Shown: positions 1 through 64,000 of the stretch, piece after piece
Layout: each line of letters opens with the position of its first letter
Position numbering within the stretch: position 1 is the first letter of the stretch
Source of the DNA: a virus
IMG/VR virus record: IMGVR_UViG_3300048997_000130
Span: 62,001-126,000 of that record
Length of the DNA stretch: 64,000 nt
Reading direction: 5' to 3' (one strand)
The notes under the pieces: generated by a model
Told to the model about the DNA's origin: nothing
Seen by the model: the letters and a program-made list of their open reading frames with translations, nothing else
The model's database searches: none
Program-made: the position numbers and the translations under genes

Positions 1-2
1 TT

Positions 3-428
3 CCAGAATTTGAAGTAGGATCTGCAGCACAAGCAGTAAGCTGGCAACAATCAATAATAGGAAACAGGAATTCGATTCCATACGAAATCGATGGAATCGT
101 AGTTCGAGCCAATAATATTTCTCTCCAAGAAGAGCTTGGAGAAATAAATATGAGACCTAGAGCTCAAATCGCTTATAAATTCGAATCTGCTACCGGGATT
201 TCCCAAGTCATAGATATAAAATGGCAAGTAGGATTGACTGGTCGAATTACAGCAGTAGCATCTGTGGAACCAGTTAATATTGGAGGCGTAGTAATCACTT
301 CCATATCACTTCATAATTTAAAATTATTCCAAGATTTAAAATTATTTAAAGGATGTAGAATATTGATCTCACGTCGTAATGACGTTATTCCGTATTGTGA
401 AAAAAATTTAGATGCAGCGTCAGATTAG
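3..428 (+). CDS. ligA: NAD-dependent DNA ligase, 3' part
   Basis: The last 141 residues of a LigA-type ligase, which seals nicks using NAD+; the 5' part is outside the window. The frame is open from base 3. Visible landmarks are the end of the adenylation domain (PYEIDGIVVR, then RAQIAYKFE) and the OB fold (QVGLTGRITAVASVEPV, ISLHN, RRNDVIPYC). The protein stops right after the OB fold, where cellular LigA continues with a four-Cys zinc finger, helix-hairpin-helix repeats and BRCT. It is therefore a short phage form or a split one. The next gene starts 2 nt later and contains a CPVCG motif, but I see no other link to LigA. Confidence 0.85.
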   Translation, partial: PEFEVGSAAQAVSWQQSIIGNRNSIPYEIDGIVVRANNISLQEELGEINMRPRAQIAYKFESATGISQVIDIKWQVGLTGRITAVASVEPVNIGGVVITSISLHNLKLFQDLKLFKGCRILISRRNDVIPYCEKNLDAASD

Positions 429-430
429 AT

Positions 431-1438
431 ATGATTTATAATACTATCACAGGTATCACTAGTTATTTAACATCTCTAGATGGATTCAATAGATTAATTA
501 TTGATAGAAGGCGAGCTGTAAAAAATGAAGAACTGTTAGATGAATTTATAATTTTAGGCCATTGGACAATTGATAAATTTGGTCAATGTATCAAAATTGG
601 AAGCAGTGAAACTCCAGATGGATATCGGAGACCCGGTGTACAAGAATTAATTAATATATCCAATCCAGGAGAAACTGTGATTTCTAAACAGGGATTTTAT
701 GATGAATGGCCCGGAGTTATATTAACTACGCATTTTGAATCACAAATTCCTAAGTCATCTTTAATATGTCCAGTATGTGGATTGGGTTGGAATATTAAAA
801 ATTGTTATGATACTCAAACGCTCGAAAAATCTATTGATTATCAATTATCCAAACAAATCGGAAAATCATTATACGATTTTCTGAATGAAAATCTCCCACA
901 AGATGAGCTGTGGATATATAGAGGCGAGATTCGGAATGATGCATTAATCGATAATGCTCCTCATCCAAGTGTGATAGGAGCAAAAGTTAATGAACATGGC
1001 TGGTATAGACCAGCCGTTGAATCATGCCATATGATACAAGATGGAGATTATGCAGCGTTTGCAGTGCAAACGTTTTTTCATAAACAATGTTATTCAGCAA
1101 GGATTAGTCAACAAATTAGAAAAAGTTATGTAGAAATGTTAGAAAAATCTGGTTGGGGAGATTCTGAATTGATAGCTATTCCCAATGAATATTCAACATA
1201 CGAGAAGTTCGAACCATGGTTTTTAGTCAAACATCCATTAGGGACGCTCAAAATCGGGTGGAGGAAACGCGTTCTCCAAATTGATTGGTCAGGGACCGGG
1301 ATTCCAATATTTGATGAATTTCGTGATGAAAAAACAACTCATAACACCACATTTATACATGCACATAATCTAGAAAAAGCGGCTGATTATTTAAAAATAA
1401 TCAAATTTAAGATTCAACAGGCGACCGCGTTGCGTTAA
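431..1438 (+). CDS. hypothetical protein, 335 aa
   Basis: Not recognised. Starts 2 nt after ligA stops, so it is probably co-transcribed and translationally coupled. One CPVCG pair near residue 116 and a further Cys (NC) could bind zinc, but no complete zinc site is evident. No membrane segment or signal peptide. Its 3' end overlaps the convergent gene at 1407-1664 by 32 nt. Confidence 0.8.
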   Translation: MIYNTITGITSYLTSLDGFNRLIIDRRRAVKNEELLDEFIILGHWTIDKFGQCIKIGSSETPDGYRRPGVQELINISNPGETVISKQGFYDEWPGVILTTHFESQIPKSSLICPVCGLGWNIKNCYDTQTLEKSIDYQLSKQIGKSLYDFLNENLPQDELWIYRGEIRNDALIDNAPHPSVIGAKVNEHGWYRPAVESCHMIQDGDYAAFAVQTFFHKQCYSARISQQIRKSYVEMLEKSGWGDSELIAIPNEYSTYEKFEPWFLVKHPLGTLKIGWRKRVLQIDWSGTGIPIFDEFRDEKTTHNTTFIHAHNLEKAADYLKIIKFKIQQATALR

Positions 1439-1664
1439 GCATAGACTCGAGCGCTTCCATGGTTTCAAACGAAACTATAGTAAGTCGTATTCTTTTACCG
1501 TCCAAATGTTGTAATGCGACTTGTAAATCCAGTCCTTTATTATCTTCATCCACTAATACAAATCGTTGAGTATTAGGATCTAATGTGACTATGCCATCAA
1601 TAATTAATCCGGCATCAAATCCATGTTGGAATTGATCTCGTTTATTATCATAATCAATTGCCAT
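1407..1664 (-). CDS. hypothetical protein, 85 aa
   Basis: Small soluble acidic protein, not recognised. Convergent with and overlapping the 431-1438 gene by 32 nt. The 97-nt AT-rich gap upstream separates it from the divergent gene at 1762 and must hold the promoters of both. Confidence 0.6.
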   Translation of the reverse strand: MAIDYDNKRDQFQHGFDAGLIIDGIVTLDPNTQRFVLVDEDNKGLDLQVALQHLDGKRIRLTIVSFETMEALESMLNATRSPVES

Positions 1665-1761
1665 TTATAATCTCATGCATCGAATAAATTCCTGAATTAT
1701 ACTCAACCATACTATTATTAGATATAATCCAAGCATCAGCCCTATAATTTCTAATAAAAAT

Positions 1762-2004
1762 ATGGCATCAGGATCTCACGCCTTATTCTTGCAAGGCGCT
1801 AAAGAGTTATATTCTAAGATTAAATCATCTTCTGATTTTAGAGTCCAATCATATACTAGTCCAGTAGAACATTTGATATCGGAATTTGAATCTTGGGAAT
1901 TAGAACCTCCTGAAGATATACGACGAGTTCAATCAATTGTTAAATTGATTGAACTCACCAGAACCATCAATGAGCTCATAGTCAACAGTTCGAAACCAAG
2001 TTAA
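1762..2004 (+). CDS. hypothetical protein, 80 aa
   Basis: Small, mostly helical by composition, not recognised. A perfect 14-bp inverted repeat lies inside its reading frame (1925-1956). The 107 nt that follow, up to the nrdJ stop, contain no gene but include a short inverted repeat (TGATTTCC / GGAAATCA) just beyond the nrdJ stop that could end nrdJ transcription. Confidence 0.6.
   Translation: MASGSHALFLQGAKELYSKIKSSSDFRVQSYTSPVEHLISEFESWELEPPEDIRRVQSIVKLIELTRTINELIVNSSKPS
1925..1956. repeat. intragenic inverted repeat, 14-bp arms
   Basis: Arms 1925-1938 and 1943-1956 are perfectly complementary around a GTTA loop, inside the 1762-2004 reading frame. Confidence 0.8.
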
Positions 2005-2111
2005 ATCGTTGGTTCTCCGGGATTTAGAAAATTAAATTGAATAAATTGCCTTAAACAACATCAAGCCATTAAGTGATTCTTCGTGAATATATGATTTCCG
2101 ATATCAGGAAA

Positions 2112-5100
2112 TCAACTGCATCCCGTAGTATTTCCACAGCTACTACATAAATAGCAACTCCCGCATCTGCGAGTAATCGATCCACAATTGTTACAAGGTG
2201 GAGCATCAATATTCATCTCATTATTAGGAGATGATGATAATTCAGAAGCCGGGATTGCCGTAGGAGTTATGGACTCCGGAGTAGTAGTTGTATTCCCGTA
2301 AGCTTTATCCAAACCAGAATTTTTCCCAGAAAAATAAGTCAAATCGATATATTTAAATATATAGTCATATAGACTATCTGTAAATCGAATCTTAGGATTA
2401 CCCGTATATCCAGATGGTTCAAATTTCGTATTTACGAAACAACGCACCAATTTTTCGAGTGGAACCCCGTGCTGAATAGAAATACTAAGAAGTTTAGTAA
2501 AACTATCCACCAAACCACCCATGGTGGACCCAATTTTCCCTAATCGCACAAATACTTCGCCGGGAGATCCGTCATCATATTCACCAACAATAATATACCC
2601 AGTATGTCCTGCTATATTAAATTTATGACGCCGACTATGTGAATCTATAGGCATTTTGCGTCTATCTGTCACACGGACTTCTCGTATGACTTCCCGAACA
2701 GTTTCCTTAATGCCTGATCCGGATTCCTCTGAAAAACGATTTTTAGTCTTTAGAGGTTGTGATTTCTTGCATCCGTCTCTATATAAAGCTATACATTTGA
2801 GACCGAGTTCCCAACCGATTTTATATAAATCTGCAATTTCTTCCGGAGAAGCTGTTGTTGGTAAATTTACAGTCTTGCTTTGAGCACATGTAATGAGCGG
2901 CTGAATAGCCGCCATCATTTTTAAATGCCCAAGCGGAGGAACGCAACGACCTGATGGTCCGGAAGCCATAGCACAATCAAATATCGGTAAATGTTCTGAT
3001 AGAAGTCCTGGAGCACCTTCAATGAATGAATTTTCCTCTAGATATTCACAAATCCCTTGAATAACCGGCTCTGAATATCCAAGATTGACGAGTGCGGCCT
3101 TCACAGACCCATTCACAAGTTTCATAACACCGCCACCAACAAGCGATTTATATGAAACTAAAGCAAATGCTGGTTCAATCCCTGTCGTATTCATCCCCAT
3201 AAGGAATGAAATCGTATTATGCGACACGAATCCATTGGCAATATATGTAACATTCCCAGGGACTGATATATCATAAGTAAGTTGACGGCCTTGCGATTCC
3301 ACCGTAGTAATTTCATCGTAATAAAAAGAAAGCGCATGTTGCAATCGACCAGCAAAATCAGGAATAAACTTTTCAGCAATATGCCTTGGAATCCGACCAT
3401 CAATATATCTCATTGTAGCGATTTTGCGAAAATCATGACCTATCGGACACACTTCATTAAATAATTCTTCATCAAGATAAATATAATCTCGAGCCCATTC
3501 AGTTTTCCCAAGCACTTTATCAGCCTTACGCGAACATGTAAAACCAACACGTTCCATGAACACACTAGTGAAGTTCCGAGATGTTACCGTTAAACGATAA
3601 ACAGGTTTATCACTATAACCGCCCGTCTGTATATCAAATCTTGTTGGAATCCCAACAGCCAATAACATAGTTTGCACATCACGAATGAAAGCTTCTGATT
3701 TGTTCGTGAGAGATGGTAATCCGTTGGTTACCGAACCATCACAAGTGAATAAACCTCGCAAATAAGCCCCGTATGCTCGCTTATCATTTGTAGCAAGAAT
3801 CGCATCGGGAACATGAGCTTCGAGATGGTCTATTACTTCGATTTTTGCAAATCCAGAAATTGACCACCAAGTTTTGATTTGTGTAGAATTCAAACATAAT
3901 GATATACAGTTATCAGCTGACGTAATAGTTGGATCTTTTCCGAAAAGCTCACGAATGAATCCAGCGCAACGCTCGCGCGCGTCACAATCTTGAGCGTCGA
4001 ATGCAAATCGTAGGCCTTTATGATGCGTCGAACCGTTGGCCGCAAATAATCCACACAATTCCGCCAAACGAATATCGACAATGTTTGGAATTCTAACGCC
4101 TCTATCATAATTCGGGACTAGAGAAGCAGGTAATTTCGGTAACGAAATTTGACGACTCTCGCCGAACAGTTGATTCATACTCAACGGAACAACATCTCCT
4201 TCTTTCAAAGCATCAAAACGGCGCCATTCCCATTGTCCATTCACAATAACTTTGATTTGATGCTTTGGGGTCCCGCGAAGTTGGAATCCACGATCAGTAG
4301 TCACGCCAATAATATCATCTTCACCATTTACATAAAATTGTGTAGCTTGACGTGGTCCAGCATCTGTTTGAACCATGAATTCTACATCTTGCCATTTTTC
4401 ACCATCAGGATTCCCGAGATCTTCAATTCGAATAAGTCCAAGATCTGTTGCGATAAGCGAACCTGCGATAAGGCATCCGAGTGGGGCCTGCAGACTAGCT
4501 TGTGATATACTGAATCCATGGCGCTCACCGAGTTTAATTACTTCTTCCCAAACACTATCCGATAAAGCGCAAACATCATCACCCAATGGATCAAAAGTCC
4601 CTAAATTCCAGCGTTTAGAAATATTCCGGTTGGCTTCTCGATGCATATGCATAATATTCAACATTGCATCGCGATTTTTTTCAAATTCCGAAAATGCAGC
4701 CGTCCGAGCAGCTAATTTGGCTGACCATAAATAAGCATAACCAGTCATGAGACTTGCTAACCGAGCAGCAATAGCACGGCCTTCATCCGAATTATAAGCA
4801 TGACCAAGTTGCATGAGCAGCGATCCAAGATCGCCGTAATTGAGACCGATCGGTCTCAATGCCAACGAATTCTTAGTAATAGAGTCTGTCGGATAGTCGG
4901 CTTTGGCAATAATAGCATTTTGCGCGGTCACGAAAACGCGGACCGAATGCATGAATCGCTGCGTATTTAATTTGCCATCATCAAACATTCGAGTCAAATT
5001 GATAGCACATAAATTGCATGCAGTGTTATCGACATGAGCAAATTCAGCACAGGGATTCGTAGCTCGGATCCTCCCACTACTTGGTGTGGTGTGCCAACGA

Positions 5101-6212
5101 TTTATAGTGTCGGTAAATTGGACACCAGGATCACCGCACATCCATGCAGCCTGTGCTATTTCAGTCCACAGTTCGCGCGCTTTATATTCATGAACAACTT
5201 CTCCAGTTAATCGTTCACGCGTCTTCCACATCCCATCATCAACAACCGCCTGCATAAAAGCGTCGGGAATGCTCACTGAATGATTGGCATTTTGGAATGA
5301 TACCCATTTATATGCAGAATTAGGATCGTCGTAAGCTGCACTATATCCACATTCAATAAGATCATGCGCTCGTTTTTCTTCTATAGCTTTACATCGAATA
5401 AATCCAGGACGCCCATCCATGGTCTCTAAAATATCTGGATGATCCATATCCATAATAGCCATTTTAGCCGCATTCCGAGTGGAACCACCGCTCTTCATGG
5501 CCTTGGCGCCCTTATCAAGCTCCTCCATCCATCCAAGGGGGCCACATACATACGCCCCTGAAGAGAGTTTTTCATATGATGAGCGAATTTTAGATAAATT
5601 GGCTCCTGAACCAGAGCCACCAGCAAATATAATTTTTTCAGATTTGCTGAATTCCATGATTGAATCCAACGTATCATCAACCCCAGAAATAAAACAAGCC
5701 GATGCGGCTTGGCGTCTATCTGGAATACCTACATTAAACCAGACTGGAGAATTGAATGCACCATATTGATGAAGGAGCGCATAAATTAATTCGGCTTCAT
5801 AAATTTCAGCATCTTTAGGAGAATTAAAATATTGTTGCTCATCAGCCCATTGAGTTAGCGTACGAGCAACTCGGCTAAAAAGTTGTTTAGCCGAGGTTTC
5901 TTTCACTCCATTTACCATTCTAAAATATTTACTAACTACTACATTAATGGTTGTCTCGTTCCACCAGTCAGGGACTTCGACATCGAGTTGTTCGAATACC
6001 TTCGAACCATCAGCTCGAACCATCTTAGAATCAACTATTTTCCATTTAATACTGTCAAAAGGATGGACTCCTTCTTGTGTAAAGATACGAGTCCATTTAC
6101 CAGATTCCCTGCCTTCTTTAGAAACACCAATAATGGAATCAAATACTTTCCCTACAGGTGAATCTGATCCGGATTCGGTGTTTTTATTAAGAGCGGCGGA
6201 TCCGTTTGACAT
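2112..6212 (-). CDS. nrdJ: class II (B12-dependent) ribonucleotide reductase with intein
   Basis: Precursor of 1366 aa; reduces ribonucleotides to deoxyribonucleotides using adenosylcobalamin, needing no separate radical subunit. NrdJ landmarks: FNSPVWFNVG, SACFISGVDD, the GSGSGANLSKIR loop, SGGSTRNAAKMAIMDMDHPDI, the active-site NPCAE, and a C-terminal cysteine cluster (CNNCG, CYLCSSCG, GCS) of the type used for re-reduction. An intein occupies residues 580-999 (separate entry); splicing would give about 946 aa, normal for the family. First enzyme of the dNTP genes seen here (ThyX, PurZ, dNMP kinase). The start overlaps the holA 3' end by 26 nt, so the order of expression is holB-holA-nrdJ. 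A GAGG Shine-Dalgarno (tccgaggaggca, minus strand) precedes ATG 6212. Confidence 0.95.
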   Translation of the reverse strand: MSNGSAALNKNTESGSDSPVGKVFDSIIGVSKEGRESGKWTRIFTQEGVHPFDSIKWKIVDSKMVRADGSKVFEQLDVEVPDWWNETTINVVVSKYFRMVNGVKETSAKQLFSRVARTLTQWADEQQYFNSPKDAEIYEAELIYALLHQYGAFNSPVWFNVGIPDRRQAASACFISGVDDTLDSIMEFSKSEKIIFAGGSGSGANLSKIRSSYEKLSSGAYVCGPLGWMEELDKGAKAMKSGGSTRNAAKMAIMDMDHPDILETMDGRPGFIRCKAIEEKRAHDLIECGYSAAYDDPNSAYKWVSFQNANHSVSIPDAFMQAVVDDGMWKTRERLTGEVVHEYKARELWTEIAQAAWMCGDPGVQFTDTINRWHTTPSSGRIRATNPCAEFAHVDNTACNLCAINLTRMFDDGKLNTQRFMHSVRVFVTAQNAIIAKADYPTDSITKNSLALRPIGLNYGDLGSLLMQLGHAYNSDEGRAIAARLASLMTGYAYLWSAKLAARTAAFSEFEKNRDAMLNIMHMHREANRNISKRWNLGTFDPLGDDVCALSDSVWEEVIKLGERHGFSISQASLQAPLGCLIAGSLIATDLGLIRIEDLGNPDGEKWQDVEFMVQTDAGPRQATQFYVNGEDDIIGVTTDRGFQLRGTPKHQIKVIVNGQWEWRRFDALKEGDVVPLSMNQLFGESRQISLPKLPASLVPNYDRGVRIPNIVDIRLAELCGLFAANGSTHHKGLRFAFDAQDCDARERCAGFIRELFGKDPTITSADNCISLCLNSTQIKTWWSISGFAKIEVIDHLEAHVPDAILATNDKRAYGAYLRGLFTCDGSVTNGLPSLTNKSEAFIRDVQTMLLAVGIPTRFDIQTGGYSDKPVYRLTVTSRNFTSVFMERVGFTCSRKADKVLGKTEWARDYIYLDEELFNEVCPIGHDFRKIATMRYIDGRIPRHIAEKFIPDFAGRLQHALSFYYDEITTVESQGRQLTYDISVPGNVTYIANGFVSHNTISFLMGMNTTGIEPAFALVSYKSLVGGGVMKLVNGSVKAALVNLGYSEPVIQGICEYLEENSFIEGAPGLLSEHLPIFDCAMASGPSGRCVPPLGHLKMMAAIQPLITCAQSKTVNLPTTASPEEIADLYKIGWELGLKCIALYRDGCKKSQPLKTKNRFSEESGSGIKETVREVIREVRVTDRRKMPIDSHSRRHKFNIAGHTGYIIVGEYDDGSPGEVFVRLGKIGSTMGGLVDSFTKLLSISIQHGVPLEKLVRCFVNTKFEPSGYTGNPKIRFTDSLYDYIFKYIDLTYFSGKNSGLDKAYGNTTTTPESITPTAIPASELSSSPNNEMNIDAPPCNNCGSITRRCGSCYLCSSCGNTTGCS
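3216..4475 (-). other. intein in NrdJ with LAGLIDADG endonuclease domain
   Basis: Encodes residues 580-999 (420 aa). It begins with Cys (CLIAGSLIATD) after QAPLG and ends in VSHN before Thr, so the spliced junction is APLG-TISFLMG. Residue +1 is Thr. Two LAGLIDADG-type motifs are visible: LCGLFAANGS (Asn at 726 where an acidic metal ligand is expected) and LRGLFTCDGS (Asp 825 kept). Protein splicing looks intact; DNA cleavage by the homing endonuclease may be lost because one of the two catalytic acids is missing. Insertion is in the conserved TISF region of the reductase. Confidence 0.92.
4839..4860. repeat. 22-nt perfect palindrome inside nrdJ
   Basis: Centre GACCGATCGGTC, arms of 11 nt with no loop, inside the N-terminal extein coding sequence. 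Confidence 0.8.
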
Positions 6213-7113
6213 TTTTTGCCTCCTCGGACAAGCGAATTATTTCTATTTCTAGGCCAGTGCGTGCAGAGCCGTCGCCACGTTTATGGAGGATATCCAAATC
6301 ACATAGCATATTATAACTTGTAATTAAAGAGTCCATAGTCCATAAACCTAAACGCGACTCGAACATTTTCTTACACACAAAAGGATGAATGTTCAATAAC
6401 TTGGCAATCTCTGTTTGAGATATACCATGCGATGCAGCATATTCCATTCGTAACTGTTGAATGACATGACGCTGCAGATATGCTAATATCCATCCTGTCT
6501 CATCCATCCGCTCTTGGAGTGCGTCCAAGTAGGCTAATGCTTTGGCAGGATGTCCTTCGCATATCGAATCTATAACTTCCTTCGGAGTAAGATCTGCGGA
6601 AAAACACAATACGGATTTAGCATCTGCTGGTGTTATAACACCAGCAGATGCTATAACCGATAGTTTCATTATCTCAGACGAAATCTTCCGCAGACTCTTC
6701 CCTGAGCTCACAAAAAGCGCACTGGCAACGCAACTTAGATCGATATTAAGCCTTTCGCCTTCTTTTATGATCCAAGGTAGGTATTCATTCTTATCGTCAT
6801 ACGCTTTCAATTTTGAAAAATTATGAATGCGTTTGGCTCGAGAATCTGTTAATTTAATTTTCGGAGTCGAAATTATTATTAATATATCAGATTCCCCAGC
6901 TGGTAGTTGCACAGGGATTTCTTTAGCATTCCATAAAATGAAAACATGACTAGAATGATTGAAAGGTTTGATTGAAATATCATCTAAGTATTGATTTAAA
7001 TTTATCGATGCGTCATATTCAGAAGATTCAAGCAGACTACACGAGACTTCGTCCTTAACTGCTCGTTCTTTCAGGAAATCTTCATCACCATTAATAAGGA
7101 TTAATTGCGGCAC
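6187..7113 (-). CDS. holA: DNA polymerase III delta subunit (clamp loader)
   Basis: 308 aa, close to cellular HolA length. The N-terminus QLILINGDEDFLKERA matches the family pattern of a hydrophobic strand followed by G-x-E-x-F-L, and the middle and C-terminal helices fit delta. Delta opens the sliding clamp together with delta-prime, which is encoded just upstream (13-nt overlap). The window shows no polymerase, clamp or DnaX. A 36-nt perfect palindrome lies inside the frame (6618-6653). Confidence 0.75.
   Translation of the reverse strand: MPQLILINGDEDFLKERAVKDEVSCSLLESSEYDASINLNQYLDDISIKPFNHSSHVFILWNAKEIPVQLPAGESDILIIISTPKIKLTDSRAKRIHNFSKLKAYDDKNEYLPWIIKEGERLNIDLSCVASALFVSSGKSLRKISSEIMKLSVIASAGVITPADAKSVLCFSADLTPKEVIDSICEGHPAKALAYLDALQERMDETGWILAYLQRHVIQQLRMEYAASHGISQTEIAKLLNIHPFVCKKMFESRLGLWTMDSLITSYNMLCDLDILHKRGDGSARTGLEIEIIRLSEEAKNVKRIRRS
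6618..6653. repeat. 36-nt perfect palindrome inside holA
   Basis: Two 18-nt arms with no loop, centred on GTTATAAC, in the codons for ASAGVITPADA. Could form a long hairpin in the mRNA or a cruciform. Confidence 0.85.
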
Positions 7114-7916
7114 GGATCAAAACATCTCGATTGAAGATTAATACAAATCCTATGCCAATGTAATAAAATGTTTGCTGATGGAATCGATTCTAATAGAGCC
7201 GCAAATTTTAAAAACATAATAGCTCCAGGAATATGTTCCTTATTGATAGCAATAGCATGAACCGCCTGCTTGATAACTAATGAAATAGCATCACGTTCAG
7301 GACCATATTCATTTTTATGTTCACAAATAACTGTTGGAATAGGACACAATATTGAATCCATTCCGCCGGTTATCATCTTTTGAACAGTTATATTTAACTC
7401 TGCAAAATTTGAACAGTTAATGGTTCCAAATAATCCAGGGCGACCATAACAAAGATTAATTTTCAAGGCGTCCTCAGATTCAAAAAGGACTGCCATCTCT
7501 GCTGGGTTTAAAGTAGTCCAAGTAATGATTCTTTCGAATCGAGATCGTAATGGAGAAATTGTTGAATCAATATCTGAAGTAACAAAAATGATACGGGAAG
7601 CCGATGGTGTATCTTCACATAATTTTAAATATACATTCTGTGCAGGTTCATTTAATCGATGTAGATTATTGATAACAGCTATTCGAGTAGATCCGAATAT
7701 AGAACGATGAGAAAAAAATTCTCGAACTTCTCGAGCCCCTTCAATACCTTCAGGGACTAATAAATAATCAGTAGATTCAAAATGGTCTTTCAGATATTCC
7801 TGAATGAATGAGTGTTTTCCGATATAATCAGGTCCCGATAATACTAAACTCCGTATATTATTCGGAATTAGATTTTGGATAGTCTGTTGTTGCGAGCAGA
7901 GATTGCCGTGAATCAT
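7101..7916 (-). CDS. holB: DNA polymerase III delta-prime-like clamp loader subunit
   Basis: 271-aa AAA+ protein. The P-loop is degenerate (GPDYIGKHSF), as expected for non-hydrolysing delta-prime. RIAVINNLHRLNEPAQNVYL is the Walker B region, with LKLCEDTPSASRIIFVT after it. PLRSRFERI occupies the place of the SRC arginine motif (SRF here). Pairs with delta, encoded immediately downstream. Its start overlaps the 3' end of the small zinc protein gene at 7858-8040 by 59 nt. Confidence 0.75.
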   Translation of the reverse strand: MIHGNLCSQQQTIQNLIPNNIRSLVLSGPDYIGKHSFIQEYLKDHFESTDYLLVPEGIEGAREVREFFSHRSIFGSTRIAVINNLHRLNEPAQNVYLKLCEDTPSASRIIFVTSDIDSTISPLRSRFERIITWTTLNPAEMAVLFESEDALKINLCYGRPGLFGTINCSNFAELNITVQKMITGGMDSILCPIPTVICEHKNEYGPERDAISLVIKQAVHAIAINKEHIPGAIMFLKFAALLESIPSANILLHWHRICINLQSRCFDPCRN

Positions 7917-8040
7917 AAGTATTAATTTCAGTTAGTTTTATTTCTATTTTATACAATCGACGACATTTCATACATTCAACAACATTAATCAGTCCAGTTG
8001 AATCCAGTCCAGTTGAATCACAAAATAAACAAAAAAACAT
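7858..8040 (-). CDS. small cysteine-rich protein, 60 aa
   Basis: Two CxxC pairs (CLFC near the N-terminus, CMKC about 20 residues later) form a likely zinc ribbon; function unknown. The last 59 nt overlap the start of holB in another frame, so the C-terminus may be longer than the functional part. The reading begins 5 nt after the 8046-8246 gene stops. Confidence 0.5.
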   Translation of the reverse strand: MFFCLFCDSTGLDSTGLINVVECMKCRRLYKIEIKLTEINTYDSRQSLLATTDYPKSNSE

Positions 8041-8045
8041 AACAA

Positions 8046-8246
8046 TTAATAATTAAATGCACCACCAACGGGAACAGACCAAATAAAATTACAGGTCACA
8101 CATTTGAAAATAGATACTGATGAACCTTGTGGATTGATTGAATAACAAGATGTGCTTTTACAACTTTGACCAGAGGTCAATTGATCAGAACCACGCCGGC
8201 ATTTTGCCATTACGATTGGATAACTAGGTGTTTTAGGATCAGACAT
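8046..8246 (-). CDS. small zinc-ribbon-like protein, 66 aa
   Basis: Five cysteines, ending with CVTCNFIW; looks like a zinc ribbon. Member of a run of minus-strand genes leading into holB. Not recognised. Confidence 0.55.
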   Translation of the reverse strand: MSDPKTPSYPIVMAKCRRGSDQLTSGQSCKSTSCYSINPQGSSVSIFKCVTCNFIWSVPVGGAFNY

Positions 8247-8249
8247 GGA

Positions 8250-8582
8250 TTATTTAGTAAACGTTACCGCTACGTAAGCTGCTATACGATTCAAGATATC
8301 TGATGGAGGTTCTGTAAAAAATTGCGATATAGAGATTTGTCCGGCTATTTTCTGGCAAAGTAAAAAATCCGATAATAATAAAGTCCAAGATTCGTGTGAT
8401 TGTTTAGTTTTCAAGAATATAATCTTCGGCATATCAGGCGATTCTTGAATAGACCACAGTAATTGATCTTGCTTATAACGATAAATTAATTTAGGTAATA
8501 ATCGTATAGCTTCCGTCTGAAGGAGCGGACGAAGCCGTCGCCCCTTCACAAATTGATCATTCAGACTCCCGTCAAAGGCCAT
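8250..8582 (-). CDS. hypothetical protein, 110 aa
   Basis: Not recognised. No membrane segment. Begins 6 nt after the 8589-9740 gene stops and ends 3 nt before the start of the next gene (8246), so it lies in the same operon. Confidence 0.6.
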   Translation of the reverse strand: MAFDGSLNDQFVKGRRLRPLLQTEAIRLLPKLIYRYKQDQLLWSIQESPDMPKIIFLKTKQSHESWTLLLSDFLLCQKIAGQISISQFFTEPPSDILNRIAAYVAVTFTK

Positions 8583-8588
8583 TTAATA

Positions 8589-9740
8589 TTATTGATCGAG
8601 TAAACGGCTGGCAATGCTAAATAAATCAAAACTATGTTTTGATTTAGCACCTTTAGGATCAGTCTTAGTGCCTGGATCTGCAAGGCGCTTAGTTAGACGC
8701 GCAAGATCGGCTTCTTCCTTGGGATTCAGTCCATCGGATTCTTGTTTTTCCTTCAAACGCGATAACTTCCGTTCATCCAAACCGCGTTGATAATCATCTT
8801 TCCCTTTGGATTTAGCTTTTTCTAATTCACGAACAACACTCGGATCAACATCTGAAAAAAATTGATCTCGAAGCCGAACATAATCATTATATGACATTTC
8901 GGTTTCAATATATTTCCAAATTTCATCAAGTAATTTTTTACGTAAATCACCAACGAAACCGGACCAACGTTTGGCATTCTTCTCAAACAATTCCGGATAC
9001 TTCTCTTTTAAGGCCGAAGCTTGACCCATATTCTCTTTAATATCAGAACCAAATGAACCAATATCGTCTTCAAAGATCAAATCAAATAATTTCAGAGAAT
9101 CAGGAGATAATGCAGCTCGCAAATCTGGTAAGTGTTCATCAATCAATCCGATAAATTCTTTTATTGCCGCCTTATCATCCAGCGCTTTCCCTAACGCAGT
9201 TTCTTCTCCAGTTGGAATTCGCCCTTCAGCATCTTCGAAATTCCCGTCATCAGTTCGCCGGCCGAATGATTCGTCAATACCTTTTTCGTATTTTTTCTTG
9301 GTTGTCTTGGATTGTGATTGTCCCATAGCTGTCGATTTGATATTGGAATACATCGCCTCAAGAGCTTCTTTCGGTGATTTGAAATCACGAGTGAAATCCC
9401 AAGATTTAGGGTCTTTCCTCGGAATAGGACCATTTTCATCGTGTTGAACAACACCATTCGCATCAGTTTCGTATTTAGATCCAGTCGTTATATAAGTTAG
9501 GAAGTCTTGGACCGAATCCATTGCATCAGAATCATTGCCTTGGAGTTGTCTCCGAGCAATATTCATCAAGTCTCGGCCGATTTGGCCGGGAGTCTTATCG
9601 ACCTTCTGACCCGGGAACTGTTTATTTAAAACATCAATAATTGCTTTCCCGAACTGCGTCTCAATATCCGCATATAATCGGAATAAAGCAAGAATCAACC
9701 GGACAGAATTTGCGATATGAACACGGGAGTAGGTAGCCAT
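8589..9740 (-). CDS. hypothetical protein, 383 aa, charged
   Basis: Highly charged and largely helical, with Lys/Glu-rich stretches in the last 100 residues; ends FSIASRLLDQ. The C-terminal IASRLL resembles the N-terminal LASRVATRF of the 21166-21408 protein, but that may be chance. A structural or DNA-associated phage protein is possible; nothing decisive is visible. Confidence 0.7.
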   Translation of the reverse strand: MATYSRVHIANSVRLILALFRLYADIETQFGKAIIDVLNKQFPGQKVDKTPGQIGRDLMNIARRQLQGNDSDAMDSVQDFLTYITTGSKYETDANGVVQHDENGPIPRKDPKSWDFTRDFKSPKEALEAMYSNIKSTAMGQSQSKTTKKKYEKGIDESFGRRTDDGNFEDAEGRIPTGEETALGKALDDKAAIKEFIGLIDEHLPDLRAALSPDSLKLFDLIFEDDIGSFGSDIKENMGQASALKEKYPELFEKNAKRWSGFVGDLRKKLLDEIWKYIETEMSYNDYVRLRDQFFSDVDPSVVRELEKAKSKGKDDYQRGLDERKLSRLKEKQESDGLNPKEEADLARLTKRLADPGTKTDPKGAKSKHSFDLFSIASRLLDQ

Positions 9741-9769
9741 CGAATTTAGCTACCTACTAAAGGTTTAGT

Positions 9770-11206
9770 TTAGATTGAAACTGGATTGATATTCAATCGA
9801 GTAGCACGCAATCGGGCTGCTACAATTTTATCTCGAGGATAATTGAAATAACTCGACATCATATCTTCAGATATTCCCATAAGATGCAGCCGAGAAAATA
9901 AATCAGTCCGTGCCAATACGCATGATCCAAAAGCACGAATGCCGAATAAATCGGCTCTAGAACAAGAATAACGCTGGCATACAGCGTCGACTACTGATTC
10001 AATCGTAATATCAATATGCGCTATTTTCAATTTCTCAAGTGCAATATTCCGAATCTTATTAATGACATGTGGTTCAATTCCAACAGTTTTGGCATATTGA
10101 CGAACCGTTACTTCCATCAAATCCACGGCTAACAATGCATCACGTTCTTCATTATTTAACTGCGCTGATGCGATGAGTGATGCAATATCTCGTTGGCATT
10201 CCACATTCATATATGAAGCCGCAGAATCTTTATCTCCGGGAATGTTAGATACATATTCATTATCATTGATCACATCATGGTTAGATACTTCTGAATTATC
10301 AGATATTGACTCGGAACCATATGATGTTCGAGACATATCATCAGTTCGACTCAATCGTTTGAAATCATTGATGGTTTCATTATTTATGATTCGACTAACA
10401 TATGCTAAAAGCCCGGCATCAATACCTGGAGGTTGCCCATTAATAGGAGCCAATCTCATAATATATTGAGGTGTCGAAAAAACCATATTGGTTTTGCGCC
10501 AACGTCTTAGGAATCCTTGCAATTGAGAATCGTTCCAGCGCATACGTTTCAATGTTGGAATCAAATCGGCGTTTTGCCAATCGGTGGCAAGCGTGATTCC
10601 ACGAGCTCGAAGCGAAGCCAAACCTCGTTTGCATTCATTACATTCTTTAGGTGACATACCAACATGATTGCGTCGATAGCATTCATGTTCAGTCAATTCT
10701 GCTGGCAAAATGCGCCCCTGTCGCCACAAAGATTGTAATTTATGATATTCATGTGGTTCATATGCCAATAACTGCAACATATGATCGCTATCTATCGTAT
10801 GATTCTGAATCGAATAAAAATAGCGTTCATGATTAAATCGAGCGAAATGAAGTAAATCCGAAACTCGCCAGAGCGAAGTGGATTCAGTCCGGTGACCAAC
10901 CACTGGTTTCAAAGTCCCAATGAAAGTTATTGGAGCTCCACCAAGAATGCGTTCGGCTTGAGTCTTATCAACAAGTTCTTCTTTCAAATGTTTGAAAAAC
11001 CAACGAGCTGTAAATTCTTTCTGCAGAAGTCGGCAACGAACTCGCTGCACAGAATCAGCTATTCTAGATTTATCTCGTTTAAATAAACGAGCCACGCGCA
11101 TATGTGTCCATTGATACCATTGTTTAAGGAAAAATTGTTCATCTGGAATAGGAACAGGTTTATAACAACATTCGGAATCAATAGAATCTATCGCATTCTT
11201 GTTCAT
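9770..11206 (-). CDS. sigma-factor-like protein with DnaA-like C-terminal domain
   Basis: 478 aa. Residues 266-290 (LLAYVSRIINNETINDFKR) resemble the end of region 2 of ECF-type sigma factors. Residues 350-395 (NNEERDALLAVDL, then VRQYAKTVGIEPHVINKIR) look like region 4, which reads the -35 box. Residues 403-470 (VVDAVCQRYSCSRADLFGIR, then ISEDMMSSYFNYPRDKIVAA) resemble DnaA domain IV. A CNEC pair lies near residue 190. Regions 2 and 4 are separated by an acidic Ser/Asn-rich linker. AAGGAGATTTTAG gives a good ribosome site before ATG 11206. It would direct RNA polymerase to phage promoters; whether it reads the array at 36-63 kb is untested. Fold assignments rest on motif reading only. Confidence 0.55.
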   Translation of the reverse strand: MNKNAIDSIDSECCYKPVPIPDEQFFLKQWYQWTHMRVARLFKRDKSRIADSVQRVRCRLLQKEFTARWFFKHLKEELVDKTQAERILGGAPITFIGTLKPVVGHRTESTSLWRVSDLLHFARFNHERYFYSIQNHTIDSDHMLQLLAYEPHEYHKLQSLWRQGRILPAELTEHECYRRNHVGMSPKECNECKRGLASLRARGITLATDWQNADLIPTLKRMRWNDSQLQGFLRRWRKTNMVFSTPQYIMRLAPINGQPPGIDAGLLAYVSRIINNETINDFKRLSRTDDMSRTSYGSESISDNSEVSNHDVINDNEYVSNIPGDKDSAASYMNVECQRDIASLIASAQLNNEERDALLAVDLMEVTVRQYAKTVGIEPHVINKIRNIALEKLKIAHIDITIESVVDAVCQRYSCSRADLFGIRAFGSCVLARTDLFSRLHLMGISEDMMSSYFNYPRDKIVAARLRATRLNINPVSI

Positions 11207-11302
11207 CTAAAATCTCCTTGCGGTGATCACTTCACCGGCTTAATGGAGTCAGTTAAAACTGGCTTGCCATATAATATCACATAGTAAGGAACATTGGCAA
11301 TA

Positions 11303-12115
11303 TTATAAGTCCAGTTCTGGGATTTCCGGACTGACGATGGGAGAAATATTTAGAATATTCAATACTTCAGAATCCGGAAGAGGAGGACGAGAACGCGCTA
11401 ACCAACTCTGAGCCAATCGGACTCGCGAACGAGATACTGCTTGACCATCAGGATTATTACATTTTCCAGAAGCAAAAGCCGATAATCGCTCTTCGAGCGG
11501 TAATCGAGAACAAGCTGAAAATGATTGACGAGCCATACGGAGCCCGACACGATAACACTTAGTTCTATCTTGGACTAAGTCTTCACCACCCCAACCACGG
11601 GAAAAAGTCGGATCGTAAATGAATTTATAACCTGAATTGGTCAACAAAATCCGAGTCTTGGTTTTCCCATCATGATTAGGTTTATCCAACTGAATTTGAA
11701 CTAAACACCACGATCTTCCGCTATCACCACGAGATTGTGAGCCAAGCCCTAAGTCAACATCTTTCCTGTAACCGCTTTCGAAGAATGAAATAGACATCAG
11801 AAGAGCTAATGTTTGAGCCCTTCCATATTTCCCTTGGAATATTGGTTTTTCGGCCGGATCGTACGCCACATGAATGGCAGAAGTAGCGATTTCTTCATAA
11901 CGAATCCGTCCAATATCGGATGATTCTTGAGCGACTTTTATAAAAGAACGACCCGGAGGAGACCAAGTAAGCATTCGATTCACTGCCCATTGATGAAGCG
12001 ATGTTACGTCTTGAGACGTTCTTCCAGAATCATCATTAGCATAACTGACATGAGGACATATAGAAATTAAGAGTATTGATATGATAACTGTTAATATAAT
12101 ATATACGATCCGCAT
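11303..12115 (-). CDS. secreted lytic transglycosylase-like protein
   Basis: 270 aa with an N-terminal signal peptide (hydrophobic residues 3-20, cleavage near SYA-ND). The SLT-like core has SISFFESGY with Glu 113 in the place of the catalytic acid, followed by GRSWCLVQIQL and WGGEDLVQDRTKC, a pattern known from phage lysozyme-like proteins. Expected to cleave peptidoglycan in the periplasm, for lysis or entry. The 96 nt upstream of the neighbouring gene contain only a short hairpin. Confidence 0.65.
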   Translation of the reverse strand: MRIVYIILTVIISILLISICPHVSYANDDSGRTSQDVTSLHQWAVNRMLTWSPPGRSFIKVAQESSDIGRIRYEEIATSAIHVAYDPAEKPIFQGKYGRAQTLALLMSISFFESGYRKDVDLGLGSQSRGDSGRSWCLVQIQLDKPNHDGKTKTRILLTNSGYKFIYDPTFSRGWGGEDLVQDRTKCYRVGLRMARQSFSACSRLPLEERLSAFASGKCNNPDGQAVSRSRVRLAQSWLARSRPPLPDSEVLNILNISPIVSPEIPELDL

Positions 12116-12188
12116 ATTGACACCTGCTTCAAGATTAGATGGAACGGAACTTACTGCGGAAATTTTAAAAAGTCAATGATTTGAGGAA

Positions 12189-12455
12189 TTATCTATTCGA
12201 ACAAGGTTCCCATTCCATATATTGGACAAGCCCTGAACGTTTAGAAGTCAATTTTTCATTAGATATGTACGTGAGTTTACAATTCTTTAAATAATATTTC
12301 CCTTTGATTTCTCGAATTTTCCTTGGATCTTTGGGATTCCTCAACACTAGATCGAATTCTATGATCGTTCCTACAGCCAAATGAGGCATAGGAATGACAC
12401 TATATTCCATATGAACAGGAAGATCCAAAAAAATAAAATAAGTCTTCATATTCAT
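12189..12455 (-). CDS. hypothetical protein, 88 aa
   Basis: Not recognised. Two possible starts (Met1, Met3). Beta-rich in composition; ends WEPCSNR. Confidence 0.5.
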   Translation of the reverse strand: MNMKTYFIFLDLPVHMEYSVIPMPHLAVGTIIEFDLVLRNPKDPRKIREIKGKYYLKNCKLTYISNEKLTSKRSGLVQYMEWEPCSNR

Positions 12456-12472
12456 ATGAATACCATCACATT

Positions 12473-12640
12473 CTATTTAATAACATATATATTTTTTTAT
12501 TCTTTTTTCTTAACTTTCTTCCAACAACAACATTTCTTTTTCTATTGAATTTTCTACTGCTGTCACTTCTACTACTGCTGTTGCTTCTACTGTTCCTACT
12601 GCTACTACGTTCGTTTCCACTGAGTTATCATGCTTTGGAA
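12473..12640. other. low-complexity region with GTA/GCA codon repeats
   Basis: T/C-rich on the plus strand, with repeated CTACTGCTG-type triplets. On the minus strand it reads as VETNVVAVGTVEATAVVEVT and ends EMLLLEES-stop, but no ATG opens that frame. It may be a frameshifted continuation of the 12628-12972 frame. No confident gene. Confidence 0.5.
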
Positions 12641-12972
12641 AAGCATTTGTTGATTTCTTTGTTTATTAATAAACATAGAATGAGATCAAAAAAGAATAAA
12701 GAAAAATAAAAAGATCTAAAAAATAAAAAGATCTTTTTATTTGCTATAGAGGGGCGATGAACGCAAGATTCAGCTACTCTATAGGATCGCAGGTCCAGTG
12801 TCTTTGGATTGTCTGACGGATCTTCAGTTATTCTAGGTTTTCTGGGTAATCCCACCAAAGGATCATGGATGATGAAAGACTCGTTAACACTTCTAGCAGC
12901 ATCCATGGAGGATCCATGTATTGTCATTTGTAGATCCTCGGCCCATTCCATGCGAATATACTCTACATTCAA
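12628..12972 (-). CDS. hypothetical protein, 114 aa, doubtful 3' end
   Basis: The first 80 residues look coded (MNVEYIRMEWAEDLQ). The last 34 are Phe/Leu-rich and come from A/T-rich repeat DNA (12704-12742), so the gene may be decayed or shifted into another frame there. No clear Shine-Dalgarno. Confidence 0.35.
   Translation of the reverse strand: MNVEYIRMEWAEDLQMTIHGSSMDAARSVNESFIIHDPLVGLPRKPRITEDPSDNPKTLDLRSYRVAESCVHRPSIANKKIFLFFRSFYFSLFFFDLILCLLINKEINKCFSKA
12704..12742. repeat. direct repeat and 22-nt palindrome
   Basis: AAATAAAAAGATCT occurs at 12704-12717 and 12721-12734; the second copy extends into a perfect palindrome (12721-12742) centred on AGATCT. Terminator-like on either strand because of the T runs. 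Confidence 0.75.
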
Positions 12973-13008
12973 AAGAATTCGAAGAAATTCATAGAATAAT
13001 TATAATAG

Positions 13009-13034
13009 TAATAGGCCGGTTAACCGGCCTATTA
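13009..13034. repeat. 26-nt perfect palindrome between divergent genes
   Basis: Centre GGCCGGTTAACCGGCC, lying 16 nt before ATG 13050 and upstream of the divergent frame at 12972. An operator or an mRNA leader hairpin are both possible. Confidence 0.75.
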
Positions 13035-13049
13035 GAATAGTTAATCAAA

Positions 13050-13835
13050 ATGATGAAAAAAAGCAGCAAGAAAACCAAGAAACCGAAAAAAGCTTCGGAT
13101 TTGAAACGAGAAAAAGATAATAAACAAAAATTGCTTGATAAAGCCATTGAAGACTGCGTCTACAGGGCTTCATCTTCCAAAGAACGTGAATATTTCCGAG
13201 CAATGATAGTGGAACTCGTTAAGAATAATGTTATCCCTAAAGAATTATTAGACGCAGTCCCCGCTCGTCCAGAAGATACTCAGAAGACTCGTTTTGAGCA
13301 GTTATATGATATGGCTTTGTTCCTAGCATTTCCTGGATATGATCATGAGACTCTAAGGAAATTATTAGGTCCAGAGTCAGAAGATCTCGAAGATTTGAAA
13401 ATCTGGAGGGTGATGTTGCCCCCTAAATTCAAAATAACTCATGTGCTCATTCGGGCAACTGATTTTCGACAAGCATTCGCTTTAGGGTGTGATTATGCCT
13501 GTCGAATGTCCCTGAGGCTTTATAGAAAGATTCCTGTTGACTTAACTATCCGTATTCAATTCGTGAGTCTAAGAAGTGTTCGAAGGATGCTCGAGCTCCG
13601 TTGGGCTAATCGAATGCAGTTGCGACGGAAATATAGACTCGTTGGCCGTGAATTCACCAGTAAAGAACTCACAGGGGCTCGAATGGTGGCTTTAGGGAGT
13701 CCGACCCATCCGGAATATAATATATTCAAATATGCGGAATGGAGAGATCTAATTAAGATTTTGAAGAGTGGGAATCAAATAAGAATTTCTTCGGTCGAAA
13801 CTGAAACCTTCCGACCAACCATCAATGATGATTAA
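13050..13835 (+). CDS. hypothetical protein, 261 aa, Lys-rich N-terminus
   Basis: The first 40 residues are almost all Lys, Ser, Glu and Asp (KKSSKKTKKPKK); the rest is a mixed globular domain with many Arg. It could bind nucleic acid. Not recognised. A palindrome sits just upstream. Confidence 0.65.
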   Translation: MMKKSSKKTKKPKKASDLKREKDNKQKLLDKAIEDCVYRASSSKEREYFRAMIVELVKNNVIPKELLDAVPARPEDTQKTRFEQLYDMALFLAFPGYDHETLRKLLGPESEDLEDLKIWRVMLPPKFKITHVLIRATDFRQAFALGCDYACRMSLRLYRKIPVDLTIRIQFVSLRSVRRMLELRWANRMQLRRKYRLVGREFTSKELTGARMVALGSPTHPEYNIFKYAEWRDLIKILKSGNQIRISSVETETFRPTINDD

Positions 13836-14020
13836 TATGATAGTATCATCCGGGCTTCGGAAATACTTTCTTTTGAATTCATATATTATATATGGCTATT
13901 AGATTAGCTTCTAAAGATCACAGCGTCTCGGAAATATCTCTTCGAGATTCGAACCCTATTAATAGTTATTGATGGTATATTAATATATAATCCAAATATT
14001 GAAAGAAAAGATAACTAAAT
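13836..14020. other. intergenic region, possible 26-aa ORF
   Basis: AT-rich leader of purZ. A 26-codon frame at 13892-13972 (MAIRLASKDHSVSE) exists but has no ribosome-binding site. TATATTAATATATAATCC at about 13976-13993 could hold a promoter for purZ. Confidence 0.35.
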
Positions 14021-15202
14021 ATGCAAGCTGGCAAATTCAATATAATAATCGACGGGTTTTGGGGTTCTTCAGGAAAAGGTAAGATATCTACATACCTCGC
14101 CGATCAATATAATTCTACATTCATATCATCGGCCAATTATCCGAATGCAGGTCATAGTGCTGTGTTTGAGAACGGCGTCAAATTCGTTGCCAAAGCCATT
14201 CCGACTTCAGCCATTCTCAAGAAGGTCAAAGGCACAGACATACAGTGTTTCCTTTCTCCTGGATCTGGATTCAATCCCATACAACTCTTAAAAGAATGGG
14301 AAGAATGCGACAGACCAAACATATTTATCCACGATCGAGCCTCAATAATGACTTCAGAACATGCACTTCGGGAGCGAGAAGGTTCGGATTCGACCAAACA
14401 CATTGCCTCCACCATGCAAGGTTCTGGAGTCGCTATAGCAGATAAAATAATGCGTAGACCGGATGTTCAATTAGCAAAGAATTGGGATCCGAAAGTGACC
14501 CTTCATGATAATGATCATCTTGAATCTGTGTTTGGGGATGATCTCGAGCGGATCCGAATTACGGATGGAATGGAATTCAGGAATTTAGTTCATTCTATGG
14601 TTAATAACGGGCAAACTTGGCTCCATGAAGGTTCCCAAGGTTATTCGTTGTCCATAGATCATGGGTCACAATATCCATATACTACGAGCAGGAACTGCGG
14701 AGTTCAAGCCGCCATGGATTATATGGCGATCCCACCTCAAATAGTTGGTGATGTATATTTGAATCTTCGTACTTATCCTATTCGAGTAGGGAATGTTGTT
14801 GAAAATGGACAACAACTCGGATACTCAGGTGATTTTTATCCGGATTGCACGGAACTCACTTGGAAAGAAGTTGCCCGGCGAGCTGGAATGCCTGATGAAG
14901 AAGCTCAAATGCTAGCTGAACGCGAGCGGACTACAGTGACAAAACGAATTAGAAGGGTTTGTAATTTTTCGTATCTTGGATTACAAGATGCCGTGAGAAC
15001 GAATGGTGCGACCAAACTTTCCATGAATTTTATTCAATATATTGATTGGTCTGACGCTGGTTTACGAGGAGGAAAAGAAGCTTTCAAGAAGCTTTCCAAG
15101 AAAAGCAGAACTTTCATTGATAAAGTCGAAGAAGTTGCTGGAGTCCCGGTTGTTCTTATTGGAACAGGCGCCAGTCATGAAGAAATCATTAATTTGCTGT
15201 AA
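14021..15202 (+). CDS. purZ: PurZ-type adenylosuccinate synthetase homologue (2-aminoadenine pathway)
   Basis: 393 aa, shorter than cellular PurA (about 430). The P-loop reads GFWGSSGKGK: Ser 16 takes the place of the PurA catalytic Asp of GDEGKGK. Phage PurZ enzymes that join Asp to dGMP, giving N6-succino-2-amino-dAMP for Z-DNA, also lack that Asp; it is said to clash with the guanine amino group. Other family landmarks are kept: NAGHS (His 45), MQGSGVA, HEGSQGYSLSIDHGSQYPYT, the Arg-rich KRIRR loop, and a C-terminal GTGASHE. The product would need host PurB and kinases. DatZ, MazZ and a PolA/DpoZ polymerase are not in this window. The next gene starts directly after the stop. Confidence 0.8.
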   Translation: MQAGKFNIIIDGFWGSSGKGKISTYLADQYNSTFISSANYPNAGHSAVFENGVKFVAKAIPTSAILKKVKGTDIQCFLSPGSGFNPIQLLKEWEECDRPNIFIHDRASIMTSEHALREREGSDSTKHIASTMQGSGVAIADKIMRRPDVQLAKNWDPKVTLHDNDHLESVFGDDLERIRITDGMEFRNLVHSMVNNGQTWLHEGSQGYSLSIDHGSQYPYTTSRNCGVQAAMDYMAIPPQIVGDVYLNLRTYPIRVGNVVENGQQLGYSGDFYPDCTELTWKEVARRAGMPDEEAQMLAERERTTVTKRIRRVCNFSYLGLQDAVRTNGATKLSMNFIQYIDWSDAGLRGGKEAFKKLSKKSRTFIDKVEEVAGVPVVLIGTGASHEEIINLL

Positions 15203-15865
15203 ATGGCAAAATCTAAGCATGGGCATTATGTTGGAAATAAACCAAGCCCAGAATATTATACGTGGCGTTCTATTAAAGCAAGATGTTTAAATCCAAAACA
15301 TCATAATTATGATGTTTATGGTGGAGCTGGAATAATTTTAGATGAAGTCTGGGCATCTAATTTTGAAATATTCTTACGTGATATCGGGCTTCGTCCTTCA
15401 CGGCATCATACTTTAGATAGAATCAAAAATGATTTAGGATATGTTCCAGGCAATGTTAGATGGGCAACTCGACACATTCAAAATCGGAATCGCAGTGATA
15501 ATCATTGGATTACGTTTAATAATGAGACATTATGTCTCAAAGATTGGGCTAATAAATTAGGTTGTACGCCCAATGCAATACGTACAAGGGTATTACGTGG
15601 TTGGTCTTGGGAAGCTGCGGTTAGTACTCTACCCAATCCAAAATTACAAACCAAAAAGAAAATATATAATCAATTAGAGACAATCGATAAAGATATTAAG
15701 GTACATATTACACAACAAGCAATAAAATTATATAATGGCGGACAATTGATTCGATCTATAACGAAACATGAATTAAATAATGATAAATCGTTGTCGAATT
15801 CGATATCCAATATTATTGATATAATTCGTGTTTTAGAATCAAATACTATAGCTACGCCGATTTGA
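15203..15865 (+). CDS. HNH-type homing endonuclease-like protein
   Basis: 220 aa. Residues 15-90 follow the phage HNH pattern: YYTWRSIKARCLNPKHHNY, DVYGGAGIILDEVW, TLDRIKNDLGYVPGNVRWAT, then QNRNR. Residues 100-145 (LKDWANKLGCTPNAIRTR) form a helix-turn-helix of the kind attached to such nucleases. Likely a selfish, free-standing nuclease inserted behind purZ with no intergenic space. The last 70 residues are Asn/Ile-rich and AT-biased. Confidence 0.75.
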   Translation: MAKSKHGHYVGNKPSPEYYTWRSIKARCLNPKHHNYDVYGGAGIILDEVWASNFEIFLRDIGLRPSRHHTLDRIKNDLGYVPGNVRWATRHIQNRNRSDNHWITFNNETLCLKDWANKLGCTPNAIRTRVLRGWSWEAAVSTLPNPKLQTKKKIYNQLETIDKDIKVHITQQAIKLYNGGQLIRSITKHELNNDKSLSNSISNIIDIIRVLESNTIATPI

Positions 15866-15895
15866 AAGCCTCTAGTATAATTCTGATATTCAGTA

Positions 15896-16144
15896 ATGGA
15901 TATTCCTAAAGTTTTCCAAACCGGCGTAGCGACAACTGTTCTCAATAAATTTGGGAACCGAGTTTATATTGGTCAGCATGAATTGAAATTCATAAAAAGC
16001 ATTTCAATTCATGCTGACATCCCCTTAGATAAATACCAAGTCACTATTCAATTTCAAAGTCCAGAGACGCTTGACGTCCAAGACGAAATTGAAGAACAAA
16101 TTCGAATTGTTAAGACTTGCGCGTGGATTTCTGTCGTCGAGTAG
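15896..16144 (+). CDS. hypothetical protein, 82 aa
   Basis: Small beta-rich protein, not recognised. A long perfect hairpin (15972-16018) lies within its frame. Its end overlaps the convergent gene at 16110-16415 by 35 nt. Confidence 0.55.
   Translation: MDIPKVFQTGVATTVLNKFGNRVYIGQHELKFIKSISIHADIPLDKYQVTIQFQSPETLDVQDEIEEQIRIVKTCAWISVVE
15972..16018. repeat. intragenic inverted repeat, 18-bp arms
   Basis: Arms 15972-15989 and 16001-16018 are perfectly complementary around an 11-nt loop, inside the 15896-16144 frame. Confidence 0.85.
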
Positions 16145-16415
16145 AACGAACTTTTTTAGCGTTTCGCTTAGCAGTGAGTTCACGCATGATTTGAATTAAA
16201 TAGGCCGTACACCGATATCCATACATCTCGTCTTGATTTTTGAATTTGGTATCAGCTTCAAACAGTTTGATAGTTTGAAATTCAACTTCGAATTTTTCAG
16301 GATTTTTTATATAGCGGCGCATCCATTCATTGAATGCTTGCGCCATATAAATATTAATATTTGGATTTGAATTTTTGGATTGTAACCGGGACTTATTTAT
16401 TGTTTTAGATTTCAT
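16110..16415 (-). CDS. hypothetical protein, 101 aa, basic
   Basis: Contains AFNEWMRRYIKNPEKFEVEF, a pattern I have seen in unannotated proteins of other large phages; both ends are rich in Lys/Arg/Ser. Function unknown. Shares its last base with the next gene's stop. Confidence 0.65.
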   Translation of the reverse strand: MKSKTINKSRLQSKNSNPNINIYMAQAFNEWMRRYIKNPEKFEVEFQTIKLFEADTKFKNQDEMYGYRCTAYLIQIMRELTAKRNAKKVRSTRRQKSTRKS

Positions 16416-16975
16416 TATGGTGACTTCTTTTTGCGTTTTAAATGAATACCAATTTGATCGGTATTCTCAATCATATATTTATGAACTGAATTGAAATATC
16501 CAGCTATCGGATGTGCTGCATCTTTTCGCATTAATCGTTCTAAAATCAACATATTTTCATAATCGGAAAACAACCAATTTTCAGTTATCGGGACTCCGGG
16601 ACTAATTTGACTCCAAACATTTCCAAATGGCAGCATTATTAATACGTATTCAGTCTTTTGGAAATGCGGAGGACTAGAAGTCGGTATGAATTCTTCACGG
16701 CGTTTAACCGAAAAAAAGACTCCAGGAGGTAAATCTATTCCGTTAGGAGTTTGAGTTACCCATCGTTTAATACTTACCCACTTAACTTCAGGGGTTTTTA
16801 TACCTGACAGTTTTCGACATTTTAAAGAACAACTATATAACGCTGATGGTGATAGTTCACATGTCCATGGTCGGAAGTCCGATGGTAAATCGGTATTTAC
16901 ATGTAGTTCATTAAACCAAAAAACTCCAAGCGATGTTATGCGTTGTTGTAATGTTGGTTTTTGTTCTTCATCCAT
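16415..16975 (-). CDS. hypothetical protein, 186 aa
   Basis: Start taken at ATG 16975 (MDEEQKPT) because upstream codons would run into thyX. Divergent from thyX with 16 nt between the start codons, so the two share a promoter region that lies partly inside each gene. Not recognised; C-terminus basic (KRKKKSP). Confidence 0.6.
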   Translation of the reverse strand: MDEEQKPTLQQRITSLGVFWFNELHVNTDLPSDFRPWTCELSPSALYSCSLKCRKLSGIKTPEVKWVSIKRWVTQTPNGIDLPPGVFFSVKRREEFIPTSSPPHFQKTEYVLIMLPFGNVWSQISPGVPITENWLFSDYENMLILERLMRKDAAHPIAGYFNSVHKYMIENTDQIGIHLKRKKKSP

Positions 16976-16991
16976 AGAAAGACTCCATAAA

Positions 16992-18335
16992 ATGACGCAT
17001 AGATCAGCCAATATCTTCTGTCTTACCGATTCAGAAGGGAGATTATTATCTCCAGCTGTACAAGCTACTGTACTAGCAAAATATTCAAGATCCCCATTAT
17101 CAGCTCAAGAATTACTTGCGCAGTTAACTGAAGAAGAAGCTGATAAATTCCAAAGCAAATGGGTTGTTGGATATGGTCATGACTCCGTTGCAGAATTGGC
17201 AACAATACCAATATGTTTAGAAGGTGTATCTATCATAGCTTCCAAGATTCTAGAGTCTTGGCCGCGCGCGGCTTATTCTGAAAAAAGCACTCGATATCAA
17301 ATTTTTTCGAAGGATTCGTTTGTTACGCCTCCTGGCGCTCCTGATACAATGAAACAGTTCGCCGGACGATTTTACGAAGCTTATGCTGCATTAAATGTTC
17401 GAATGATTCGTAAAATCGCCGAACTTGTAGGTGATGATCCGGAAAATCCTAAAACAACTACTAAGGCACGAGCGTTCGATAACGTCCGTTATTTGCTGCC
17501 AGCCGGAACTGGCACTAACGTGGCTGCTGCAATGAACTTACGTGACGTGCGCGACATGATAACAACGTTGCGCGGTCATACCAATAGTGAATTCAAAGCC
17601 ATTGGTGAAGGAGTTTATACTGCTGCCATGAGGATGGCTCCGGCACTCATCAAATATACTGAACCCGATACTTTTTCATTACCAGTTAAAAGCTTAGGAG
17701 CAATAAACTCGGCATTCTCATATGAACATCCACAGCCGTGCGTCAATATTTATAATTCAGAATGCATATCTGATCCTCAAATGGAAATGTCCATTTTTAA
17801 AGCCGCTGTCCAAGATAGACATACTATGAATTGGGAAACATTTAATCAACACATGTTATCTCGACCTTCTCATGCTGGAGTCCCAGATATTTTTAAAACT
17901 ATCAAAATCTCGTTCGAAATTATTATGGATTATGGCGCATTCCGCGATTTACAAAGGCATCGGCGTTGTGATCAATTCACAGAACCCTTCCGATCCGATT
18001 ATGGATATGTGGTCCCTGAAGATATAGTGGGAACCGATTTGGAACCGGATTATCGGTCAGCCATGGAATCTCTATCGTCATATCAAGACGAACGCGTAGT
18101 CCACGATCCGGATTGGTTCCAATATATGATTCCGCTTGGATATTTACATAGATCAATCTTTCAAATGGATTTGAAAGAACTCTATTACATAACTGAACTT
18201 CGTACTAAACCACAGGGACATATTTCGTATAGAAGAATTGCTTATGAAATATATCTGTTAGCACAACAGCGATTCCCGGAGCTTATGCAATGGTGTCGTG
18301 TTGTTAAGCCCGAATCTGTAGGTTTACATACATGA
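16992..18335 (+). CDS. thyX: flavin-dependent thymidylate synthase, long form
   Basis: 447 aa from ATG 16992 (MTHRSANIF); upstream in-frame codons overlap the divergent gene. ThyX methylates dUMP to dTMP using FAD and methylene-tetrahydrofolate. The protein is about twice the classic length. An N-terminal half holds YSEKSTRYQ and FDNVRYLLPAGTGTNVAA. A C-terminal half holds DLQRHRRCDQFTEPFR, in the place of the RHRxxSxxxxSxR ThyX signature, and YITELRTKPQGH. Known long ThyX proteins have this two-half design. The gene fits with NrdJ and PurZ as a dNTP supply set. Confidence 0.85.
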   Translation: MTHRSANIFCLTDSEGRLLSPAVQATVLAKYSRSPLSAQELLAQLTEEEADKFQSKWVVGYGHDSVAELATIPICLEGVSIIASKILESWPRAAYSEKSTRYQIFSKDSFVTPPGAPDTMKQFAGRFYEAYAALNVRMIRKIAELVGDDPENPKTTTKARAFDNVRYLLPAGTGTNVAAAMNLRDVRDMITTLRGHTNSEFKAIGEGVYTAAMRMAPALIKYTEPDTFSLPVKSLGAINSAFSYEHPQPCVNIYNSECISDPQMEMSIFKAAVQDRHTMNWETFNQHMLSRPSHAGVPDIFKTIKISFEIIMDYGAFRDLQRHRRCDQFTEPFRSDYGYVVPEDIVGTDLEPDYRSAMESLSSYQDERVVHDPDWFQYMIPLGYLHRSIFQMDLKELYYITELRTKPQGHISYRRIAYEIYLLAQQRFPELMQWCRVVKPESVGLHT

Positions 18336-18559
18336 AAGATATCAATACACCTGGATTTCTATCATTCGAACTCAGTGGACCAGTTTGTGGAATAAAGGAA
18401 TGTTCAGGTGTATTGATATATAATATCGATTTAAATACCAAAAAGTCTTTTTATCGTTGTTCTGAATGTAAAACCGAATTCGATAGACAATCTGAGTTGT
18501 ATAAAAAACAAAAAGAAACTTTGGAACTCTTAATAAGTTTATTAATAATTATTTTATGA
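18332..18559 (+). CDS. small zinc-ribbon protein with C-terminal hydrophobic tail, 75 aa
   Basis: Four cysteines (CGIKEC, then CSEC) suggest a zinc ribbon. The last 14 residues (LELLISLLIIIL) are hydrophobic and may reach into the membrane. ATG overlaps the thyX stop (ATGA). A long inverted repeat (18339-18419) lies in the frame. Confidence 0.55.
   Translation: MKDINTPGFLSFELSGPVCGIKECSGVLIYNIDLNTKKSFYRCSECKTEFDRQSELYKKQKETLELLISLLIIIL
18339..18419. repeat. inverted repeat, 15-bp arms, 51-nt loop
   Basis: Arms 18339-18353 and 18405-18419 are perfectly complementary. They start 7 nt inside the 18332-18559 gene, so a hairpin would involve its ribosome-loading region. Confidence 0.75.
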
Positions 18560-18777
18560 GAGTCCATATATTCGGAACGCACTTTGTAAATAGGTTCCCG
18601 AATATTCGATTTTCAGAAGAACAATTTGAAGCAATTTGGTTATGTAGTCGCTGTCATTATCGAGTGTCTCGATTTTATTTGATTGACTGTCGGGTCATCG
18701 ACAATCCGCAGCGACTTGTTCCAGAAGAATATAGAGATTGCGATGTTGAAATTGCCCGCCGTATCATGACGAGCTAA
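18556..18777 (+). CDS. hypothetical protein with CxxC, 73 aa
   Basis: Contains LCSRCHYRVSRFY, half of a possible zinc site. Overlaps the previous gene by 4 nt (ATGA). Abuts the convergent PAS gene. Confidence 0.55.
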   Translation: MRVHIFGTHFVNRFPNIRFSEEQFEAIWLCSRCHYRVSRFYLIDCRVIDNPQRLVPEEYRDCDVEIARRIMTS

Positions 18778-19701
18778 TCATATGCTAAAAAATTGATGAA
18801 CCCATCCTTTAATTGTTACCCAATGTTGAATTATCCATTGAGCAGCTGTTCCAACTGCTGCTAAAGTGGAAAGCGGGATAGTAATCTTACGTGAAATCCC
18901 TTTACTGGCTTTGTCCGTCTGATTTTGGATCGATTGAATAGCAATATCAGTCGAATTTTTAATATGGGTTTCAAAAGCGTCCATGCGCCGATCATGGATT
19001 ACATTAGTAGTAATTAATTTTAAAATTTCTTCAGTATGTCTGGCTTGAGAATCTTCATAATCGCTGAATGTTTTCTTGATTTGAGTTTGTACAGCCAATG
19101 AAGTATCTCTAGAAATACCAGCATGTTCTAATGCATTCTTTGCAGCAGTCTTAACATTTTCTACACTGTTTTCGATTTTAGTTAAATGATTTTGTAAACC
19201 TTGGACTTCACGACCAAGTCCCTGAATTTTTCCTTCTGTTGATTTAGTTAAATGTCCAAGCCTATTATTTAACTCCCATTGACGATTTAAAGCTTCCATT
19301 TGCATTTTCATAAATGCAAATGTATGGCCTCCATCTTCAGTATTATTGATGCATTCGACTTGCATCCAATATATTGGAGCTTCGAGCTTAAAGAATGTGT
19401 TATACCACCATATTATTGTATTATTTAATGATTTACTTGGCCAAATAAAATATTGTTGAGGATCCCCAGTTAATGTATTCTGAATCGCTATTCGTAATTG
19501 ATCATGGAACTGAGGTTGGATAAATTCAAATATAGATAGAGATTGCAGTTTAGATAAATCACATCCAAGTTTGGTTAATACGAAATCGTTTGCCCAAGTG
19601 AATCGTTCTTGATCCAGATTGACTTCGAACATACCTTTATCAGTTAGAGATCTCCCATGAGATCGCATGGTTAAGATAGTGCTATCCATCTTATGTTTCA
19701 T
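18778..19701 (-). CDS. PAS-domain protein with coiled coil and C-terminal membrane anchor
   Basis: 307 aa. Residues 20-125 have a PAS layout: FEVNLDQERFTWANDFVLTK, then LGCD, then LSIFEFIQPQFHDQLRIAI and a C-terminal sheet with IYWMQVECINN. Residues 130-270 are a long coiled coil with heptad-like Leu/Ile. Residues 275-300 (LSTLAAVGTAAQWIIQHW) form one membrane helix. A sensor or scaffold tethered to the inner membrane is inferred. No kinase, cyclase or DNA-binding domain is attached. The gene is convergent with the thyX operon. Confidence 0.6.
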   Translation of the reverse strand: MKHKMDSTILTMRSHGRSLTDKGMFEVNLDQERFTWANDFVLTKLGCDLSKLQSLSIFEFIQPQFHDQLRIAIQNTLTGDPQQYFIWPSKSLNNTIIWWYNTFFKLEAPIYWMQVECINNTEDGGHTFAFMKMQMEALNRQWELNNRLGHLTKSTEGKIQGLGREVQGLQNHLTKIENSVENVKTAAKNALEHAGISRDTSLAVQTQIKKTFSDYEDSQARHTEEILKLITTNVIHDRRMDAFETHIKNSTDIAIQSIQNQTDKASKGISRKITIPLSTLAAVGTAAQWIIQHWVTIKGWVHQFFSI

Positions 19702-19779
19702 GGCTTTTATGTTTCATGTTGATAAAAGCCTCCGAAATCCATCCCAATAATACTCCAATACAGTTGGTATTGTCACGAC

Positions 19780-20133
19780 ATGGCGTCATCAATACCTAAC
19801 CGATTAATTATGCAATGTGATAAATGCAGAGTTGCTCAACATTGCCAAAAGCAAGGTTCAAGCCCGCTCTATAATAATACTACGATGTTGTTATGTAGAA
19901 TCGTAGGGGGATATGGGAAAGAGCCAGTTCCTCTTGCTATTTTATCTGAATCTAGTAAAAAGTTGGTTGAAGAACACGGTCCATGTCTTACGATTGCAGA
20001 GATCCCGATTCGAGATGAAGCTTCAGGAGACGTTTATTTCGAAACCATTAAGATTTTCCATGAACCAATATTACATGAAAGAGAAAAGACAAATTTCCAC
20101 TTGGATATGTTATATCCAAGAAGCCATAATTAA
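19780..20133 (+). CDS. hypothetical cysteine-containing protein, 117 aa
   Basis: N-terminal CDKC then C and C within 25 residues could bind zinc. Not recognised. Between it and the divergent PAS gene is a 9-bp hairpin (GGCTTTTAT / ATAAAAGCC). Confidence 0.55.
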   Translation: MASSIPNRLIMQCDKCRVAQHCQKQGSSPLYNNTTMLLCRIVGGYGKEPVPLAILSESSKKLVEEHGPCLTIAEIPIRDEASGDVYFETIKIFHEPILHEREKTNFHLDMLYPRSHN

Positions 20134-20138
20134 AGAAA

Positions 20139-20732
20139 TTAATCTATAATTAATTCTCGGAGTCTGGATTTTATGTATTCCATTCGTTTTTCATAATCCA
20201 AGTGATTTTTACGATATACTCGAATTATATTTTGCGATAAATTTGCTTGCTCGAAATCTTGATTCCAAGGTTGATCTAACATCAACACTAGACCACGAGG
20301 TCTCCATTCTAACCATCGAGTGATATATGGAGGCCAATCATCAAACAAAACTTTCCCATATTGACCACCTTTATCTTGTGTAATAGTTACACTAGCATCA
20401 GGGAGATGTTCCATACACCATTCATATTTTTCAGTCCACGCTGTACTACACCGCTTAGGTCCTTTAGTTAAGACAACCAAAATAAATTGCAATTCTCTGA
20501 ATAAATCAATTATTTTTATGCCTTCTTCAATGAGAGGAAGACTTTTCCAATATCCAGGATTATTTTTAATCAACTCCATTCGGCGCTCAATATAATCAGG
20601 AGCTCCTTCTATCTTGGTAACTGGTGATTCAAATGGAGAACGCAGTTCTTCCAATTTAGCTAACATAGTGGAATTATAATCCACCATGGTCCCATCCATA
20701 TCAATCAAAGCGATGAGTTCAGATTTTTTCAT
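20139..20732 (-). CDS. HAD-family 5'(3')-deoxyribonucleotidase-like protein
   Basis: 197 aa. Motif I is DMDGTMVD at residues 11-18, motif II is VVLTKG, and a basic residue plus VLFDDW form the last motif. The layout matches the small 5'-nucleotidases that dephosphorylate dNMPs. It could adjust nucleotide pools. A second related gene is at 30784-31335. Confidence 0.65.
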   Translation of the reverse strand: MKKSELIALIDMDGTMVDYNSTMLAKLEELRSPFESPVTKIEGAPDYIERRMELIKNNPGYWKSLPLIEEGIKIIDLFRELQFILVVLTKGPKRCSTAWTEKYEWCMEHLPDASVTITQDKGGQYGKVLFDDWPPYITRWLEWRPRGLVLMLDQPWNQDFEQANLSQNIIRVYRKNHLDYEKRMEYIKSRLRELIID

Positions 20733-20767
20733 TTTAATTTAATGAAAAAATACAATTTGGAATAAGC

Positions 20768-21115
20768 TTAATTACTAAATAACACTGGCAGATATTCAGG
20801 AATAGAATAATCTGGAGTTTCTCTCCATCCAGATTTTTTCCCATCAGGAACCATTTGCATCACTTGTAGACGAGATTGTAATCGAATATGATCTGTGACA
20901 ATTATAACACCTGCACAAGTTTCTCCACGTATTTCCGATGGACAAATATTCCCAGATAACGAATAGGTTATACCTATTATTCCTTCACGAGAAGATTCTG
21001 CAATTATCCAAGATCGAATATCATCATTCGGACTGGTGGCTTTTATCCAGCCAGTCCGAGTATATAAAAAACCTTCAGAAGCAATCTCTGTACATGGATG
21101 ACCTTCATCCAGCAA
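20768..21115 (-). CDS. hypothetical protein, at least 115 aa, start uncertain
   Basis: The frame continues to look coded upstream of TTG 21115 (ISFLKSAIDKLLDEG). A non-ATG start (ATT or CTG) inside the end of the previous gene is possible. Not recognised. Confidence 0.5.
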   Translation of the reverse strand: MLDEGHPCTEIASEGFLYTRTGWIKATSPNDDIRSWIIAESSREGIIGITYSLSGNICPSEIRGETCAGVIIVTDHIRLQSRLQVMQMVPDGKKSGWRETPDYSIPEYLPVLFSN

Positions 21116-21165
21116 TTTATCGATTGCTGACTTTAAAAAGGAAATTCGGGCGTCAAACGTAGAAA

Positions 21166-21408
21166 TCAGTGATTTGATTTCTTGTGAGAATTATGTAGAT
21201 CGTCTAAAGCCGATCCAAAAGCTTCCGTATCGCCTTCGCCAAAAGCTTTATTCACTGCATCCAGTTTATGTTTCACCATGTTCAATCCGGGTTTTGACAT
21301 CGGAAGAGCTTGATGTTCTTGTGGAGCTGGAGCTGAATGCTCCGGCATATCGTCCTGAGCTTTGATGAATCGAGTAGCAACACGTGATGCGAGCTTAGAT
21401 AATTCCAT
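21166..21408 (-). CDS. hypothetical protein, 80 aa
   Basis: N-terminus MELSKLASRVATRF followed by a Pro/Ala/Gln-rich linker and a helical C-terminus. Not recognised. Upstream lies a 175-nt AT-rich gap with an ATTATTTAT / ATAAATAAT inverted repeat and no gene. Confidence 0.55.
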   Translation of the reverse strand: MELSKLASRVATRFIKAQDDMPEHSAPAPQEHQALPMSKPGLNMVKHKLDAVNKAFGEGDTEAFGSALDDLHNSHKKSNH

Positions 21409-21583
21409 GTCATTCTTAAATTATCAAAAGTTTACTGAATTAAATAATACATTTCGAATCAATTCCATGCGCATATGTTGGTAATGTGAATGGCCAAGAA
21501 TATATTATTTATTTGATTATAGAAAATGTCTGTTTGATAAATAATCAACCTCTAGTAATTATTAGTAATTGGAGAACTCAACC

Positions 21584-22180
21584 ATGAAAAAGCCCAGTTG
21601 GTTTAGGCCTATTGATTTCCTATCTTTTGCATTACCTGGTGTTGTCCTAATTGGTCTCACCATTTATGCTATGATTGCCGGTGCCGATGCTCCCAAAGGT
21701 GGAATTTGGGGTTGCTGGTTAGTAGCATTTAGCTTCGTAGCGATTTGGGGCCGATTCTGCTGGCTTCGAAAGAAGTGGCTTGATGAATTTACATGGTATC
21801 CAACGTACGGCGTCATGATGCATCCAGGAGCTGGTTATAAATTACCGTCTCCAGAATATTTGGATTCGACAATACAAGCTATTGTGAAGAAATGGACAGT
21901 ATTTTTCCCAAATGCTGAGAGCGCTTTGTTATCTGATGTAAATTGGTGCTGGTTTAAGAAAAATCTTAACGAGACTCCGATGAATCCGGCTGGAAGGAAA
22001 GTTAACGGTTTTACGATTCCTGGTAGCCATGAATTTGAAGTGGATTATGATACGGATACGCAAAATTTAGTCCAGACTGCTTTTCCACATGAACTTGGAC
22101 ATGTAATAATGGGGAATTCGACTGGCAAATGGGATCAAGATACGCATCATAACTTCATGAAAGAACACGGATTGCAATAA
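21584..22180 (+). CDS. membrane-anchored putative zinc metallopeptidase (HELGH)
   Basis: Start set at ATG 21584, because GGAGAA at 21572-21577 is its ribosome-binding site; the in-frame TTG at 21569 would overlap that site. 198 aa with two hydrophobic segments (about residues 13-32 and 43-60) and, at residue 169, HELGHVIMGN. This fits the HExxH zinc peptidase signature with Gly at the usual position after Glu. HH follows about 20 residues later and may supply a ligand. Likely cleaves or modifies an inner-membrane or periplasmic target; family not identified. Confidence 0.55.
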   Translation: MKKPSWFRPIDFLSFALPGVVLIGLTIYAMIAGADAPKGGIWGCWLVAFSFVAIWGRFCWLRKKWLDEFTWYPTYGVMMHPGAGYKLPSPEYLDSTIQAIVKKWTVFFPNAESALLSDVNWCWFKKNLNETPMNPAGRKVNGFTIPGSHEFEVDYDTDTQNLVQTAFPHELGHVIMGNSTGKWDQDTHHNFMKEHGLQ

Positions 22181-22199
22181 TTTTGTAATTGTAAATTGT

Positions 22200-22246
22200 A
22201 TATGGAATTGCCCGATCATAATTTTCATGATCGGGCAATTCCATAT
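22200..22246 (+). promoter_or_regulatory. 20-bp hairpin able to pair with a downstream start codon
   Basis: Arms 22200-22219 and 22227-22246 are perfectly complementary with a 7-nt loop. The first 14 nt of the left arm are repeated at 22268-22281 across the ATG of the dNMP kinase gene. The right arm can therefore pair either with the left arm or with that start. Terminator after the HELGH gene or a translational switch; see findings. Confidence 0.7.
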
Positions 22247-22269
22247 TTAACATAAGTATAGTAGCCAAT

Positions 22270-23181
22270 ATGGAATTGCCCAAACATTTTATGGTATGTA
22301 TATCAGGATATTCTGGAACTGGAAAAGACGAGGTTGCCAAAAGATTAATAGCGAAATTCGGAGCTTTCCAAACAGGACTCGCAGATCCAGCCAAGCGCCA
22401 TATGGCGGATTTATATGGATTTAGTGAAGACCAATTATTCGGTCCTTCGGCTTCTCGAAATGCCGGAGATCTTAGATATCCTAAAGATTCATTTTTTGAT
22501 AAGAATTTGACAGTATCTGAATTCTGTTCTGAGAATTATCCGAAAGATTTGATCGGAAACTTAGAACCAGGAGTTATTTATTGGCAAAGTTCTGGTCGCG
22601 GATTCCATCTTCCTAATAAACCGGCGCTTCCATATATACCACTACGTTTAGGAAGTGGTATAACACTAATTCCGGATAGGCATCCATATTTTTGGCTATC
22701 GCCTCGTGAAGCATTACAAAAATACTGTGAAATCATGAATTCAATGTATTTAGATACCTGGATTCGTAAAGGTATTGAAATCCATAAAAAATTAGCAGAG
22801 TTAGATACTAATAACAAAATATTTACTTATAAATATTCGCCTATGCTTGGGTTAGAATTCAATACTTTAGGTACACGACATCGAGCGGTTGGGAATAGTC
22901 CCATCATCACTTGTTTTGCTGATTTCCGGCATAAGCACGAAATTAATTTAACTCGCAAGACTACAGATTTGATTCCTGTCCTTGTTCGGATTAAAAGGCC
23001 TTCTGTTCCCGATCCACCATATGATCATAGATCAGAAGTTGAACAATCAACCATTCCAGATTCAGTATTCGATTTTATAATCAATAATGATAGCACATTG
23101 GAGAATCTATGGACCAATATCGATAATATGGTGGATGATTTCACAGCATCTCAATGGGAATCTTCAGGAGACACACTATGA
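22270..23181 (+). CDS. deoxynucleoside monophosphate kinase-like protein
   Basis: 303 aa. P-loop GYSGTGKD at residues 13-20, then LADPAKRHMADLYGFSEDQ, which resembles the T4 gp1 type dNMP kinase (dNMP to dNDP). ADFRHKHEI lies in the second half. T4 gp1 accepts modified dNMPs, so this enzyme may serve the unusual base predicted from PurZ, but that is inference. First gene of an operon with the DHH gene (ATGA overlap). Confidence 0.65.
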   Translation: MELPKHFMVCISGYSGTGKDEVAKRLIAKFGAFQTGLADPAKRHMADLYGFSEDQLFGPSASRNAGDLRYPKDSFFDKNLTVSEFCSENYPKDLIGNLEPGVIYWQSSGRGFHLPNKPALPYIPLRLGSGITLIPDRHPYFWLSPREALQKYCEIMNSMYLDTWIRKGIEIHKKLAELDTNNKIFTYKYSPMLGLEFNTLGTRHRAVGNSPIITCFADFRHKHEINLTRKTTDLIPVLVRIKRPSVPDPPYDHRSEVEQSTIPDSVFDFIINNDSTLENLWTNIDNMVDDFTASQWESSGDTL

Positions 23182-24164
23182 AACTTACCGCTGATAATTT
23201 AGTACCATTTACCCACCAAGCTCTTGAACAAATAGAAATAATTTATACGCACGCATCATGTCCGGATGGTACATCAGCTGCAATGATAGCAGCTGCAGCC
23301 TTTGCATCGATTGGGAAATATCCAGCGATTAAGACCATTCAATATGGGACGGAAGAACATTTTCAATTGCTTCCAACTCCCAATACTCTATTTATTGATA
23401 TTACGCCACATATTAATAACTGGAAATCATGGGAATCATATTCACCCATAATTCTCGATCACCATATAACTGCTCGAGATGTTACGTTAGGATTAAATGG
23501 GATTTATGGCGGGACTGATGATTCAGGAGCAACGTTAGCTTATAAATATGTTATGCTACAGTTATGTCCGTTTATTGCTGAAGAATGGAAAGAATTTGCA
23601 TATCTATCGATGGTCAGAGATACTTGGAAAAAGGACCTATCTGAATGGCCGAAGGCTCAAGCTCTGTCTCAAGCTCTGATATTTTATAATATCAATGAAT
23701 TGATTGAAAAAGTTCGTAATGGAACCATTGATTTTGATCCATTTTATTCATTAGGATATTTATTGATTAAGCGTGCACTAGATAAAGCTGAATTATTAGC
23801 CAAAGGCGCTTCATTGGCTTACTTAGTTGTCGATGATCATAAATACAAAATCGGATTTTTCAATTGCACTGAAAAATTGATATCTGAAACTGGAAATCAT
23901 TTGATAGAAGCGCACGATTGTGACATGGCTGTCGGTTATTTTTATTTACATGAAGATAATTGTGACAAAGTTGTCGTATCTTTGCGTTCTAAAGCTGGCG
24001 GAGACATTGCCGTAAATGTCATAACAGAACAGTTCGGGGGCGGTGGACATGCGGCTGCAGCAGGTTTTTCGTTGAAAGATTCAACTACTTTAAGTCTTAA
24101 AAATTTACAAGATTTGATTATTGGAAAGCTTTATAACCTCCTTGTTGAAAATCAAAGGAAATGA
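23178..24164 (+). CDS. DHH/DHHA1-family phosphoesterase
   Basis: 328 aa from ATG 23178, chosen because it overlaps the previous stop as ATGA and has AGGAG 5-9 nt upstream. DHH landmarks: THASCPDGTSAAM, TLFIDITPH, ILDHH. DHHA1: GGDIAVNVITEQFGGGGHAA with the GGGH motif. Such proteins cleave phosphodiesters in oligonucleotides or cyclic dinucleotides. In a phage, nanoRNA recycling or removal of an immune second messenger are both possible. Confidence 0.8.
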   Translation: MKLTADNLVPFTHQALEQIEIIYTHASCPDGTSAAMIAAAAFASIGKYPAIKTIQYGTEEHFQLLPTPNTLFIDITPHINNWKSWESYSPIILDHHITARDVTLGLNGIYGGTDDSGATLAYKYVMLQLCPFIAEEWKEFAYLSMVRDTWKKDLSEWPKAQALSQALIFYNINELIEKVRNGTIDFDPFYSLGYLLIKRALDKAELLAKGASLAYLVVDDHKYKIGFFNCTEKLISETGNHLIEAHDCDMAVGYFYLHEDNCDKVVVSLRSKAGGDIAVNVITEQFGGGGHAAAAGFSLKDSTTLSLKNLQDLIIGKLYNLLVENQRK

Positions 24165-24961
24165 AATGTAGCATTTCTGTACTAACTTCTCCCCAAGAAC
24201 TTAAGAACTATTTTGGTAAAGGTGAGGTATGGAAAAAGGCATTATGGTCGGATGACGGAGCATTTGATGGAGAATCTGATTCATTTTTGGTTCAGTTTAA
24301 ACCTTCGCATATAGAATATAAAGTCGATATTTATGCGATAGATGATCCAACAGATTCTGAAGAAATCATAACTACTAATCCGACCAAAGAACTGGTCAAA
24401 TTCTTGAGTAATGGGGTTCCGGGCGGAGAACACCTTGAAAGAGCTGCAACGAGCCCTTCTGAATTTGCTCAATTGCTCAGATATTTATCCGAAGAAGAAC
24501 CTTCTTCGAACGTACTTAGACGGGTAGCGATACTTCCTGATCAAAGATTAACTCGACAAGTGTTAGCTAGAGTTGTAAGTTTAGCTACAGACACGCAAGA
24601 TGCTGAACTTGATAAAATCAAAGAAGAAATGAAACGGAAGGGGTGGAAAGTGTGGACAGATATTGAAAATAACCACACTCAATTACATGTAGATATATCA
24701 GGGATCTACGAAGCTACTATTGCTGTTGAACAATGTTTGTATGAATACAAATTTTCATTACGAGATAGATCTGATATTGAAGATAGTGGCACGACAGATG
24801 ATCCAATAAAATCCTTTAAGAAATTTTATCGTGACGAAAAAGTGGAAGAATCTAGAAAAGACGCACAACATGAGCGAAAAGAAAAAGCTCGCGAGCAAGA
24901 TGATGTTAAAACAGTTGCTCCTCCACCCAAACGCAAATATGTAGAGGAAATTCCAGCATGA
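24161..24961 (+). CDS. hypothetical protein, 266 aa
   Basis: Not recognised. Helical N-terminal part, then a beta-rich part (residues 150-205) and a charged C-terminal tail with KRKYVEEIPA. Overlaps both neighbours by 4 nt. Confidence 0.65.
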   Translation: MKCSISVLTSPQELKNYFGKGEVWKKALWSDDGAFDGESDSFLVQFKPSHIEYKVDIYAIDDPTDSEEIITTNPTKELVKFLSNGVPGGEHLERAATSPSEFAQLLRYLSEEEPSSNVLRRVAILPDQRLTRQVLARVVSLATDTQDAELDKIKEEMKRKGWKVWTDIENNHTQLHVDISGIYEATIAVEQCLYEYKFSLRDRSDIEDSGTTDDPIKSFKKFYRDEKVEESRKDAQHERKEKAREQDDVKTVAPPPKRKYVEEIPA

Positions 24962-25185
24962 GCTTATGGGATCCGCCAAAACAAGATAGTGAATTAACAG
25001 AAGAAGAAAAGAATTCGCGAGACCGAATGAATGCGGCTCTGGCTAAAGCTGGCAATACTTTGAAAAGTATGACTGAAGTTGAAATCATCCAACTAAAGAA
25101 AAATGTTGAAGAAAGAAATCAGGATCGTTTAAAAGCATATCGGACTAAAATATCCATGCAAACATGGTTCAAAAGATTAGATTAG
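24958..25185 (+). CDS. hypothetical helical protein, 75 aa
   Basis: Very rich in Lys/Glu, predicted helical. Fourth gene of the dNMP kinase operon. A 12-bp hairpin overlaps its stop. Confidence 0.6.
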   Translation: MSLWDPPKQDSELTEEEKNSRDRMNAALAKAGNTLKSMTEVEIIQLKKNVEERNQDRLKAYRTKISMQTWFKRLD

Positions 25186-25218
25186 TAATTTCGAATATGC
25201 GTCGGATTCGAAATTACT
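25184..25218 (+). terminator. hairpin at operon end
   Basis: Perfect 12-bp arms (AGTAATTTCGAA / TTCGAAATTACT), 11-nt loop, overlapping the stop codon of the preceding gene and 3 nt before the next ATG. No T run, so ending transcription is only inferred. Confidence 0.5.
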
Positions 25219-25221
25219 GTT

Positions 25222-25590
25222 ATGCAGAAATACAAAAGACTGCGAACATGGGCTTTGAAAGAAGCCCGATTACCAGCATTTAGTATAATCTGGGCATTAA
25301 TTCCAGAACTCCGAAAATTTGTTACGGAATGTTGTATAGATATCGGAGTAGATCATATTCCACTAAATCACAAAGATTTCCAAAATTGTATAATTGTTCT
25401 CAATATAATTCCGGGTAGTCGTTCTAGATTATTTGAAATTCCTACTATTTTCCCGACTTGGAAAATAATAATCAATAATTGGGAAAAATTGGAAATCGTG
25501 TGTTCCAATAATAATGATATAGCACAGTTCAACGACATAATGACAAGATTGTTGTTAGAATCTCAATATGGAAAAATCCAAGTTCGTTAG
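25222..25590 (+). CDS. hypothetical protein, 122 aa
   Basis: Not recognised. Ile/Asn-rich, no clear motif; overlaps the following gene by 23 nt. Confidence 0.55.
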   Translation: MQKYKRLRTWALKEARLPAFSIIWALIPELRKFVTECCIDIGVDHIPLNHKDFQNCIIVLNIIPGSRSRLFEIPTIFPTWKIIINNWEKLEIVCSNNNDIAQFNDIMTRLLLESQYGKIQVR

Positions 25591-25978
25591 ACCCGGAGAA
25601 TTCTCGGTAACTATTAATCAATATAAACGGGCCGATTTATTAATGAATTTGGTTGATTGGTACCAAATCATTAAATGTTTGACAGAAAAGATTCGGCGAT
25701 TGACTTGGGCATCAGATCCTACGCCATTAGTATTCGCAGAAATCCATCGAACAGCTCGTTTGGCTTTTGAAATTTCCAAAGCTGAACCTGATGATCAGTG
25801 TAAACTCACTGATTTATCTAAAGCGGACTGGGAATTAATAATTCGACTACCTTGTTTAAAAGCTCCAGTGTTTAAGAAACTGGACGTATATACCGAAGCA
25901 TTGCGCAACGATGATGATGTAGATCCGTCAACTGCTGATAAATTAGTAAAAGGATTAACAGAAGTCTTCGAATCTTGA
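25568..25978 (+). CDS. hypothetical protein, 136 aa
   Basis: Not recognised. Helical. Ends directly against the convergent glycosylase gene (no gap). Confidence 0.6.
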   Translation: MEKSKFVRPGEFSVTINQYKRADLLMNLVDWYQIIKCLTEKIRRLTWASDPTPLVFAEIHRTARLAFEISKAEPDDQCKLTDLSKADWELIIRLPCLKAPVFKKLDVYTEALRNDDDVDPSTADKLVKGLTEVFES

Positions 25979-26668
25979 TCAACGAGCGCCTGATTCTCGT
26001 ATAGCTAGCGTTCCAAAATGGCTGGCTGAATACCAAAATATTAAATCTACTATGCCGAGTGGCATTCCTTCCGGACGTACGTTCCTACACATAGTTATTG
26101 GATCTGCTATATTCCAATATTTGGCTAATCTAACAAGATGTAAATCAGGTTTTACGAATTCAAGCAATCCGATATTCCTAGCCAAATGATAACAAGTTAT
26201 CTTCCCGATATATGGAAGTTTTTGCAGCAATTCCGGTTGGGATAAATAATCCGATTTATATTTATCCCAACCAAATACATCAATTCCATCTTGTAATAAT
26301 TTAGAATTCATCCAGATAGCTTTGGCTTTTTGAGGATTATTACATACTCTCAAAACGGGCTCCAGGGCTTCGTTGGATTCTTTCTTGGAAAGTACGCTCC
26401 AATGTCCATACGCTGGAATTAATCGGGCCATCATTTTTCCTACCTGTTTAGCAGAAAATCCAGTAGCATGGACTACCCATATATATTCCAAAAAATACCT
26501 ATCAGGATTGATTTCCTCGAATCGTATTTCAGAAAATTGTTGGAGTTCTTCCGAATAGAATTCGAGAACAAATTGATAAGCTTTATTGAAATAAAGCTGA
26601 GGGCCCGCCGTATGATCAGGCTTCCAATATTCTAGTTGATCGATATTTAATGTTTTATGTGGCTCCAA
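25979..26668 (-). CDS. HhH-GPD DNA glycosylase-like protein
   Basis: 229 aa. Hairpin-helix-hairpin LPYIGKITCYHLARNIG at 151-167, followed by VKPDLHLVRLAKYW with Asp 175 in the place of the catalytic Asp of the endonuclease III/AlkA superfamily. No iron-sulphur cysteines. The Lys of bifunctional glycosylases is not evident, so a monofunctional base-excision enzyme is more likely. The target base is unknown; in a phage with an altered adenine it might remove unwanted bases. Confidence 0.7.
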   Translation of the reverse strand: MEPHKTLNIDQLEYWKPDHTAGPQLYFNKAYQFVLEFYSEELQQFSEIRFEEINPDRYFLEYIWVVHATGFSAKQVGKMMARLIPAYGHWSVLSKKESNEALEPVLRVCNNPQKAKAIWMNSKLLQDGIDVFGWDKYKSDYLSQPELLQKLPYIGKITCYHLARNIGLLEFVKPDLHLVRLAKYWNIADPITMCRNVRPEGMPLGIVDLIFWYSASHFGTLAIRESGAR

Positions 26669-26684
26669 TGTTCCTTAATATACA

Positions 26685-26933
26685 TTACGCGACTGACATC
26701 ATACCTGACGGTTGGACTGGCATGTTACTAACAATAAATATAATATTCTCGTCGTTATTCCAATCGAACGTTATGACATGATAATTGTCAGTATTGGCAT
26801 TCCAACATGCTTGACAAAAAATCCTATGCCAATATTGTGTCGTATATCGACGTACTAGACGAGATATTTGCCCGCACACAGAACATTGGCCGTGTTCAGG
26901 ACTCCATAAGATATACATACTAATGCATTCCAA
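26685..26933 (-). CDS. small zinc-binding protein, 82 aa
   Basis: CSVCGQ and FCQACW give a four-Cys zinc site. Not recognised. Upstream of the glycosylase, same strand. Confidence 0.55.
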   Translation of the reverse strand: MECISMYILWSPEHGQCSVCGQISRLVRRYTTQYWHRIFCQACWNANTDNYHVITFDWNNDENIIFIVSNMPVQPSGMMSVA

Positions 26934-27008
26934 TAAGGTTATATGATAAATCAGAATTCATTTCTTAATATAATATCATAATAGATAGATTCCGATGTAG
27001 ATTATCAT

Positions 27009-27524
27009 ATGACTTCGAAACGAGTATCTATTCAAAATATTGGACAAGTTCGTACCATAAATATATTAAATAATCAAGTTCGCATCACTATCGAATGTCC
27101 TGACATTAAAACAGCTGTTTATTATGAATCCAATATAAATGCAGATTTACCTCAAGTTTGGGAATGGATTTATGTGGAAGCCTGGGGAGAAGTAAATTCT
27201 GGAAAATCGGATGATACACTCATATATAAACCATATTACCATGTGCCATTAGATGGGACTCACAAAGATCAATGGAAATTTATGGAACTGCGCGATTTCA
27301 AATTCATACGTATTCCACCACGGAATTTAATGAATATTTTGGAAAGCTTGTCAGAAAGAATAAAATTACATATTGACCACTGGACTAGTACTAATTCCGA
27401 AGAACAATTATCTAAAACTCTAGAGATTGTGAACCAATTGCAATCAACCATGGAACTGGCTACTCGAATAGCCAGTCGAATCAATATTATTGACTCTTCA
27501 CGCGAGAAAAAGCCATATCTATAA
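27009..27524 (+). CDS. hypothetical protein, 171 aa
   Basis: Beta-rich first half, helical second half; not recognised. Convergent overlap of 38 nt with the 27487-27684 gene. Confidence 0.6.
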   Translation: MTSKRVSIQNIGQVRTINILNNQVRITIECPDIKTAVYYESNINADLPQVWEWIYVEAWGEVNSGKSDDTLIYKPYYHVPLDGTHKDQWKFMELRDFKFIRIPPRNLMNILESLSERIKLHIDHWTSTNSEEQLSKTLEIVNQLQSTMELATRIASRINIIDSSREKKPYL

Positions 27525-27684
27525 TAGATCGTATCGGATCCGTATCAAGATTAGATGTTGATAATAACTGGTTCCGTCTTTTCAATTCCGAAGACACTTT
27601 ATCTAAATGAGAAAGTAATTCATTATCGGACAATTGTTCTAAATCAACCGAATCCAGTAATGTCTTAGATGCGGATTGTTCCAT
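27487..27684 (-). CDS. hypothetical helical protein, 65 aa
   Basis: Start taken at ATG 27684 (MEQSASKT) to avoid overlap with the divergent gene at 27695. Leu-rich helices; not recognised. Confidence 0.5.
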   Translation of the reverse strand: MEQSASKTLLDSVDLEQLSDNELLSHLDKVSSELKRRNQLLSTSNLDTDPIRSIIDMAFSRVKSQ

Positions 27685-27694
27685 ATCGATAATT

Positions 27695-28162
27695 ATGTCC
27701 AATCATACGATGAAATGGTTTTTAGATGAAATCCGGATCGAATTTTCTAATTTACCATACCTTAGGATATGTGTATCTCCACAACATAACATCATTAATT
27801 TAAATCCATTATATGATGATGGATTTGAACCCAAACTTATCATAATTGATTTAAGTAAACAACCAATGAAACAAACAATTTATGATGAATTATCCAAAAA
27901 TATAGGAATAATAACTAATCATCATATAATTCGTGATATTGTGGATTCATTATATTCAACATGTGGAATTGATAATATATTAAGTATTGATCCACAATCT
28001 GTCCATGGATTATCGAGTGTGGAATTATTTAATCAGAAATGGAATATGAAACGTTTTTATGAACTACTGCATCGATTTAATATTAAAGATAATATTAAAT
28101 ATGAAGATGCTCTAGCTATACTCGATAAATATTATATAATAGATCCGATCATGAAGTCATGA
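27695..28162 (+). CDS. hypothetical protein, 155 aa
   Basis: Not recognised. Ends with ATGA overlap into the next gene. Confidence 0.6.
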   Translation: MSNHTMKWFLDEIRIEFSNLPYLRICVSPQHNIINLNPLYDDGFEPKLIIIDLSKQPMKQTIYDELSKNIGIITNHHIIRDIVDSLYSTCGIDNILSIDPQSVHGLSSVELFNQKWNMKRFYELLHRFNIKDNIKYEDALAILDKYYIIDPIMKS

Positions 28163-28758
28163 ATCATCAAGGGAAACATGCACCACCCAGTGCAATAATT
28201 TTGATTGATTGCAAAGAGTATGATATTAATTATTTGAAAATATCATTTATTGAATCTGAGCGCTGGGTACTTGATGCTATGTCCAATAAAGGCGAGCGAT
28301 TCGTAATTGATTTAGTCCAGGGAAAGATTCCGGATACGTCCGGAATCGATTTATCTCAGATAGTTGGAAGCCGACCATTTAAAGAATTGACTAGTTCGCT
28401 ATATCAACGTAAAATCGGGGAAATGCTTCGAATATGGATTGAAATGGTATTCGGATCGCCAGTCGATTTATATGATAGTGGGCTTTTTCCGATTTCTAAA
28501 TCAGAAGATACATATCAAGTCCCGTCTGATGATCATATTATATGCGCTTGGAACACCGTTGCATTTTGCGAATATATAACTCAAAAATCGTCCGACTGGA
28601 TAGCATTACTGGAAAGACCAGCTTTAATTGAAGCCCTTGATCATTATTATTCAGAACAAATCCCGAAATCTAGTTCCAATCCAGACGCTTGCGATGGAAG
28701 TTCTCCTCCCTTAGGTGCAAATACTTCTAATACTATAACATCGGAAGCCGATTCATAA
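28159..28758 (+). CDS. hypothetical protein, 199 aa
   Basis: Not recognised. Ser/Asn/Thr-rich C-terminal 35 residues look disordered. Convergent overlap of 112 nt with the lipoprotein gene, the longest in this half. Confidence 0.6.
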   Translation: MNHQGKHAPPSAIILIDCKEYDINYLKISFIESERWVLDAMSNKGERFVIDLVQGKIPDTSGIDLSQIVGSRPFKELTSSLYQRKIGEMLRIWIEMVFGSPVDLYDSGLFPISKSEDTYQVPSDDHIICAWNTVAFCEYITQKSSDWIALLERPALIEALDHYYSEQIPKSSSNPDACDGSSPPLGANTSNTITSEADS

Positions 28759-29084
28759 TATATTGAAGTGAGTTGAAGATATGTTGCGAATTCTGGTTGA
28801 CGAGCTTTTAAAGTAAATCTTAACTGCCTCTCTATTGGATTGCAAATTACTAATAGATCCGAAATTAATATTGGACCTAATGAATCCTCTGAATGTGCAT
28901 TATATAATGATAATTGCCAAGACTGGTTCCCAGTCTTGGAAGAAGTAAAACTCGTGGCCAATATCTCAACCGGAGTAGGATTGACTTCAATACTGACTGG
29001 ATTATCAGGAATATGATATGATTCCTCATTTGCACAACGACAAGATATGAACATCAAAGCCAACCATGTATATATAATCTTCAT
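28647..29084 (-). CDS. putative lipoprotein next to the endolysin, 145 aa
   Basis: Start ATG 29084 (MKIIYTWLALMFISC), 4 nt after the endolysin stop. A short hydrophobic signal ends in ISC-R, a possible lipobox, so Cys 15 could be acylated. The body is beta-rich with no second membrane segment. The position suggests a lysis accessory such as an outer-membrane spanin, but no inner-membrane partner is visible. Confidence 0.55.
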   Translation of the reverse strand: MKIIYTWLALMFISCRCANEESYHIPDNPVSIEVNPTPVEILATSFTSSKTGNQSWQLSLYNAHSEDSLGPILISDLLVICNPIERQLRFTLKARQPEFATYLQLTSIYYESASDVIVLEVFAPKGGELPSQASGLELDFGICSE

Positions 29085-29088
29085 AAGA

Positions 29089-30216
29089 TTAACATTGATG
29101 ATGAGCTTTCCAAGCTCCAATTAATTCAGTTCGTGTATTCAATCCAACAGAACCCCTGGAATCAATCGAAATTTGATTATCCTGTTGGAATTCTCCGATG
29201 GCCTTTTGGGTCAATTTTCCCATAACGTCGTCTGCACCAGCAGGACCTACGTCATATCCTAAATCAATAAGTAATTCTTGAATATCCTTAGTCGATGTGA
29301 ACGTCGGAGCATTACCAGCGTCGCAAATACTATTTAAATCTAAATGCCAATTTTGCAAATCCTGAAAAAAATCTGGGAGATCTATCCCATAATTTTTCTC
29401 AAGATATGGACGGATTTTATTATATCTATCAGGATAAATCGATATTTTGGGTCCGAATGTTAATTCGCGCAGCATCGTTATGCACCAGTCTTTGGACCAT
29501 TTCAAAGCAGTACTTGATGACGAAGCTACTAATAATGATTTGGAAGCTGCAGCTGGTAAGTTAGATGCAAACGATAAATATGCTGTTCGCATCGCACCCA
29601 CCCACCCTTCGTCAGGGAACGAGGCATCTCGACCCCATAAAATGGCTTGGGCTTCAGGTGTTGCGAATCCTCGTAACCTAGCAATAGTCATGTCCACTTG
29701 AACCGATTCAGCTTCGGGATGCAAGAGCACATCCGAAATACAAGCTGCCCATAACTTAGCGTGAGATTTGGAAACACCGTCCCACGATCCAAGCGATCCG
29801 TTAGAATTTAGAAAATATGTTTGGTGTTGTTCTGGCAATGAGTCTACAATATTGTTAGTACCGCGAACACGTAAACGCCACTTACCAGAACCAACATCTA
29901 CAAAATCTACGTTTGAAGCATCAAGCGCCGGTTTTAGAGGAGTGAGTAATGATAAATTTTTTTCAGCAATTTTCCCTAATAGATTTGAAGACGAAAAATA
30001 CGACGCTTCGCACCATTGAATATATCCAATGGATAATACGCATCTATCATACATATTGATGGCATCAGGAGCCCCGCCTTCAGTCCGTGTTATGACGTCA
30101 AATGCACGTTGACCGGGCGTAGGAGACACCGGGAGAATATATTTTTTGGATCCACCAAAGTATGGGCCTTCCCAGTTTTTATATTTCCCCCAACGTATGT
30201 TAGCAACGCTTGTCAT
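29089..30216 (-). CDS. endolysin with C-terminal peptidoglycan-binding domain
   Basis: 375 aa, no signal peptide. The N-terminal part contains AFDVITRTEGGAPDAINMYD then CVLSIGYIQWCE, the lysozyme-like pattern of jumbo-phage endolysins with Glu in TEGG as candidate acid. The C-terminal 70 residues hold a PG_binding_1-type repeat (DIQELLIDLGYDVGPAGADD, then TQKAIGEFQQDN). AAGGTGGA precedes ATG 30216. Followed by the lipoprotein gene. Confidence 0.75.
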   Translation of the reverse strand: MTSVANIRWGKYKNWEGPYFGGSKKYILPVSPTPGQRAFDVITRTEGGAPDAINMYDRCVLSIGYIQWCEASYFSSSNLLGKIAEKNLSLLTPLKPALDASNVDFVDVGSGKWRLRVRGTNNIVDSLPEQHQTYFLNSNGSLGSWDGVSKSHAKLWAACISDVLLHPEAESVQVDMTIARLRGFATPEAQAILWGRDASFPDEGWVGAMRTAYLSFASNLPAAASKSLLVASSSSTALKWSKDWCITMLRELTFGPKISIYPDRYNKIRPYLEKNYGIDLPDFFQDLQNWHLDLNSICDAGNAPTFTSTKDIQELLIDLGYDVGPAGADDVMGKLTQKAIGEFQQDNQISIDSRGSVGLNTRTELIGAWKAHHQC

Positions 30217-30292
30217 GATTCAATTCCACCTTACTTAATCTATCGAATTAAAACCTTCGAAAATCAATTATATATTTTGGTATTGGTGACTG

Positions 30293-30787
30293 ATGTATAT
30301 AAATAGATATTATGAAGCGGTTTCCAAACTAGACAATGAACAACTATTAAGACTTACTGTTTTAGAATGGCTCTACGACAAGTCCCCAGCTGCGAGCAAA
30401 ACAGGTCGTACTTATTTAACTGCATTGGCTGTTTTAGGTTGCTCGCTTCGGAATCCAAATTATCCGATATTTATAACAGATCACGCTGGAAACGGCACGG
30501 TCGTTAAACAAAATTTGTTTAATGAAATTTCTAAATTAATAGGAATCGTGGATGAAAAAAATTTCATCCAATTTGGAACTCAAATTATGTTTAAATTGCC
30601 TGAAGAAGAACAACCCGACCAGCATATGATTCCGAATATCGCTCCATCTTTGCGCGGGGTTTTTAGACGACTGCTTGTTAAATTGCTTAAAGACGCAGTA
30701 ACATTAGTTATGCGCAACGGACTTTCTTACGAAGAAGTCTGTATTGCGACAAACGAAGTGATTATACTAGGAGTCCAAGACTCTTGA
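30293..30787 (+). CDS. hypothetical protein, 164 aa
   Basis: Not recognised. The N-terminal 110 residues (EWLYDKSPAASKTG, then GRTYLTALAVL) could be a winged-helix-like fold. Its stop overlaps the TTG start of the nucleotidase gene. Confidence 0.55.
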   Translation: MYINRYYEAVSKLDNEQLLRLTVLEWLYDKSPAASKTGRTYLTALAVLGCSLRNPNYPIFITDHAGNGTVVKQNLFNEISKLIGIVDEKNFIQFGTQIMFKLPEEEQPDQHMIPNIAPSLRGVFRRLLVKLLKDAVTLVMRNGLSYEEVCIATNEVIILGVQDS

Positions 30788-31335
30788 AGAAAAGAATTTT
30801 ACTTGACGTGGATGGAGTGCTTGCTGCATTCCATGAACGCGCTATTAAAGAAATACGAGAACTGTTTGATTTAGATATAACAATGCAAGATTTCCCGGAT
30901 TGGGACGTTACTCATGTTCTGGAAAATGAAGAAGACAGGAGTTTATTAAATTCTCGAATTCATGAACCCGGATGGGCAACGTCTCTCGAGCCTTATCCAC
31001 AAGCTATCCATGCGGTCCAAGAACTGCGTCGGAACAATATTGAAATAATGTTCGCGACCAGTCCCAATCAACATTCAGATACTTGGATGCGAGAGCGAGA
31101 CAAATGGCTAATTCGGCACTTTGGTATGAAATTTGACGAAATTGCGCATATTCATAAAAAATATTGGCTGGTTGCTGATATGTTGGTAGATGATAAAATA
31201 TCTAATGTTCTGATTTATTCTCAACATCATCCAGGAAAACATGCGTTGTTGTGGGATCAGACTTATAATAGGAAGGACATACAATGCAAGCGCGCTCTGT
31301 GTTGGGACAAAGATGTTCTAGCTGTATTTATCTGA
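30784..31335 (+). CDS. HAD-family deoxyribonucleotidase-like protein
   Basis: 183 aa from TTG 30784 (TTGA overlap with the previous stop). Motif I LLDVDGVLAAFH, motif II MFATSP, conserved KKYW and LVDDK for the last motifs, as in 5'(3')-deoxyribonucleotidases. Distinct in sequence from the 20139-20732 protein, so two nucleotidases of this type are present. Confidence 0.75.
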   Translation: MKKRILLDVDGVLAAFHERAIKEIRELFDLDITMQDFPDWDVTHVLENEEDRSLLNSRIHEPGWATSLEPYPQAIHAVQELRRNNIEIMFATSPNQHSDTWMRERDKWLIRHFGMKFDEIAHIHKKYWLVADMLVDDKISNVLIYSQHHPGKHALLWDQTYNRKDIQCKRALCWDKDVLAVFI

Positions 31336-31365
31336 CACTCTAGGCTTTTCAAGCAAGGTGATGAT

Positions 31366-31590
31366 ATGGACAATTCATTCCAAATGACTCCAGACGAATT
31401 CAGACATTTGGTAAAGACTTGGGCTATGTGTTCCAATCAATCGCAACGTCCTCGTCAGCAAACTATTGCTGGATTCGATGCAGATATTGCTAAAGCATAT
31501 CAAAATGTTTTGGATGCAGAAGAAGAACTTTTTAAATTGTGCAGTTTCAAAGTGAATGCTAATCCGGATTTCTATAATATAACGGCTTAA
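31366..31590 (+). CDS. hypothetical protein, 74 aa
   Basis: Helical, not recognised; ends 4 nt inside the convergent gene. Confidence 0.55.
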   Translation: MDNSFQMTPDEFRHLVKTWAMCSNQSQRPRQQTIAGFDADIAKAYQNVLDAEEELFKLCSFKVNANPDFYNITA

Positions 31591-31904
31591 CTATTCATTA
31601 TATTGTGGAGTATTGCTAATTTTTGAGCTTCCGAACACGATTCAGGGATTTTAGATTTGAATCGTGTTAGCAGTCGTTCAAGAATGTGAGTGAATAATGA
31701 TTCATGTTTATGGCGATTGATGTTCAGGAATTTATCTGTGACTTTCAAAATGGCAATCCAATCACAATTTTGACAAGTCAGCATATAAGAAGGTAAATGG
31801 GAACTCAAGTCTTTATCTAAAGATTCATGGATGAACAAGATGTGATCACCATGATTGGAGTCGATGTTAAAAGATTTTGGAATGATTATTTGAGGCGAAT
31901 TCAT
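31587..31904 (-). CDS. small zinc-site protein, tandem family member 1, 105 aa
   Basis: CQNC pair; C-terminal SCSEAQKLAILHNIMNS resembles the end of the 32221-32493 protein (SCSPQDIEK, then VWHIMQS). Part of a run of three overlapping minus-strand genes with similar ends. Confidence 0.55.
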   Translation of the reverse strand: MNSPQIIIPKSFNIDSNHGDHILFIHESLDKDLSSHLPSYMLTCQNCDWIAILKVTDKFLNINRHKHESLFTHILERLLTRFKSKIPESCSEAQKLAILHNIMNS

Positions 31905-32242
31905 GTTCGCATGATTTGGCGAATTATTGAAGATTTTTCACAGTCTTTGCATTGTATTGGATGTAAAAATATTTCTTCAGGAGCGACGCCATGGAAGACA
32001 GCGTCAGTGAAGCGTTTATTGTCCTCCGAACATGCTTCGAAAGCGCATCGGAACAAATGGATGGAGTGGCGTTCTTTGTGCAAATCCACGTTCGACAATG
32101 TGAATGATTTTCCATCGCGTGATGTGAAACCTTGGAAACCTGCATGGAAATCTATTATGGGAAAGACATACAAGCCAGTTTGACGAATGTGTTGCGAGAC
32201 TGCGTCGAGGAGCGCTCGTATCATGACTGCATTATGTGCCAA
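31901..32242 (-). CDS. small zinc-site protein, tandem family member 2, 113 aa
   Basis: CKDC pair near the C-terminus, ending RQIMRT. Overlaps both flanking genes (4 and 22 nt). Base composition is already GC-richer than the genes before 31.5 kb. Confidence 0.5.
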   Translation of the reverse strand: MAHNAVMIRALLDAVSQHIRQTGLYVFPIIDFHAGFQGFTSRDGKSFTLSNVDLHKERHSIHLFRCAFEACSEDNKRFTDAVFHGVAPEEIFLHPIQCKDCEKSSIIRQIMRT

Positions 32243-32493
32243 ACGGTTTGATACTTTTCAATGTCTTGCGGCGAACAACTTTGTCCAACGCGATGAATGA
32301 TTTGGCGAATGATGCCCGAAACTGGGACGTCAATGTTGGAATTCAAAATGGGAACGTGGTCTGATTTGTGCGAACCGCAAACGGAACAACTGACGTGAAT
32401 GGGGATGCCATGCCTGACATCTCGGATTTCGGAAAGTTCAAACTGGAAAACATGATTTCCAAATTCAGGACGATGGACGACTTCGGATTTCAT
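32221..32493 (-). CDS. small zinc-site protein, tandem family member 3, 90 aa
   Basis: Start taken at ATG 32493 (MKSEVVHRPEFG). CSVCG pair, then GIIRQIIHRVGQSC and HIMQS. Divergent from the nuclease-like gene at 32541. Confidence 0.5.
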   Translation of the reverse strand: MKSEVVHRPEFGNHVFQFELSEIRDVRHGIPIHVSCSVCGSHKSDHVPILNSNIDVPVSGIIRQIIHRVGQSCSPQDIEKYQTVWHIMQS

Positions 32494-32540
32494 GTTAGGA
32501 CGTGGAAAATCCAAGATTTGGAACGGTACAATGACAAACC

Positions 32541-33347
32541 ATGACAAAAAAGGAAAAACCTCGAGCTTTGGGCCTGACCGCAAGAGACTGCGTCGAAGCG
32601 CTTCGAAAAGCGTTCCCGATGCCCGCTTACGCGCTGTTTGAACAAGTGGGAAATGCGACTGGAGCCCGAACCCAACGCTGGGCAGACGTGCTCATTTTGT
32701 CCATTTGGCCGAGCCGTGGTTTGAACCTTTCCGGATTTGAAATCAAAGTGTTTCGGTCGGACTGGAAAAAGGAACTTGCGGAGCCGGCCAAAAGCGAGGC
32801 TGTGCAAAAATTTTGCGACAACTGGTTCGTGGTGGCTCCGCAAGGTTTGATTGAAGCCTCGGAAATGCCTGAATGCTGGGGCTTGCTTGAAGTGACCGAA
32901 AAGCGAAAACTGGTGACTGCGAAACCAGGGCCGACGTTGCAAGCTTGCCCGATGACCAAAGATTTCTTGGCCGCTTTGTTGCGAAGGCAGGCGGAGAGCT
33001 TTGAAGCCGTTGTGGAAAGTCGATGCCGGGAAGCGCGCCAAGCTGGAGAAGAAACCGGGGCGCCCGAAATGGCTCGGAGACTGAACGTTGTGCAAGAAAA
33101 CTTTCAAGAGCTGTCGAACCAAATGACTGAATTTGAACGTGCCAGCGGCGTGGACGTGCGACATGCTTGGGACTGCGGAAAAATTGGGGAAGCCGTGCGC
33201 AAAGTGATGAATGCAGGCTTTCGACAAACGGCTTCGGAAGTGGCTCGAAATGCTATTGCCGAACACCGGCAAATGATTCAAGCGCTGGAATGCGAACTGT
33301 CATACTTGGAGAGCGTTGGCCAAGACAAGACGCCGAGCTTGACGTAA
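32541..33347 (+). CDS. PD-(D/E)XK nuclease-like protein
   Basis: 268 aa. RWADVLILSIWPSRGLNLSG then FEIKVFRSDWKKEL gives Asp 49 and the E67-x-K69 pair of a PD-(D/E)XK core; the following KSEAVQKFCDNWFVVAP fits the same family of phage and bacterial DNA-repair-type proteins (MmcB-like). The C-terminal 110 residues are a coiled helix. It probably acts on DNA; substrate unknown. First clearly GC-rich gene. Overlaps the convergent AAA+ gene by 48 nt. Confidence 0.65.
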   Translation: MTKKEKPRALGLTARDCVEALRKAFPMPAYALFEQVGNATGARTQRWADVLILSIWPSRGLNLSGFEIKVFRSDWKKELAEPAKSEAVQKFCDNWFVVAPQGLIEASEMPECWGLLEVTEKRKLVTAKPGPTLQACPMTKDFLAALLRRQAESFEAVVESRCREARQAGEETGAPEMARRLNVVQENFQELSNQMTEFERASGVDVRHAWDCGKIGEAVRKVMNAGFRQTASEVARNAIAEHRQMIQALECELSYLESVGQDKTPSLT

Positions 33348-34148
33348 AACTGCAAGCTGGATGGAATGGAAGCTTTCGACGCTGGAAATGGGGACGATTT
33401 CCGAAAGCCCATGTTTTCGGCAGAGACTGGCCACGAACTGGCTGGCCAGACTGGAAGAAGGCGGAGCAAAATGCAGAATGCTGTGAAAGCGCCGAAGCAA
33501 CGCTGTATCCAGCATGTCCGGCCGATTGGTGGTGGCAATGAGAATGCCGTTGGGAACGTTGTCCAGAAGCGCAAGAAGCGTGCAAACTATGCGAGACTCC
33601 TCACGCGACGCCTCGTTGGAATGCGCGGCTCGAACGGTGCCTAGAGCGTCGATTTCATCAAGAATGAGAATGTGGTTCGAACGCAGGACGTCAAAAAGCT
33701 GATTCAAATTTTGACCGGTGGAGCCCAGGAAAGATTCAACGACGCGCGGCAAACTGACCAAAAATGCTGGACGGCCAAGTTCAACCGAAAGCCATTGAGC
33801 GGCTGCGGTTTTGCCGTTGCCAGGTAAACCCTGGAACAAAATGCGAGACCGAGGAACGAGATTTCGAGCGGAAAGCAAATGGGAATGCGCTTGTTCTAAA
33901 ACGATGTCCCGAAGCTCGGACCAAATGTGCGATTCCAAGAACAAATGCGGCTGAACGCACGGAACTGGATGCGTGAGCTCAAGAACGCGCGCAGAAAGCT
34001 TGGCCGGCTTCATGGCCTGTTCGATTTTCTCTCGCTGTTCAAGACTTGGATGCGTGGCCACGACTTGCTCGGACAAAGATTGGAACCGGACAGCGTCACT
34101 GTTGAAATGCGCCAGAATGAGTTCACTTAGCAAATCAGGCTTTTTCAT
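33300..34148 (-). CDS. AAA+ ATPase
   Basis: 282 aa. Walker A GLPGNGKT at 107-114, Walker B ILILDEID, sensor 1 IATTNRP, and ALLRRF as arginine finger region: a complete classical AAA core (FtsH/26S-like). The N-terminal 95 residues are a separate helical domain, probably the substrate adaptor. No protease domain is fused and none is adjacent, so it is a stand-alone remodeller. Confidence 0.8.
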   Translation of the reverse strand: MKKPDLLSELILAHFNSDAVRFQSLSEQVVATHPSLEQREKIEQAMKPAKLSARVLELTHPVPCVQPHLFLESHIWSELRDIVLEQAHSHLLSARNLVPRSRILFQGLPGNGKTAAAQWLSVELGRPAFLVSLPRVVESFLGSTGQNLNQLFDVLRSNHILILDEIDALGTVRAAHSNEASREESRIVCTLLALLDNVPNGILIATTNRPDMLDTALLRRFHSILHFAPPSSSLASQFVASLCRKHGLSEIVPISSVESFHSIQLAVLRQARRLVLANALQV

Positions 34149-34207
34149 TTATGATGTTACCTTCGAATGAAATTTCAACCTTCATGGTTCGAAACCCCCA
34201 AACCAAA

Positions 34208-34435
34208 TCATTCAGATTGAGTGAATTCAATGACGGTCAGATCAAAAATGTCTTGAAGTTCGTCCACGGAAATGTCTGCCGCAAGACAAGTGCGAATGAG
34301 ATGTTGTAAAGACTGCCTGAGGGGAGGAGGACTTGGCGAACCAGAAATGTGATTGTTGACGCTGGATTTCAAATCCGTTAGCATTCGAACCATGTCCGAC
34401 AATGATGGAGGAGCTGGCGGATTTCCTTGAGACAT
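34208..34435 (-). CDS. hypothetical protein, 75 aa, paralogue of next upstream gene
   Basis: Pro-rich N-terminus; C-terminal LRQSLQHLIRTCL, then ISVDELQDIFDLTVIEFTQ matches LRQALRRCFQNN, VPIERIIEIFRLEAIEVTQ of the 34436-34738 protein. Starts where that gene stops. Confidence 0.6.
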   Translation of the reverse strand: MSQGNPPAPPSLSDMVRMLTDLKSSVNNHISGSPSPPPLRQSLQHLIRTCLAADISVDELQDIFDLTVIEFTQSE

Positions 34436-34738
34436 TTATTCTTCTTGCGTGACTTCGATGGCTTCCAGCCTGAAAATTTCTATGATGCGTTCAATGGGAA
34501 CGTTGTTTTGGAAACAACGCCTGAGCGCCTGCCTTAAATCAACTTCCGGAGCGCTTTCTGCGGGAAATGATTTAATGTTTTCCAAATCATGAATGACGGT
34601 GGATAAATCTTCGGTGTAGAACTTGGAGGGAAGATGACCGGGATTGGAAAATGTGCCGTTATGTGCATTCAAATCAACTGGCGATATGGATTGGTTGGAC
34701 GTCGCCAGCAAACGGGCAATGTGTGATTTGATGTCCAT
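34436..34738 (-). CDS. hypothetical protein, 100 aa, tandem paralogue
   Basis: C-terminal 35 residues are shared with the 34208-34435 protein, so the pair arose by duplication. Preceded by a textbook sigma-70 promoter. Confidence 0.6.
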   Translation of the reverse strand: MDIKSHIARLLATSNQSISPVDLNAHNGTFSNPGHLPSKFYTEDLSTVIHDLENIKSFPAESAPEVDLRQALRRCFQNNVPIERIIEIFRLEAIEVTQEE

Positions 34739-34746
34739 TTCACAAA

Positions 34747-34775
34747 ATTATACAGAATTACTCAACCACAGTCAA
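34747..34775 (-). promoter_or_regulatory. consensus-like sigma-70 promoter
   Basis: TTGACT (34770-34775), 17 nt, TATAAT (34747-34752), ending 8 nt before ATG 34738. It could be read by host RNA polymerase straight after infection. It lies within the 3' end of the upstream gene. Confidence 0.65.
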
Positions 34776-35057
34776 ATGTTCTGGGAGATAAGAATATCGA
34801 AGATTTTCAGGCTCCCAACGCACATCGACCTCTGGACCGATGTTTTCCAAGTTAAATCTGGACGTGCCAGGTTTATGATTGTTGAAATCAGTGAGTCCAA
34901 GAACGACTCCTGTCGAATTTCCAAATTCGGCAACGTGCCTGGACGAACAAGCTAGACAATCGTCATCTAAGAACGGACCCGTATGTGCCTGAATGCAGTT
35001 CCCGATGAGCAAAGCTTTAAAGGAATCCGAAAGTCGAACCCGAGTGCCCTTTTCCAT
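34758..35057 (-). CDS. hypothetical protein, 99 aa
   Basis: Contains SFKALLIGNCIQAHTG then DDDCLACSSRH (CLAC pair) and VDVRWEPENLRYSY. Start set at ATG 35057 (MEKGTRVRLSD); an upstream TTG at 35117 would read through an inverted repeat. Not recognised. Confidence 0.5.
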   Translation of the reverse strand: MEKGTRVRLSDSFKALLIGNCIQAHTGPFLDDDCLACSSRHVAEFGNSTGVVLGLTDFNNHKPGTSRFNLENIGPEVDVRWEPENLRYSYLPEHLTVVE

Positions 35058-35070
35058 TTCTAAGTTTACA

Positions 35071-35149
35071 TTTGGAACAAGAAATCCTAATGGCCTTATA
35101 TTGGACAGAGGACCCAAAGCCGCGGGGAAATTTAGATTCTTGTTCCAAA
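35071..35149. repeat. inverted repeat, 13-bp arms, in gene leader
   Basis: Arms 35071-35083 and 35137-35149 (TTTGGAACAAGAA and complement), just upstream of ATG 35057 on the minus strand. Confidence 0.7.
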
Positions 35150-35164
35150 AAGGTTATTTAAAAA

Positions 35165-35554
35165 TTACGTTTTAAGGACGATGTTTCCCCATTTGGTGGT
35201 CTGAGGTCTTCTGTGGGCTCGCACCATAATGCCAGTTTTTACTGCGTCGGATGGAGGATCTTTACCACGGAAATGGCAAGCTTCTAGGAGAATCGGGAAA
35301 TAGAAAGTTTCGTTTCCCGATTCTATTCGAATCATATTACATTGATGTTTAGTGCTTTTAGCAATTTGGAGAATTCCTGAAAGGAGGTCCCAAAGATTGC
35401 GGCGAGTCCTGACGCCTCGTTGTTTCCATGATGTTAGAAGTAAATTCCATTGTTCTAGTGCATAACGAGCGAGAGATCGAGCTTCAGGTGAGGATGATGA
35501 AATGGATACGCGTTTCAACCATTCTGGAGCGGTTTCATGACCATTACGTGGCAT
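35165..35554 (-). CDS. hypothetical protein, 129 aa
   Basis: Basic, with LARYALEQWNLLLTSW and a C-terminal beta-rich half; not recognised. Confidence 0.5.
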   Translation of the reverse strand: MPRNGHETAPEWLKRVSISSSSPEARSLARYALEQWNLLLTSWKQRGVRTRRNLWDLLSGILQIAKSTKHQCNMIRIESGNETFYFPILLEACHFRGKDPPSDAVKTGIMVRAHRRPQTTKWGNIVLKT

Positions 35555-35611
35555 GAATTAAAAATACAATTGAACTCCTCTATGCAAAATTAATATACTC
35601 CAAAATCGAAC

Positions 35612-35866
35612 CTAATCATTTTGGAAAGGCCCCACCACGTACAACTCATTTCCGGAATTTTTTAAAGTAATATGCATCTTTTCCAGAAGGGCTCCGTCAC
35701 ATACAAAATATATTTTTGAAGTAATATATATTTTTCTTTTCGGGCCCCACCACGTACAACCCGGACTACCCATTTGAATAGGGGGACCCGCCCGGATTTC
35801 TCGTGCATCCGGTTCCCCTCCAAAAAGACTTCCCCCGGTGATTCCTATACTATCTATGTATGGCAT
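35612..35866 (-). CDS. doubtful ORF over a DNA repeat, 84 aa
   Basis: Ends with a repeated YVVGP-type unit that comes from the DNA repeat at 35629-35762. No Shine-Dalgarno. May not be translated. Confidence 0.2.
   Translation of the reverse strand: MPYIDSIGITGGSLFGGEPDAREIRAGPPIQMGSPGCTWWGPKRKIYITSKIYFVCDGALLEKMHITLKNSGNELYVVGPFQND
35629..35762. repeat. imperfect tandem repeat, 53-62 nt unit
   Basis: GCCCCACCACGTACAAC-type core near 35630 and again near 35745, with a diverged copy (GCTCCGTCACATACAAA) between them. The spacers AAAGTAATATGCATCTTTT and GAAGTAATATATATTTTTC also match. Non-coding or a very recent duplication. Confidence 0.65.
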
Positions 35867-35998
35867 ATACTAATTATTAGGGGGTGGATATTTATATACT
35901 AGTATCTGGATAGATATTCCCTCCGGGGAGGATGGGACTGTTATCTCCGGGTCCCCTCCTCCCCGCGTCGCGGGGAGGAGGTTAGATTTCTGCGCGGT
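35867..35998. other. gene-free junction before the small-gene array
   Basis: No ORF. Holds the 13-bp GC hairpin at 35955-35981; marks the downstream end of the minus-strand array. Confidence 0.5.
35955..35981 (-). terminator. 13-bp GC-rich hairpin after the array
   Basis: CCTCCTCCCCGCG and its exact complement separated by 1 nt, 18 nt beyond the last array gene's stop (35999). Could stop read-through from the array; no T run. Confidence 0.55.
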
Positions 35999-36295
35999 TT
36001 AGCGCTGGCGGCATTTGCCTTCCATGAGTGACCGGGCTTGCTCGGCGAACAAGATGGCTCGCGAACCTTTCGGCCAGGCTCGGTGGATTTGCGGGTCCGG
36101 ATGGTCCTCATCGATTGTGACAACGATGGCTTCGGACTTGGGGTCGTACATGAACGGGCTGCCTGCTTGTCCGGTGTCGTAGAACCGGACTTGGACAAGT
36201 TTGTTATGGAGCAAGCCACGAACGTAATGGACGCCCGACTTAGCAGCTTCGATTTGTTCCTCGGAATACACTGGCTGGGTCTGCGATTTCTTCAT
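35999..36295 (-). CDS. hypothetical protein, 98 aa
   Basis: Last gene of the array. Contains SGVHYVRGLLHNKLVQVRFY and VVTIDEDHPDPQIHRAW; single soluble domain, not recognised. GGAGGTTC ribosome site. Confidence 0.65.
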   Translation of the reverse strand: MKKSQTQPVYSEEQIEAAKSGVHYVRGLLHNKLVQVRFYDTGQAGSPFMYDPKSEAIVVTIDEDHPDPQIHRAWPKGSRAILFAEQARSLMEGKCRQR

Positions 36296-36316
36296 TTGTC
36301 CGAACCTCCAGTCCTG

Positions 36317-36342
36317 ACTATAGAGGAACCCGGGAGATTTAC
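36317..36342 (-). promoter_or_regulatory. array promoter for 35999-36295
   Basis: GTAAAT, 14 nt, TATAGT; then 7 nt to GGAGG. The upstream gene's TAA stop lies inside the first box. Confidence 0.7.
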
Positions 36343-36536
36343 GAGATTTTCTGCCAGGTCAGCCCGCCCATGTTTTGCCAGACGCCGACCGTGATTTGCG
36401 AATTTGGGGATGCTGTCTGGAATTCCCGCTTCTTCTTGTTAACGCCCGACCGTGATTTGTACAGGCCTGCCGCCGGCTGAGGTTGACCGTTTACTTCCAC
36501 CACCCACCACTGATTTTCTGGAAGAGCTTTAGGCAC
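36339..36536 (-). CDS. hypothetical protein, 65 aa, GTG start
   Basis: GTG 36536 directly behind GGAGGTTCTA. WWVVEVNGQPQP and a C-terminal TVGVWQNMGGLTWQKIS; small beta-rich fold, not recognised. Confidence 0.55.
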   Translation of the reverse strand: MPKALPENQWWVVEVNGQPQPAAGLYKSRSGVNKKKREFQTASPNSQITVGVWQNMGGLTWQKIS

Positions 36537-36553
36537 TAGAACCTCCAGTCCTG

Positions 36554-36579
36554 ACTATAAAGGAACCCGGGAGATTTGC
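36554..36579 (-). promoter_or_regulatory. array promoter for 36339-36536
   Basis: GCAAAT, 14 nt, TATAGT, 7 nt, GGAGG. The first box is the loop of the 36561-36594 hairpin and the spacer is its right arm. Confidence 0.7.
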
Positions 36580-36594
36580 GGCTCCCGGGTTCCT
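36561..36594 (-). terminator. 13-bp hairpin after the pentapeptide gene
   Basis: AGGAACCCGGGAG paired with CTCCCGGGTTCCT, 8-nt loop, followed by TTTATAG on the minus strand; shares bases with the promoter of the next gene. Confidence 0.6.
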
Positions 36595-36599
36595 GATTT

Positions 36600-36791
36600 T
36601 CAGCGGAAAAGGGCGTTTTCGAGGTTGGCGTCGTCGAACTTGGCACCCGAGAGATTCGCGTCACGGAAGTCCGCATTGCGGAGGTCGGCCCCACGGAAGT
36701 CCGCATTGCGGAGATTAGCGCCTTGGAAATTAGCACACTGGAGGTTGGAACCTGCAAAATTGCCATTCTCGAGATTTTGAACGTTGGTCAT
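36600..36791 (-). CDS. pentapeptide-repeat protein, 63 aa
   Basis: Start ATG 36791 with GGGAGA upstream. From residue 9 it is about eleven A(D/N)LxN-type pentapeptides (NFQGANLRNADFRGADLRNA), giving less than three turns of a right-handed quadrilateral beta helix. Larger members mimic DNA and inhibit gyrase; this one is minimal, so function is open. Confidence 0.8.
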   Translation of the reverse strand: MTNVQNLENGNFAGSNLQCANFQGANLRNADFRGADLRNADFRDANLSGAKFDDANLENALFR

Positions 36792-36813
36792 TTTCTGGAA
36801 TCTCCCAATTTCT

Positions 36814-36839
36814 GCTAAAGCGCCCGGGACCAAATTTCC
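36814..36839 (-). promoter_or_regulatory. array promoter for the pentapeptide gene
   Basis: GGAAAT, 14 nt, TTTAGC, then 7 nt to GGGAG; first box in the loop of the 36819-36860 hairpin. Confidence 0.6.
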
Positions 36840-36860
36840 GCTTTCTGGTCCCCGGGCGCT
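36819..36860 (-). terminator. 14-bp GC-rich hairpin
   Basis: AGCGCCCGGGACCA arm with one bulged C opposite, 13-nt loop. Follows the 36873-37199 gene on the minus strand. Confidence 0.6.
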
Positions 36861-36872
36861 TGGTTCGAGCTG

Positions 36873-37199
36873 TTAGCGACCGGCGAGCAGGATCTCACTG
36901 GTTCCGGCCTGGCTTGTGAAGCCCGAGCCGCCGTGCGTGCGTGAAGATCCCGGCCCGAACCAGCGGTCATTGGACGAAGTGGTGAAACCTCGGGTGCGCT
37001 TGAGCGCCAGGCGAGTCTCCAGGGCAAGCCCGAAGCTCTCGAGCGCCTGGCGAATGCTGGCGACCGGCGTGCGCAGCCGAAAGTTCAGGGCGGTCAGGTC
37101 TTCGTGGGAAAAAGTCTCTTTGTCGTCGTCCATGCAAAACTGCACGAACGCTTCGATGCTTGCGAACTCAGGTGCCGACTTGAACGTGATATTTGCCAT
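36873..37199 (-). CDS. hypothetical protein, 108 aa
   Basis: N-terminal helical part (SHEDLTALNFRLRTPVASIR) may be a winged helix; the tail DRWFGPGSSRTHGGSG is Gly/Ser-rich and seems a conserved phage motif from memory. GGAGG site sits in an 11-bp stem (37204-37241). Confidence 0.6.
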   Translation of the reverse strand: MANITFKSAPEFASIEAFVQFCMDDDKETFSHEDLTALNFRLRTPVASIRQALESFGLALETRLALKRTRGFTTSSNDRWFGPGSSRTHGGSGFTSQAGTSEILLAGR

Positions 37200-37221
37200 T
37201 TTGCCAGTGCCTCCATTCCCT

Positions 37222-37247
37222 TCTATGCTCGGAGGCACTGGATTTAC
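37222..37247 (-). promoter_or_regulatory. array promoter for 36873-37199
   Basis: GTAAAT, 14 nt, CATAGA, 7 nt, GGAGG. An 11-bp inverted repeat (CCAGTGCCTCC) spans the second box and the ribosome site. About 100 nt upstream of this, to 37351, hold no clear gene. Confidence 0.7.
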
Positions 37248-37351
37248 GAAGACCGGGAAACGGCCTTTTGGAGACACTGGACGCCCTGATATAGCTAGGG
37301 GATTAATTCAAGCGCAAGGAAAACCCCACGGAACGTCAGGACTACCCATTC

Positions 37352-37666
37352 CTACATACGAATCTTGGCTTTGCCGTCTTGGACCGACAGCACGTCCAGG
37401 TGTTTCTCTTCTTTCAGATACCTGTAGAATCTGAAATCTTCCTCGTCCGCATCCCGGCAGTCTTCACGTGAGATGAAACCCAGGTCGGGATGTCCAAACG
37501 TGAGATCCGAAAAAGTCAGTTCGAAGGTGACGATTTTGGACGATTTCTTGGCCATAGGCTTTACGCAATCTCCGTTTTGATGTCCGGCCAGGGAAACTTT
37601 CCCGTGCTCTCGAATCCAACTATAACGATAGCCGCAAAATTTGCAGAATTCGGCAGGGACGGTCAT
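37352..37666 (-). CDS. CxxC protein, 104 aa
   Basis: EFCKFCGYRYSW near the N-terminus, one more Cys at about 34; then a Lys-rich link and an acidic C-terminal domain. Starts 1 nt after the upstream stop (TAAGATG). Confidence 0.55.
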   Translation of the reverse strand: MTVPAEFCKFCGYRYSWIREHGKVSLAGHQNGDCVKPMAKKSSKIVTFELTFSDLTFGHPDLGFISREDCRDADEEDFRFYRYLKEEKHLDVLSVQDGKAKIRM

Positions 37667-37667
37667 C

Positions 37668-37922
37668 TTAGCCTCGAATCAATTTTTGCTCGGGTTCGAA
37701 AAGAGCAATACGAATTATTGAAGTCAGTTTATCTGCTTGGACTTCTAGGCCGGTTATCGAATTCCAAATCTCTCTATGCTTTGAAGTCCCGAATTTACGC
37801 TTGGACAGGGCCACGTTGAGCTTGCCAATCGTTTGGTAAATGCTCGGGAGTTCATTCAAAGCTGCCCAAGCCTCGTGTTTTAGATTGGAAATCATCGGGT
37901 TTTTCTCGCGTGCGCGCGTCAT
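37668..37922 (-). CDS. hypothetical helical protein, 84 aa
   Basis: ATG 37922 overlaps the upstream stop (ATGA), which fixes the start at MTRAREKNP. Helical, not recognised. Confidence 0.55.
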   Translation of the reverse strand: MTRAREKNPMISNLKHEAWAALNELPSIYQTIGKLNVALSKRKFGTSKHREIWNSITGLEVQADKLTSIIRIALFEPEQKLIRG

Positions 37923-38053
37923 GCACGTCGCGATTCGCGCGCACAAGGGCATTCAAATTGGGATAATTTCAGGAAAATCGGAAGCTCGTCTCTCCGAGCT
38001 GTCACGCCGAACCACAGGTGGCGTTCCCCGCCCGATCCTTTAGAATCGATCAG
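37919..38053 (-). CDS. small protein, about 44 aa, non-ATG start
   Basis: The frame ends HLWFGVTARRDELPIF, LKLSQFECPCARESRRA and couples to the next gene by ATGA. A promoter lies just upstream, yet no ATG is in frame; CTG 38053 is a guess. Confidence 0.4.
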   Translation of the reverse strand: MIDSKGSGGERHLWFGVTARRDELPIFLKLSQFECPCARESRRA

Positions 38054-38066
38054 GTTAACATTTGCT

Positions 38067-38092
38067 GCTACGAAAGATGGAGGGAAATTTAC
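38067..38092 (-). promoter_or_regulatory. array promoter for the 37352-38053 operon
   Basis: GTAAAT, 14 nt, CGTAGC. Predicted transcript would begin near 38060. Confidence 0.6.
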
Positions 38093-38253
38093 GAGACCGT
38101 CATGACTTCGTAGCGAACGTTTTTGCGTTCGAGAATGACGGCGTTGGGCCGGACGCCCACGACAACGTAGCCCAGATCCGTGAAATGCGCCAGGCCAATG
38201 GCCCGGTCGAGCACATGCTGGAAAGAACAACTTTTGAGAACTTGAATTTCCAT
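38089..38253 (-). CDS. hypothetical protein, 54 aa
   Basis: MEIQVLKSCSFQHVLDRAIG opening, then LGYVVVGVRPNAVILERKNV; a single small alpha/beta unit. GGAGATTCCC in front of ATG 38253. Not recognised. Confidence 0.6.
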   Translation of the reverse strand: MEIQVLKSCSFQHVLDRAIGLAHFTDLGYVVVGVRPNAVILERKNVRYEVMTVS

Positions 38254-38270
38254 GGGAATCTCCACCCCTC

Positions 38271-38296
38271 ACTATAGGAAGAATCTCGGGACTTAC
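38271..38296 (-). promoter_or_regulatory. array promoter for 38089-38253
   Basis: GTAAGT, 14 nt, TATAGT, 7 nt, GGAG. Confidence 0.7.
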
Positions 38297-38547
38297 GCCA
38301 GCCATTCCACGCGGGTTAGACACCACATATACTGGCCATGCGTGGCATTATATACCGATTGCTCTCGGGCAATTCCGAGCTCGGCCAGGTGGTTGAGGCT
38401 GAACACCACGCTGGTCAACGTGAAACCGGCTTCGCGGGCGATTTCGACAGGGTCGGCATGGCCGGCGCGCGACAAATGACGCGCGACAGCACGAGTTTCC
38501 AAGGCCAAGTCATGCGATTTGAGCGTGGCGTTCAGTTCTTGGTTCAT
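38293..38547 (-). CDS. winged-helix protein, 84 aa
   Basis: HADPVEIAREAGFTLTSVVF then SLNHLAELGIA fits a winged helix-turn-helix with recognition helix SVVFSLNHL; likely a small DNA-binding regulator. GGAGGCTC site. Confidence 0.6.
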   Translation of the reverse strand: MNQELNATLKSHDLALETRAVARHLSRAGHADPVEIAREAGFTLTSVVFSLNHLAELGIAREQSVYNATHGQYMWCLTRVEWLA

Positions 38548-38569
38548 TTGGTCCGAGCCTCCACCCTAC

Positions 38570-38595
38570 GCTAAGTTCAAGAAACCCAGATTTAC
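38570..38595 (-). promoter_or_regulatory. array promoter for 38293-38547
   Basis: GTAAAT, 14 nt, CTTAGC; 7 nt before GGTGGAGG begins. Confidence 0.6.
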
Positions 38596-39032
38596 ACTGT
38601 CCGGATTTGAGGCCGACAATACTGCGCTTTCCCGCCAATGTGCTCAACGAGCCGCACCTGGATTTCCGACCGGCCGTTCAGAATCTGAGCTGCCACACGC
38701 GTATGATTTTGCACATAATAAACGCCATCTTTCACAACCACCAGAGGCAGTTCTTGAGGCGCGTTTTCCGTGTACTTTCTGAGGCCGTCTCGGTATACGT
38801 AGTCTTGCACGGGAACCAGGACGGAAGCTGGAAGCTCGGTTTTAACTGCCAGCTTCAGAAATGCCTTCCTGGAGAACCCGAAAATCACCGGCGTGGAAGC
38901 GTTCTTGAAAATGCTTCCAATATCCACGATGTTCTCGCGTTGGGCGTTGGGTCCAAAGCCTCGCGACACGGTCTCCTCGGGCAAGCTCGGAAGCGCATCA
39001 ATGATGTCCAAAATGTTTTGTCGTGAGTTCAT
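38592..39032 (-). CDS. hypothetical protein, 146 aa
   Basis: C-terminal part has QELPLVVVKDGVYYVQNHTR then VAAQILNGRSEIQVRLVEHI. The pattern recalls ParB/Srx-like folds (VVVKDGxxxVxNGHHR, AAxxxG), though the catalytic motif is not clear. Start ATG 39032 behind GGAGG. Confidence 0.6.
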   Translation of the reverse strand: MNSRQNILDIIDALPSLPEETVSRGFGPNAQRENIVDIGSIFKNASTPVIFGFSRKAFLKLAVKTELPASVLVPVQDYVYRDGLRKYTENAPQELPLVVVKDGVYYVQNHTRVAAQILNGRSEIQVRLVEHIGGKAQYCRPQIRTV

Positions 39033-39054
39033 TTCCCGGGTGCCTCCAGTCCGT

Positions 39055-39080
39055 TCTAAACCTTGGAGACTCGGATTTAC
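39055..39080 (-). promoter_or_regulatory. array promoter for 38592-39032
   Basis: GTAAAT, 14 nt, TTTAGA, 7 nt, GGAGG. Directly downstream of the tRNA-like end of the RNA at 39084-39300. Confidence 0.7.
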
Positions 39081-39083
39081 GCG

Positions 39084-39300
39084 TGGACACGACGGGATTC
39101 GAACCCGCGATGACTTGGGAATGTTCATGGACTTGCTCCGGGGAACGCCATGCCCGACCTTTGCCAGTCTGAGGTATCGTGCCCCCGGCAGCCATCACTT
39201 CTCGAAGGACAAGGTCAAATCCGGTGCAAATTAGACAGTTGGGGGTCCATCTAATCGGCTGGTTTTGGATTTGACCTTATCTCTCGAGAAGTGATGTCCT
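39084..39300 (-). ncRNA. structured RNA with nested 5' hairpin and tRNA-like 3' domain
   Basis: The predicted start is just after an array promoter. 5' domain: 13-bp stem (39193-39205 with 39284-39296), 5x5 internal loop, 12-bp stem (39211-39222 with 39267-39278), then 6-bp stem (39230-39235 with 39250-39255). 3' domain (39084-39184, 101 nt): acceptor GGGCACG / CGTGTCC with one G-U, D-arm-like ACCTCAGACTGGCAAAGGT, and a canonical T arm with TTCGAAT. Between D and T arms no standard 5-bp/7-nt anticodon arm can be drawn. No CCA is encoded. Either a degenerate or unusual tRNA or a tRNA-mimicking RNA. Confidence 0.6.
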
Positions 39301-39307
39301 GTCCAAT

Positions 39308-39333
39308 TTTACACTTGGAACCCGGGAATTTAC
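39308..39333 (-). promoter_or_regulatory. array promoter for the tRNA-like RNA
   Basis: GTAAAT, 14 nt, TGTAAA; no ribosome site follows, and 7 nt later the long hairpin of the RNA begins. Confidence 0.65.
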
Positions 39334-39340
39334 GGAATTT

Positions 39341-39544
39341 TCAATCTTCCAGCGGGCGATTGACGTAGATGAGCGATTCCAAGTGTCGGCTTCCCCGCGC
39401 AAATTCGGCTTTAGCATCCGGCCGACTGATAACAAACGGATCGAATCGCAGCAAGCCCTGAATCAGAATGGCGTTGCCATGGACTTCACTTGTGCAAAGC
39501 GTCTTCCTGACCGACCCACCAATGTTCCAAGTTGCGTCTTTCAT
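39341..39544 (-). CDS. hypothetical protein, 67 aa
   Basis: GNAILIQGLLRFDPFVISRP core, not recognised. GGAGGTTC site before ATG 39544. Confidence 0.55.
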   Translation of the reverse strand: MKDATWNIGGSVRKTLCTSEVHGNAILIQGLLRFDPFVISRPDAKAEFARGSRHLESLIYVNRPLED

Positions 39545-39566
39545 TTAGGTGAACCTCCAGTTGGGA

Positions 39567-39592
39567 ACTACGGGAAGAATCTAGAAATTTAC
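39567..39592 (-). promoter_or_regulatory. array promoter for 39341-39544
   Basis: GTAAAT, 14 nt, CGTAGT; 8 nt to GGAGG. Confidence 0.65.
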
Positions 39593-39596
39593 ACAC

Positions 39597-40076
39597 TCAG
39601 TTGTGTTGGATTTCGTAGACTTGGACAGCTTTTTGAAGAAATGGGATTTGTTTTAGCAACTGCTGGTCTCGGACCGAAATAAAAGGTTGCACGAGTTGTT
39701 CGAAAGAAACCCTATCCAAAAGTTCTTGCTCACTGAACGAGCCCGGGAACGCTACCCAGAAATCCATGAGAGCCGTCGTTTCCCATCGGGGAGTTCCTTT
39801 TTGAGCGGCCGGCTTCGGAGCCCCTTCCAGAAGCCGGGAGAGCACTTGGTCTTTCGACAACACTCCAGCTTTGGCAAATTCCACCAACCGCCGGAAGTCC
39901 GTGTCCGACATATTGGAATGAAAGAACGCCGACAGTACATCATCTTCAGAAATGTCCCAACGGACTAAAGCATCTCGATTGATCTTTTTCAACAAGAACT
40001 TGCTAAGGACGTTGGTATTCCGATTTTCCATATGACGCAAAAATTGGTCTTTGGAAAGATTTCCTGGAATCGCCAT
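39597..40076 (-). CDS. hypothetical helical protein, 159 aa
   Basis: Start ATG 40076 (MAIPGNLSKDQFLRHMENR) with GGAGATTCC. Recurring short helical units of the form LSKDQ / FSEQELL suggest a helical repeat; not recognised. Confidence 0.6.
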   Translation of the reverse strand: MAIPGNLSKDQFLRHMENRNTNVLSKFLLKKINRDALVRWDISEDDVLSAFFHSNMSDTDFRRLVEFAKAGVLSKDQVLSRLLEGAPKPAAQKGTPRWETTALMDFWVAFPGSFSEQELLDRVSFEQLVQPFISVRDQQLLKQIPFLQKAVQVYEIQHN

Positions 40077-40098
40077 TCGGTTGGAATCTCCATCCCCT

Positions 40099-40124
40099 AC
40101 TATGGGTGGAGTCCGGGAATTTAC
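40099..40124 (-). promoter_or_regulatory. array promoter for 39597-40076
   Basis: GTAAAT, 14 nt, CATAGT, 7 nt, GGAG. Confidence 0.7.
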
Positions 40125-40360
40125 GAAGCTTGAGACTGATCGAACGCTCCAAGCGGGCAAATTTCGACCCAAACTTCCTGAACGGGGGTGTTAAGCCCCA
40201 AATTCGGATCTGCAGGAACCCAGACCTCGCCTTGCAGTTGGGCAGACACGAAGTTCCCATATGCGCCGGCTTCCTCGGCGGCCGCGACGAGTTCAGGCGA
40301 GGGCTTTCCCAAAACCCGGCACGTATCTACACTCATCACTCTTGGGAAATCTGAATTCAT
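40121..40360 (-). CDS. hypothetical protein, 79 aa
   Basis: Contains KPSPELVAAAEEAGAYGNFV and VWVPADPNLGLN; not recognised. Weak ribosome site (GAAAGAAA). Confidence 0.5.
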   Translation of the reverse strand: MNSDFPRVMSVDTCRVLGKPSPELVAAAEEAGAYGNFVSAQLQGEVWVPADPNLGLNTPVQEVWVEICPLGAFDQSQAS

Positions 40361-40394
40361 TTGTTAATTTCTTTCATGAAACTCTCTATCTTGG

Positions 40395-40420
40395 AGTACA
40401 TAAAGCCCGTTCAGACTTAC
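40395..40420 (-). promoter_or_regulatory. array promoter for 40121-40360
   Basis: GTAAGT, 14 nt, TGTACT; a longer leader than usual (about 27 nt). Confidence 0.5.
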
Positions 40421-40743
40421 GACGAACTGGCCTCAAACATCAACCAGGTGTCTTGTGCCGGACCGTTCGGACCGCGCCAAGCCAACTCCAGGGTCCCGTC
40501 ACAGTCAAACATTTTAGCCAAGTCCGATTCGCCTGGCAAAGTCTCGTGAGGGGCCCAAACCCTGAGGCCGAGACCCCCAGCTGAGCTCGGAAAAAATTGT
40601 GCCAATTTTTGGCCAGTCATCGGGAATGGCAAAACACTGAAAAATCCGGTTTCGCCATGGACCGTCCACAATTTATCCGCTCCCGGGCCTTGCAGGAACT
40701 CCAGCAAAGCTGGCATCTCAACATCAACGATTACGTCTTCCAT
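40417..40743 (-). CDS. hypothetical protein, 108 aa
   Basis: Acidic alpha/beta protein (MEDVIVDVEMPALLEFLQG). Starts 18 nt after the 40762-41238 gene stops, no own promoter, so co-transcribed with it. Confidence 0.6.
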   Translation of the reverse strand: MEDVIVDVEMPALLEFLQGPGADKLWTVHGETGFFSVLPFPMTGQKLAQFFPSSAGGLGLRVWAPHETLPGESDLAKMFDCDGTLELAWRGPNGPAQDTWLMFEASSS

Positions 40744-40761
40744 GGTTTTTCCGGAGCCTTT

Positions 40762-41238
40762 TCAGGCTTTCTCGTAAGCTTCCTTCACTTGCGCCATGGT
40801 CAGTGTGCCCTCGGCAACCAGAACGTCCAGAATGCCAGGAGCAGCGTGGATTCTGCCGTGTTCGCGCTTGAGCCACAGCGACGGCGTGTCCTCGACCGGT
40901 TCCAACGCGCGCACCAAATCCGGGACATCTTTGAGGAGTACAGCCTCGTGTTCATAGCCCCCGTCCGGGAAAATGTGCCAACGCTTATAGACGTCGCAAT
41001 AGCGAACTGCGAGCAGTTCGCCTTTTTTGATTGGCATGGCCCGCCAATCGCGCGTCTTGCGCTTGTCCGGGCGGACCGCAGGCAGGTCTTGGGTGACGCG
41101 GAAAGTCCCGGATTCCGGACTCCAATGCGATTCAATGGCCACGCAACATCGCCCGCAACAAAGCGTTCCAAGATGTTTGTCACCACGCCCGGACCAATCC
41201 CCGAGGCATCCAATGCTTCCTTTTTGAATTTCCGACAT
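40762..41238 (-). CDS. cysteine-rich hypothetical protein, 158 aa
   Basis: Start ATG 41238 (MSEIQKGS), set by GGAG 9 nt upstream. N-terminal CLGDWSGRGDKHLGTLCCGRCC may bind zinc; C-terminal LDVLVAEGTLTMAQVKEAY resembles a helix-turn-helix or domain-end motif. Confidence 0.6.
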   Translation of the reverse strand: MSEIQKGSIGCLGDWSGRGDKHLGTLCCGRCCVAIESHWSPESGTFRVTQDLPAVRPDKRKTRDWRAMPIKKGELLAVRYCDVYKRWHIFPDGGYEHEAVLLKDVPDLVRALEPVEDTPSLWLKREHGRIHAAPGILDVLVAEGTLTMAQVKEAYEKA

Positions 41239-41258
41239 TTGCATCATCTCCAATTTCA

Positions 41259-41284
41259 AATACGGTGACGGGGGCCCGATTTAC
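41259..41284 (-). promoter_or_regulatory. array promoter for 40417-41238
   Basis: GTAAAT, 14 nt, CGTATT, 7 nt, GGAG; first box forms the loop of the 41264-41301 hairpin. Confidence 0.65.
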
Positions 41285-41301
41285 GCCGGGTCCCCGTCAC
41301 C
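41264..41301 (-). terminator. 15-pair GC-rich hairpin with GCGTAAAT loop
   Basis: GGTGACGGGG / CCCCGTCACC plus CCCG / CGGG around the promoter box. Follows the 41309-41668 gene. Confidence 0.65.
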
Positions 41302-41308
41302 AAAGCTG

Positions 41309-41668
41309 TCAGACCGGGAAGAACTGGATGCGGTCGGCACCCGAACCGCGCGACCAGCGGCCGCTTGACAGGTAGTACCAGGCGCCCTCGTCGCCTCCAG
41401 GAATCTCCCGGGCCACCAGGTACAGGCCGTGCCCGTACTCGCCCGCGTCCTGCTTCGCCTGGGCCGCTCTCAGGCTCGAAACGCCCTCAGCGCGCAGGGC
41501 TTCCCGGACGCTGCCGTAGCGGACGCCGCTTTCGCCGTATTTCTGGCTAGTGTCTGTGACCCCCAAGATTTCGACGGTTTCTTCCTTGATGAAACCGGCG
41601 TTGCGGTAGACCACGCGAACCTTCATGCCCCGAGCGATGTCCGAACCCTTGATTGCTGACGTTTCCAT
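41309..41668 (-). CDS. hypothetical protein, 119 aa
   Basis: N-terminal beta domain (IARGMKVRVVYRNAGFIKEE) and C-terminal YLVAREIPGGDEGAWYYL; not recognised. GGAGGTTC site, ATG 41668. Confidence 0.6.
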   Translation of the reverse strand: METSAIKGSDIARGMKVRVVYRNAGFIKEETVEILGVTDTSQKYGESGVRYGSVREALRAEGVSSLRAAQAKQDAGEYGHGLYLVAREIPGGDEGAWYYLSSGRWSRGSGADRIQFFPV

Positions 41669-41689
41669 TTTCCTGAACCTCCATCTCTT

Positions 41690-41715
41690 TCTACGTGGGA
41701 ACCCGGGAGACTTAC
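41690..41715 (-). promoter_or_regulatory. array promoter for 41309-41668
   Basis: GTAAGT, 14 nt, CGTAGA, 7 nt, GGAGG. Confidence 0.7.
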
Positions 41716-41993
41716 GAACCGGACTCCAGCCGGGTCCGTCTGAACGCAAATTCGGCATCTGTGGATGTAAATGCGAACACGTCCACCAAATAGAAGTAGA
41801 TGGTCGGAGCAGACGTGGACAGGACTCGACCTTTAAAAGTCTCGCAGATTTTTTCCAGGCTGAACGAATGATCGTAGGCGTTTAGTATCGCCAGTTCCGC
41901 ATCTTTGAAGCTATGGTACGTGCTCCCAACTTCATTACATGGAACCCAAGTGTCATTCTGTCGAACCAACACCACGATCATTGCATTCACCAT
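41712..41993 (-). CDS. hypothetical protein, 93 aa
   Basis: Start ATG 41993 (MVNAMIVVLVRQND): the earlier in-frame codon lies in the GGAGG site. Beta strands, then a helix, then strands; not recognised. Confidence 0.55.
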   Translation of the reverse strand: MVNAMIVVLVRQNDTWVPCNEVGSTYHSFKDAELAILNAYDHSFSLEKICETFKGRVLSTSAPTIYFYLVDVFAFTSTDAEFAFRRTRLESGS

Positions 41994-42013
41994 TGCCTCA
42001 ACCTCCAATCTTG

Positions 42014-42039
42014 ACTACGAAAGGAGTCTGGGAATCTAC
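42014..42039 (-). promoter_or_regulatory. array promoter for 41712-41993
   Basis: GTAGAT, 14 nt, CGTAGT. Confidence 0.55.
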
Positions 42040-42293
42040 AGATTATCCCAGACGAACCGAGCCAAATCGCCGCGCCAGGTGCAAGACCTCTGGCCAGTTT
42101 TGGGCACCGGGAAATCATGGAAGGCGTGTTTGATGTGCTCGAGTTCGTCGCCATCCGCATAGCATTCGAGCACTTGAATGTCTTCACTGTTTCTGTTTTT
42201 GTGCTCACCCATCCGAGTCCTCGGAGGTTTTTCTCCGACATGCCATTCCAGTTCTCGATTTTTCCCTGCGTTCTGAATCATAAAGTATAGCAT
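42036..42293 (-). CDS. hypothetical protein, 85 aa
   Basis: Start ATG 42293 (MLYFMIQNAGK), the first ATG after the promoter; DIQVLECYADGDELEHIKHA in the middle. Weak ribosome site GAAAGAC. Confidence 0.55.
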   Translation of the reverse strand: MLYFMIQNAGKNRELEWHVGEKPPRTRMGEHKNRNSEDIQVLECYADGDELEHIKHAFHDFPVPKTGQRSCTWRGDLARFVWDNL

Positions 42294-42303
42294 CTTGTCT
42301 TTC

Positions 42304-42329
42304 TGTATCGATGAAGTGTTGAAATTTAC
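42304..42329 (-). promoter_or_regulatory. array promoter for 42036-42293
   Basis: GTAAAT, 14 nt, GATACA. Confidence 0.55.
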
Positions 42330-42562
42330 GAACCGGACAGCGAACCGGGCCAGACGGCCCGAAAGGAACTTCGAATCCAAAATGATAACTTCGAAAACCA
42401 AATGATTCCCTTGGGAATCATTTGGACTGTGGATGGGTTCCGGAGCTTTTCGTATCCCGACAATGCGAGCTCGACGGTTCCACGTCCATATTGTTGTTCA
42501 AAATGCAACAAATCTCGCCAAAGATTTGTTGCAAAACCTTGTTGGAATTTGGCGTCGTACAT
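42326..42562 (-). CDS. hypothetical protein, 78 aa
   Basis: MYDAKFQQGFATNLWRDLL start, 2 nt after the wHTH gene stops. A perfect 13-bp hairpin (42398-42425) is inside the second half, so the C-terminus may be unusual. Confidence 0.5.
   Translation of the reverse strand: MYDAKFQQGFATNLWRDLLHFEQQYGRGTVELALSGYEKLRNPSTVQMIPKGIIWFSKLSFWIRSSFRAVWPGSLSGS
42398..42425. repeat. intragenic inverted repeat, 13-bp arms
   Basis: CCAAATGATTCCC and exact complement, 2-nt loop, inside the 42326-42562 frame; TTTTC follows on the minus strand. Confidence 0.75.
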
Positions 42563-42564
42563 GA

Positions 42565-42735
42565 CTAATTGGAAACCAATCGAACTTGCGAATCTTCAGA
42601 GACGCGGATGAGACCGGCTTCCTCGAGAACTTCCAAACCAGTGCTGGTTTCCTCGATGCCGAAATCATCCACGAGCTCTGCCAAAGGCGCTTGTCCGTAT
42701 TTCTCGAGCAGCCCCAGAATCTGTGCGCTGAACAT
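42565..42735 (-). CDS. winged-helix protein, 56 aa
   Basis: FSAQILGLLEKYGQAPLAEL, then TGLEVLEEAGLIRVSEDSQV: a complete small winged helix with the recognition helix around ETSTGLEVL. Probably a DNA-binding regulator. GGAGGTTC before ATG 42735. Confidence 0.65.
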   Translation of the reverse strand: MFSAQILGLLEKYGQAPLAELVDDFGIEETSTGLEVLEEAGLIRVSEDSQVRLVSN

Positions 42736-42757
42736 CTTGCTTGAACCTCCAGCTCTG

Positions 42758-42783
42758 CATACGGAAAGGGCTGGGAGATTTAC
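42758..42783 (-). promoter_or_regulatory. array promoter for 42326-42735
   Basis: GTAAAT, 14 nt, CGTATG, 7 nt, GGAGG. A second, incomplete copy of the first box (GGAAAT at 42819-42824) lies upstream, followed by the three-codon frame ATG-TTT-AAG-TAA. Confidence 0.65.
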
Positions 42784-42852
42784 TTAAACATGAATTTTGT
42801 TCTGAAAAAGGCCGGGAGATTTCCGCCTTCCCAGCCTTCGGATTCCGCTATA

Positions 42853-43092
42853 TCAAGCCCAAAATTTATATGCTCTAGTAGGGAGTTCCGTTCCTTCCAC
42901 ATTGTGGGCTCCCGGATCCTGGCATTCTTCGTCCTCATCATCGCCACCATAGGCTCCAGGAGCTTGACATTCCTCGCCATCCTCGCAGCCGGCTTTCTCG
43001 CACTCATTGCAGAAGTCCGGATGCTCCACGTCATCCGAAATGGCGATTTCGAAGCAGTCCCGACATTTGCAGCTCGTGTATCCACTTGACAT
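42853..43092 (-). CDS. cysteine-rich acidic protein, 79 aa
   Basis: CKCRDC, CNECEKAGC and two further Cys, with Asp/Glu-rich stretches; likely one or two zinc sites. GGAGGTTCGG site. Confidence 0.65.
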   Translation of the reverse strand: MSSGYTSCKCRDCFEIAISDDVEHPDFCNECEKAGCEDGEECQAPGAYGGDDEDEECQDPGAHNVEGTELPTRAYKFWA

Positions 43093-43113
43093 TTGACCGA
43101 ACCTCCAATCCTG

Positions 43114-43139
43114 GATATGGAAGAACCCAGGAGATTTAC
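43114..43139 (-). promoter_or_regulatory. array promoter for 42853-43092
   Basis: GTAAAT, 14 nt, CATATC, 7 nt, GGAGG. Confidence 0.7.
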
Positions 43140-43447
43140 TGGTTCCTTAGCCTATCCAAATATGGTTGATATTCATCAAAAAAGCTTCCTACTTGGCGAG
43201 CGCAATTCGGAGATTCGCAACCCTCAGACAGATAAACATCGAAATTCTTGGTCTGCACGAATTCACAAACGCGTCTAGCATACTGCTCGGTAGCAAAATA
43301 TCTTCCAGGCGCACGCCTGCGAATTTCTTCCAGTGTGGTTGAAGCTTCTAAAAGGACTTCAATCGGAAATCCGGAAGCCCATGAACTTTCTCCCAACTCG
43401 AATGACTCTTCATTCGAGTTGGTGACGATGTAAACCGACGAACTCAT
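43136..43447 (-). CDS. hypothetical protein, 103 aa
   Basis: MSSSVYIVTNSNEESFELG start; CESPNC pair late. Not recognised. No GGAGG; leader is about 11 nt. Confidence 0.6.
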   Translation of the reverse strand: MSSSVYIVTNSNEESFELGESSWASGFPIEVLLEASTTLEEIRRRAPGRYFATEQYARRVCEFVQTKNFDVYLSEGCESPNCARQVGSFFDEYQPYLDRLRNQ

Positions 43448-43458
43448 TTCAGTTTCTA

Positions 43459-43484
43459 GATACGGGTTCCCCCGGGAGATTTAC
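43459..43484 (-). promoter_or_regulatory. array promoter for 43136-43447
   Basis: GTAAAT, 14 nt, CGTATC; the first box and the upstream TAA stop form the loop of an 8-bp hairpin (43472-43495). Confidence 0.6.
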
Positions 43485-43702
43485 GAGTCTCCCGGTTTGC
43501 CCCAAGGGCCGGAATCGGTCATGATGGGAGGGTCCCAATTCCGAGCTTCTACGCACAGTTGGAACTGTTCGGTAAGGAGTTTCTGGACATCTTCTTCACG
43601 ATTGGGATTCCTATCATGGAAGACGATCCTGATTTGCCCATTCAAATCTTGAAGCCTTCCAATAATAATGAGAAGATCTCTTCTTGTAGGTTTCCTTTTC
43701 AT
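43481..43702 (-). CDS. hypothetical protein, 73 aa
   Basis: Basic N-terminus MKRKPTRRDLLIII, not recognised; start overlaps the previous stop (TAATG). Confidence 0.55.
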   Translation of the reverse strand: MKRKPTRRDLLIIIGRLQDLNGQIRIVFHDRNPNREEDVQKLLTEQFQLCVEARNWDPPIMTDSGPWGKPGDS

Positions 43703-43914
43703 TAGTTCCTGCGGATAGTCTGCACGAACTCGACGATTTTGGCTTGAAGCGCTGCATCATCGAGGCCTTCCGCAATGCCAACGCGGCCAATTTGGAAAAT
43801 CTTGGGAATGGACATCATTGGAATCTGCACGCCGTTGCAACTCGCCGTATATAGGCGGCTGATGCGGTCGTCTTCTTGTTTTGCCCGAGCTTTTGCCGAA
43901 AGTTGCTTGGCCAT
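43702..43914 (-). CDS. hypothetical protein, 70 aa
   Basis: MAKQLSAKARAKQEDD start, helical; first gene of a pair with 43481-43702. GGAGGTTC site. Confidence 0.55.
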   Translation of the reverse strand: MAKQLSAKARAKQEDDRISRLYTASCNGVQIPMMSIPKIFQIGRVGIAEGLDDAALQAKIVEFVQTIRRN

Positions 43915-43932
43915 TTTTCCAGAACCTCCACC

Positions 43933-44214
43933 TCAAGGTACAGAATTAGAGGACGGATTTACCTTCACGTCCGAGACTCCGAGGAAATCGTAGTCCAGTC
44001 TATGTCCGCAATACTTAAGCATGAAGACTTCCGCCCTTTGTTCGGCCTGGGCATATGTTTCGGCCTCCACTTGGATTTCGAAAGCCAGCGGTTGATTGAT
44101 TTCGAACCATGGAGGGCTTGAAATTTCCACAGATTTGATCGAAGACGGAACAAAGTTATTCAGCTTAACTTGCAGATCGAGACGCGCCGTAACTTTCACT
44201 GTGAATTTTGCCAT
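43933..44214 (-). CDS. MAKF-family hypothetical protein, 93 aa
   Basis: MAKFTVKVTARLDLQVKLNN opening, then FEIQVEAETYAQAEQRAEVF and GVSDVKV. The layout (strand, strand, AEA-rich helix, strand) repeats in the 45064-45489, 47219-47401 and 50526-50708 proteins, so these are probable paralogues. Function unknown. Confidence 0.6.
   Translation of the reverse strand: MAKFTVKVTARLDLQVKLNNFVPSSIKSVEISSPPWFEINQPLAFEIQVEAETYAQAEQRAEVFMLKYCGHRLDYDFLGVSDVKVNPSSNSVP
43937..43962 (-). promoter_or_regulatory. array promoter for 43481-43914, inside upstream gene
   Basis: GTAAAT, 14 nt, TGTACC, 7 nt, GGAGG; lies within the last 30 nt of the 43933-44214 gene, flanked by GGACG / CGTCC. Confidence 0.65.
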
Positions 44215-44235
44215 GTTCCAGAACCTCCAAATTTA

Positions 44236-44261
44236 GATATGGAAGAATCCAGGAGACTTCC
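44236..44261 (-). promoter_or_regulatory. array promoter for 43933-44214
   Basis: GGAAGT, 14 nt, CATATC; divergent from the plus-strand copy at 44271. Confidence 0.5.
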
Positions 44262-44270
44262 GAAGTTGGC

Positions 44271-44296
44271 GTAAATTGTCTTGTAGTCCTTTTATA
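44271..44296 (+). promoter_or_regulatory. array promoter, plus strand, for 44310-44657
   Basis: GTAAAT, 14 nt, TTTATA on the plus strand, ending 13 nt before ATG 44310; 9 nt separate its first box from that of the minus-strand copy. Confidence 0.6.
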
Positions 44297-44309
44297 CTAA
44301 TTATGACTT

Positions 44310-44657
44310 ATGGGACCTCGAGAAGCCGCTGAACAGATTCGTGCTATTGCAAATTACATCGAGCGCGAGGCCAACCCGAAGAAATTAGTGGTCTCCAACG
44401 GCATCTCCAACGTTCTTGCGACTTTGACCGGAGCTCCTGTTCGAACTTCTGGATCCTTGAAGCGGTTCATGGACAAGGACATCGATGGAGCGCTTTCTGG
44501 CATCACGAACTTGGTCGAAAAGCTCCATAAAGTGGTCAGGACTCTCAATCCGCAAAGTCCTTCGAAAGCTTATTTGGAGGGCGTCCAAAAGGAATGGGAC
44601 GCCTTGCGAGATCAAGTTGAAACTCAAATTGAAGATTTCGAGAACGTTGAAATCTAG
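44310..44657 (+). CDS. hypothetical helical protein, 115 aa, plus strand
   Basis: MGPREAAEQIRAIANYIERE start, helical throughout; one of few plus-strand genes in the array, supported by its own plus-strand promoter. No Shine-Dalgarno. Ends 4 nt into the convergent gene. Confidence 0.6.
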   Translation: MGPREAAEQIRAIANYIEREANPKKLVVSNGISNVLATLTGAPVRTSGSLKRFMDKDIDGALSGITNLVEKLHKVVRTLNPQSPSKAYLEGVQKEWDALRDQVETQIEDFENVEI

Positions 44658-44848
44658 CTTTCCTGCACTTGCTTGATTATTTCGATATTGCAATCCACGG
44701 AAATTCCGGCTTTCTTCGCGTAGCGGGTGATGTTCCGTTTGTGCGTGAACCCGGGCAGGTAAACGGGTCCGGCCCCACATTTGGAACAAACATATATTTT
44801 CATATCTCCAGCAAATGTTTTCCGTTCATATTTCCAAGTGTGATTCAT
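44654..44848 (-). CDS. zinc-site protein, tandem duplicate B, 64 aa
   Basis: CSKCGAGP then KRNITRYAKKAGISVDC and QES end. Same plan as the upstream gene (CSRCGVGP, KRNITRYAKKKGISSDC, QES), so a recent duplication. Start overlaps the upstream stop (TAATG). Confidence 0.65.
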   Translation of the reverse strand: MNHTWKYERKTFAGDMKIYVCSKCGAGPVYLPGFTHKRNITRYAKKAGISVDCNIEIIKQVQES

Positions 44849-45057
44849 TAGCTCTCTTGAATCTTCTTAATCATTTCCACTTTGCAATCCGAAGAAATGC
44901 CTTTTTTCTTCGCGTAACGGGTTATGTTCCGTTTATTTAAGGTTTTCATTATGTGAATTGGGCCGACTCCGCATCTAGAGCAAATGTAAGAGTGGATGAA
45001 AGAGTGGATGATTGAAAACTGATGTTTATTGGTTCGAAGCTTCCATTTATGATTCAT
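44848..45057 (-). CDS. zinc-site protein, tandem duplicate A, 69 aa
   Basis: See the downstream copy. Starts with MNHKWKL; the downstream copy starts MNHTWKY. No own promoter; transcribed with 45064-45489. Confidence 0.65.
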   Translation of the reverse strand: MNHKWKLRTNKHQFSIIHSFIHSYICSRCGVGPIHIMKTLNKRNITRYAKKKGISSDCKVEMIKKIQES

Positions 45058-45063
45058 GTTCTA

Positions 45064-45489
45064 CTATTGATCGGGAACCCAGATTTTCGGCAGGGAGTCA
45101 TTGGATTCGAGCATGCCGCCACCCTCATGTTGTGGCGAGTTGAACGTCCTTTGACAGTACTTACAAACCCGTTGATTGCTGGTGTTGGGCGGGCAACCCC
45201 TGTTTAGAAGGATCGTGTGCTTGCAGGCAAGTTTCTCCTCTAGAGATCTGTCAATCTTAGTCTCTGCCACTTTAACATTCCAACATTGGACGTTGAAGCC
45301 AGTTCCCTGGATTATGAGTCGCGCTTGGGCTTCAGCCTCTTCTTGATTGGAAGCTTGGACTGTGACTGTCAGCATTATTTCTGGTGTGAACTTCAATCCG
45401 AGTTGTATACCAGTAACTTGCCCAGACATCGGGTAAACATCCATCCCCATTTCAAGCCGACAAAGGACTTTAATTTCAAATTCTTGCAT
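45064..45489 (-). CDS. MAKF-type domain fused to cysteine-rich tail, 141 aa
   Basis: Start ATG 45489 (MQEFEIKVLCRLEMG). The first 90 residues match the MAKF family (VTVQASNQEEAEAQARLIIQ, then WNVKVAET). The tail has CKHTILLNRGC and VCKYCQRTF, a likely zinc site. Confidence 0.6.
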   Translation of the reverse strand: MQEFEIKVLCRLEMGMDVYPMSGQVTGIQLGLKFTPEIMLTVTVQASNQEEAEAQARLIIQGTGFNVQCWNVKVAETKIDRSLEEKLACKHTILLNRGCPPNTSNQRVCKYCQRTFNSPQHEGGGMLESNDSLPKIWVPDQ

Positions 45490-45499
45490 CGTATTTCTT

Positions 45500-45525
45500 C
45501 CTAACCAGAAACCTCTTTGATTTAC
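45500..45525 (-). promoter_or_regulatory. array promoter for 44654-45489
   Basis: GTAAAT, 14 nt, GTTAGG. Confidence 0.6.
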
Positions 45526-45728
45526 CGGGTCCAAGTGCCGGCCGGACCATTGCCCCAGGCTTTGCGCTCCAGGGCTTCCCGGTCCTCCCAGCTCGAATTA
45601 TCAGTTGCAGGCTCGCCAGCTGGCTTTTGGAACTTTATGACTGCAACGGCTCGCAAGATCAAAATGGCTCCAAAGAAAAACACGAACGTGGAGAGCAAGT
45701 AAATCTTGATGAACTTCCCGGTGGTCAT
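45522..45728 (-). CDS. small membrane protein, 68 aa
   Basis: Start ATG 45728 (MTTGKFIKIYLL) chosen because the upstream ATG 45752 lies inside the promoter. One membrane helix (STFVFFFGAILILRAVAVI), C-terminal charged tail; unknown. AAAGGAA site. Confidence 0.6.
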   Translation of the reverse strand: MTTGKFIKIYLLSTFVFFFGAILILRAVAVIKFQKPAGEPATDNSSWEDREALERKAWGNGPAGTWTR

Positions 45729-45735
45729 AATTCCT

Positions 45736-45761
45736 TTTACCGGGAAATTCATTCAATTTAC
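45736..45761 (-). promoter_or_regulatory. array promoter for 45522-45728
   Basis: GTAAAT, 14 nt, GGTAAA; decides the gene start. Confidence 0.6.
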
Positions 45762-46066
45762 AAGGGTCGGTTGGGAACTCGGACCGACAGGCTCTTCCCA
45801 TTCTCCCATTGCGCAAGACCCATTCGAGATGCACAAGGTGTGTTGGTCCAAACTGCAATGCCTCGTTGCACGAGACCAGCCACAAGTTCGGCCGGTTCGG
45901 AAAGCAAGATGCCGCCAAGGGCTCGCGTGAAGATGGTCGGAACGTACCCATCCGACATTGATGCTTGCAGGTCAGTGAGCGTCCGGAACGCGGTATATCG
46001 CTTGAGGAGAACTTCGAGCCGCGACATGAGGACCAAATCAAACTCGGCAATGATTGACGTTTCCAT
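45758..46066 (-). CDS. hypothetical protein, 102 aa
   Basis: METSIIAEFDLVLMSRLEVLL start; not recognised. AGGA ribosome site. Confidence 0.55.
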   Translation of the reverse strand: METSIIAEFDLVLMSRLEVLLKRYTAFRTLTDLQASMSDGYVPTIFTRALGGILLSEPAELVAGLVQRGIAVWTNTPCASRMGLAQWENGKSLSVRVPNRPL

Positions 46067-46073
46067 GTTTCCT

Positions 46074-46099
46074 TCTACTGGGAACCCTGGAAGACTTAC
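46074..46099 (-). promoter_or_regulatory. array promoter for 45758-46066
   Basis: GTAAGT, 14 nt, AGTAGA. Confidence 0.6.
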
Positions 46100-46275
46100 A
46101 GCCCTTCCAGGGTCACATAATCCGAACTCTTGGATATTTCTTCATCTCCCAAGCGCAAAGTCACCGTGGCTTTGACGCTGGCTTTATTGTCATTGTAAAT
46201 TTCTGTCCTCTGGCTGAGTTCGACGAAAACCGAAAGGTTCTCTCGAAGGAACGAGATGAGGTCTTCCTTTTCCAT
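46096..46275 (-). CDS. hypothetical protein, 59 aa
   Basis: MEKEDLISFLRENLSVFVEL, then NKASVKATVTLRLGDEEISK; helix then beta hairpin. Begins 6 nt after the 46282-46875 stop; same transcript. Confidence 0.6.
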   Translation of the reverse strand: MEKEDLISFLRENLSVFVELSQRTEIYNDNKASVKATVTLRLGDEEISKSSDYVTLEGL

Positions 46276-46281
46276 GGATGT

Positions 46282-46875
46282 CTACAGATAGCCGAGTTTC
46301 TGGGCGTGAGTCTTGGCTTCGGGCGTGATGATGTACATCTGGGCTTTATGATCCCACTCGGCAATCCGGAACTTCTTTACGAGCTTCTTGTGGCTCGCGT
46401 CAACCACAGACTCCGTGATGAACTTCTTGAGTGCTCGAAGTTTGGCGCTGTCTGGGTGTAGGTCCTCGGCGAGGTAGACGGGCTTGAGCTTCTTGGCACC
46501 ATTGACCAGCTTCTCGACCGGGCCTTCCAAGGTCTTGAGGAGCTTGAACATGCCTTCAGCTTGCTTGTTCAAGTCGTCCAGAAGTTCTTGCTTCATGTCC
46601 GGGAAATAATCGTCCTTCTTGAAGTCTTCTTCGTTCTCGTAGGAACAACAACCGAGACTGGTAGAAGCTGTCAGGCAACCTTCCCAATTGGCGGTCATGG
46701 TCACACAAGCCCAGGCCCAAACTTCCCCATTTCGGAGGCGCTCCTTGATGTCAGCCACCATCTTTGCATCGGCTTCAGCATCGTCCGTTGCGAAGTGCCC
46801 GTCCACTTCGGCATCATCCACTTCGGCAGAAAGGGTGAAAAGGACGTCTTTTTCGGTGATCTTACGCAGGGTCAT
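46282..46875 (-). CDS. hypothetical protein, 197 aa
   Basis: Start ATG 46875 (MTLRKITEKDVLFTLSAEVD). Acidic beta-rich first half with CLTASTSLGCCS, helical Lys-rich second half (VYLAEDLHPDSAKLRALKKF). Not recognised. Confidence 0.6.
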   Translation of the reverse strand: MTLRKITEKDVLFTLSAEVDDAEVDGHFATDDAEADAKMVADIKERLRNGEVWAWACVTMTANWEGCLTASTSLGCCSYENEEDFKKDDYFPDMKQELLDDLNKQAEGMFKLLKTLEGPVEKLVNGAKKLKPVYLAEDLHPDSAKLRALKKFITESVVDASHKKLVKKFRIAEWDHKAQMYIITPEAKTHAQKLGYL

Positions 46876-46894
46876 TTGAAAATCTCCAACCGGA

Positions 46895-46920
46895 ACTATG
46901 AAGGGATGGCCCAGATTTAC
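46895..46920 (-). promoter_or_regulatory. array promoter for 46096-46875
   Basis: GTAAAT, 14 nt, CATAGT, 7 nt, GGAG. Confidence 0.7.
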
Positions 46921-47174
46921 AAGACTGCAGCGAACCGGGACTCGTCGCGCTCGGCTCGATTCGGCCGGTTGGCCTTGAGCCGACCGTGCTTGATGAGCCA
47001 TTTGGCTTCGTCGCCCGAACAAATCGAACACTTCACCACGAACGGCACGTTGCCGTTGCGTTCGACATGTTGCTTCCAACGCCTGATGGCTCGACGTTGG
47101 GCTCGCGGCGTGTCCGTATGGGCTTTCAGAAACGATTCAAGCGTTGTGTAGACCTGCGAGCAGTGTTTTGCCAT
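46917..47174 (-). CDS. small basic CxxC protein, 85 aa
   Basis: AQRRAIRRWKQHVERNGNV, then CSICSG; basic, may bind nucleic acid. Ribosome site AAGGA. Confidence 0.55.
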   Translation of the reverse strand: MAKHCSQVYTTLESFLKAHTDTPRAQRRAIRRWKQHVERNGNVPFVVKCSICSGDEAKWLIKHGRLKANRPNRAERDESRFAAVL

Positions 47175-47186
47175 TGGGTTCCTTTT

Positions 47187-47212
47187 CCTACTGAGAAATT
47201 ATTCGAATTTCC
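47187..47212 (-). promoter_or_regulatory. array promoter for 46917-47174
   Basis: GGAAAT, 14 nt, AGTAGG. Confidence 0.55.
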
Positions 47213-47218
47213 AGACTT

Positions 47219-47401
47219 CTATTCCGGGAAGGAGCCGGCAAATTCAGCTTCTTTTTTGAGGAGTTCTTCCTCAAGCAGCCGTTCAAGCACAGACTCGAGT
47301 GCCTCTTGGACCAAGCCTTGAGTCGCCCATTTGGGGGCATTAACCACCAATCTGAGATCATTGGACCCATGAGTCACTACATTGATTACGAATTTTGCCA
47401 T
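47219..47401 (-). CDS. MAKF-family protein, 60 aa
   Basis: MAKFVINVVTHGSNDLRLVV, then a Glu/Leu-rich helix; shares the family opening with 43933-44214. TGATG overlap with the upstream stop. Confidence 0.55.
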   Translation of the reverse strand: MAKFVINVVTHGSNDLRLVVNAPKWATQGLVQEALESVLERLLEEELLKKEAEFAGSFPE

Positions 47402-47607
47402 CAAGCGGCCTTGGAAACTTTCACAACGCTGGATTCGATGCTGGTTGCTGCGGCTTGCCATTCGGCCTTTTCGAAACCGCGAGCGAACGCCGCGGCGTCT
47501 TGCGCCAGCTGCCATAGGCGCCTCAAACTTTCGATGTCCTGATCTGCCGCTGCCCGAATTGCACTGATAAGAACCGCTTCGCTCGTCACCTTGATTGAAA
47601 TCGCCAT
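47401..47607 (-). CDS. hypothetical helical protein, 68 aa
   Basis: MAISIKVTSEAVLISAIRAA, helical, Ala-rich; first of a pair with 47219-47401. AGGTTAGGG before ATG. Confidence 0.6.
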   Translation of the reverse strand: MAISIKVTSEAVLISAIRAAADQDIESLRRLWQLAQDAAAFARGFEKAEWQAAATSIESSVVKVSKAA

Positions 47608-47627
47608 TTCCCTAACCTCCAGTTTTT

Positions 47628-47653
47628 GATATGAAGGTTAGGGCAGGATTTAC
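47628..47653 (-). promoter_or_regulatory. array promoter for 47219-47607
   Basis: GTAAAT, 14 nt, CATATC. Confidence 0.65.
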
Positions 47654-47820
47654 GCGTTTTGCAGGAACTGCAAGTGATCCCGGTCATAACGCCAGATTTT
47701 TCCGTCCGACCATTTGACCGACACTGAAGACTTTCCATGGCGAACGACTCGGCCAAGACGCCATGGCCACCACGTGTCGCACACCGGCCGGCGCAATGAG
47801 AATTGCTCGAACTTCCTCAC
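47650..47820 (-). CDS. hypothetical protein, 56 aa, GTG start
   Basis: Coupled to the upstream gene by GTGA. CDTWWPWRLGRVVRHGKSSV then WSDGKIWRYDRDHLQFL: Trp-rich, SH3-like small barrel by composition. Not recognised. Confidence 0.6.
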   Translation of the reverse strand: MRKFEQFSLRRPVCDTWWPWRLGRVVRHGKSSVSVKWSDGKIWRYDRDHLQFLQNA

Positions 47821-47999
47821 GCGCCAGGCACCTTCGGGTCACGACGGAGGTCGCGTTCCCAAAGCTTGAGTTCCGGGCCGCATTCCTTCGGAATCCCTCG
47901 GGAAAGCGTCTGGCCCCATGGCTTATTCACTGCCGCACAATAGGGATCCAAGTCCATATCCATGCAACGATTCAAACAAGTGTGACAACTTCTTTCCAT
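47817..47999 (-). CDS. cysteine-rich protein, 60 aa
   Basis: RSCHTCLNRCMDMDLDPYC and a later ECG; a zinc-binding module. Nearly leaderless behind its promoter. Confidence 0.6.
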   Translation of the reverse strand: MERSCHTCLNRCMDMDLDPYCAAVNKPWGQTLSRGIPKECGPELKLWERDLRRDPKVPGA

Positions 48000-48006
48000 T
48001 GTTTAT

Positions 48007-48032
48007 TTTACATCCATATCAGGCGGACTTAC
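48007..48032 (-). promoter_or_regulatory. array promoter for 47650-47999
   Basis: GTAAGT, 14 nt, TGTAAA; only 7 nt to the ATG, so a leaderless mRNA is predicted. Confidence 0.6.
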
Positions 48033-48237
48033 AAGCGATTCCTAGATCCGGCCGAACAACCGCCAATTCGAGCTTGTTGATGGTGTCGTTGGCTTCAGCC
48101 GCTTTCAGATAGTGAAGCGCCATTGAGAACTGGCCCCGGCTCACGCAGTCCTGGATGAGCTTCGCGTATTTGCCGACTGTCATATCATAGCCGCGAATTT
48201 CGCATGGCAATTCAGCCCAAACTTTGGAATTATCCAT
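48019..48237 (-). CDS. hypothetical helical protein, 72 aa
   Basis: LIQDCVSRGQFSMALHYLKA looks like a single TPR-like helical pair. GAAGAA site, ATG 48237. Confidence 0.55.
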   Translation of the reverse strand: MDNSKVWAELPCEIRGYDMTVGKYAKLIQDCVSRGQFSMALHYLKAAEANDTINKLELAVVRPDLGIACKSA

Positions 48238-48244
48238 ATTCTTC

Positions 48245-48270
48245 AGTATGTTCAGACATATCCGACTTAC
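48245..48270 (-). promoter_or_regulatory. array promoter for 48019-48237
   Basis: GTAAGT, 14 nt, CATACT. Confidence 0.6.
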
Positions 48271-48298
48271 CGGATATTTGTTTCTCGAGCACAGCCTT

Positions 48299-48385
48299 TT
48301 ATCGAGATCGAGGTCTCAGCGAGAGAATCGTAATCAAAATAATCACGCACCCTAAGATTCCCCAAACGAAAAAGACCTCTCTCAC
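48299..48385 (-). CDS. 28-aa membrane peptide, GTG start
   Basis: VREVFFVWGILGCVIILITI, then LSLRPRSR: one membrane helix and a basic tail, like small regulatory membrane peptides. GTG 48385 overlaps the stop of the 12-codon frame upstream (GTGA). Confidence 0.45.
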   Translation of the reverse strand: MREVFFVWGILGCVIILITILSLRPRSR

Positions 48386-48420
48386 AGCGTCCCCGACAAT
48401 GATATGAATTCCTTATTCAT
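48382..48420 (-). CDS. 12-aa leader peptide
   Basis: MNKEFISLSGTL from ATG 48420 behind AAGGAAT and an array promoter. Its only visible role is to bring ribosomes to the coupled GTG start. Confidence 0.4.
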   Translation of the reverse strand: MNKEFISLSGTL

Positions 48421-48427
48421 ATTCCTT

Positions 48428-48453
48428 CCTATATATGGGATGGGTGAATTTCC
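48428..48453 (-). promoter_or_regulatory. array promoter for 48299-48420
   Basis: GGAAAT, 14 nt, TATAGG; directly after the 48452-48504 hairpin. Confidence 0.6.
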
Positions 48454-48504
48454 ATACAGCTGAAGGGGAGGCCGGGAAAACCGGCCTCCCCTTCAGCTGT
48501 ATGG
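48452..48504 (-). terminator. 24-bp perfect hairpin, 5-nt loop
   Basis: Arms 48452-48475 and 48481-48504, GC-rich centre GAGGCCGG, placed 9 nt after the secreted-protein gene's stop. The longest perfect stem in the window. No T run. Confidence 0.7.
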
Positions 48505-48513
48505 CCCGACTTT

Positions 48514-48828
48514 TCAGATGTCCGAGTAGCAAGTCCGAACGTGGGGATGATAGATGCAGAGCGTGCTGCTGGTTTCGATGAGAATCGGTTGAAGCGTGAT
48601 GGTGCGATGCGTCTGCTTGGCCGGACCTTTGACCGTCATGGCCTGGAGCTCCTCGACCACGGCAGGAGGCGCGGGATAACTGACGACGTCCTCGAACCTG
48701 TGCGGAGCTTCCTGCGTGGCCGTGTGGACCGGGGTTTGCACCGTGTTCAAGCACAACGCGAACGCCGGGATTGCCACTGCCATCATCACAACCAGAGCCA
48801 CCGCGAAAGTCTTGATTTGATTTTTCAT
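48514..48828 (-). CDS. small secreted or membrane-anchored protein, 104 aa
   Basis: Start ATG 48828 (MKNQIKTF). Signal peptide FAVALVVMMAVAIPAFALC, cleavage near AFA-LC; the mature part has Cys pairs (TLCIYHPHVRTC). Periplasmic role unknown. GGAGGTTCGG site. Confidence 0.6.
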   Translation of the reverse strand: MKNQIKTFAVALVVMMAVAIPAFALCLNTVQTPVHTATQEAPHRFEDVVSYPAPPAVVEELQAMTVKGPAKQTHRTITLQPILIETSSTLCIYHPHVRTCYSDI

Positions 48829-48850
48829 TGGAACCGAACCTCCATCCCCT

Positions 48851-48876
48851 TCTATGGAATCAATCCAGTGATTTAC
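48851..48876 (-). promoter_or_regulatory. array promoter for 48514-48828
   Basis: GTAAAT, 14 nt, CATAGA, 7 nt, GGAGG. Confidence 0.7.
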
Positions 48877-48903
48877 CGAAGCGGTTTTTAAAAGAGATTC
48901 TTC

Positions 48904-48929
48904 GTAAATCCTCCATATAGCCGTATAGC
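48904..48929 (+). promoter_or_regulatory. array promoter, plus strand, for 48937-49062
   Basis: GTAAAT, 14 nt, TATAGC; 7 nt to ATG 48937. Confidence 0.65.
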
Positions 48930-48936
48930 TTGGAAC

Positions 48937-49062
48937 ATGAACAACGTGAAGATGACCGCCGAGGAAGCCGCGTTGCTTGCAAAAATTCGTGAGCAATTGG
49001 CATTGCAAGCTCGCAGGATTGCCATTTATCCGAGCTTGCATGGTGGGCGACGCCCCCTCTGA
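48937..49062 (+). CDS. small protein, 41 aa, plus strand
   Basis: MNNVKMTAEEAALLAKIREQ, then LALQARRIAIYPSLHGG: helical, basic end. Recognised only because a plus-strand copy of the array promoter stands 7 nt before its ATG. No Shine-Dalgarno. Confidence 0.5.
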   Translation: MNNVKMTAEEAALLAKIREQLALQARRIAIYPSLHGGRRPL

Positions 49063-49063
49063 T

Positions 49064-49333
49064 TCAAGAAGTTTGGATAGATGCCACTAACTGAATATCG
49101 CAATCTGGTTGATATCCGTAGAGATCCAACCAGGCATCAGTATCAGTCTCGAATTCCGGCCAGTCAGGACCGGATTCATCATTATTGGGTTGATTCTGGG
49201 GATCCACGATGGTGTAGCCACAACGTTGGCATACGTACGTGTGAGATAATATCAGGGATTGCCCAGTTCTCGGATCACGGGAACCGTGTTCTTCAACGAA
49301 CTCCTCTAAATGATCAAAGTTATGGCTCTTCAT
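49064..49333 (-). CDS. CxxC protein, 89 aa
   Basis: MKSHNFDHLEEFVEEHG start, YVCQRCGYTI then an acidic half with C near the end; zinc ribbon-like. Overlaps the membrane gene upstream by 14 nt. Confidence 0.55.
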   Translation of the reverse strand: MKSHNFDHLEEFVEEHGSRDPRTGQSLILSHTYVCQRCGYTIVDPQNQPNNDESGPDWPEFETDTDAWLDLYGYQPDCDIQLVASIQTS

Positions 49334-49547
49334 CGGGTTCCGGAGTTTTTTCTTTATCCTTTGGGACGAAGCCTTCACAAAATAAATCAATGGCTACGAA
49401 TGACCAAATGAACAAGACGATGAACGGTCCGTGCCAATGCAGGCACCCAAGAATGGATTCAATGATAGCAGCCAAAAGGGATACGAGAGCGAAACCTATC
49501 CCAAGTTTGGTTGCGTTTTTAAGCGATTCGAAAAGAGTTTTTAACAC
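49320..49547 (-). CDS. small membrane protein, 75 aa, GTG start
   Basis: Two membrane helices (LGIGFALVSLLAAIIESILG and GPFIVLFIWSFVAIDLF) and an acidic tail (KTPEPDEEP); holin-like in layout but no other support for that. Confidence 0.55.
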   Translation of the reverse strand: MLKTLFESLKNATKLGIGFALVSLLAAIIESILGCLHWHGPFIVLFIWSFVAIDLFCEGFVPKDKEKTPEPDEEP

Positions 49548-49556
49548 CTGGAAGAC

Positions 49557-49582
49557 TTTACATCTCAGGTGCCCAAATTTAC
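49557..49582 (-). promoter_or_regulatory. array promoter for 49064-49547
   Basis: GTAAAT, 14 nt, TGTAAA. Confidence 0.6.
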
Positions 49583-49586
49583 GATT

Positions 49587-49790
49587 TCATTCTTGGCCGT
49601 GATAACTGTTGACCAGACTGGACATTTCATCCACTTTCTTGTTCCACAGCTCAATGAGCTCGGGAGAAGGATTGACGGACATCCGGCCAGTGAGAATATC
49701 AATTTCCTCTCCAAGCGCTTCCACTTTTTCCCAAAGCTCTTGGTGAGCAGTTTCCTCAACCGAAAAATCATCCATAGCAGAGGATTCCAT
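49587..49790 (-). CDS. hypothetical coiled-coil protein, 67 aa
   Basis: Start ATG 49790 (MESSAMDDFSVEETA) or 49775; HQELWEKVEALGEEIDILTG then IELWNKKVDEMSS: two helices of a short coiled coil. Confidence 0.55.
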   Translation of the reverse strand: MESSAMDDFSVEETAHQELWEKVEALGEEIDILTGRMSVNPSPELIELWNKKVDEMSSLVNSYHGQE

Positions 49791-49797
49791 AGGGTAT

Positions 49798-49823
49798 GCT
49801 ATATGGGCGGTGTTGGAATTTAC
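49798..49823 (-). promoter_or_regulatory. array promoter for 49587-49790
   Basis: GTAAAT, 14 nt, TATAGC; 7 nt to ATG 49790. Confidence 0.6.
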
Positions 49824-49834
49824 AAGATTCAAAG

Positions 49835-49870
49835 CGATACTGTGGATGTTCATGAACATCCACAGTATCG
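49835..49870 (-). terminator. 36-nt perfect palindrome
   Basis: 18-nt arms, centre GTTCATGAAC, 5 nt beyond the 49876-50103 stop. Confidence 0.6.
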
Positions 49871-49875
49871 GAAAG

Positions 49876-50103
49876 CTACGATGCGACTTCCACAGCTCCA
49901 GGGAGCTGATAAAACACGTCGTGACAGTGAATGGAAGCCTGCACTTGCCCGGCTTTTGCCAGCTCATTGAGCTTCTTTCGGATTCTCCGCAAATCCGACC
50001 GGTTCACTTCAATGAGGACCTTCTCGGCCAAGGTTGCAGAGGTATAGGCCTTGCCACTTTGCAAAGCGGCAAGGAGCGAAATTTCGAGAGCTCCAGTATC
50101 CAT
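49876..50103 (-). CDS. winged-helix protein, 75 aa
   Basis: ISLLAALQSGKAYTSATLAE, then RSDLRRIRKKLNELAKAGQV: winged helix of the replication/transcription regulator type. Nearly leaderless. Confidence 0.6.
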   Translation of the reverse strand: MDTGALEISLLAALQSGKAYTSATLAEKVLIEVNRSDLRRIRKKLNELAKAGQVQASIHCHDVFYQLPGAVEVAS

Positions 50104-50112
50104 CTGTTTTTT

Positions 50113-50138
50113 TATATGAGGGAGATGTCAGAACTTAC
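50113..50138 (-). promoter_or_regulatory. array promoter for 49876-50103
   Basis: GTAAGT, 14 nt, CATATA. Confidence 0.6.
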
Positions 50139-50455
50139 GCTTGCAGGATTTCGAGCGTGAGCAGACGCCCCACGCTCGGATTGAAAGTGCGGAAGGCGCC
50201 AACTTCGCCGGTGACCGAGTTGTCACGGTTGGCCACGAAAACGGTCATCGTGACCTCACCATGCCGGTTCATGTTGATGGCTTTGAACGTGCCGACATAA
50301 TGACGGGGGCTAATGCCCATTTCGTCCGAAACTCGAGCTTCTGCACGAGCTTTGGCTGAAGCTGTACGACCGGCCACATACGAAATGAACAGTTCAGAAC
50401 CTTCACGAACGCCTTCGAGTTTCCGGAGCATCTCTTCGGTCGTCATAGCTTTCAT
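50135..50455 (-). CDS. hypothetical protein, 106 aa
   Basis: Start ATG 50455 (MKAMTTEEMLRKLEGVR). GTFKAINMNRHGEVTMTVFV beta half; not recognised. Confidence 0.6.
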   Translation of the reverse strand: MKAMTTEEMLRKLEGVREGSELFISYVAGRTASAKARAEARVSDEMGISPRHYVGTFKAINMNRHGEVTMTVFVANRDNSVTGEVGAFRTFNPSVGRLLTLEILQA

Positions 50456-50475
50456 CGGTGCAACCTCCACCTCTG

Positions 50476-50501
50476 AATATAAAGGTGGAGGATGAATTTA
50501 C
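50476..50501 (-). promoter_or_regulatory. array promoter for 50135-50455
   Basis: GTAAAT, 14 nt, TATATT, 7 nt, GGAGG. Confidence 0.7.
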
Positions 50502-50525
50502 GCAAGCCCGGCCAGAGAACCCGGA

Positions 50526-50708
50526 TCAATCAACGGGTTCGAATTGGACGGTCTCCGTGCCTCGAGCAATGATGTTCTTCGTGATGTAGGCCCTGTCATA
50601 AGGTCTCATGTTTGCGACCTTCTCAACGGCTTCATCAAAAGATTCCGCTGTGACATCAAGCGTGGTTTCGATGAAGATGCGAACCGGGATCTTATGAACT
50701 GTGAACAT
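50526..50708 (-). CDS. MAKF-like protein, 60 aa
   Basis: MFTVHKIPVRIFIETTLDVT then AESFDEAVEKVANM: same strand-strand-helix plan as the MAKF proteins. Not recognised otherwise. Confidence 0.6.
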   Translation of the reverse strand: MFTVHKIPVRIFIETTLDVTAESFDEAVEKVANMRPYDRAYITKNIIARGTETVQFEPVD

Positions 50709-50730
50709 TTGAACCGAACCTCCAGCGCAT

Positions 50731-50756
50731 ACTATTGAGACAGGATTTGAATCTAC
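50731..50756 (-). promoter_or_regulatory. array promoter for 50526-50708
   Basis: GTAGAT, 14 nt, AATAGT, 7 nt, GGAGG. Confidence 0.6.
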
Positions 50757-50762
50757 ACTAGC

Positions 50763-50810
50763 CTGGCCACGGGATCCGGAGCAGTAAGGAAAGACGGATC
50801 CCGTGGCCAG
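50763..50810 (-). terminator. 16-bp hairpin, 16-nt loop
   Basis: CTGGCCACGGGATCCG and exact complement, 9 nt after the 50819-51046 stop; upstream of the next array promoter. Confidence 0.6.
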
Positions 50811-50818
50811 CGAAGTCT

Positions 50819-51046
50819 TTAGCGACCCCGAACCATGGCTCGCGAATCTTCGTCGAGCATGTCGGAAATATCCTTGACGAGTTCGTAGCTGCCGACCGTG
50901 TTGCCGTTGAGGTCCATGATATTGCCGTCAGTGCGACCGACTTTGACGCACTTGGCCACGTACTTGAGGGCGTCTGCCACTTCATTGGGCGACCTCATGC
51001 CATCATTGCCGAGCTCGATAGAAACCGTGAATTTGCCGTTGTCCAT
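50819..51046 (-). CDS. hypothetical protein, 75 aa
   Basis: MDNGKFTVSIELGNDGMRSP, then VADALKYVAKCVKVG and GNIMDLNGNTVGSYEL; a compact alpha/beta protein, not recognised. Confidence 0.6.
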   Translation of the reverse strand: MDNGKFTVSIELGNDGMRSPNEVADALKYVAKCVKVGRTDGNIMDLNGNTVGSYELVKDISDMLDEDSRAMVRGR

Positions 51047-51067
51047 TTTGCCGAACCTCCATCAGAT

Positions 51068-51093
51068 AGTAAACAGAAAGAACTCGGATTTAC
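51068..51093 (-). promoter_or_regulatory. array promoter for 50819-51046
   Basis: GTAAAT, 14 nt, TTTACT, 7 nt, GGAGG. Confidence 0.7.
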
Positions 51094-51106
51094 GATCAAG
51101 TCTTAG

Positions 51107-51379
51107 CTATTGGCGTTTGTTCCACCACTTCCAGATGTCCGGACCATAGAACGTTTCCATGGTCTTTTCGAAAACGTCATGTGCGAAGTCCTTGGGAGGG
51201 AATCCACGATCTGCGACCGATTGGATTCCGTCCGCCAGACGTTGTAGCAGACCCGAATAATCACGCTTGCAATCGGCCAACAGCTTTGGGGCTTGAGGAA
51301 CTCGCTTCTCAGCTTCGCGCCGCTCGAGTTCCTTTTGCAGTTCGTTCACCGAGAACTTCTTCAAAACTTCTTTGCTCAT
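51107..51379 (-). CDS. hypothetical protein, 90 aa
   Basis: Start ATG 51379 (MSKEVLKKFSVNELQKEL); helical, ends DIWKWWNKRQ. Not recognised. Confidence 0.55.
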   Translation of the reverse strand: MSKEVLKKFSVNELQKELERREAEKRVPQAPKLLADCKRDYSGLLQRLADGIQSVADRGFPPKDFAHDVFEKTMETFYGPDIWKWWNKRQ

Positions 51380-51386
51380 GTTGGTT

Positions 51387-51412
51387 CCTATGGAGAAAGG
51401 ATGACGATTTAC
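51387..51412 (-). promoter_or_regulatory. array promoter for 51107-51379
   Basis: GTAAAT, 14 nt, CATAGG; 7 nt to ATG. Confidence 0.65.
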
Positions 51413-51588
51413 GCGTGTAAGGCGGGCATCATGAGTTCGACGCCAATGATTTCCACGTTGCCGTATGTGCGGCGCAAGCGAGCTTTGGCGGATTGTCTGG
51501 AACCAGCCGGGATGGCGACTTTCTTGCTGCCCGAACAGTCCTTGAAAAAGACGTTGAACGTGCGCTCGACCGAAATCCAACTCGTCAT
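51409..51588 (-). CDS. hypothetical protein, 59 aa
   Basis: Start ATG 51588 (MTSWISVERTFNVFFKD); basic, beta-rich. Not recognised. Confidence 0.55.
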   Translation of the reverse strand: MTSWISVERTFNVFFKDCSGSKKVAIPAGSRQSAKARLRRTYGNVEIIGVELMMPALHA

Positions 51589-51608
51589 GTCCGCAACCTC
51601 CATCCCTT

Positions 51609-51634
51609 CCTACATTGGAAATGTAGGCACTTAC
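51609..51634 (-). promoter_or_regulatory. array promoter for 51409-51588
   Basis: GTAAGT, 14 nt, TGTAGG; spacer contains CCTACAT / ATGTAGG inverted repeat. Confidence 0.6.
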
Positions 51635-51646
51635 GACAAGGCCGGT

Positions 51647-52000
51647 TCAGGTCGTGTAATTATATGGAACCAAGCCTTCTTTGCTAGGTTGGACGACCGT
51701 CCGGAAATTGGTTTCAGCGTCGAGCATATCTGCGAGGCTGACTTCGAACATTTCGTAACCCTGCAAAATGCTAGGGCAGCCAGTGCTAGCCCCACTCACG
51801 TAGCAATAAGGACGTGCGAGTTTCACGACCATCCAATGACTATTGGATTCAACCTTGAGCACGACGCAATCCGAGAATGGGACTGCCCTGTTCATATCCC
51901 AAGTGCCGTCTTCGTTCAGGCTATGTAGCATACGAAGCACTGTGCCTGGCGTCAGATCTGACGCCACTATTCTTTTCATCAAACCGTCTTGATTGTTCAT
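51647..52000 (-). CDS. hypothetical protein, 117 aa
   Basis: ASDLTPGTVLRMLHSLNEDG, then VVLKVESNSHWMVVKLARPY: beta barrel-like. Not recognised. Confidence 0.6.
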   Translation of the reverse strand: MNNQDGLMKRIVASDLTPGTVLRMLHSLNEDGTWDMNRAVPFSDCVVLKVESNSHWMVVKLARPYCYVSGASTGCPSILQGYEMFEVSLADMLDAETNFRTVVQPSKEGLVPYNYTT

Positions 52001-52021
52001 TTTGCCGAACCTCCATCCCTT

Positions 52022-52047
52022 TCTACGCAGGACGGGTCTAGACTTAC
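52022..52047 (-). promoter_or_regulatory. array promoter for 51647-52000
   Basis: GTAAGT, 14 nt, CGTAGA, 7 nt, GGAGG. Confidence 0.7.
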
Positions 52048-52051
52048 AGGA

Positions 52052-52327
52052 TCACTCCGGAAGAGTGCCAGTCTTGTCGAAGTGTCGAATGTTGGCCATG
52101 GCAACGCGCATTCCAACTTCGTCTTCTATCAACATGCATAGAGCCGCACGTGCCTGCATGGCCTGTCCGACTTTATCCCGATTGGGACCGGTCGGAGCCT
52201 TCCGGAAACAAGCTCGTGCATATTTCTCGGACCGAGAAACGCTTGCAAGAAGCTCTCGGAGCTTCTTGCGTCTTCCGAGTTTCTGTTTGAGCAAAAAGAT
52301 GTCTACCAACAATTGATTGTCGTCCAT
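52052..52327 (-). CDS. hypothetical helical protein, 91 aa
   Basis: Start ATG 52327 (MDDNQLLVDIFLLKQKL), GAGGAGATTG site; helical, basic middle. Not recognised. Confidence 0.55.
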   Translation of the reverse strand: MDDNQLLVDIFLLKQKLGRRKKLRELLASVSRSEKYARACFRKAPTGPNRDKVGQAMQARAALCMLIEDEVGMRVAMANIRHFDKTGTLPE

Positions 52328-52344
52328 CACAATCTCCTCATGTC

Positions 52345-52370
52345 TATATGAATGAGGCTCCCACATTTCC
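52345..52370 (-). promoter_or_regulatory. array promoter for 52052-52327
   Basis: GGAAAT, 14 nt, CATATA; first box in the loop of an 8-bp hairpin (52354-52381). Confidence 0.55.
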
Positions 52371-52392
52371 GGAGGAGCCTCATTAGAACTTT

Positions 52393-52563
52393 TTATTCTT
52401 CGTCGGACGTCACGAGTTCGAGGATTGAATTCTCGGCGTCGTCATCTTCCCAAGTCTTGCCGTAGGCCTTCTTGGCCTCGTCGAGCAGTGCCCGGATTTT
52501 TTGCGCCGTGTCGTGTTTGACAGTTTCTTGGTTCTTGCGAACTTCGATTTGAGAAATCGTCAT
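52393..52563 (-). CDS. hypothetical acidic protein, 56 aa
   Basis: MTISQIEVRKNQETVKHDTA, then a Glu/Asp-rich helix. Not recognised. AGGAAG site. Confidence 0.55.
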   Translation of the reverse strand: MTISQIEVRKNQETVKHDTAQKIRALLDEAKKAYGKTWEDDDAENSILELVTSDEE

Positions 52564-52570
52564 GCTTCCT

Positions 52571-52596
52571 TCTATGTTGCCAAATATCCAATTTCC
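52571..52596 (-). promoter_or_regulatory. array promoter for 52393-52563
   Basis: GGAAAT, 14 nt, CATAGA; lies in the 3' end of the upstream gene. Confidence 0.6.
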
Positions 52597-53066
52597 GGTT
52601 CTTCCCCAGTCCGAACAACCAGACCTTGCGCACACAGAAAATGGAGGGCGATATTCACCGTCCATGCGGCGTCGTCCGAGTCGTCATCGACGTCCGCATA
52701 TATCTGGTCCGATCCCCAAGCTCCGCTTTCCCGGAGCTTGTCACCAATTTCAGTTACTCGAGCCAGGTCAATCCGGGTTACGCGAGCAATCTCTGCATCT
52801 ACGGGTCCGAACAGGAACGCGGCAATCACTACTCTCAAAAGTTCAAGTTCGGCCTCAGACCGGTTTGGGTACTCGGGCAATTGTAATGCTAGAATCTGCT
52901 CATAGCCCATTTCGGGCGTGAGCCCGATGCAAAGCAAACATTCTTTTTTCCCCAGACCGAAACACCTGAAATGAAGCCATCTCCCGCATTCTTTACACTT
53001 CCGCCTTTGCTCGTGGTACTCCACGGCTTTATTGCAAAGTGGACATTCATGGCGGAAATAAGGCAT
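52572..53066 (-). CDS. C4HC3 zinc-finger (RING/PHD-like) plus winged-helix-like protein, 164 aa
   Basis: C8/C11, C24/C27, H32/C35 and C43/C46 give the spacing C-x2-C-x12-C-x2-C-x4-H-x2-C-x7-C-x2-C of PHD or RING-variant fingers, rare outside eukaryotes. The C-terminal 100 residues (LELLRVVIAAFLFGPVDAEI, then RIDLARVTEIGDKLRESGAW) look like a winged helix. A reader of a modified protein, or a ubiquitin-ligase mimic, cannot be told apart here; a simple treble-clef zinc domain is also possible. Confidence 0.6.
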   Translation of the reverse strand: MPYFRHECPLCNKAVEYHEQRRKCKECGRWLHFRCFGLGKKECLLCIGLTPEMGYEQILALQLPEYPNRSEAELELLRVVIAAFLFGPVDAEIARVTRIDLARVTEIGDKLRESGAWGSDQIYADVDDDSDDAAWTVNIALHFLCAQGLVVRTGEEPEIGYLAT

Positions 53067-53111
53067 TCGCAGAACTCAAGCATTGGAGATCTTCCAATCT
53101 CCATGGAATTT

Positions 53112-53137
53112 ATTATTTTTTCCTAATTCAAATTTAC
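53112..53137 (-). promoter_or_regulatory. array promoter for 52572-53066
   Basis: GTAAAT, 14 nt, AATAAT; a 40-nt leader follows, with a GGAGAT / ATCTCC hairpin before the gene. Confidence 0.5.
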
Positions 53138-53145
53138 AAGTAAGA

Positions 53146-53205
53146 GTGAAGGGGACTGCAGGTTAGCGGGTTGGGGAGGTTGGCGGACCCTGCAGTCCCC
53201 TTCAC
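53146..53205 (-). terminator. 17-bp hairpin, 26-nt loop
   Basis: GTGAAGGGGACTGCAGG and exact complement; G-rich loop (GGGTTGGGGAGGTTGG, plus strand) could add a quadruplex. Lies between the 53260 gene's end and the next promoter. Confidence 0.6.
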
Positions 53206-53259
53206 AAAGTCTTTAGTTCAAATCCACTCGATGCCGAGCATATACATTAAGGCCCGTTA

Positions 53260-53475
53260 TTACTCCCAATATTGTCCGCCAGAACCGCCACGAACTCGGT
53301 GCATTCCGATGGACTCGTAAGCTTCTCGGCGAGCCGCTGCAGCACGACGTGCTTTCTTGTTACGGGCCAGTCGCCGCGCTTCGCCCTCAGCAGTACGAAG
53401 TTCAGCCTCGTACTTCGAGTCTTCTGCTTGTTCCAGAGTTTCACGCAAACGTTTGATTTTTTCGAAATTGTTCAT
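53260..53475 (-). CDS. basic coiled-coil protein, 71 aa
   Basis: MNNFEKIKRLRETLEQAEDS then Arg/Ala-rich helix RRLARNKKARRAAAARR; probable nucleic-acid binder; unknown. Confidence 0.6.
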   Translation of the reverse strand: MNNFEKIKRLRETLEQAEDSKYEAELRTAEGEARRLARNKKARRAAAARREAYESIGMHRVRGGSGGQYWE

Positions 53476-53485
53476 CTCATGTTCG

Positions 53486-53511
53486 ACTATTCAGACTGGA
53501 GTCTGATTTAC
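53486..53511 (-). promoter_or_regulatory. array promoter for 53260-53475
   Basis: GTAAAT, 14 nt, AATAGT. Back-to-back (8 nt) with the plus-strand copy at 53520. Confidence 0.6.
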
Positions 53512-53519
53512 GAGGAAGC

Positions 53520-53545
53520 GTAAGTTCGGACTTCGTGTTTTTAGG
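53520..53545 (+). promoter_or_regulatory. array promoter, plus strand
   Basis: GTAAGT, 14 nt, TTTAGG; then AAGGA and the TTG of the 53551-53703 frame. Confidence 0.55.
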
Positions 53546-53550
53546 AAGGA

Positions 53551-53703
53551 TTGAAGCAGACGGCACCTCGGGGAAATCCCGGAGATCCGGATGAAATAGG
53601 GACGCTTTGGGGAGAACTGTTTTTCGTCGGCCCAACTTTAACACACTTTCGTCCGAAGCCGCTCTACTCCGTATCAGGTTCCCATCTTAGTGACGGCCTC
53701 TGA
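53551..53703 (+). CDS. possible 50-aa protein, TTG start
   Basis: KQTAPRGNPGDPDEIGTLWG then ELFFVGPTL; the ribosome site almost touches TTG, so translation is doubtful. The DNA AATAGGGACGCTT in it is repeated near 53830. Confidence 0.3.
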   Translation: MKQTAPRGNPGDPDEIGTLWGELFFVGPTLTHFRPKPLYSVSGSHLSDGL

Positions 53704-53719
53704 TCCGCTTGGTGATCTT

Positions 53720-53745
53720 TCTATAAAGATATGTCTGGAATTTAC
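53720..53745 (-). promoter_or_regulatory. array promoter without clear gene
   Basis: GTAAAT, 14 nt, TATAGA; only a three-codon frame (ATG-GGA-ACC-TGA) follows. Could drive a short RNA. Confidence 0.55.
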
Positions 53746-53753
53746 GAAGTCCC

Positions 53754-53779
53754 GTAAATCGACGATATTCAGGTGTAGT
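53754..53779 (+). promoter_or_regulatory. array promoter, plus strand, without clear gene
   Basis: GTAAAT, 14 nt, TGTAGT, then AGGAG directly against an ATG with 16 codons (53785-53835). Confidence 0.55.
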
Positions 53780-53858
53780 AGGAGATGAAGCGGCGACACC
53801 GTTTGCACCAGGCAAACATAGGATCGGCGGAATAGGGACGCTTGGCGGAAAAGTATTT

Positions 53859-54080
53859 CTAAATTTTAGTGAGCTTCCAAGTCCAAAATATCTGATATTG
53901 GTATGTGGATATGGTACATACAGCTGTATTTATTAGTTGATATTCATATGATGATTCGTCATCATTCAGTTCATTGCAGTTTGGAGATTCTGGTTGTGGA
54001 ATGAAGTCGATCGTATTTATTGGTTTAATTTGACCGATCGCTGACGTGGTTACGTATTCGGCTGTTGATTTAACTATCAT
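53859..54080 (-). CDS. hypothetical protein, 73 aa
   Basis: Ser/Asn/Thr/Tyr-rich, AT-richer than neighbours; ATGA overlap with 54077-54292. Not recognised. Confidence 0.45.
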   Translation of the reverse strand: MIVKSTAEYVTTSAIGQIKPINTIDFIPQPESPNCNELNDDESSYEYQLINTAVCTISTYQYQIFWTWKLTKI

Positions 54081-54292
54081 GGATAAGGGTCTTTTTCAGA
54101 TTGTTTCCTGATATGATTTATTAGAGTTACGTGTTGGAGGCAAGAGACTGCTTTCCCAATGATGTCTCGAAGATGGCCTTCAAAAGGCAAATCAATCGAA
54201 ACTGGCTGCGTTCGACAGGCGGTTTCAACCATTCCCTTCAATATTTGAAGTTGTCTTTCCAGTTTTGCTGTTTCCAACTTTAAGTTATCCAA
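54077..54292 (-). CDS. hypothetical helical protein, 71 aa, TTG start
   Basis: DNLKLETAKLERQLQILKGM coiled-coil start, then a compact helical part. No array promoter in front. Confidence 0.5.
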   Translation of the reverse strand: MDNLKLETAKLERQLQILKGMVETACRTQPVSIDLPFEGHLRDIIGKAVSCLQHVTLINHIRKQSEKDPYP

Positions 54293-54332
54293 AGTTCACT
54301 TATCTTTCTCTCGGAACTCACTTCGGAGATTT

Positions 54333-54578
54333 TTAGAAGGTGGGCTGAATTGAATCTCTCGGAATTTCCGGTTCGAGTTGTTCAGTGCAGTTAAGCAGTG
54401 CGTGTTTCATGATCTGATATCGAACGTTAGGGTCTCGAATAACGCTCCAAATCGGAGGATCATTGGACACTCTCAACTGGACAAGCAGCGTGTCGGCTCC
54501 GATTTGGACGATACGGTATTCATCCAAGTCTTTATCCAAGCCTGTCCAAATCGTTTTAGTTTTTTTGATTTCGCTCAT
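54333..54578 (-). CDS. hypothetical protein, 81 aa
   Basis: Start ATG 54578 (MSEIKKTKTIWTGLDKD); RIVQIGADTLLVQLRVSND beta part. The 70-nt leader upstream contains a 19-nt palindrome (54622-54640) and a TGGCA / TGCCA stem, but no array promoter. Confidence 0.55.
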   Translation of the reverse strand: MSEIKKTKTIWTGLDKDLDEYRIVQIGADTLLVQLRVSNDPPIWSVIRDPNVRYQIMKHALLNCTEQLEPEIPRDSIQPTF

Positions 54579-54648
54579 GTGACATATGTGTATTATGGCA
54601 TATAGGCAAGTGACCCCTGCCATATATTTCGGAAATATATATTAGAAA

Positions 54649-54924
54649 TCAGGCTTTACAACTTACAGGCGGAGGTTCGGAATCTTCTTCAAATTCTTTA
54701 GTGGCTCGAACGTGTGTGATTTCTTCCTCTCGCAAGACTTTATCCGTAAGTTCGTCGAATGTGATCCTGCCTGCCACGTACGCTTCAATATATTTGCGAG
54801 GACCGGAGGCAGCAACAAGACCTGCGCCAATGCGCTGCCCGTCCAGTTCGGTGTGGATGATGAGTTGAGCATCAGTCCGTTTGTTAGGATTTATCCTAAT
54901 TTCGTGATAGCTTTCGAGTTTCAT
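54649..54924 (-). CDS. hypothetical protein, 91 aa
   Basis: YHEIRINPNKRTDAQLIIHT, then GPRKYIEAYVAGRITFDELT; small alpha/beta, acidic tail. Not recognised. Confidence 0.6.
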   Translation of the reverse strand: MKLESYHEIRINPNKRTDAQLIIHTELDGQRIGAGLVAASGPRKYIEAYVAGRITFDELTDKVLREEEITHVRATKEFEEDSEPPPVSCKA

Positions 54925-54934
54925 TTCGGTCAGT

Positions 54935-54960
54935 CCTACTGCTAACCCCCTCAGATTTAC
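54935..54960 (-). promoter_or_regulatory. array promoter for 54649-54924
   Basis: GTAAAT, 14 nt, AGTAGG. Confidence 0.6.
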
Positions 54961-54983
54961 GAATATACTTTACGAGCAAATAT

Positions 54984-55247
54984 CTAAGACCAAAGAGCTC
55001 TCGCCATTTCTACGAGCTCTTCCGGAGAATGCAAACGAATGTCCATATGTAAGCTTCTGGACGAAGCTGCTGAATCACCCACCCAAACGGCTTGCTGGTG
55101 GAACCATAAACGGATGGATTTATCTGGACTTGTAGCGTGCGGCACCTTCATGGCCTTCATGGTTTGCATGTTGAACGACTTGACGTCCCAACCAAATTGT
55201 CCAAGATGCGCTAGAATCTCTTCACGAGCTTTCTTGAAAGTCTTCAT
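54984..55247 (-). CDS. hypothetical protein, 87 aa
   Basis: Start ATG 55247 (MKTFKKAREEILAHLGQFG). IRLWFHQQAVWVG middle; fits a small alpha/beta fold. Not recognised. Confidence 0.6.
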   Translation of the reverse strand: MKTFKKAREEILAHLGQFGWDVKSFNMQTMKAMKVPHATSPDKSIRLWFHQQAVWVGDSAASSRSLHMDIRLHSPEELVEMARALWS

Positions 55248-55269
55248 TTTTCCCAAACCTCCAGCCTTT

Positions 55270-55295
55270 GCTATTGAGATCGGAGCTTGATTTCC
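55270..55295 (-). promoter_or_regulatory. array promoter for 54984-55247
   Basis: GGAAAT, 14 nt, AATAGC, 7 nt, GGAGG. Confidence 0.65.
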
Positions 55296-55303
55296 GTTGG
55301 AAT

Positions 55304-56002
55304 TCAAGCCGTTCGGACGAGACGAAGCCTGTCGCCGTCGAGAACCGAAACTTCGAATGAACGCTTCTTTTGTTCGAACGTGGCAGTCACATGCTTATGG
55401 TCGAGTTTGTGGTCGTCCACATGTACGACTTTTTCAACACCCTTGAGCAGCCCTTTGGTCTCTTCCTTCACCAGTTCAACCAGTTTCTGACGAACAGCAT
55501 CCTGCTCCATTGCCAGTTCTTGGTCACGAGTCTGCATGAGTTCGTAGAGCTCTCCTTCGAGCTTTTGTTGAAGACGCACGCCGAATTCGGCCACACGATT
55601 GTAGAATTTGAGAACGCCAATCGCTTCGACACATCCCATATTCCCGAAAGATGCCCAATTGATATTCACGGTAGGATTCTGGAATTTCCGATATATGTTG
55701 CCAGACACGGAATCGCGCAGAATTACCTGATCCCCAGGCTCCCATTGGAAATCGATGTTCAATGTCACATCGATACGGTTACTGAATTTGAACCTGAAGT
55801 ATCCATCCAAGAGACTTGAACCGGCTTCTTTATTGAGGAAGTTTTCCACACGAGCCTGGCCATGTTTATCCAACGTAATCGGCGATCCGCCGACCGCAGA
55901 ATCATTCACAAACTCCAGAATCATTCTTCCGGCGATGCGAAGCGCATCTTCCATATTGGATTTGCTGTCCAGACCGTCCGCCAATTCGTAATGCTTTGTC
56001 AT
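55304..56002 (-). CDS. hypothetical protein, 232 aa
   Basis: One of the largest array proteins. Beta-rich middle (RFKFSNRIDVTLNIDFQWEP), helical Gln/Glu-rich part (residues 145-200), beta C-terminus. Not recognised. Confidence 0.65.
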   Translation of the reverse strand: MTKHYELADGLDSKSNMEDALRIAGRMILEFVNDSAVGGSPITLDKHGQARVENFLNKEAGSSLLDGYFRFKFSNRIDVTLNIDFQWEPGDQVILRDSVSGNIYRKFQNPTVNINWASFGNMGCVEAIGVLKFYNRVAEFGVRLQQKLEGELYELMQTRDQELAMEQDAVRQKLVELVKEETKGLLKGVEKVVHVDDHKLDHKHVTATFEQKKRSFEVSVLDGDRLRLVRTA

Positions 56003-56024
56003 GTGAACCGAACCTCCACTCCTG

Positions 56025-56050
56025 AATACTTAGACAGATATGTGATTTAC
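56025..56050 (-). promoter_or_regulatory. array promoter for 55304-56002
   Basis: GTAAAT, 14 nt, AGTATT, 7 nt, GGAGG. Confidence 0.7.
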
Positions 56051-56052
56051 AA

Positions 56053-56619
56053 CTAGATGATTTGGCCGGTATTCAAATCGATAATAACCAAGAATCCATC
56101 GTTGCGAGTCTTCTGATGATCGTGGTAAGTCGCAACGATGGATTCGGCTTCAGTCAAGGTCTGGACGACCTTATGGACTTTCACCTTATCGCTCTGAATT
56201 GCCAGAATGGAGAAGTTCGGACGATCCGACGATTGGAAGCTGGATTCAAAATTGAGTTCGAGTTCTTTGGCCAGCAGCTCGCCTTCCTGCAGAGCTGATT
56301 TCGGCGGCTTGGATGAATCTTCCAATCCAAGATTCTTGAGAGGAATGCCGGATTCGTCTTCCATATAACAAGAGCCCTTTTCGGAAAGCTTGTTATATTT
56401 GGGTGGAGCAAAAAATGGATACTGCTCTGCGAAAGCTCGCCCAGCTTCGGTCGGAAGAGCAATCCCATGTCCATACGATCCTGCTACGAAATCCACAAAG
56501 CCTTTCTCTTGGAGCGCTAACATGGGCTTAAAAGTTCCGATACACCGCGATCCTTTAGGATTGTGGAGAACTTGCTTGAGAAATTCGGCTTGCGCCTTGG
56601 AGAGTTTCGGTTTTGCCAT
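56053..56619 (-). CDS. hypothetical protein with winged-helix-like N-terminus, 188 aa
   Basis: SKAQAEFLKQVLHNPKGSRC, then TFKPMLALQEKGFVDF and ALPTEAGRAFAEQ: the MarR/PadR-like plan of helix-turn-helix, wing and T-E-x-G. The second half is beta-rich (KVKVHKVVQTLTEAESIVAT). Probably a DNA-binding regulator. Confidence 0.6.
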   Translation of the reverse strand: MAKPKLSKAQAEFLKQVLHNPKGSRCIGTFKPMLALQEKGFVDFVAGSYGHGIALPTEAGRAFAEQYPFFAPPKYNKLSEKGSCYMEDESGIPLKNLGLEDSSKPPKSALQEGELLAKELELNFESSFQSSDRPNFSILAIQSDKVKVHKVVQTLTEAESIVATYHDHQKTRNDGFLVIIDLNTGQII

Positions 56620-56627
56620 GTTTTGGA

Positions 56628-56653
56628 CTACTGGGAAAGGAATGTAGATTTAC
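56628..56653 (-). promoter_or_regulatory. array promoter for 56053-56619, 15-nt variant
   Basis: GTAAAT and AGTAGT; here the spacer is 15 nt, the only clear exception found. Confidence 0.5.
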
Positions 56654-56659
56654 GTTCGG

Positions 56660-56953
56660 TCAATGACCGAAATTGAATCCATATTTATAAGTATGGAACA
56701 GCGGAGACGGGCCGAATTCAATCTCATACGATCCGCAGCAACCACTAAGTTCTTGCTCCACGAAAAATAGTTCAGAAAGCTCATCGCCAATCAAGCAAAG
56801 TCGGAAATTATCTGTGAATTCAAACGCATCCGGGTCTGTCCGAGCCCAGAACATTTCGATTTGATATTTCAGCCAATTGGCTTCTTCTTGACCAAAGATC
56901 CTGGCCAAATTATCCAAGCTGGATTCATTTTTGGCGGCGATTGCAGTTTCCAT
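56660..56953 (-). CDS. hypothetical acidic protein, 97 aa
   Basis: RIFGQEEANWLKYQIEMFW, then FRLCLIGDELSELFFVEQEL; not recognised. Confidence 0.6.
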   Translation of the reverse strand: METAIAAKNESSLDNLARIFGQEEANWLKYQIEMFWARTDPDAFEFTDNFRLCLIGDELSELFFVEQELSGCCGSYEIEFGPSPLFHTYKYGFNFGH

Positions 56954-56963
56954 GTTCTTTATT

Positions 56964-57173
56964 TTAATACTGAAAAAACAGGAGAGTTTCCGGATTTTTA
57001 GTGTCCAGCGTGGTTTGGATTTCGGAATCTTCCCAGATTTTGCGATTGAATACGTAAATCAACCGGTGAGGCTTAAACCCTTTCACCAGCAAATTCCCGT
57101 AGGCATAGAATCGAACTTCCTGCTTCGATTCTTGGAGATAATGGCCGTTAGGCGCTCTGAACTTCTCGTTCAT
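56964..57173 (-). CDS. hypothetical protein, 69 aa
   Basis: Start ATG 57173 (MNEKFRAPNGHYLQESKQ), 26 nt inside the end of the upstream gene. KQEVRFYAYGNLLVKGFKPH, YVFNRKIW; not recognised. Confidence 0.55.
   Translation of the reverse strand: MNEKFRAPNGHYLQESKQEVRFYAYGNLLVKGFKPHRLIYVFNRKIWEDSEIQTTLDTKNPETLLFFQY
56966..56991 (-). promoter_or_regulatory. array promoter for 56660-56953
   Basis: GGAAAC, 14 nt, AGTATT; weak first box. Confidence 0.45.
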
Positions 57174-57327
57174 TTTCCGTCTCGAGTTCTTCGTCAAGCT
57201 CGGCCAGCAAATCGCGCTGGTCATTGCGCTGACCGCCACGTGGCGCACGCCGGTCGCGATGGACCGAATTGGTTTGACCGTAACGCTTGCGCATCGCAAC
57301 TGCCGTGGGACTGGTTAATCGGTTCAT
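57148..57327 (-). CDS. hypothetical charged protein, 59 aa
   Basis: MNRLTSPTAVAMRKRYGQTN start, Arg-rich middle, Glu-rich helix at the end; probably disordered. GGAGGCTCG site. Confidence 0.6.
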   Translation of the reverse strand: MNRLTSPTAVAMRKRYGQTNSVHRDRRAPRGGQRNDQRDLLAELDEELETENEREVQSA

Positions 57328-57349
57328 TGGAATCGAGCCTCCACACAGT

Positions 57350-57375
57350 GTTATGTCTGGAATGTTAGAATTTAC
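57350..57375 (-). promoter_or_regulatory. array promoter for 56964-57327
   Basis: GTAAAT, 14 nt, CATAAC, 7 nt, GGAGG. Confidence 0.7.
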
Positions 57376-57929
57376 ACTTCATTTGGCGCCAGTTCTTCGC
57401 CTTCAATTTTAATGTGTTCAGTGGGCTTAATAACCACTTGTTCATCTCCGAATATGACCACGTCGTATCCGGTTTCAATAACAAACCTATCTACCGCATG
57501 AATCCATTGCACGGGATTCTCAGCCATTATAGCCCGGAATTCAACGGTCCGGGCTTCGTCATTTTTAGTGTTGGTTTGGGCATCAAATTCCGCAACGGTG
57601 TCGAAAAGTCCTGACGGAGCTTGCGCCGGATCGGTGGACGCCACTAGGATTCGAGCTCCCGGCAAAATTCGAATCCTGCTAATTACCGGTCCATACCAGC
57701 GCCGGACATAATCCGGATCGAACGCCACATAGAATCCCCAGCCATACCAACCATCGAATATACTGTCGTCAATGTTCGACACAAGAGCTTTCCCAGCATG
57801 ATAGAGCATGGGGACTGCTGAAGCATCAATTTCGTACTTTTCGGTCGGCACCTGGGTGGGCTTCAAAGCAGCTATCCGATAATCCATAGGACCGGCAGCC
57901 AGTTTGAAAGCAATGCTAGGCAGATTCAT
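57372..57929 (-). CDS. ADP-ribosyltransferase-like protein, 185 aa
   Basis: Residues 42-47 LYHAGK, then GWYGWGFYVAFDPDYVRRW, ILPGARILV, GYDVVIFGDEQVVIKPTEHI. The order (H-x-G strand, G-x-Y/F strand, Y, late Glu before VVI-P) fits the ART fold, H-Y-E class. If correct it would modify host proteins or RNA early in infection, as T4 Alt/Mod do. Catalytic Glu tentatively the E of GDEQ. No confident subfamily. Confidence 0.45.
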   Translation of the reverse strand: MNLPSIAFKLAAGPMDYRIAALKPTQVPTEKYEIDASAVPMLYHAGKALVSNIDDSIFDGWYGWGFYVAFDPDYVRRWYGPVISRIRILPGARILVASTDPAQAPSGLFDTVAEFDAQTNTKNDEARTVEFRAIMAENPVQWIHAVDRFVIETGYDVVIFGDEQVVIKPTEHIKIEGEELAPNEV

Positions 57930-57952
57930 ACGAATCCCAAAAACATAAAGGA

Positions 57953-58261
57953 CTAAGCAACGTCCTCGATGTGTCCGGCGTCTTGAAGACCGGTGGAATG
58001 AGCTTCCTGGAACATGTCGAATATCGACCCGTCATCAATCTCGAGCAAGAACTCGAGCTTCTGGATAAGTCCGCCCGTGCCGTACACGAAGTCCGCATCG
58101 CTCGAGAATTCTTGGTCCGGCCAGTAGCCTTGGATACCAAAACTGTAACCGGATTCGCACACGTCCATGATTTCGCACGCCGTCTCGTTGTTGCACGAGA
58201 ACTTGGTCTTGATACTGTCCACCGTCACGTCATTTTTACCACAATAAACTGGATTTGCCAT
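57953..58261 (-). CDS. hypothetical protein, 102 aa
   Basis: Start ATG 58261 (MANPVYCGKNDVTVDSIK), four Cys; acidic. Not recognised. Transcribed with the ART-like gene, which has no promoter of its own. Confidence 0.6.
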   Translation of the reverse strand: MANPVYCGKNDVTVDSIKTKFSCNNETACEIMDVCESGYSFGIQGYWPDQEFSSDADFVYGTGGLIQKLEFLLEIDDGSIFDMFQEAHSTGLQDAGHIEDVA

Positions 58262-58285
58262 TTTTAAATCTTGCCTCCACATCTA

Positions 58286-58311
58286 ATTATTTTAAAAGAT
58301 ATTGGATTTCC
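58286..58311 (-). promoter_or_regulatory. array promoter for 57372-58261
   Basis: GGAAAT, 14 nt, AATAAT, 7 nt, GGAGG. Confidence 0.6.
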
Positions 58312-58360
58312 GGAATTTTCAAGTTTTTGATTAATGGAATTTTACGAAGGAGTTACCCCG

Positions 58361-58789
58361 ATGCATAAATTCGTAAATGGACTTTTGTTATTGATATTTG
58401 CGTTGTTTGTTACTATATCCGCTTGCAGTGGTGATGGTTGCGGAACCGTGACCTGTATGAGTCCTGGAACTGGATCATACACTATTGCAGAAGTTGTAGT
58501 TTCTGGCAGCCCATCGAGCTGCCAGCAGCTAATTACTAATTCTACGTCAGTCTGGGCGTCTTATACTTGGACACAAGTTTCGCAGGCTCCGACTTGCGAA
58601 TATGATACGACATTCACCATTACTTCCCCTATCACCGGGAATCATTCCACTTCAACATTGAAGATGTATATGGGGATGAGCCAGGTAGATGTACCTGGTT
58701 ACGGAACTAAGACTTGCAGTCAAGCGCAGCCCGGTGCGCCTGTGGTCGTTAATGGTTGTAGTTATAACGTATATGTTTGTCAGAACTGA
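58361..58789 (+). CDS. putative lipoprotein, 142 aa, plus strand
   Basis: Start ATG 58361 behind AAGGAG. Signal MHKFVNGLLLLIFALFVTIS ends in ISAC, a good lipobox; the mature protein has about ten Cys, suggesting disulphides in the periplasm or outer membrane. AT-richer than the surrounding array. A surface or superinfection-exclusion lipoprotein is possible. Confidence 0.65.
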   Translation: MHKFVNGLLLLIFALFVTISACSGDGCGTVTCMSPGTGSYTIAEVVVSGSPSSCQQLITNSTSVWASYTWTQVSQAPTCEYDTTFTITSPITGNHSTSTLKMYMGMSQVDVPGYGTKTCSQAQPGAPVVVNGCSYNVYVCQN

Positions 58790-59038
58790 TTATTGAAGTT
58801 GACTGTGGGGATCCGATCCGGGCCGCTGAATAATGCACGACAAGAATTGATTTCCACGAATGAATTCGACATGGATGTCGCCAAATTCCGTGTAACTATC
58901 AATATAATCTTGGACAGTCCGGATCGGACTCCCGTTACTTGATATGATTTTATCACCCACAAGGAGTCCAGCTTTTTCAGCTGGACTATCCGGCTGGATG
59001 TGCCAAATCCGGAATCCGTCGATTTGAGTGTCAGTCAT
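58790..59038 (-). CDS. single PDZ-domain protein, 82 aa
   Basis: Start ATG 59038, 1 nt after the upstream stop. FRIWHIQPDSPAEKAGLLVG then DKIISSNGSPIRTVQDYID and VEFIRGNQ: a full PDZ domain with nothing else, no protease. PDZ binds protein C-termini, so it may target HtrA-type partners or compete with host PDZ proteins. Confidence 0.75.
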   Translation of the reverse strand: MTDTQIDGFRIWHIQPDSPAEKAGLLVGDKIISSNGSPIRTVQDYIDSYTEFGDIHVEFIRGNQFLSCIIQRPGSDPHSQLQ

Positions 59039-59039
59039 C

Positions 59040-59255
59040 TTATTTGATTGTAAAAGATTCCGGGTCTGATCTACTGGCCCGAATATTATCGTTCCTGTTG
59101 CAACCCGGACAAGGCTTTCGAGTCCAAAGTTGGAAAGCCCCGTCCACCATGACGGCTTTGGAATGCGATCGAAATGACTTTCCACAATGACATTCAATAC
59201 TGGATTCCGGAAATCCATCCAGGACTAACCAATTAATTTCCGTAGGGGATTCCAT
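59040..59255 (-). CDS. zinc-ribbon-like protein, 71 aa
   Basis: CHCGKSF and CPGCNRND give a four-Cys site. No array promoter upstream; a 22-nt palindrome (59278-59299) lies there. Confidence 0.6.
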   Translation of the reverse strand: MESPTEINWLVLDGFPESSIECHCGKSFRSHSKAVMVDGAFQLWTRKPCPGCNRNDNIRASRSDPESFTIK

Positions 59256-59277
59256 GTGAGCTTATGTGGTGGAGTGT

Positions 59278-59299
59278 ACGTGTTGCACGTGCAACACGT
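59278..59299. repeat. 22-nt perfect palindrome
   Basis: ACGTGTTGCAC and exact complement, upstream of the 59040-59255 gene; terminator or operator. Confidence 0.7.
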
Positions 59300-59306
59300 T
59301 GCGTTA

Positions 59307-59597
59307 TCAGATAGATTCCCGAACATTCTTCATGAAACGCAAAACGGCTGCCTGGATCCCGCCTCCCGTAAGATCTGCGAACCCAAGAATCCCACGAAGC
59401 CGGCCTAGTTGAGGGGAGATGGAATCTCTGGATAGATTACGATTTCTCATCTCTTCATGCACAACCATTACCATTTCCTGGCAGATTTTCTGTTGTCGAT
59501 TGACACGCATGGTTGGAGGTTTCTTAACTCCATATAGTTCTTCGAGCGTCGCCAAGTCCCATTCAGTGGCTTTGCAGTATTCTTGAAAAATGTCCAT
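59307..59597 (-). CDS. hypothetical protein, 96 aa
   Basis: WDLATLEELYGVKKPPTMRV, then helices; GFADLTGGGIQAAVLRFMKN. Not recognised. Confidence 0.6.
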   Translation of the reverse strand: MDIFQEYCKATEWDLATLEELYGVKKPPTMRVNRQQKICQEMVMVVHEEMRNRNLSRDSISPQLGRLRGILGFADLTGGGIQAAVLRFMKNVRESI

Positions 59598-59618
59598 GGA
59601 AATTCAACCTCAACCGGA

Positions 59619-59644
59619 ACTAAGCCATGAATGATTGTATTTAC
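59619..59644 (-). promoter_or_regulatory. array promoter for 59307-59597
   Basis: GTAAAT, 14 nt, CTTAGT, 7 nt, GAGG. Confidence 0.6.
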
Positions 59645-59653
59645 GGAGCTGGA

Positions 59654-59914
59654 TTATCCACCATCCACAAATTTATACTCATATTTCGGGACTTCGACGA
59701 GCTCGTAATCTTTACGATCGAAACCAAGCTTAGAAAGCCATTCTTCGGCCTTTCCAGATTGAGTTTCCACGCTGAAAGCGGCCGGATATTTTCCGGGGTC
59801 TTTAGCCTCCATATCCGGGAATGGTGATGGACAATCTTCGACGACAAAATCGATTTTGTCGGTTCCACCACGACGCAGGACTTGAATTTTATGTATTTGG
59901 AGTTGTAGCAACAT
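59654..59914 (-). CDS. hypothetical protein, 86 aa
   Basis: Start ATG 59914 (MLLQLQIHKIQVLRRGG), 1 nt after the membrane gene stops; acidic C-terminus. Not recognised. Confidence 0.55.
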   Translation of the reverse strand: MLLQLQIHKIQVLRRGGTDKIDFVVEDCPSPFPDMEAKDPGKYPAAFSVETQSGKAEEWLSKLGFDRKDYELVEVPKYEYKFVDGG

Positions 59915-59915
59915 T

Positions 59916-60233
59916 TTAATCCAATCGGACTGATAGATACCAAAAAGCAAAAAAACTCAGGACGGCTTTATAGGTTACTGCCCCGAATGAGCCAAGGAGC
60001 GTAATGATTATCGCAGCGTGGTTGGTGAACCCCACCATTTGACCAAGTGCCATATATATGAGAATTGCCATGCCGGCTGCGATGAAAAATTTCATTTTAA
60101 CTTGGCTCCAGCTCCAAATACGGAAACGGGACTTGGATTTGCGAACTGGCCTCGACTTTGGAGGTTTGGCCAAAGCCTGCGCAAGTCGGTCTCGTGATTC
60201 CTTATTGGCTTGACCGGACAAGTTTCCATCCAA
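59916..60233 (-). CDS. small membrane protein, 105 aa
   Basis: Basic N-terminal 45 residues, then two membrane helices (FFIAAGMAILIYMALG and HAAIIITLLGSFGAVTY). The basic part would face the cytoplasm. Overlaps the upstream gene by 32 nt. Confidence 0.6.
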   Translation of the reverse strand: MDGNLSGQANKESRDRLAQALAKPPKSRPVRKSKSRFRIWSWSQVKMKFFIAAGMAILIYMALGQMVGFTNHAAIIITLLGSFGAVTYKAVLSFFAFWYLSVRLD

Positions 60234-60486
60234 CCGTTGCCATTTTTCGTATGGGCAACGCTGCGAATTTGGTTTGATTCTCGGCGTTCAGAACGTCATG
60301 CACCTGCACAAGCATGCTGGCCGTGGTGGCGTCAACAAACAGACCATCCACGCGATTGGCTTGATGGCCGGCCACAATTTCTCGGAGTTTCTCAATGCGA
60401 GTCTTCTTGACGGACTTAGGAATGCTTTTTACGGCTCTCGCCAAATCGTCCCTGTGTAGTTGCTCTTCAGGATTCCGGAGTCTCAT
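60202..60486 (-). CDS. hypothetical helical protein, 94 aa
   Basis: Start ATG 60486 (MRLRNPEEQLHRDDLAR), 20 nt inside the ligase-like gene. Basic helices, then RVDGLFVDATTASMLVQVHD. Not recognised. Confidence 0.55.
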   Translation of the reverse strand: MRLRNPEEQLHRDDLARAVKSIPKSVKKTRIEKLREIVAGHQANRVDGLFVDATTASMLVQVHDVLNAENQTKFAALPIRKMATVGWKLVRSSQ

Positions 60487-61033
60487 GTTCTTGCATATGT
60501 TCAGGCGCTTCAAATTTCCGAAACGGCAAGACTTCTCGAGCTTTTAAATCGAGAGCTCGAGCTCGAAGCAGAGATTTAGAACGGCCGGCCTTATAAAGAG
60601 ACCCGGGTTCATAGAGCAAAAGTTCATAACTGCGCACTTGCAGGAGCTCATTTATCAAATGCTCATGTGACAGGAGTTTTTGAGGTTCATCGAGAATCCA
60701 AATTTTGGTGGTGAGCGTGGAGCGCCATAAACGCTCAAGTTCTTCTTGCCGTTTTTCGAACGGCACTGTCGTAAAACTTGGCAAATCCACCAAACACAAT
60801 TTAATGATTGGTTGCGAATCATCATAAAACCCATCGAGTGGAATGTTCGGGAAACCGTCCAAGAATTCGTCCGGAGTGGACAAAACGTTGCCATGCCGGT
60901 CAAGAAGCATCTTCCCATCCCAATATACATGTTGCCCTTCGGGTTGAATGGTTATCCACCAACCGACGGGATTCACGTCCGGAAAATCTTCTAGATTTCG
61001 GGCACGCATGAGAGGTGGACTATTGGGTTTCAT
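60467..61033 (-). CDS. degenerate ATP-dependent DNA ligase-like protein, 188 aa
   Basis: Aligns by eye with the adenylation domain of small ATP ligases (LigE type): GWWITIQPEGQHVYWDGK corresponds to W-x-S-E-K-L-D-G-V-R-A-Y-W-D-G-K; LLDRHGNV, PNIPLDG, LVDLPSF, PFEKRQEEL and YEPGSLYKAGRSKSLLRAR also fit. The catalytic Lys is Gln 30, the Asp is Glu 32, the Arg is His 35, the metal-binding Glu after LDG is Phe 69, and the K-x-K motif V is R-A-R. It should not form ligase-AMP; a DNA- or protein-binding role is likelier. No OB domain. Confidence 0.65.
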   Translation of the reverse strand: MKPNSPPLMRARNLEDFPDVNPVGWWITIQPEGQHVYWDGKMLLDRHGNVLSTPDEFLDGFPNIPLDGFYDDSQPIIKLCLVDLPSFTTVPFEKRQEELERLWRSTLTTKIWILDEPQKLLSHEHLINELLQVRSYELLLYEPGSLYKAGRSKSLLRARALDLKAREVLPFRKFEAPEHMQEHETPES

Positions 61034-61074
61034 GCAGTATCATACATCTTTGAACGCTCTTGCTGCGAGAAACA

Positions 61075-61317
61075 CTAACCGAGCAATGTCGGAAGTCGCT
61101 TCTTCCTTCGATTTTGAACTTCTCGCAGAATTGGTTTGAAGCCTTGAATTTGATTGAACACTGAACTCAAGAAACCAAATTTATCTCCGGTGAAATTCAA
61201 AAATTTTTTCACGAGAATGTGTTCGCAGCGATGACGATAACTGAGCAAAATTTTCTCAGCAACTTCAGGTGAATCGCTGGACAGAATGTCATAAACGACG
61301 TCAGCTTCCATGGACAT
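61075..61317 (-). CDS. hypothetical helical protein, 80 aa
   Basis: ADVVYDILSSDSPEVAEKIL then HRCEHILVKKFLNF; basic end. No array promoter. Not recognised. Confidence 0.55.
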   Translation of the reverse strand: MSMEADVVYDILSSDSPEVAEKILLSYRHRCEHILVKKFLNFTGDKFGFLSSVFNQIQGFKPILREVQNRRKKRLPTLLG

Positions 61318-61332
61318 TATTTTGCCTTAGAT

Positions 61333-61367
61333 TATCTGCCATATATTTTTAGATTATATGGCAGATA
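61333..61367 (-). terminator. 13-bp AT-rich hairpin
   Basis: TATCTGCCATATA and exact complement, 9-nt loop, right after the 61368-61622 stop. Confidence 0.6.
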
Positions 61368-61622
61368 CTACGCAACTCGAACTGACGGCATGTCCTGACG
61401 GGTGGTCCGGTTCTGGCGAGCCGCCTGTTCAGCCGCCCGAATGAATTTGGTGTCTGCATGATTGCGCACTGCAGCATCGAGTTGCCGGACTGTCCATCCC
61501 GAAGTTCGGGCAACATAGCAAAAAACTTGGCATTTGGTTTCGATGTCCATGCCTGCAAGAGCCGCTTTCATGGCCACCAGACGATGCATGACTGATTTGA
61601 ACTCGAGACGATTTCGTTCCAT
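61368..61622 (-). CDS. hypothetical protein, 84 aa
   Basis: Start ATG 61622 (MERNRLEFKSVMHRLVAM), AGGAGC site; TSGWTVRQLDAAVRNHADT may be a helix-turn-helix. Basic C-terminus. Confidence 0.55.
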   Translation of the reverse strand: MERNRLEFKSVMHRLVAMKAALAGMDIETKCQVFCYVARTSGWTVRQLDAAVRNHADTKFIRAAEQAARQNRTTRQDMPSVRVA

Positions 61623-61629
61623 GTTTGCT

Positions 61630-61655
61630 CCTAAATCGAAATCAGTCAGATTTCC
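61630..61655 (-). promoter_or_regulatory. array promoter for 61368-61622
   Basis: GGAAAT, 14 nt, TTTAGG; overlaps the upstream gene's end. Confidence 0.6.
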
Positions 61656-61995
61656 GCAATTGCTCGAGAAGCGACTTGCGCCAAGGATTCCCGCCGTCGT
61701 CAACAAACCGAATGTTTTGGATTTGATCTGGCAAAGCTACGCCATAATAACCATGGCAATGGCTTTCCAGATTATCGTCTCGGATTCCGACATGTCCAAA
61801 ACGTGAGTAGCAAGTTATGAAGACTTTGGTGCCGGCCGTGGCCGTGTGGACTTCGGTGTTGGCGTCCGACGGATGCGTGCCGTTCCAAACGCGCATTTCA
61901 ATGGGTTCGAGGAGTTCCGCATGTGCGAAAACTTCCCGACCTTCATGTTTGCGGAGATAGATTTCTTCCCAGGCTGCTGCGTCTTCAGGATTCAT
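61642..61995 (-). CDS. hypothetical protein, 117 aa
   Basis: AHAELLEPIEMRVWNGTHPS, then AGTKVFITCYSRFGHVGIRD: beta-rich; not recognised. Confidence 0.6.
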   Translation of the reverse strand: MNPEDAAAWEEIYLRKHEGREVFAHAELLEPIEMRVWNGTHPSDANTEVHTATAGTKVFITCYSRFGHVGIRDDNLESHCHGYYGVALPDQIQNIRFVDDGGNPWRKSLLEQLRKSD

Positions 61996-61999
61996 ATTC

Positions 62000-62155
62000 T
62001 TAACTATTCCAAGAGATTTTGAATTTCCGTTTGAAAAGTGCCCCGGTCACGCAGCCGAATGCAAAAATCGCAGCGTGCAGCGCCCCATAAAGCCCGAACC
62101 AAAAGCCGGCAAAAGCTACGGCGAACATGATGAGCGCAAGATCACGATTTTGCAT
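62000..62155 (-). CDS. small membrane protein, 51 aa
   Basis: Start ATG 62155 (MQNRDLALIMFAVAFAG), 14 nt inside the upstream gene. Two short hydrophobic segments, then KRKFKISWNS. Not recognised. Confidence 0.5.
   Translation of the reverse strand: MQNRDLALIMFAVAFAGFWFGLYGALHAAIFAFGCVTGALFKRKFKISWNS
62003..62028 (-). promoter_or_regulatory. array promoter for 61642-61995
   Basis: GGAAAT, 14 nt, AATAGT. Confidence 0.6.
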
Positions 62156-62441
62156 GATTGTCCAGATAAACTTGGAAACCCCGCAAGGCTCCCGCAATGG
62201 ATTCAAAATCATTACAAATGGCAGACATGGGCCGGTTGCCAACTTTTGGGAACCGGGGTCTCAAGAAATCTGAATAATCACCCAAGAAATTTTGCATGTT
62301 CCGCACGCGCTGAAGCCGTAAACTGTGTCGAATTTCAAGCAGGAGCAAAACTTGGAGTTCGAACGCTTCGGGCCCGCCCCAGTTGCGAGGATGCTCAAGC
62401 ATCATTTCTATGCGCGTCTCAATGAACGATTCGATGTCCAT
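62142..62441 (-). CDS. hypothetical helical protein, 99 aa
   Basis: Start ATG 62441 (MDIESFIETRIEMMLEH); helical throughout. Located 20 nt behind a structured RNA that could be its leader. Confidence 0.55.
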   Translation of the reverse strand: MDIESFIETRIEMMLEHPRNWGGPEAFELQVLLLLEIRHSLRLQRVRNMQNFLGDYSDFLRPRFPKVGNRPMSAICNDFESIAGALRGFQVYLDNHAKS

Positions 62442-62444
62442 GGC

Positions 62445-62697
62445 TTTTTCAAAAACAAAAACGGGCAACGCACCCCGAGGACTAAAATGTCCTCTTTCCC
62501 CCGGCAAGAGGCGATCGATTCGTACCTTTGGACATTTTTGCCGAATGCCACGTCTTATCGATCCTTACTTTGGGGTGCGTTGCCCGCGAATTTAATTTTC
62601 CTTTTATAACTGTGCTTTATTTTACATTTAAACCGACAAGACTGTCCAAGACTGCTTAAATCAAAACTTTACTGAAATTTTTTGGTGTTCGATTTCT
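62445..62697 (-). ncRNA. structured RNA or leader ending in a terminator
   Basis: Begins after an array promoter that has no ribosome site or ORF behind it. Closing stem of 15 bp (62462-62476 with 62572-62586), then GCCCGTTTTTGTTTTTG, as in an intrinsic terminator. Inside: 7-bp stem (62512-62518 with 62557-62563), CCTCTT / AAGAGG, and two exclusive options for GGAC: a local GGAC / GTCC hairpin or a 9-bp pairing of 62484-62492 with 62530-62538. An independent RNA, or a switchable leader of the 62142-62441 gene. Confidence 0.5.
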
Positions 62698-62704
62698 GAA
62701 AATT

Positions 62705-62730
62705 CTTACAACATCACTCCGGAGATTTAC
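62705..62730 (-). promoter_or_regulatory. array promoter for the structured RNA
   Basis: GTAAAT, 14 nt, TGTAAG. The 165 nt between this and the next gene (62896) hold two CAACGGTTGA copies and an AATTTGGTT / AACCAAATT stem, no ORF. Confidence 0.55.
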
Positions 62731-62895
62731 AAATTTGGTTCACGTATTTTTCGAAAACCAAATTACGACGCCGTCAACGGTTGATTGAGACTTCAAACCG
62801 TAAACTTCAACGGTTGAATGCAATGGAAACTTGGCTTCCAACGCCGTGACTGGACCTCTCGAAACCGCCGACAATTTCAATGGGACTGGGCATTT

Positions 62896-63096
62896 TTAAT
62901 TTATTTGACCTTTGCAACACGGGCACGAGATTTTTCGCATTTGACTCGAACAATAAATGCGAGTGGAACATTCAGGACAACACACGGAACGCAGTGTCTT
63001 TTGAACGGGAGATTTCCTGCGAGCCAGCCAGGTTTGAGAAACCACGAAGCTGAACAACGCAAGAGTTATGAGGAGGAGGACCACTGAAAAATTCAT
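62896..63096 (-). CDS. membrane-anchored zinc-ribbon protein, 66 aa
   Basis: N-terminal helix FSVVLLLITLALFSFVVSQ, then CCPEC and CPCC with spacing of a zinc ribbon. ATGA overlap with the upstream gene. Confidence 0.6.
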   Translation of the reverse strand: MNFSVVLLLITLALFSFVVSQTWLARRKSPVQKTLRSVCCPECSTRIYCSSQMRKISCPCCKGQIN

Positions 63097-63329
63097 TTTT
63101 TCAAAATAAGAGTGGGGGATTCCAATTTGCGAAGACCTTCACGCTCGAGCTCCCACAACATTGCATAGACAATGATGGGAGGTTTGCGTGCGTCCTGGAA
63201 ATGGATCCACCAAGACAAAACTGATTGTGCAGGTTCGAAACGAATGGCCCCTAAAAGCTTGCCCGTTTTCCGGGCGATTTCAATTTTGCCCTTCCAAATT
63301 TGCCGAACCGGCTTTGTGATTTCTGCCAT
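63093..63329 (-). CDS. hypothetical protein, 78 aa
   Basis: Start ATG 63329 (MAEITKPVRQIWKGKIE), GGAGCGGG site; LSWWIHFQDARKPPIIVY middle. Not recognised. Confidence 0.6.
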   Translation of the reverse strand: MAEITKPVRQIWKGKIEIARKTGKLLGAIRFEPAQSVLSWWIHFQDARKPPIIVYAMLWELEREGLRKLESPTLILKK

Positions 63330-63345
63330 TTTTCCCGCTCCAAAT

Positions 63346-63371
63346 TCTATAAATTCGCCCATTGGATTTAC
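63346..63371 (-). promoter_or_regulatory. array promoter for 62896-63329
   Basis: GTAAAT, 14 nt, TATAGA. First, most upstream copy on the minus strand in the window. Confidence 0.65.
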
Positions 63372-63385
63372 GGTTGGCGGAGTTT

Positions 63386-63411
63386 GTAAATTAATGGGCG
63401 GGCCGGTTAGG
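63386..63411 (+). promoter_or_regulatory. array promoter, plus strand, for 63419-63652
   Basis: GTAAAT, 14 nt, GTTAGG, overlapping the AGGAGG ribosome site; divergent from the minus copy, 14 nt between first boxes. Confidence 0.6.
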
Positions 63412-63418
63412 AGGGAAC

Positions 63419-63652
63419 ATGGAAAAGAATTCAACTCAAATCGTTTGGTCCGGCGTGGTTTTCAGTGCACACAGCGGGAAGGAATTCCCTGTTCAAATTC
63501 GACAGGTGAACGCCGACCCGGACGATGGACTGGTCGAAATTCAAGTGGACGAGAAATGGGTGGCCGCTGACGACACTTTGGCCATGAATGCCTACATGCA
63601 AGCTTTCTTCGACGCTCGCAAGCAATTGCTTCTTCAAGAAGATAATCTGTAG
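63419..63652 (+). CDS. hypothetical acidic protein, 77 aa
   Basis: MEKNSTQIVWSGVVFSAHSG, beta strands, then AYMQAFFDARKQLLLQ helix. AGGAGGGAAC before ATG 63419. Not recognised. Confidence 0.65.
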   Translation: MEKNSTQIVWSGVVFSAHSGKEFPVQIRQVNADPDDGLVEIQVDEKWVAADDTLAMNAYMQAFFDARKQLLLQEDNL

Positions 63653-63676
63653 GAAACCGAGACATAACTAAGCTTT

Positions 63677-63709
63677 TCATGTAGGTGACAAAGTGCGTTA
63701 CCTACATGA
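63677..63709 (+). promoter_or_regulatory. hairpin over the start codon of the last gene
   Basis: TCATGTAGGT (63677-63686) pairs exactly with ACCTACATGA (63700-63709), which contains ATG 63706. May hide the start codon. Confidence 0.6.
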
Positions 63710-64000
63710 TAAAGCAAATTTTTTCGCCGCACCACGGAACTCATGTCAAATTGGGTCGGAAACATCCGACCTCCCGGCCGAAGCTGCATCTCAAAAATTA
63801 TTTGAGTCAGCTTCCTCTCCCGCCGGCTTCCTGTGATTTCAGCGCCAAAGCTCTCCCCGTTTTGTCCGATATTATGGGCAACGATAATTTGGGCGACTGC
63901 GTTATTGCTGGCGGTTACCATATTGTGGGCGTTGAAACTGGCAACGCTTCTACTTTATATCATGCAAATCCCGCTCAAATTATTCATGATTACTCGGCCA
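63706..64000 (+). CDS. GDC-motif protein, 5' part
   Basis: 98 residues visible; runs off the window. KLGRKHPTSRPKLHLKNYLS, PPASCDFSAKA, then DIMGNDNLGDCVIAGGYHIV. The NDxxGDCxxAxxxH pattern is known from phage proteins with a possible papain-like fold (Cys and His as catalytic pair); function uncertain. Confidence 0.55.
   Translation, partial: MIKQIFSPHHGTHVKLGRKHPTSRPKLHLKNYLSQLPLPPASCDFSAKALPVLSDIMGNDNLGDCVIAGGYHIVGVETGNASTLYHANPAQIIHDYSA

Follow-up and report, generated by a model that had tools for sequence, protein, structure and literature searches.

In the literature searched, phages described as carrying 2-aminoadenine (Z) in their DNA are small sipho- and podoviruses that fall into seven groups, and two separately assembled accessory sets have been distinguished around their synthetase, PurZ (PMC12884076). 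The closest described systems are those of phages phiVC8 and S-2L, whose PurZ occurs with DatZ and MazZ, and of the Arthrobacter phage Wayne group, whose PurZ0 occurs with DutZ and DmtZ. In both clades of the polymerase DpoZ the Tyr of helix O is replaced by Phe (PMC8599892). No report of jumbo phages with Z was found in that literature, which lies mostly outside subscription journals. A PurB is encoded by jumbo phage PhiMa05, and the gene table in the paper on it names no PurZ.

The window analysed here, a stretch of 64,000 bases corresponding to bases 62001-126000 of a 196,676-base IMG/VR virus record, contains an intact PurZ-type gene. Its product was aligned with PurA of E. coli, Azospirillum, a haloarchaeon and Pyrococcus, and with characterised PurZ and PurZ0 proteins. 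The gene and its motifs are as follows:

14021..15202, plus strand: purZ-type gene, candidate 2-amino-deoxyadenylosuccinate synthetase of 393 aa (intact ORF; motifs, family matches, alignment, fold model)
14063..14083, plus strand: P-loop GSSGKGK, aa 15-21, within WGSSGKGK (alignment with E. coli and Pyrococcus PurA and S-2L and phiVC8 PurZ)
14066-14068, plus strand: codon of Ser16, in place of the PurA catalytic Asp (same alignment as the P-loop)
14144..14155, plus strand: NAGH, aa 42-45, catalytic His retained (alignment)
14654..14680, plus strand: IDHGSQYPY, aa 212-220 (translation, alignment)
14930..14956, plus strand: TTVTKRIRR, aa 304-312, aspartate-binding loop with its Arg pair retained (alignment; 62-member alignment)
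15026..15040, plus strand: NFIQY, aa 336-340, ATP-type PurZ motif where PurA has the TKxD guanine-binding motif (alignment)

The original prediction had singled out a Ser at the site of the PurA catalytic Asp, with NAGH, the IDHGSQYPY segment and the Arg loop kept, and all of these were recovered in the alignment. Ser16 aligns with Asp13 of E. coli PurA (numbering without Met) and, since it does not vary across the 62 members aligned, is not a chance substitution; NFxxY is nearly invariant among them. Catalytic residues (His, Thr, Gln and Arg) are retained despite the changes from Asp to Ser and from TKxD to NFxxY. At the position of NFIQY, E. coli PurA has TKLD, which serves recognition of the GTP base; PurZ0 and Pyrococcus PurA have TM-LD(Q/K) or a near variant at this site, whereas ATP-using PurZ has NFxxY.

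The best family matches of the window protein are PHROG 1211 (5e-58) and the NCBIfam PurZ model NF038379. With 195 bits the latter is the best-scoring NCBIfam model, although its curated cut-off of 300, an annotation boundary that reflects no biochemical trait, is not reached; phiVC8 PurZ scores 397 bits with the same model. Sequence matches in the PDB are PurA and PurZ chains including 7odx, with Pyrococcus PurA and S-2L PurZ in the lead. The predicted structure has the PurA/PurZ fold along its full length, with a pLDDT of 95.8 when the model was built from the 62-row alignment (55.5 when built from 6 sequences). Its top Foldseek matches are PurZ of S-2L (7odx) and phiVC8 (6fm1), with Pyrococcus PurA nearly level, and Z scores to 6fm1, 7odx and 5k7x are 41-44 across 325-333 residues.

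In a maximum-likelihood tree of 89 rows, only four of them PurA and four PurZ0, the window protein falls within a jumbo-phage clade, clade A (15 rows, support 100/92), which joins a second jumbo set in a group of 29 rows (100/99). This jumbo clade is nested in the PurZ branch (100/99), with PurA and PurZ0 outside. An earlier tree, for which many more PurA rows were used, joined PurZ0 with PurZ instead (PMC12884076), a difference that leaves the position of the window protein untouched. Among the bacterial and archaeal genomes scanned, a PurZ-like gene turned up on one Gaiellales contig; in the tree it groups among phage sequences. The identification as PurZ is well supported, and the ATP-type NFxxY motif, the tree and the fold carry it beyond the evidence first offered for it. 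The window protein is very likely a genuine ATP-using PurZ, belonging to a deep clade.

PurZ of phiVC8 and S-2L, at 30-33% identity to the window protein, shares with it the Ser at the catalytic Asp, NFxxY, NAGH, the Arg pair, the fold and the side of the tree, whereas the jumbo proteins retain an archaeal-type C-terminal segment that these two lack; the jumbo set also differs in the very large size of its phages and in an NCBIfam score under the cut-off. PurZ0 of the Wayne group has the Ser as well, but it carries a TM-LDQ segment as in archaeal PurA and lies on the PurA side of the tree. Pyrococcus horikoshii PurA has the same fold, short form and C-terminal segment, and differs in the catalytic Asp and in its GTP-type segment. 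Flavobacterium phage MaF61 and Bacillus phage vB_BpsS-140 have PurZ-like proteins (28-35% identical by tblastn) that share Ser and NFxxY with the window protein; both fall outside the jumbo clade, MaF61 on a long branch. MaF61 (loci L088:21116-22132 and L015:31667-33022), an isolated phage of 168 kb, encodes besides this protein a PurB and an HD hydrolase distantly like DatZ (E 2.6e-5), which makes it a cultured candidate for testing for Z-DNA.

Class II RNR, ThyX and clamp-loader parts had been named as the context of the gene, and each was confirmed by domain matches or likeness; the record also encodes a primase and helicases. The nucleotide metabolism genes of the window are:

2112..6212, minus strand: intein-containing class II (B12-dependent) ribonucleotide reductase (domain matches)
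16938..18335, plus strand: ThyX (Pfam PF02511; synteny, stays beside purZ in relatives)
20139..20732, minus strand: second NT5C-like nucleotidase (PF06941, E 5.7e-7)
22270..23181, plus strand: deoxynucleoside monophosphate kinase-like protein (PF21448, E 1.6e-5, just under the cut-off; conserved in relatives G001, G004 and G005)
30784..31335, plus strand: NT5C-type 5' deoxynucleotidase (PF06941, E 2.8e-17)

The reductase could supply deoxyguanine nucleotides, and the kinase-like protein is a possible dZMP kinase. DatZ, MazZ and DpoZ, reported as missing from the window, are missing from all 196,676 bases: profiles for DatZ, MazZ-1/DUF550, MazZ-2, DpoZ and DutZ gave no match in the record, nor did profiles for the jumbo HD, MazG-like and PurB proteins, and searches for family A, B and C polymerases found none there.

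Scans of viral contigs returned many purZ relatives, several of them on contigs of 257-436 kb. The closest long relative, G001 (307,777 bases), has a purZ 68-70% identical to that of the window and a long block syntenic with the window's record. It also has a row of genes for a datZ-like HD protein, a MazG-like protein, IMP dehydrogenase (guaB) and GMP synthase (guaA), a PurB, and a PolA about 10 kb from the HD row. The HD protein of G001 matches PHROG 7076 'dATP triphosphohydrolase' (1.6e-20). HD genes with this match occur in clade-A records G001, G007, G009, G010, G019 and G021, the same six in which PolA was found, and G030 has a homologue; in G020 the only HD gene is a divergent one directly after PurB (E 0.009). 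A MazG-like gene adjoins the HD gene in six of six neighbourhoods read. Co-occurrence of genes within clade A is confounded by common descent. PurB is present in 8 of 24 records and in both jumbo clades, GuaA in 3 of 24 and IMP dehydrogenase in 6 of 25; G001, G014 and G020 have the GuaB/GuaA pair, and IMP dehydrogenase occurs further in G010, G012 and G030.

The clade-A records divide by size. Every one that is at least 257 kb long has an HD gene, and all eight HD-positive records with purZ, counting G020 with its divergent gene, are of that length. Neither HD gene nor PolA was found in the purZ records no longer than 240 kb, namely that of the window, G006, G008, G011, G023 and G024; no clade-A record of up to 240 kb holds purZ and the HD block together. 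Conversely, HD-positive records of up to 184 kb (G026-G029) have no purZ; G026, in whose 184 kb purZ was not found, has an HD gene with 100% identity to the one in G001. Because short records hold one or the other, purZ and the block of HD, MazG-like and PolA genes appear to be distant from each other on a large genome. The records share descent and none is closed, and the window's record is most likely a fragment of a jumbo phage and for this reason without the block; the genome of its phage is probably larger than 250 kb. Among the three options first raised for the missing partners, namely that they lie elsewhere, that replacement is partial or that the enzyme serves another purpose, the size split fits the first best. 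In clade-B jumbo records of 370-408 kb purZ is present and no HD match was found.

The partner genes of the relatives resemble the Z set in their arrangement and fail strict membership of DatZ and DpoZ. All nine HD proteins of clade A have the metal ligands and the phosphate-binding residues Arg19, Lys81 and Lys116; E. coli YfbR has them too, so they are not diagnostic for DatZ. DatZ has Ile22 (or Leu/Met), which excludes the 2-amino group, and a strictly conserved Gln29, whereas the jumbo HD enzymes have Ser/Thr and Glu at these positions, so that their specificity for dATP is uncertain. In the HD tree they form one group apart from the DatZs (93/98), with YfbR unplaced. The MazG-like proteins match MazZ-1 and MazZ-2 unconvincingly (best E 0.03-0.08 with local profiles), and their Pfam MazG-like match is just under the cut-off; that of G021 (L168:10196-10909) bears a multiubiquitin-type domain at its C terminus (PF14452, E 1.6e-6). 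PolA of G001, G007 and G019 retains the Tyr steric gate where DpoZ has Phe.

From the sequence, its motifs, the predicted fold, the tree position and the gene sets of relatives we infer the substrates, the pool control and the presence of Z in the DNA. Guanine nucleotides would come from the ribonucleotide reductase and the host or, in some relatives, from phage GuaB and GuaA, IMP dehydrogenase and GMP synthase then feeding GMP. A MazG-like enzyme would turn dGTP into dGMP, from which PurZ, with aspartate and ATP, would form N6-succino-2-amino-dAMP; Ser16, in place of the Asp that acts on N1 of IMP in PurA, would leave space for the 2-amino group of guanine. Host PurB, or in some relatives a phage PurB, would then act as the lyase that frees fumarate and gives dZMP. 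Kinases would convert this to dZTP, which would be incorporated into phage DNA instead of dATP, partly or wholly. The block missing from the window's record would contribute a YfbR/DatZ-family HD phosphohydrolase that lowers dATP, together with the MazG-like enzyme and PolA. Sequence lends strong support to the PurZ step, and the remaining steps are modelled on S-2L (PMC8342488, PMC8065100); Z is likely to be present in the DNA of the window's phage. We consider it probable that an ATP-type PurZ acting on dGMP, Z built into phage DNA and a record that is a jumbo-phage fragment together explain the locus.

The prediction of Z in the DNA thus stands in its PurZ part, which motifs, tree and fold bear out; the relatives' partners are not clear DatZ, MazZ or DpoZ, so that the further step to full replacement stays an inference. 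Given the Ser/Thr at position 22 of the HD enzymes and the ordinary polymerase, a serious rival is that PurZ is active but replaces A only partially, with neither a dATP-specific DatZ nor a Z-selective polymerase. Z would in that case be a minor base, though one that could block certain restriction enzymes. The loss of both Ile22 and Gln29 from the HD enzymes, the retained Tyr of PolA and the lack of an HD match in clade B agree with this. On the other hand, the non-selective polymerase of S-2L does not stand in the way of full replacement there (PMC8065100), so that a phage can do without DpoZ, and the pairing of HD and MazG-like genes is kept in every clade-A neighbourhood read; on balance we regard partial replacement as rather unlikely.

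An ordinary archaeal-type adenylosuccinate synthetase, raising the supply of AMP from IMP and Asp, would fit the structural nearness of Pyrococcus PurA, the PurB of some relatives and the low NCBIfam score, but every member has Ser for the catalytic Asp, the GTP-binding TKxD is gone, the tree sets the protein apart with full support, and the guaB/guaA and HD/MazG-like partners point toward GMP and dGMP and away from AMP, which makes this improbable. Highly improbable in our estimate is that the enzyme makes 2-amino-adenylosuccinate or a ribo-Z nucleotide for some other purpose, such as an RNA or signal nucleotide or a base subject to further modification. S-2L PurZ is indifferent to the 2'-OH of its nucleotide donor (PMC8342488), so sugar selectivity in the family may be loose, and these phages encode proteins with Mom-like domains; yet class II RNR, ThyX and dNMP kinase-like genes surround purZ, and PurB is found in both jumbo clades. 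The reading preferred here remains that of a PurZ that provides Z for the phage DNA.

The window's phage is intein-rich. Besides the reductase (window 2112-6212), LAGLIDADG or intein domains occur in portal-like, terminase and RecD2-like proteins of the same record (L004:7791-12206, L004:13105-16707 and L005:15750-19277). Directly 3' of purZ lies an HNH/NUMOD-like gene (window 15203-15865), by its sequence a probable free-standing homing endonuclease, whose homologue in G004 also follows purZ. In G020 (314,886 bases), purZ is a single 807-aa frame (L197:1492-3915, minus strand) with an insert from a Cys directly after NAGH to HN|T, probably an intein at the PurZ active site. Beside it (L197:1-1449, minus strand) is a homing-endonuclease-like protein with a C-terminal Mom-like domain judged by eye, and a similar protein in the window's record (L005:3432-5258, minus strand) has such a domain by profile match (PF25680, E 2e-20). 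From about 32000 to 64000 of the window (about 94-128 kb of the record) GC rises from 0.37 to about 0.50 and long ORFs are few, with phage genes shared with relatives on either side. Recoding of TGA as Trp in this part was considered and dropped, since depletion of the TA dinucleotide (0.50 observed/expected) suffices to explain open frames.

As judged from sequence, the PurZ of jumbo phages is a deep-branching version, new beside that of small phages, and some of its phages encode other plausible steps of a Z route. We put at about even the chance that this uncultured jumbo clade makes Z-DNA with a third, separately assembled set, consisting of PurZ, an HD and MazG-like pair distinct from DatZ and MazZ, an ordinary PolA and sometimes PurB, IMP dehydrogenase and GMP synthase. 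If so, members with the last three would largely encode the way from IMP to dZMP themselves, save for a few kinase and phosphatase steps. The relatives carry a warning that partner genes can be hidden when jumbo genomes are fragmented, and they offer enzymes of interest: a phage PurB that perhaps favours a 2-amino deoxy substrate, and the HD and MazG-like enzymes. They also provide a natural case for asking whether an ordinary PolA can sustain Z-DNA, and with a PurZ clade in phages as large as 436 kb, Z-DNA would reach genomes about ten times larger.

Follow-up and report, generated by a model that had tools for sequence, protein, structure and literature searches.

Rigid two-box promoter motif before small genes of a huge phage, with a candidate phage-encoded ECF-like sigma factor

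Little is known of how uncultivated huge phages regulate their genes, and their small genes lack annotation. In the window considered here (the whole stretch of 64,000 nucleotides analysed, taken from a large tailed phage whose record spans 197 kb), a two-box element recurs in front of small genes, which raises the question of whether it is a promoter and which protein would read it. Pfam searches of 61 small genes could name no more than a pentapeptide protein, a PDZ protein and a single domain of unknown function. The individual copies are collected in Table 1.

Number, spacing and extent of the motif

To begin with, a pattern scan with five spellings of box 1 followed by N14 and nnTAnn found exactly 62 copies on the minus strand between 36.3 and 63.4 kb, the number given by the original prediction, while any other spacing between the boxes occurred 0-10 times in the same minus-strand block and the N14 spacing matched 9 times on the plus strand with the same spellings. 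The location of the array was thus retained and its strand was corrected to minus, with five plus-strand copies lying back to back with minus-strand ones. On the other hand, the single copy with a 15-nt gap that had been singled out did not hold, as N15 gave three matches, not over background. The comparison with shuffled sequence that had been proposed as a check, using GTRADT-N14-NNTANN, yielded 55 matches in the window, whereas dinucleotide shuffles gave 11.2 ± 3.0 and at most 18. Moreover, an unbiased search for pairs of a 5-mer and a 3-mer across a gap ranked CGTAA-N18-TAG and GTAAA-N17-TAG, which are one motif, at the top in this genome.

A weight matrix was trained on the 62 sites and applied with a threshold of at least 8 bits; to guard against the matrix being trained on its own sites, expectations were derived from shuffled sequence and the plain pattern was used for other genomes. 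A total of 67 sites were found on the minus strand of the block (0.85 expected, largest 2), while the AT-rich left part had four sites against 3.2 expected, nothing above chance; no copy had been noticed there earlier either. Beyond the window the motif continues, with some plus-strand copies at 126-186 kb of the record. The G+C content of the block is about 50%, compared with 37-39% elsewhere, and a nucleotide search of the block against named phages gave no match.

Box 1, with the consensus GTAAAT, carried about 10 bits across six positions, part of which is due to site selection, and box 2 consisted of TA with weak neighbours only and no conserved final T. Such a logo does not correspond to the housekeeping sigma-70 promoter (TTGACA-N17-TATAAT), which was discarded. 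The spacers and flanks had almost no shared information and shuffles did not reproduce the spacing, as anticipated from a spacer of free sequence and fixed length, for which gene duplication is an unlikely origin.

Table 1. Positions in the window of the promoter array, its copies and the candidate sigma gene. Box 2 is followed at 7 nt by GGAG in the SD class and by ATG in the leaderless class.
Feature	Position	Strand	Remarks
Whole promoter array	36317..63411	-	about 65 copies Y-GTAAAT-N14-nnTAnn before small genes
Promoter, SD class	60117..60142	-	
Promoter, SD class	59619..59644	-	
Promoter, SD class	58286..58311	-	
Promoter, SD class	57350..57375	-	
Promoter, SD class	56025..56050	-	
Promoter, SD class	55270..55295	-	
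Promoter, SD class	52345..52370	-	inverted-repeat loop holds box 1
Promoter, SD class	52022..52047	-	
Promoter, SD class	51609..51634	-	
Promoter, SD class	51068..51093	-	
Promoter, SD class	50731..50756	-	
Promoter, SD class	50476..50501	-	
Promoter, SD class	48851..48876	-	back to back with 48904+
Promoter, SD class	47628..47653	-	
Promoter, SD class	46895..46920	-	
Promoter, SD class	43937..43962	-	
Promoter, SD class	43114..43139	-	
Promoter, SD class	42758..42783	-	
Promoter, SD class	42014..42039	-	
Promoter, SD class	41690..41715	-	
Promoter, SD class	41259..41284	-	inverted-repeat loop holds box 1
Promoter, SD class	40099..40124	-	
Promoter, SD class	39055..39080	-	
Promoter, SD class	38570..38595	-	
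Promoter, SD class	38271..38296	-	
Promoter, SD class	37222..37247	-	
Promoter, SD class	36554..36579	-	loop of 13-bp inverted repeat holds box 1
Promoter, SD class	36317..36342	-	
Promoter, leaderless class	62003..62028	-	
Promoter, leaderless class	61630..61655	-	
Promoter, leaderless class	60494..60519	-	
Promoter, leaderless class	53112..53137	-	
Promoter, leaderless class	52571..52596	-	
Promoter, leaderless class	51387..51412	-	
Promoter, leaderless class	49798..49823	-	
Promoter, leaderless class	48428..48453	-	ATG at +7; no ORF of at least 35 aa found there
Promoter, leaderless class	48245..48270	-	box 1 flanked by inverted repeat
Promoter, leaderless class	48007..48032	-	
Promoter, leaderless class	46074..46099	-	box 1 flanked by inverted repeat
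Promoter, leaderless class	45736..45761	-	
Promoter, weaker/shifted SD	63346..63371	-	back to back with 63386+
Promoter, weaker/shifted SD	53486..53511	-	
Promoter, weaker/shifted SD	49557..49582	-	
Promoter, weaker/shifted SD	40395..40420	-	
Promoter, SD 1 nt farther	39567..39592	-	
Promoter, weaker/shifted SD	39308..39333	-	
Promoter, weaker/shifted SD	37773..37798	-	
Promoter, weaker/shifted SD	37619..37644	-	
Promoter, weaker/shifted SD	36814..36839	-	
Motif copy	63105..63130	-	no phased SD; ATG off by 1 nt
Motif copy	62705..62730	-	no phased SD or ATG
Motif copy	59049..59074	-	ATG 3 nt downstream of predicted start
Motif copy	54935..54960	-	ATG 3 nt downstream of predicted start
Motif copy	54641..54666	-	no phased SD or ATG
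Motif copy	53720..53745	-	back to back with 53754+
Motif copy	52777..52802	-	no phased SD or ATG
Motif copy	50113..50138	-	ATG 2 nt downstream of predicted start
Motif copy	47187..47212	-	ATG 5 nt downstream of predicted start
Motif copy	45500..45525	-	ATG 3 nt downstream of predicted start
Motif copy	43459..43484	-	ATG 4 nt downstream of predicted start
Motif copy	42304..42329	-	ATG 3 nt downstream of predicted start
Motif copy	38067..38092	-	no phased SD or ATG
Extra copy outside exact pattern	44236..44261	-	GGAAGT...CATATC, then GGAGGTTC; weight matrix, 25.6 bits
Extra copy	56966..56991	-	GGAAAC...AGTATT; weight matrix, 13.9 bits
Extra copy	42564..42589	-	GCAAGT...ATTAGT; weight matrix, 13.8 bits
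Plus-strand copy, leaderless class	63386..63411	+	ORF 63419-63652; back to back with 63371-
Plus-strand copy	48904..48929	+	ATG at +7; back to back with 48876-
ECF-like sigma factor, 478 aa	9770..11206	-	candidate array reader
Conserved leader RNA of sigma gene	11214..11250	-	covarying hairpin

Downstream phasing and inverted repeats

A ribosome-binding site, GGAG(G), lay 6-7 nt after box 2 in 28 of the 62 copies, so that the phasing predicted for about half of them at 7 nt was present at a somewhat different count, while a further class of 12 copies, with ATG about 7 nt after box 2, had been missed. An ATG at +5, found in many copies and considered as a leaderless start, belongs to ATGGAGG and was excluded from the counts. 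The same phases (GGAG at +7/+8 and ATG at +7) were observed in the window and in the related huge phages G001 and G002, and more weakly in G003, a third related huge phage, and both were absent from control sites with other spacings. With GGAG(G) or ATG at a set distance from the boxes, the predicted transcripts have their 5' end at the ribosome-binding site or the start codon, on a pyrimidine-purine (YR) step, and one fifth of the copies would yield leaderless mRNAs. Together with the back-to-back pairs and the conservation in related phages, the phasing and the YR step support the proposal that the two boxes form a promoter, that a protein different from the usual sigma-70 reads it and that the mRNA begins at the ribosome-binding site or immediately ahead of it.

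Furthermore, at 7 of the 77 sites of this genome (0.8 expected) an inverted repeat has box 1 in its loop, and a similar excess of stems appeared in G001, G002 and G010, while none was found in G003 and G009. A stem-loop was therefore rejected as the core of the element, as it was significant but restricted to a minority of sites and missing from two genomes; promoters of the N4 type, with a hairpin at every promoter, were rejected because of the same minority. The stems are more simply viewed as terminators of upstream genes overlapping the next promoter.

A candidate sigma factor and its distribution

The 478-aa protein was assigned region 2.1/2.2 at about residues 26-73, from the AlphaFold model and conserved residues, followed by an insert of about 190 aa, region 2.3/2.4 (263-293), a linker, region 4 (327-395) and a C terminus resembling DnaA domain IV (428-471). 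The structure model showed a region 2.4 helix at 263-293 and a disordered linker at 294-326 before region 4. The profile TIGR02937 matched 12 of 13 orthologs (best 1.2e-9) and the window protein at 1.5e-4, covering regions 2.3 to 4 from residue 265. Sigma70_r4, the region 4 expected of an ECF sigma, matched 10 of 13 orthologs (best 1.1e-7), with the window protein alone scoring below the Pfam cut-off, and the PHROG family 'RNA polymerase sigma factor' matched 7 of 13. No match to sigma region 1 or 3 was found in the protein, as in ECF sigmas, which have regions 2 and 4 only, nor was Pfam Sigma70_r2 matched. PDB profile matches were region-4 chains with weak E-values (best 0.061), and Foldseek returned mostly sigma factors and DnaA domain IV with weak single E-values (0.02 or worse), aligning whole ECF sigmas (6dv9, 178 columns for 174 residues) with a weak E-value and a large rmsd. 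Judged by its profiles and predicted fold, the protein is probably a diverged ECF-like sigma factor, whose putative region 2 would be split by an insert. It had no tblastn match at E 0.01 among 50,697 phage records and no cellular relatives among 84,980 genomes. In the leader of its gene, an upstream CTCC can pair with the GGAG ribosome-binding site, and an Rfam search with this leader gave no match.

Among related phages, the N14 spacing stood out in G001 (86 versus 6-20 at other spacings), G002 (65 versus 7-23) and G003 (37 versus 3-8), whose densest motif segments are G+C-richer than the rest, likewise in the window genome. The sigma was also present in G009, G010 and G011, which had few exact GTAAAT matches; drifted motifs explain this paucity in G009, with CGGAA[AG]TC-N13-CGT[CT], and in G010, with CG[TG]A[AG] at an unchanged distance to CGTAC and GGAGG. 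The N14 spikes and the motifs of G009 and G010 fit rigid -35/-10 promoters of the GGAA/CGT type, linked to the sigma by co-occurrence only. Both sigma and motif were present in the clade whose major head protein is at least 88% identical and both were missing from the sister clade (73-78% identical); as this co-occurrence concerns a single clade, it amounts to one phylogenetic event. The nearest named relative, LR745208.1, had one motif match versus three for the reversed pattern, that is, no motif, a motif scan of Tunturi_5 found none, and an exact-peptide search with the helicase gave no match. Another protein, of 253 aa (45276-46037 of the record), unrelated to the 478-aa sigma, contains two clear Sigma70_r4 domains, and its identity in G001-G003 is 62-68%. 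It was rejected as the reader of the array, being also kept in the sister clade, where the motif is absent, and in LR745208. The 478-aa sigma most likely reads the array.

Explanations and known systems

From the motif with its spacing, phasing and conservation, and from the sigma-like protein with its phylogenetic distribution, we infer how the motif is read, where transcripts start and when. We consider it probable that an alternative sigma of ECF type, most likely the phage-encoded one, uses the boxes as its -35 and -10 and drives about 65 small units, a reading supported by the match of the box layout to the published ECF layout. The 478-aa sigma would bind the host RNA polymerase, with region 4 recognizing GTAAAT and region 2 the TA box at a rigid distance, and the transcript would begin 9-10 nt farther on, either directly at the AUG or at, or slightly ahead of, GGAGG. 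Each of some 65 small genes would thereby be a separate, nearly leader-free transcription unit, all of them turned on together. The sigma gene itself would first be transcribed from a host-type promoter and be controlled by its conserved leader RNA, which may hide its ribosome-binding site. As for the whole picture, we lean slightly towards a huge-phage clade using a private sigma of a new architecture (ECF region 2 split by a domain of about 190 aa, region 4 and a DnaA-domain-IV DNA-binding tail) for dozens of single-gene units, with most mRNAs starting at the Shine-Dalgarno sequence or AUG and a new leader RNA governing sigma translation.

It is unlikely that the phage instead exploits an ECF sigma of its host, such as a stress sigma active in infection, its own sigma-like protein serving other promoters. 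The generic ECF layout of the motif, nearest the canonical GGAA..CGTC in G009, and the G+C-richer motif segments, as if fitted to a higher-G+C host, would suit such a sigma, but the motif tracks the phage clade and its own sigma, box 1 drifts among phages of one clade, and to depend on one host stress sigma for some 65 genes would be risky. T4 and SPO1 have split-sigma systems; this precedent, together with the two conserved Sigma70_r4 domains of the 253-aa protein, speaks for box 1 being read by that protein or by a MotA-like phage activator, with the TA box serving host sigma-70 as a -10. Such an arrangement is nevertheless quite improbable, given the equal presence of the 253-aa protein in motif-less phages, the lack in box 2 of the final T of TATAAT, and the rigid, ECF-like 14-nt gap.

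An element acting in RNA, namely a processing or termination site between genes, would account for the occasional stem-loops around box 1; it is highly improbable, as most sites and two whole genomes lack the stem, and the opposite-strand back-to-back copies, the YR step and the phased ATG or SD fit a promoter. Chance, or the recent copying of a single intergenic segment, could draw on the occasional matches in the left half, but is refuted, with next to no probability left to it, by the shuffles and the conservation in related phages, the unshared spacers and flanks pointing the same way.

A phage-encoded sigma with a very exact promoter would allow transcription units and true starts to be delimited in hundreds of related contigs, small genes to be grouped by co-regulation, and an orthogonal expression tool to be built. 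Moreover, initiation locked to the ribosome-binding site or AUG would offer an unusual natural set for studies of 5'-terminal Shine-Dalgarno and leaderless translation.

With M. tuberculosis sigma-H and sigma-L and E. coli sigma-E, the protein shares, in profile and fold, region 4 and the missing region 3, along with a putative region 2. The sigma-H promoter has GGAAYA at -34 to -29 and GTT at -11 to -9 with a rigid spacer (PMC6411747), and the array resembles the promoters of bacterial ECF (group IV) sigmas in its GGAA-like -35, GT(T/C/A)-like -10 and rigid spacing (PMC6411747). Unlike these, box 1 has drifted to GTAAAT, and the sigma is phage-borne, with an insert of about 190 aa in its putative region 2 and an additional, predicted C-terminal DNA-binding domain; no anti-sigma factor was identified. 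The SAS/ESAS elements of cluster K mycobacteriophages are likewise short repeats just upstream of the start codons of many small phage genes, about half having an adjacent inverted repeat (PMC3203893). However, the position of SAS follows the translation start and ESAS consists of fixed-sequence 17-bp repeats, whereas here two boxes stand at a fixed distance and the repeats around box 1 are of free sequence and in a minority of copies. Jumbo phages of the phiKZ/AR9 type are similar in being large with a private promoter class for one gene set, and own multisubunit RNA polymerases (PMC5312081), of which no subunit was found in a partial survey of roughly 20 large proteins of the record; AR9 leaders measure 26-491 nt (PMC5312081), compared with predicted leaders of about 0 or 13-15 nt here.

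Finally, phages phiEco32 and 7-11 encode ECF-group sigmas that redirect the host RNA polymerase to phage promoters with an extended -10 (tAATGTAtA) and no recognizable -35, the 9-bp motif of phiEco32 lying upstream of six genes in that analysis (PMC4331800, PMC5333181, PMC7881722). They share with the present phage a sigma of the ECF group (here a candidate) distant from sigma-70, small unknown genes and promoters upstream of gene clusters. Membership of their sigma group was rejected, as tblastn showed no homology and box 1 would be a strong -35. Phage ECF sigmas are thus already known, but the present promoter layout differs from theirs in its strong -35 (GTAAAT), short TA -10, rigid 14-nt gap and about 65 copies, and the sigma in its putatively split region 2 and DnaA-like C terminus.

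Spacing and phasing of the two-box motif

With the five box-1 spellings GTAAAT, GTAAGT, GGAAAT, GCAAAT and GTAGAT followed by nnTAnn, exactly 62 minus-strand copies with a 14-nt gap were counted above 36 kb in the window, which is the number given in the original prediction, against 0-10 copies for each of the gaps of 8-13 and 15-23 nt. The proposed pattern GTRADT-N14-NNTANN was also enriched (55 matches vs. 11.2 ± 3.0 in dinucleotide shuffles), and a weight matrix built on the 62 copies gave 67 minus-strand sites of at least 8 bits in the block, where 0.85 were expected, and no excess over chance in the AT-rich part to the left, where no copy had been noticed earlier. Moreover, the motif ranked top genome-wide in an unbiased count of every pair of a 5-mer and a 3-mer at every gap.

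The logo of the 62 copies read Y-G-T-A-A-A-T-Y for box 1 and [CT][AG]TA[G] for box 2, and the spacer was nearly free, with a slight pyrimidine preference ahead of box 2. Nine nucleotides past the A of the box-2 TA, a pyrimidine was found in most copies (41 T, 15 C, 6 A and no G) and the next position mostly held a purine (36 G and 22 A), which is a normal start-site step. GGAG(G) started 6-7 nt past box 2 in 28 of the 62 copies (SD class), where a start at exactly 7 nt in about half of the copies had been described earlier. Furthermore, ATG lay exactly 7 nt past box 2 in 12 copies (leaderless class), and neither peak appeared in control matches with other spacings. As both signals are phased to box 2, leaders mostly of about 13-15 nt (5′-terminal Shine-Dalgarno) or 0 nt (leaderless) are predicted from the sequence, with an additional tail at 2-5 nt.

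Distribution of the motif and of a candidate sigma factor

The window covers positions 62,001-126,000 of a record of 196,676 bp. This record represents a tailed phage that encodes terminase, portal, ribonucleotide reductase, thymidylate synthase, clamp loader and helicase, and its G+C content is about 50% in the promoter block and 37-40% in the remainder. A 902-aa protein bears intein and LAGLIDADG domains, and the portal and ribonucleotide reductase genes are likewise much longer than the stretches that gave matches, which points to inteins or insertions in them as well. Another protein is PurZ-like, with a match to the PHROG named 2-aminooxy adenylosuccinate synthetase, and a modified adenine in the phage DNA is therefore possible. 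Among the small genes of unknown function, a pentapeptide-repeat protein and a PDZ-domain protein were found by Pfam matches from a pooled set, assigned to genes by reading the sequences. The most conserved protein, A2, matched the ‘major head protein’ of Tunturi_5 at 46% and that of Bacillus phage G at 35%; its match to LR745208.1 was at 76%.

Pattern searches of viral contigs led to the related phages G001 (393 kb), G002 (436 kb) and G003 (193 kb); dozens of their proteins have counterparts in the window's phage, with identities of 30-90%. In these, the nGTA form at N14 occurred 86, 65 and 37 times, respectively, against 6-20, 7-23 and 3-8 times at other gaps, and the densest motif segments exceeded the genome-mean G+C in each. 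Both phasing peaks recurred in G001 (15 GGAG, and 19 ATG at +7) and G002 (31 and 7), while the GGAG peak of G003 was present but blurred. Major-head alignment yielded at least 448 relatives, and the motif was compared in 23 of the larger contigs among them. It was clear in several members of the clade at 88% or above (G008, 36 vs. 8; G012, 13 vs. 1; G007, 6 vs. 0 for the reversed pattern) and essentially absent from the 73-78% clade.

The candidate reader of the array is a 478-aa protein that looks unknown to Pfam. The alignment of 13 members showed a D..Q.VR.RLL stretch resembling sigma region 2.2 (residues 46-62), a GIDAGLLKYAEIIINNEVVNDFKRISR stretch resembling region 2.3/2.4, and region 4, besides an insert with a C..C pair at about residues 74-262. 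TIGR02937 matched 12 of the 13 orthologs (best 1.2e−9), Sigma70_r4 matched 10, and the PHROG named RNA polymerase sigma factor 7. In an AlphaFold2 model (pLDDT 77.8), the long helix of region 2.4 was followed by a disordered linker, region 4 and, at the C terminus, a helical domain. The Foldseek matches in the PDB consisted almost wholly of sigma factors, often of the ECF type, together with DnaA domain IV (1j1v, probability 1.00, rmsd 2.0), and those in viral models were DnaA C-terminal domains and sigma factors; E-values were individually weak (0.02 and above). The identification as a sigma factor is made because sequence profiles and fold lists agree.

The gene was present in G000-G003, G007-G012 and G022, and was not found in any sister-clade genome, LR745208.1 or Tunturi_5; G005, G006 and G027, which lack it, are probably fragments. 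A tandem-region-4 protein, unlike this sigma, occurs in both clades and is conserved also in LR745208.1. GTAAAT matches were few in the sigma-bearing G009 and G010 because the motif has drifted there: the unbiased search gave CGGAA[AG]TC-N13-CGT[CT] in G009, and in G010 (66% G+C) CG[TG]A[AG] and CGTAC, their separation unchanged, with GGAGGTG 9 nt beyond. In that search, spaced words of the GGACC/CCAGT/CCTTG type also reached very high numbers in G001, G002, G003 and G010, as though they came from 9-nt-period repeats. In G013 (L276-L278), the one sister-clade genome examined, many TATGAC-N6-GTCATA palindromes lay in one region, and promoters looked sigma-70-like, some of them leaderless in that ATG stood 7 nt past CATAGT.

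Leader RNA and proposed regulation

Directly ahead of the sigma start codon, all 13 orthologs carried a variant of CTCC-n-AAGYCG-(hairpin)-CGCANGGAGG. The hairpin had 98.9% of its cells paired with 20 double changes, equalled by none of 500 shuffles, against 20-59% pairing in slid controls, and CTCC paired with the ribosome-binding site in most single-sequence folds. A covariance model found exactly one good match per genome, always at the sigma gene, including G009 (E 1.9e−8), which had been left out of model building; over the parts of LR745208 and G013 that were searched it gave no match, nor did Rfam contain a match to this RNA.

Coordinates of the features discussed
Feature	Sequence	Position	Strand	Remarks
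Candidate sigma gene	window	9770-11206	-	478 aa
Leader hairpin	window	11214-11250	-	conserved, covarying; CTCC complementary to ribosome-binding site
Leader hairpin	L063	12912-12948
Leader hairpin	L265	7432-7468
Leader hairpin	L095	17060-17096
Leader hairpin	L246	4636-4674
Leader hairpin	L089	180-216
Inverted repeat around box 1	window	36579, 41284, 46099, 48270, 52370, 43484	-
Tandem-region-4 protein	record (L011)	45276-46037 (5276-6037)	-	253 aa; two Sigma70_r4 domains
Intein/LAGLIDADG protein	L010	843-3551	-	902 aa
Portal	L010	7791-12206	-	1471 aa
Ribonucleotide reductase	window	2112-6212	-	1366 aa
PurZ-like protein	window	14021-15202	+
Pentapeptide-repeat protein	window	36603-36791	-
PDZ-domain protein	window	58793-59038	-

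Upstream of the leader, TTGACA-like/TAnnnT pairs were seen by eye in several loci (L185, L189, L191 and L192), and the ECF motif immediately ahead of it in L182-L185 and L192, which suggests expression by host sigma-70 first and self-activation afterwards. The window's genome has a GGAAAT-N14-TATAAT copy at 11327, which could be due to chance. Under the proposed scheme, host polymerase would make the sigma, which would take over core polymerase and open some 65 promoters, each yielding a short mRNA beginning at its Shine-Dalgarno or AUG. Spacers contained CCTC/CTCC in 42 of 140 SD-class copies vs. 6 of 87 leaderless ones (P = 1.3e−5; G000, G001 and G002), a hint that in read-through mRNA the spacer masks the Shine-Dalgarno; only mRNA started at the promoter might then be translated, read-through mRNA perhaps being silenced by this anti-Shine-Dalgarno. 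In a minority of sites, also in G001, G002 and G010, box 1 (-35) lay in the loop of inverted repeats of free sequence, and these stem-loops are possibly upstream-gene terminators overlapping the promoter.

Comparison with known systems

The G009 motif closely resembles the canonical ECF consensus. In published sigma-H promoters, GGAAYA occupies -34 to -29 and GTT -11 to -9, and a rigid spacer is required (PMC6411747). Phage ECF sigmas are already known from phiEco32 and 7-11, whose promoters have an extended -10 and no -35. The present system is proposed to work alike, yet two membership tests placed it outside that group; its features agree with the ECF class at large, more tentatively so for region 2.
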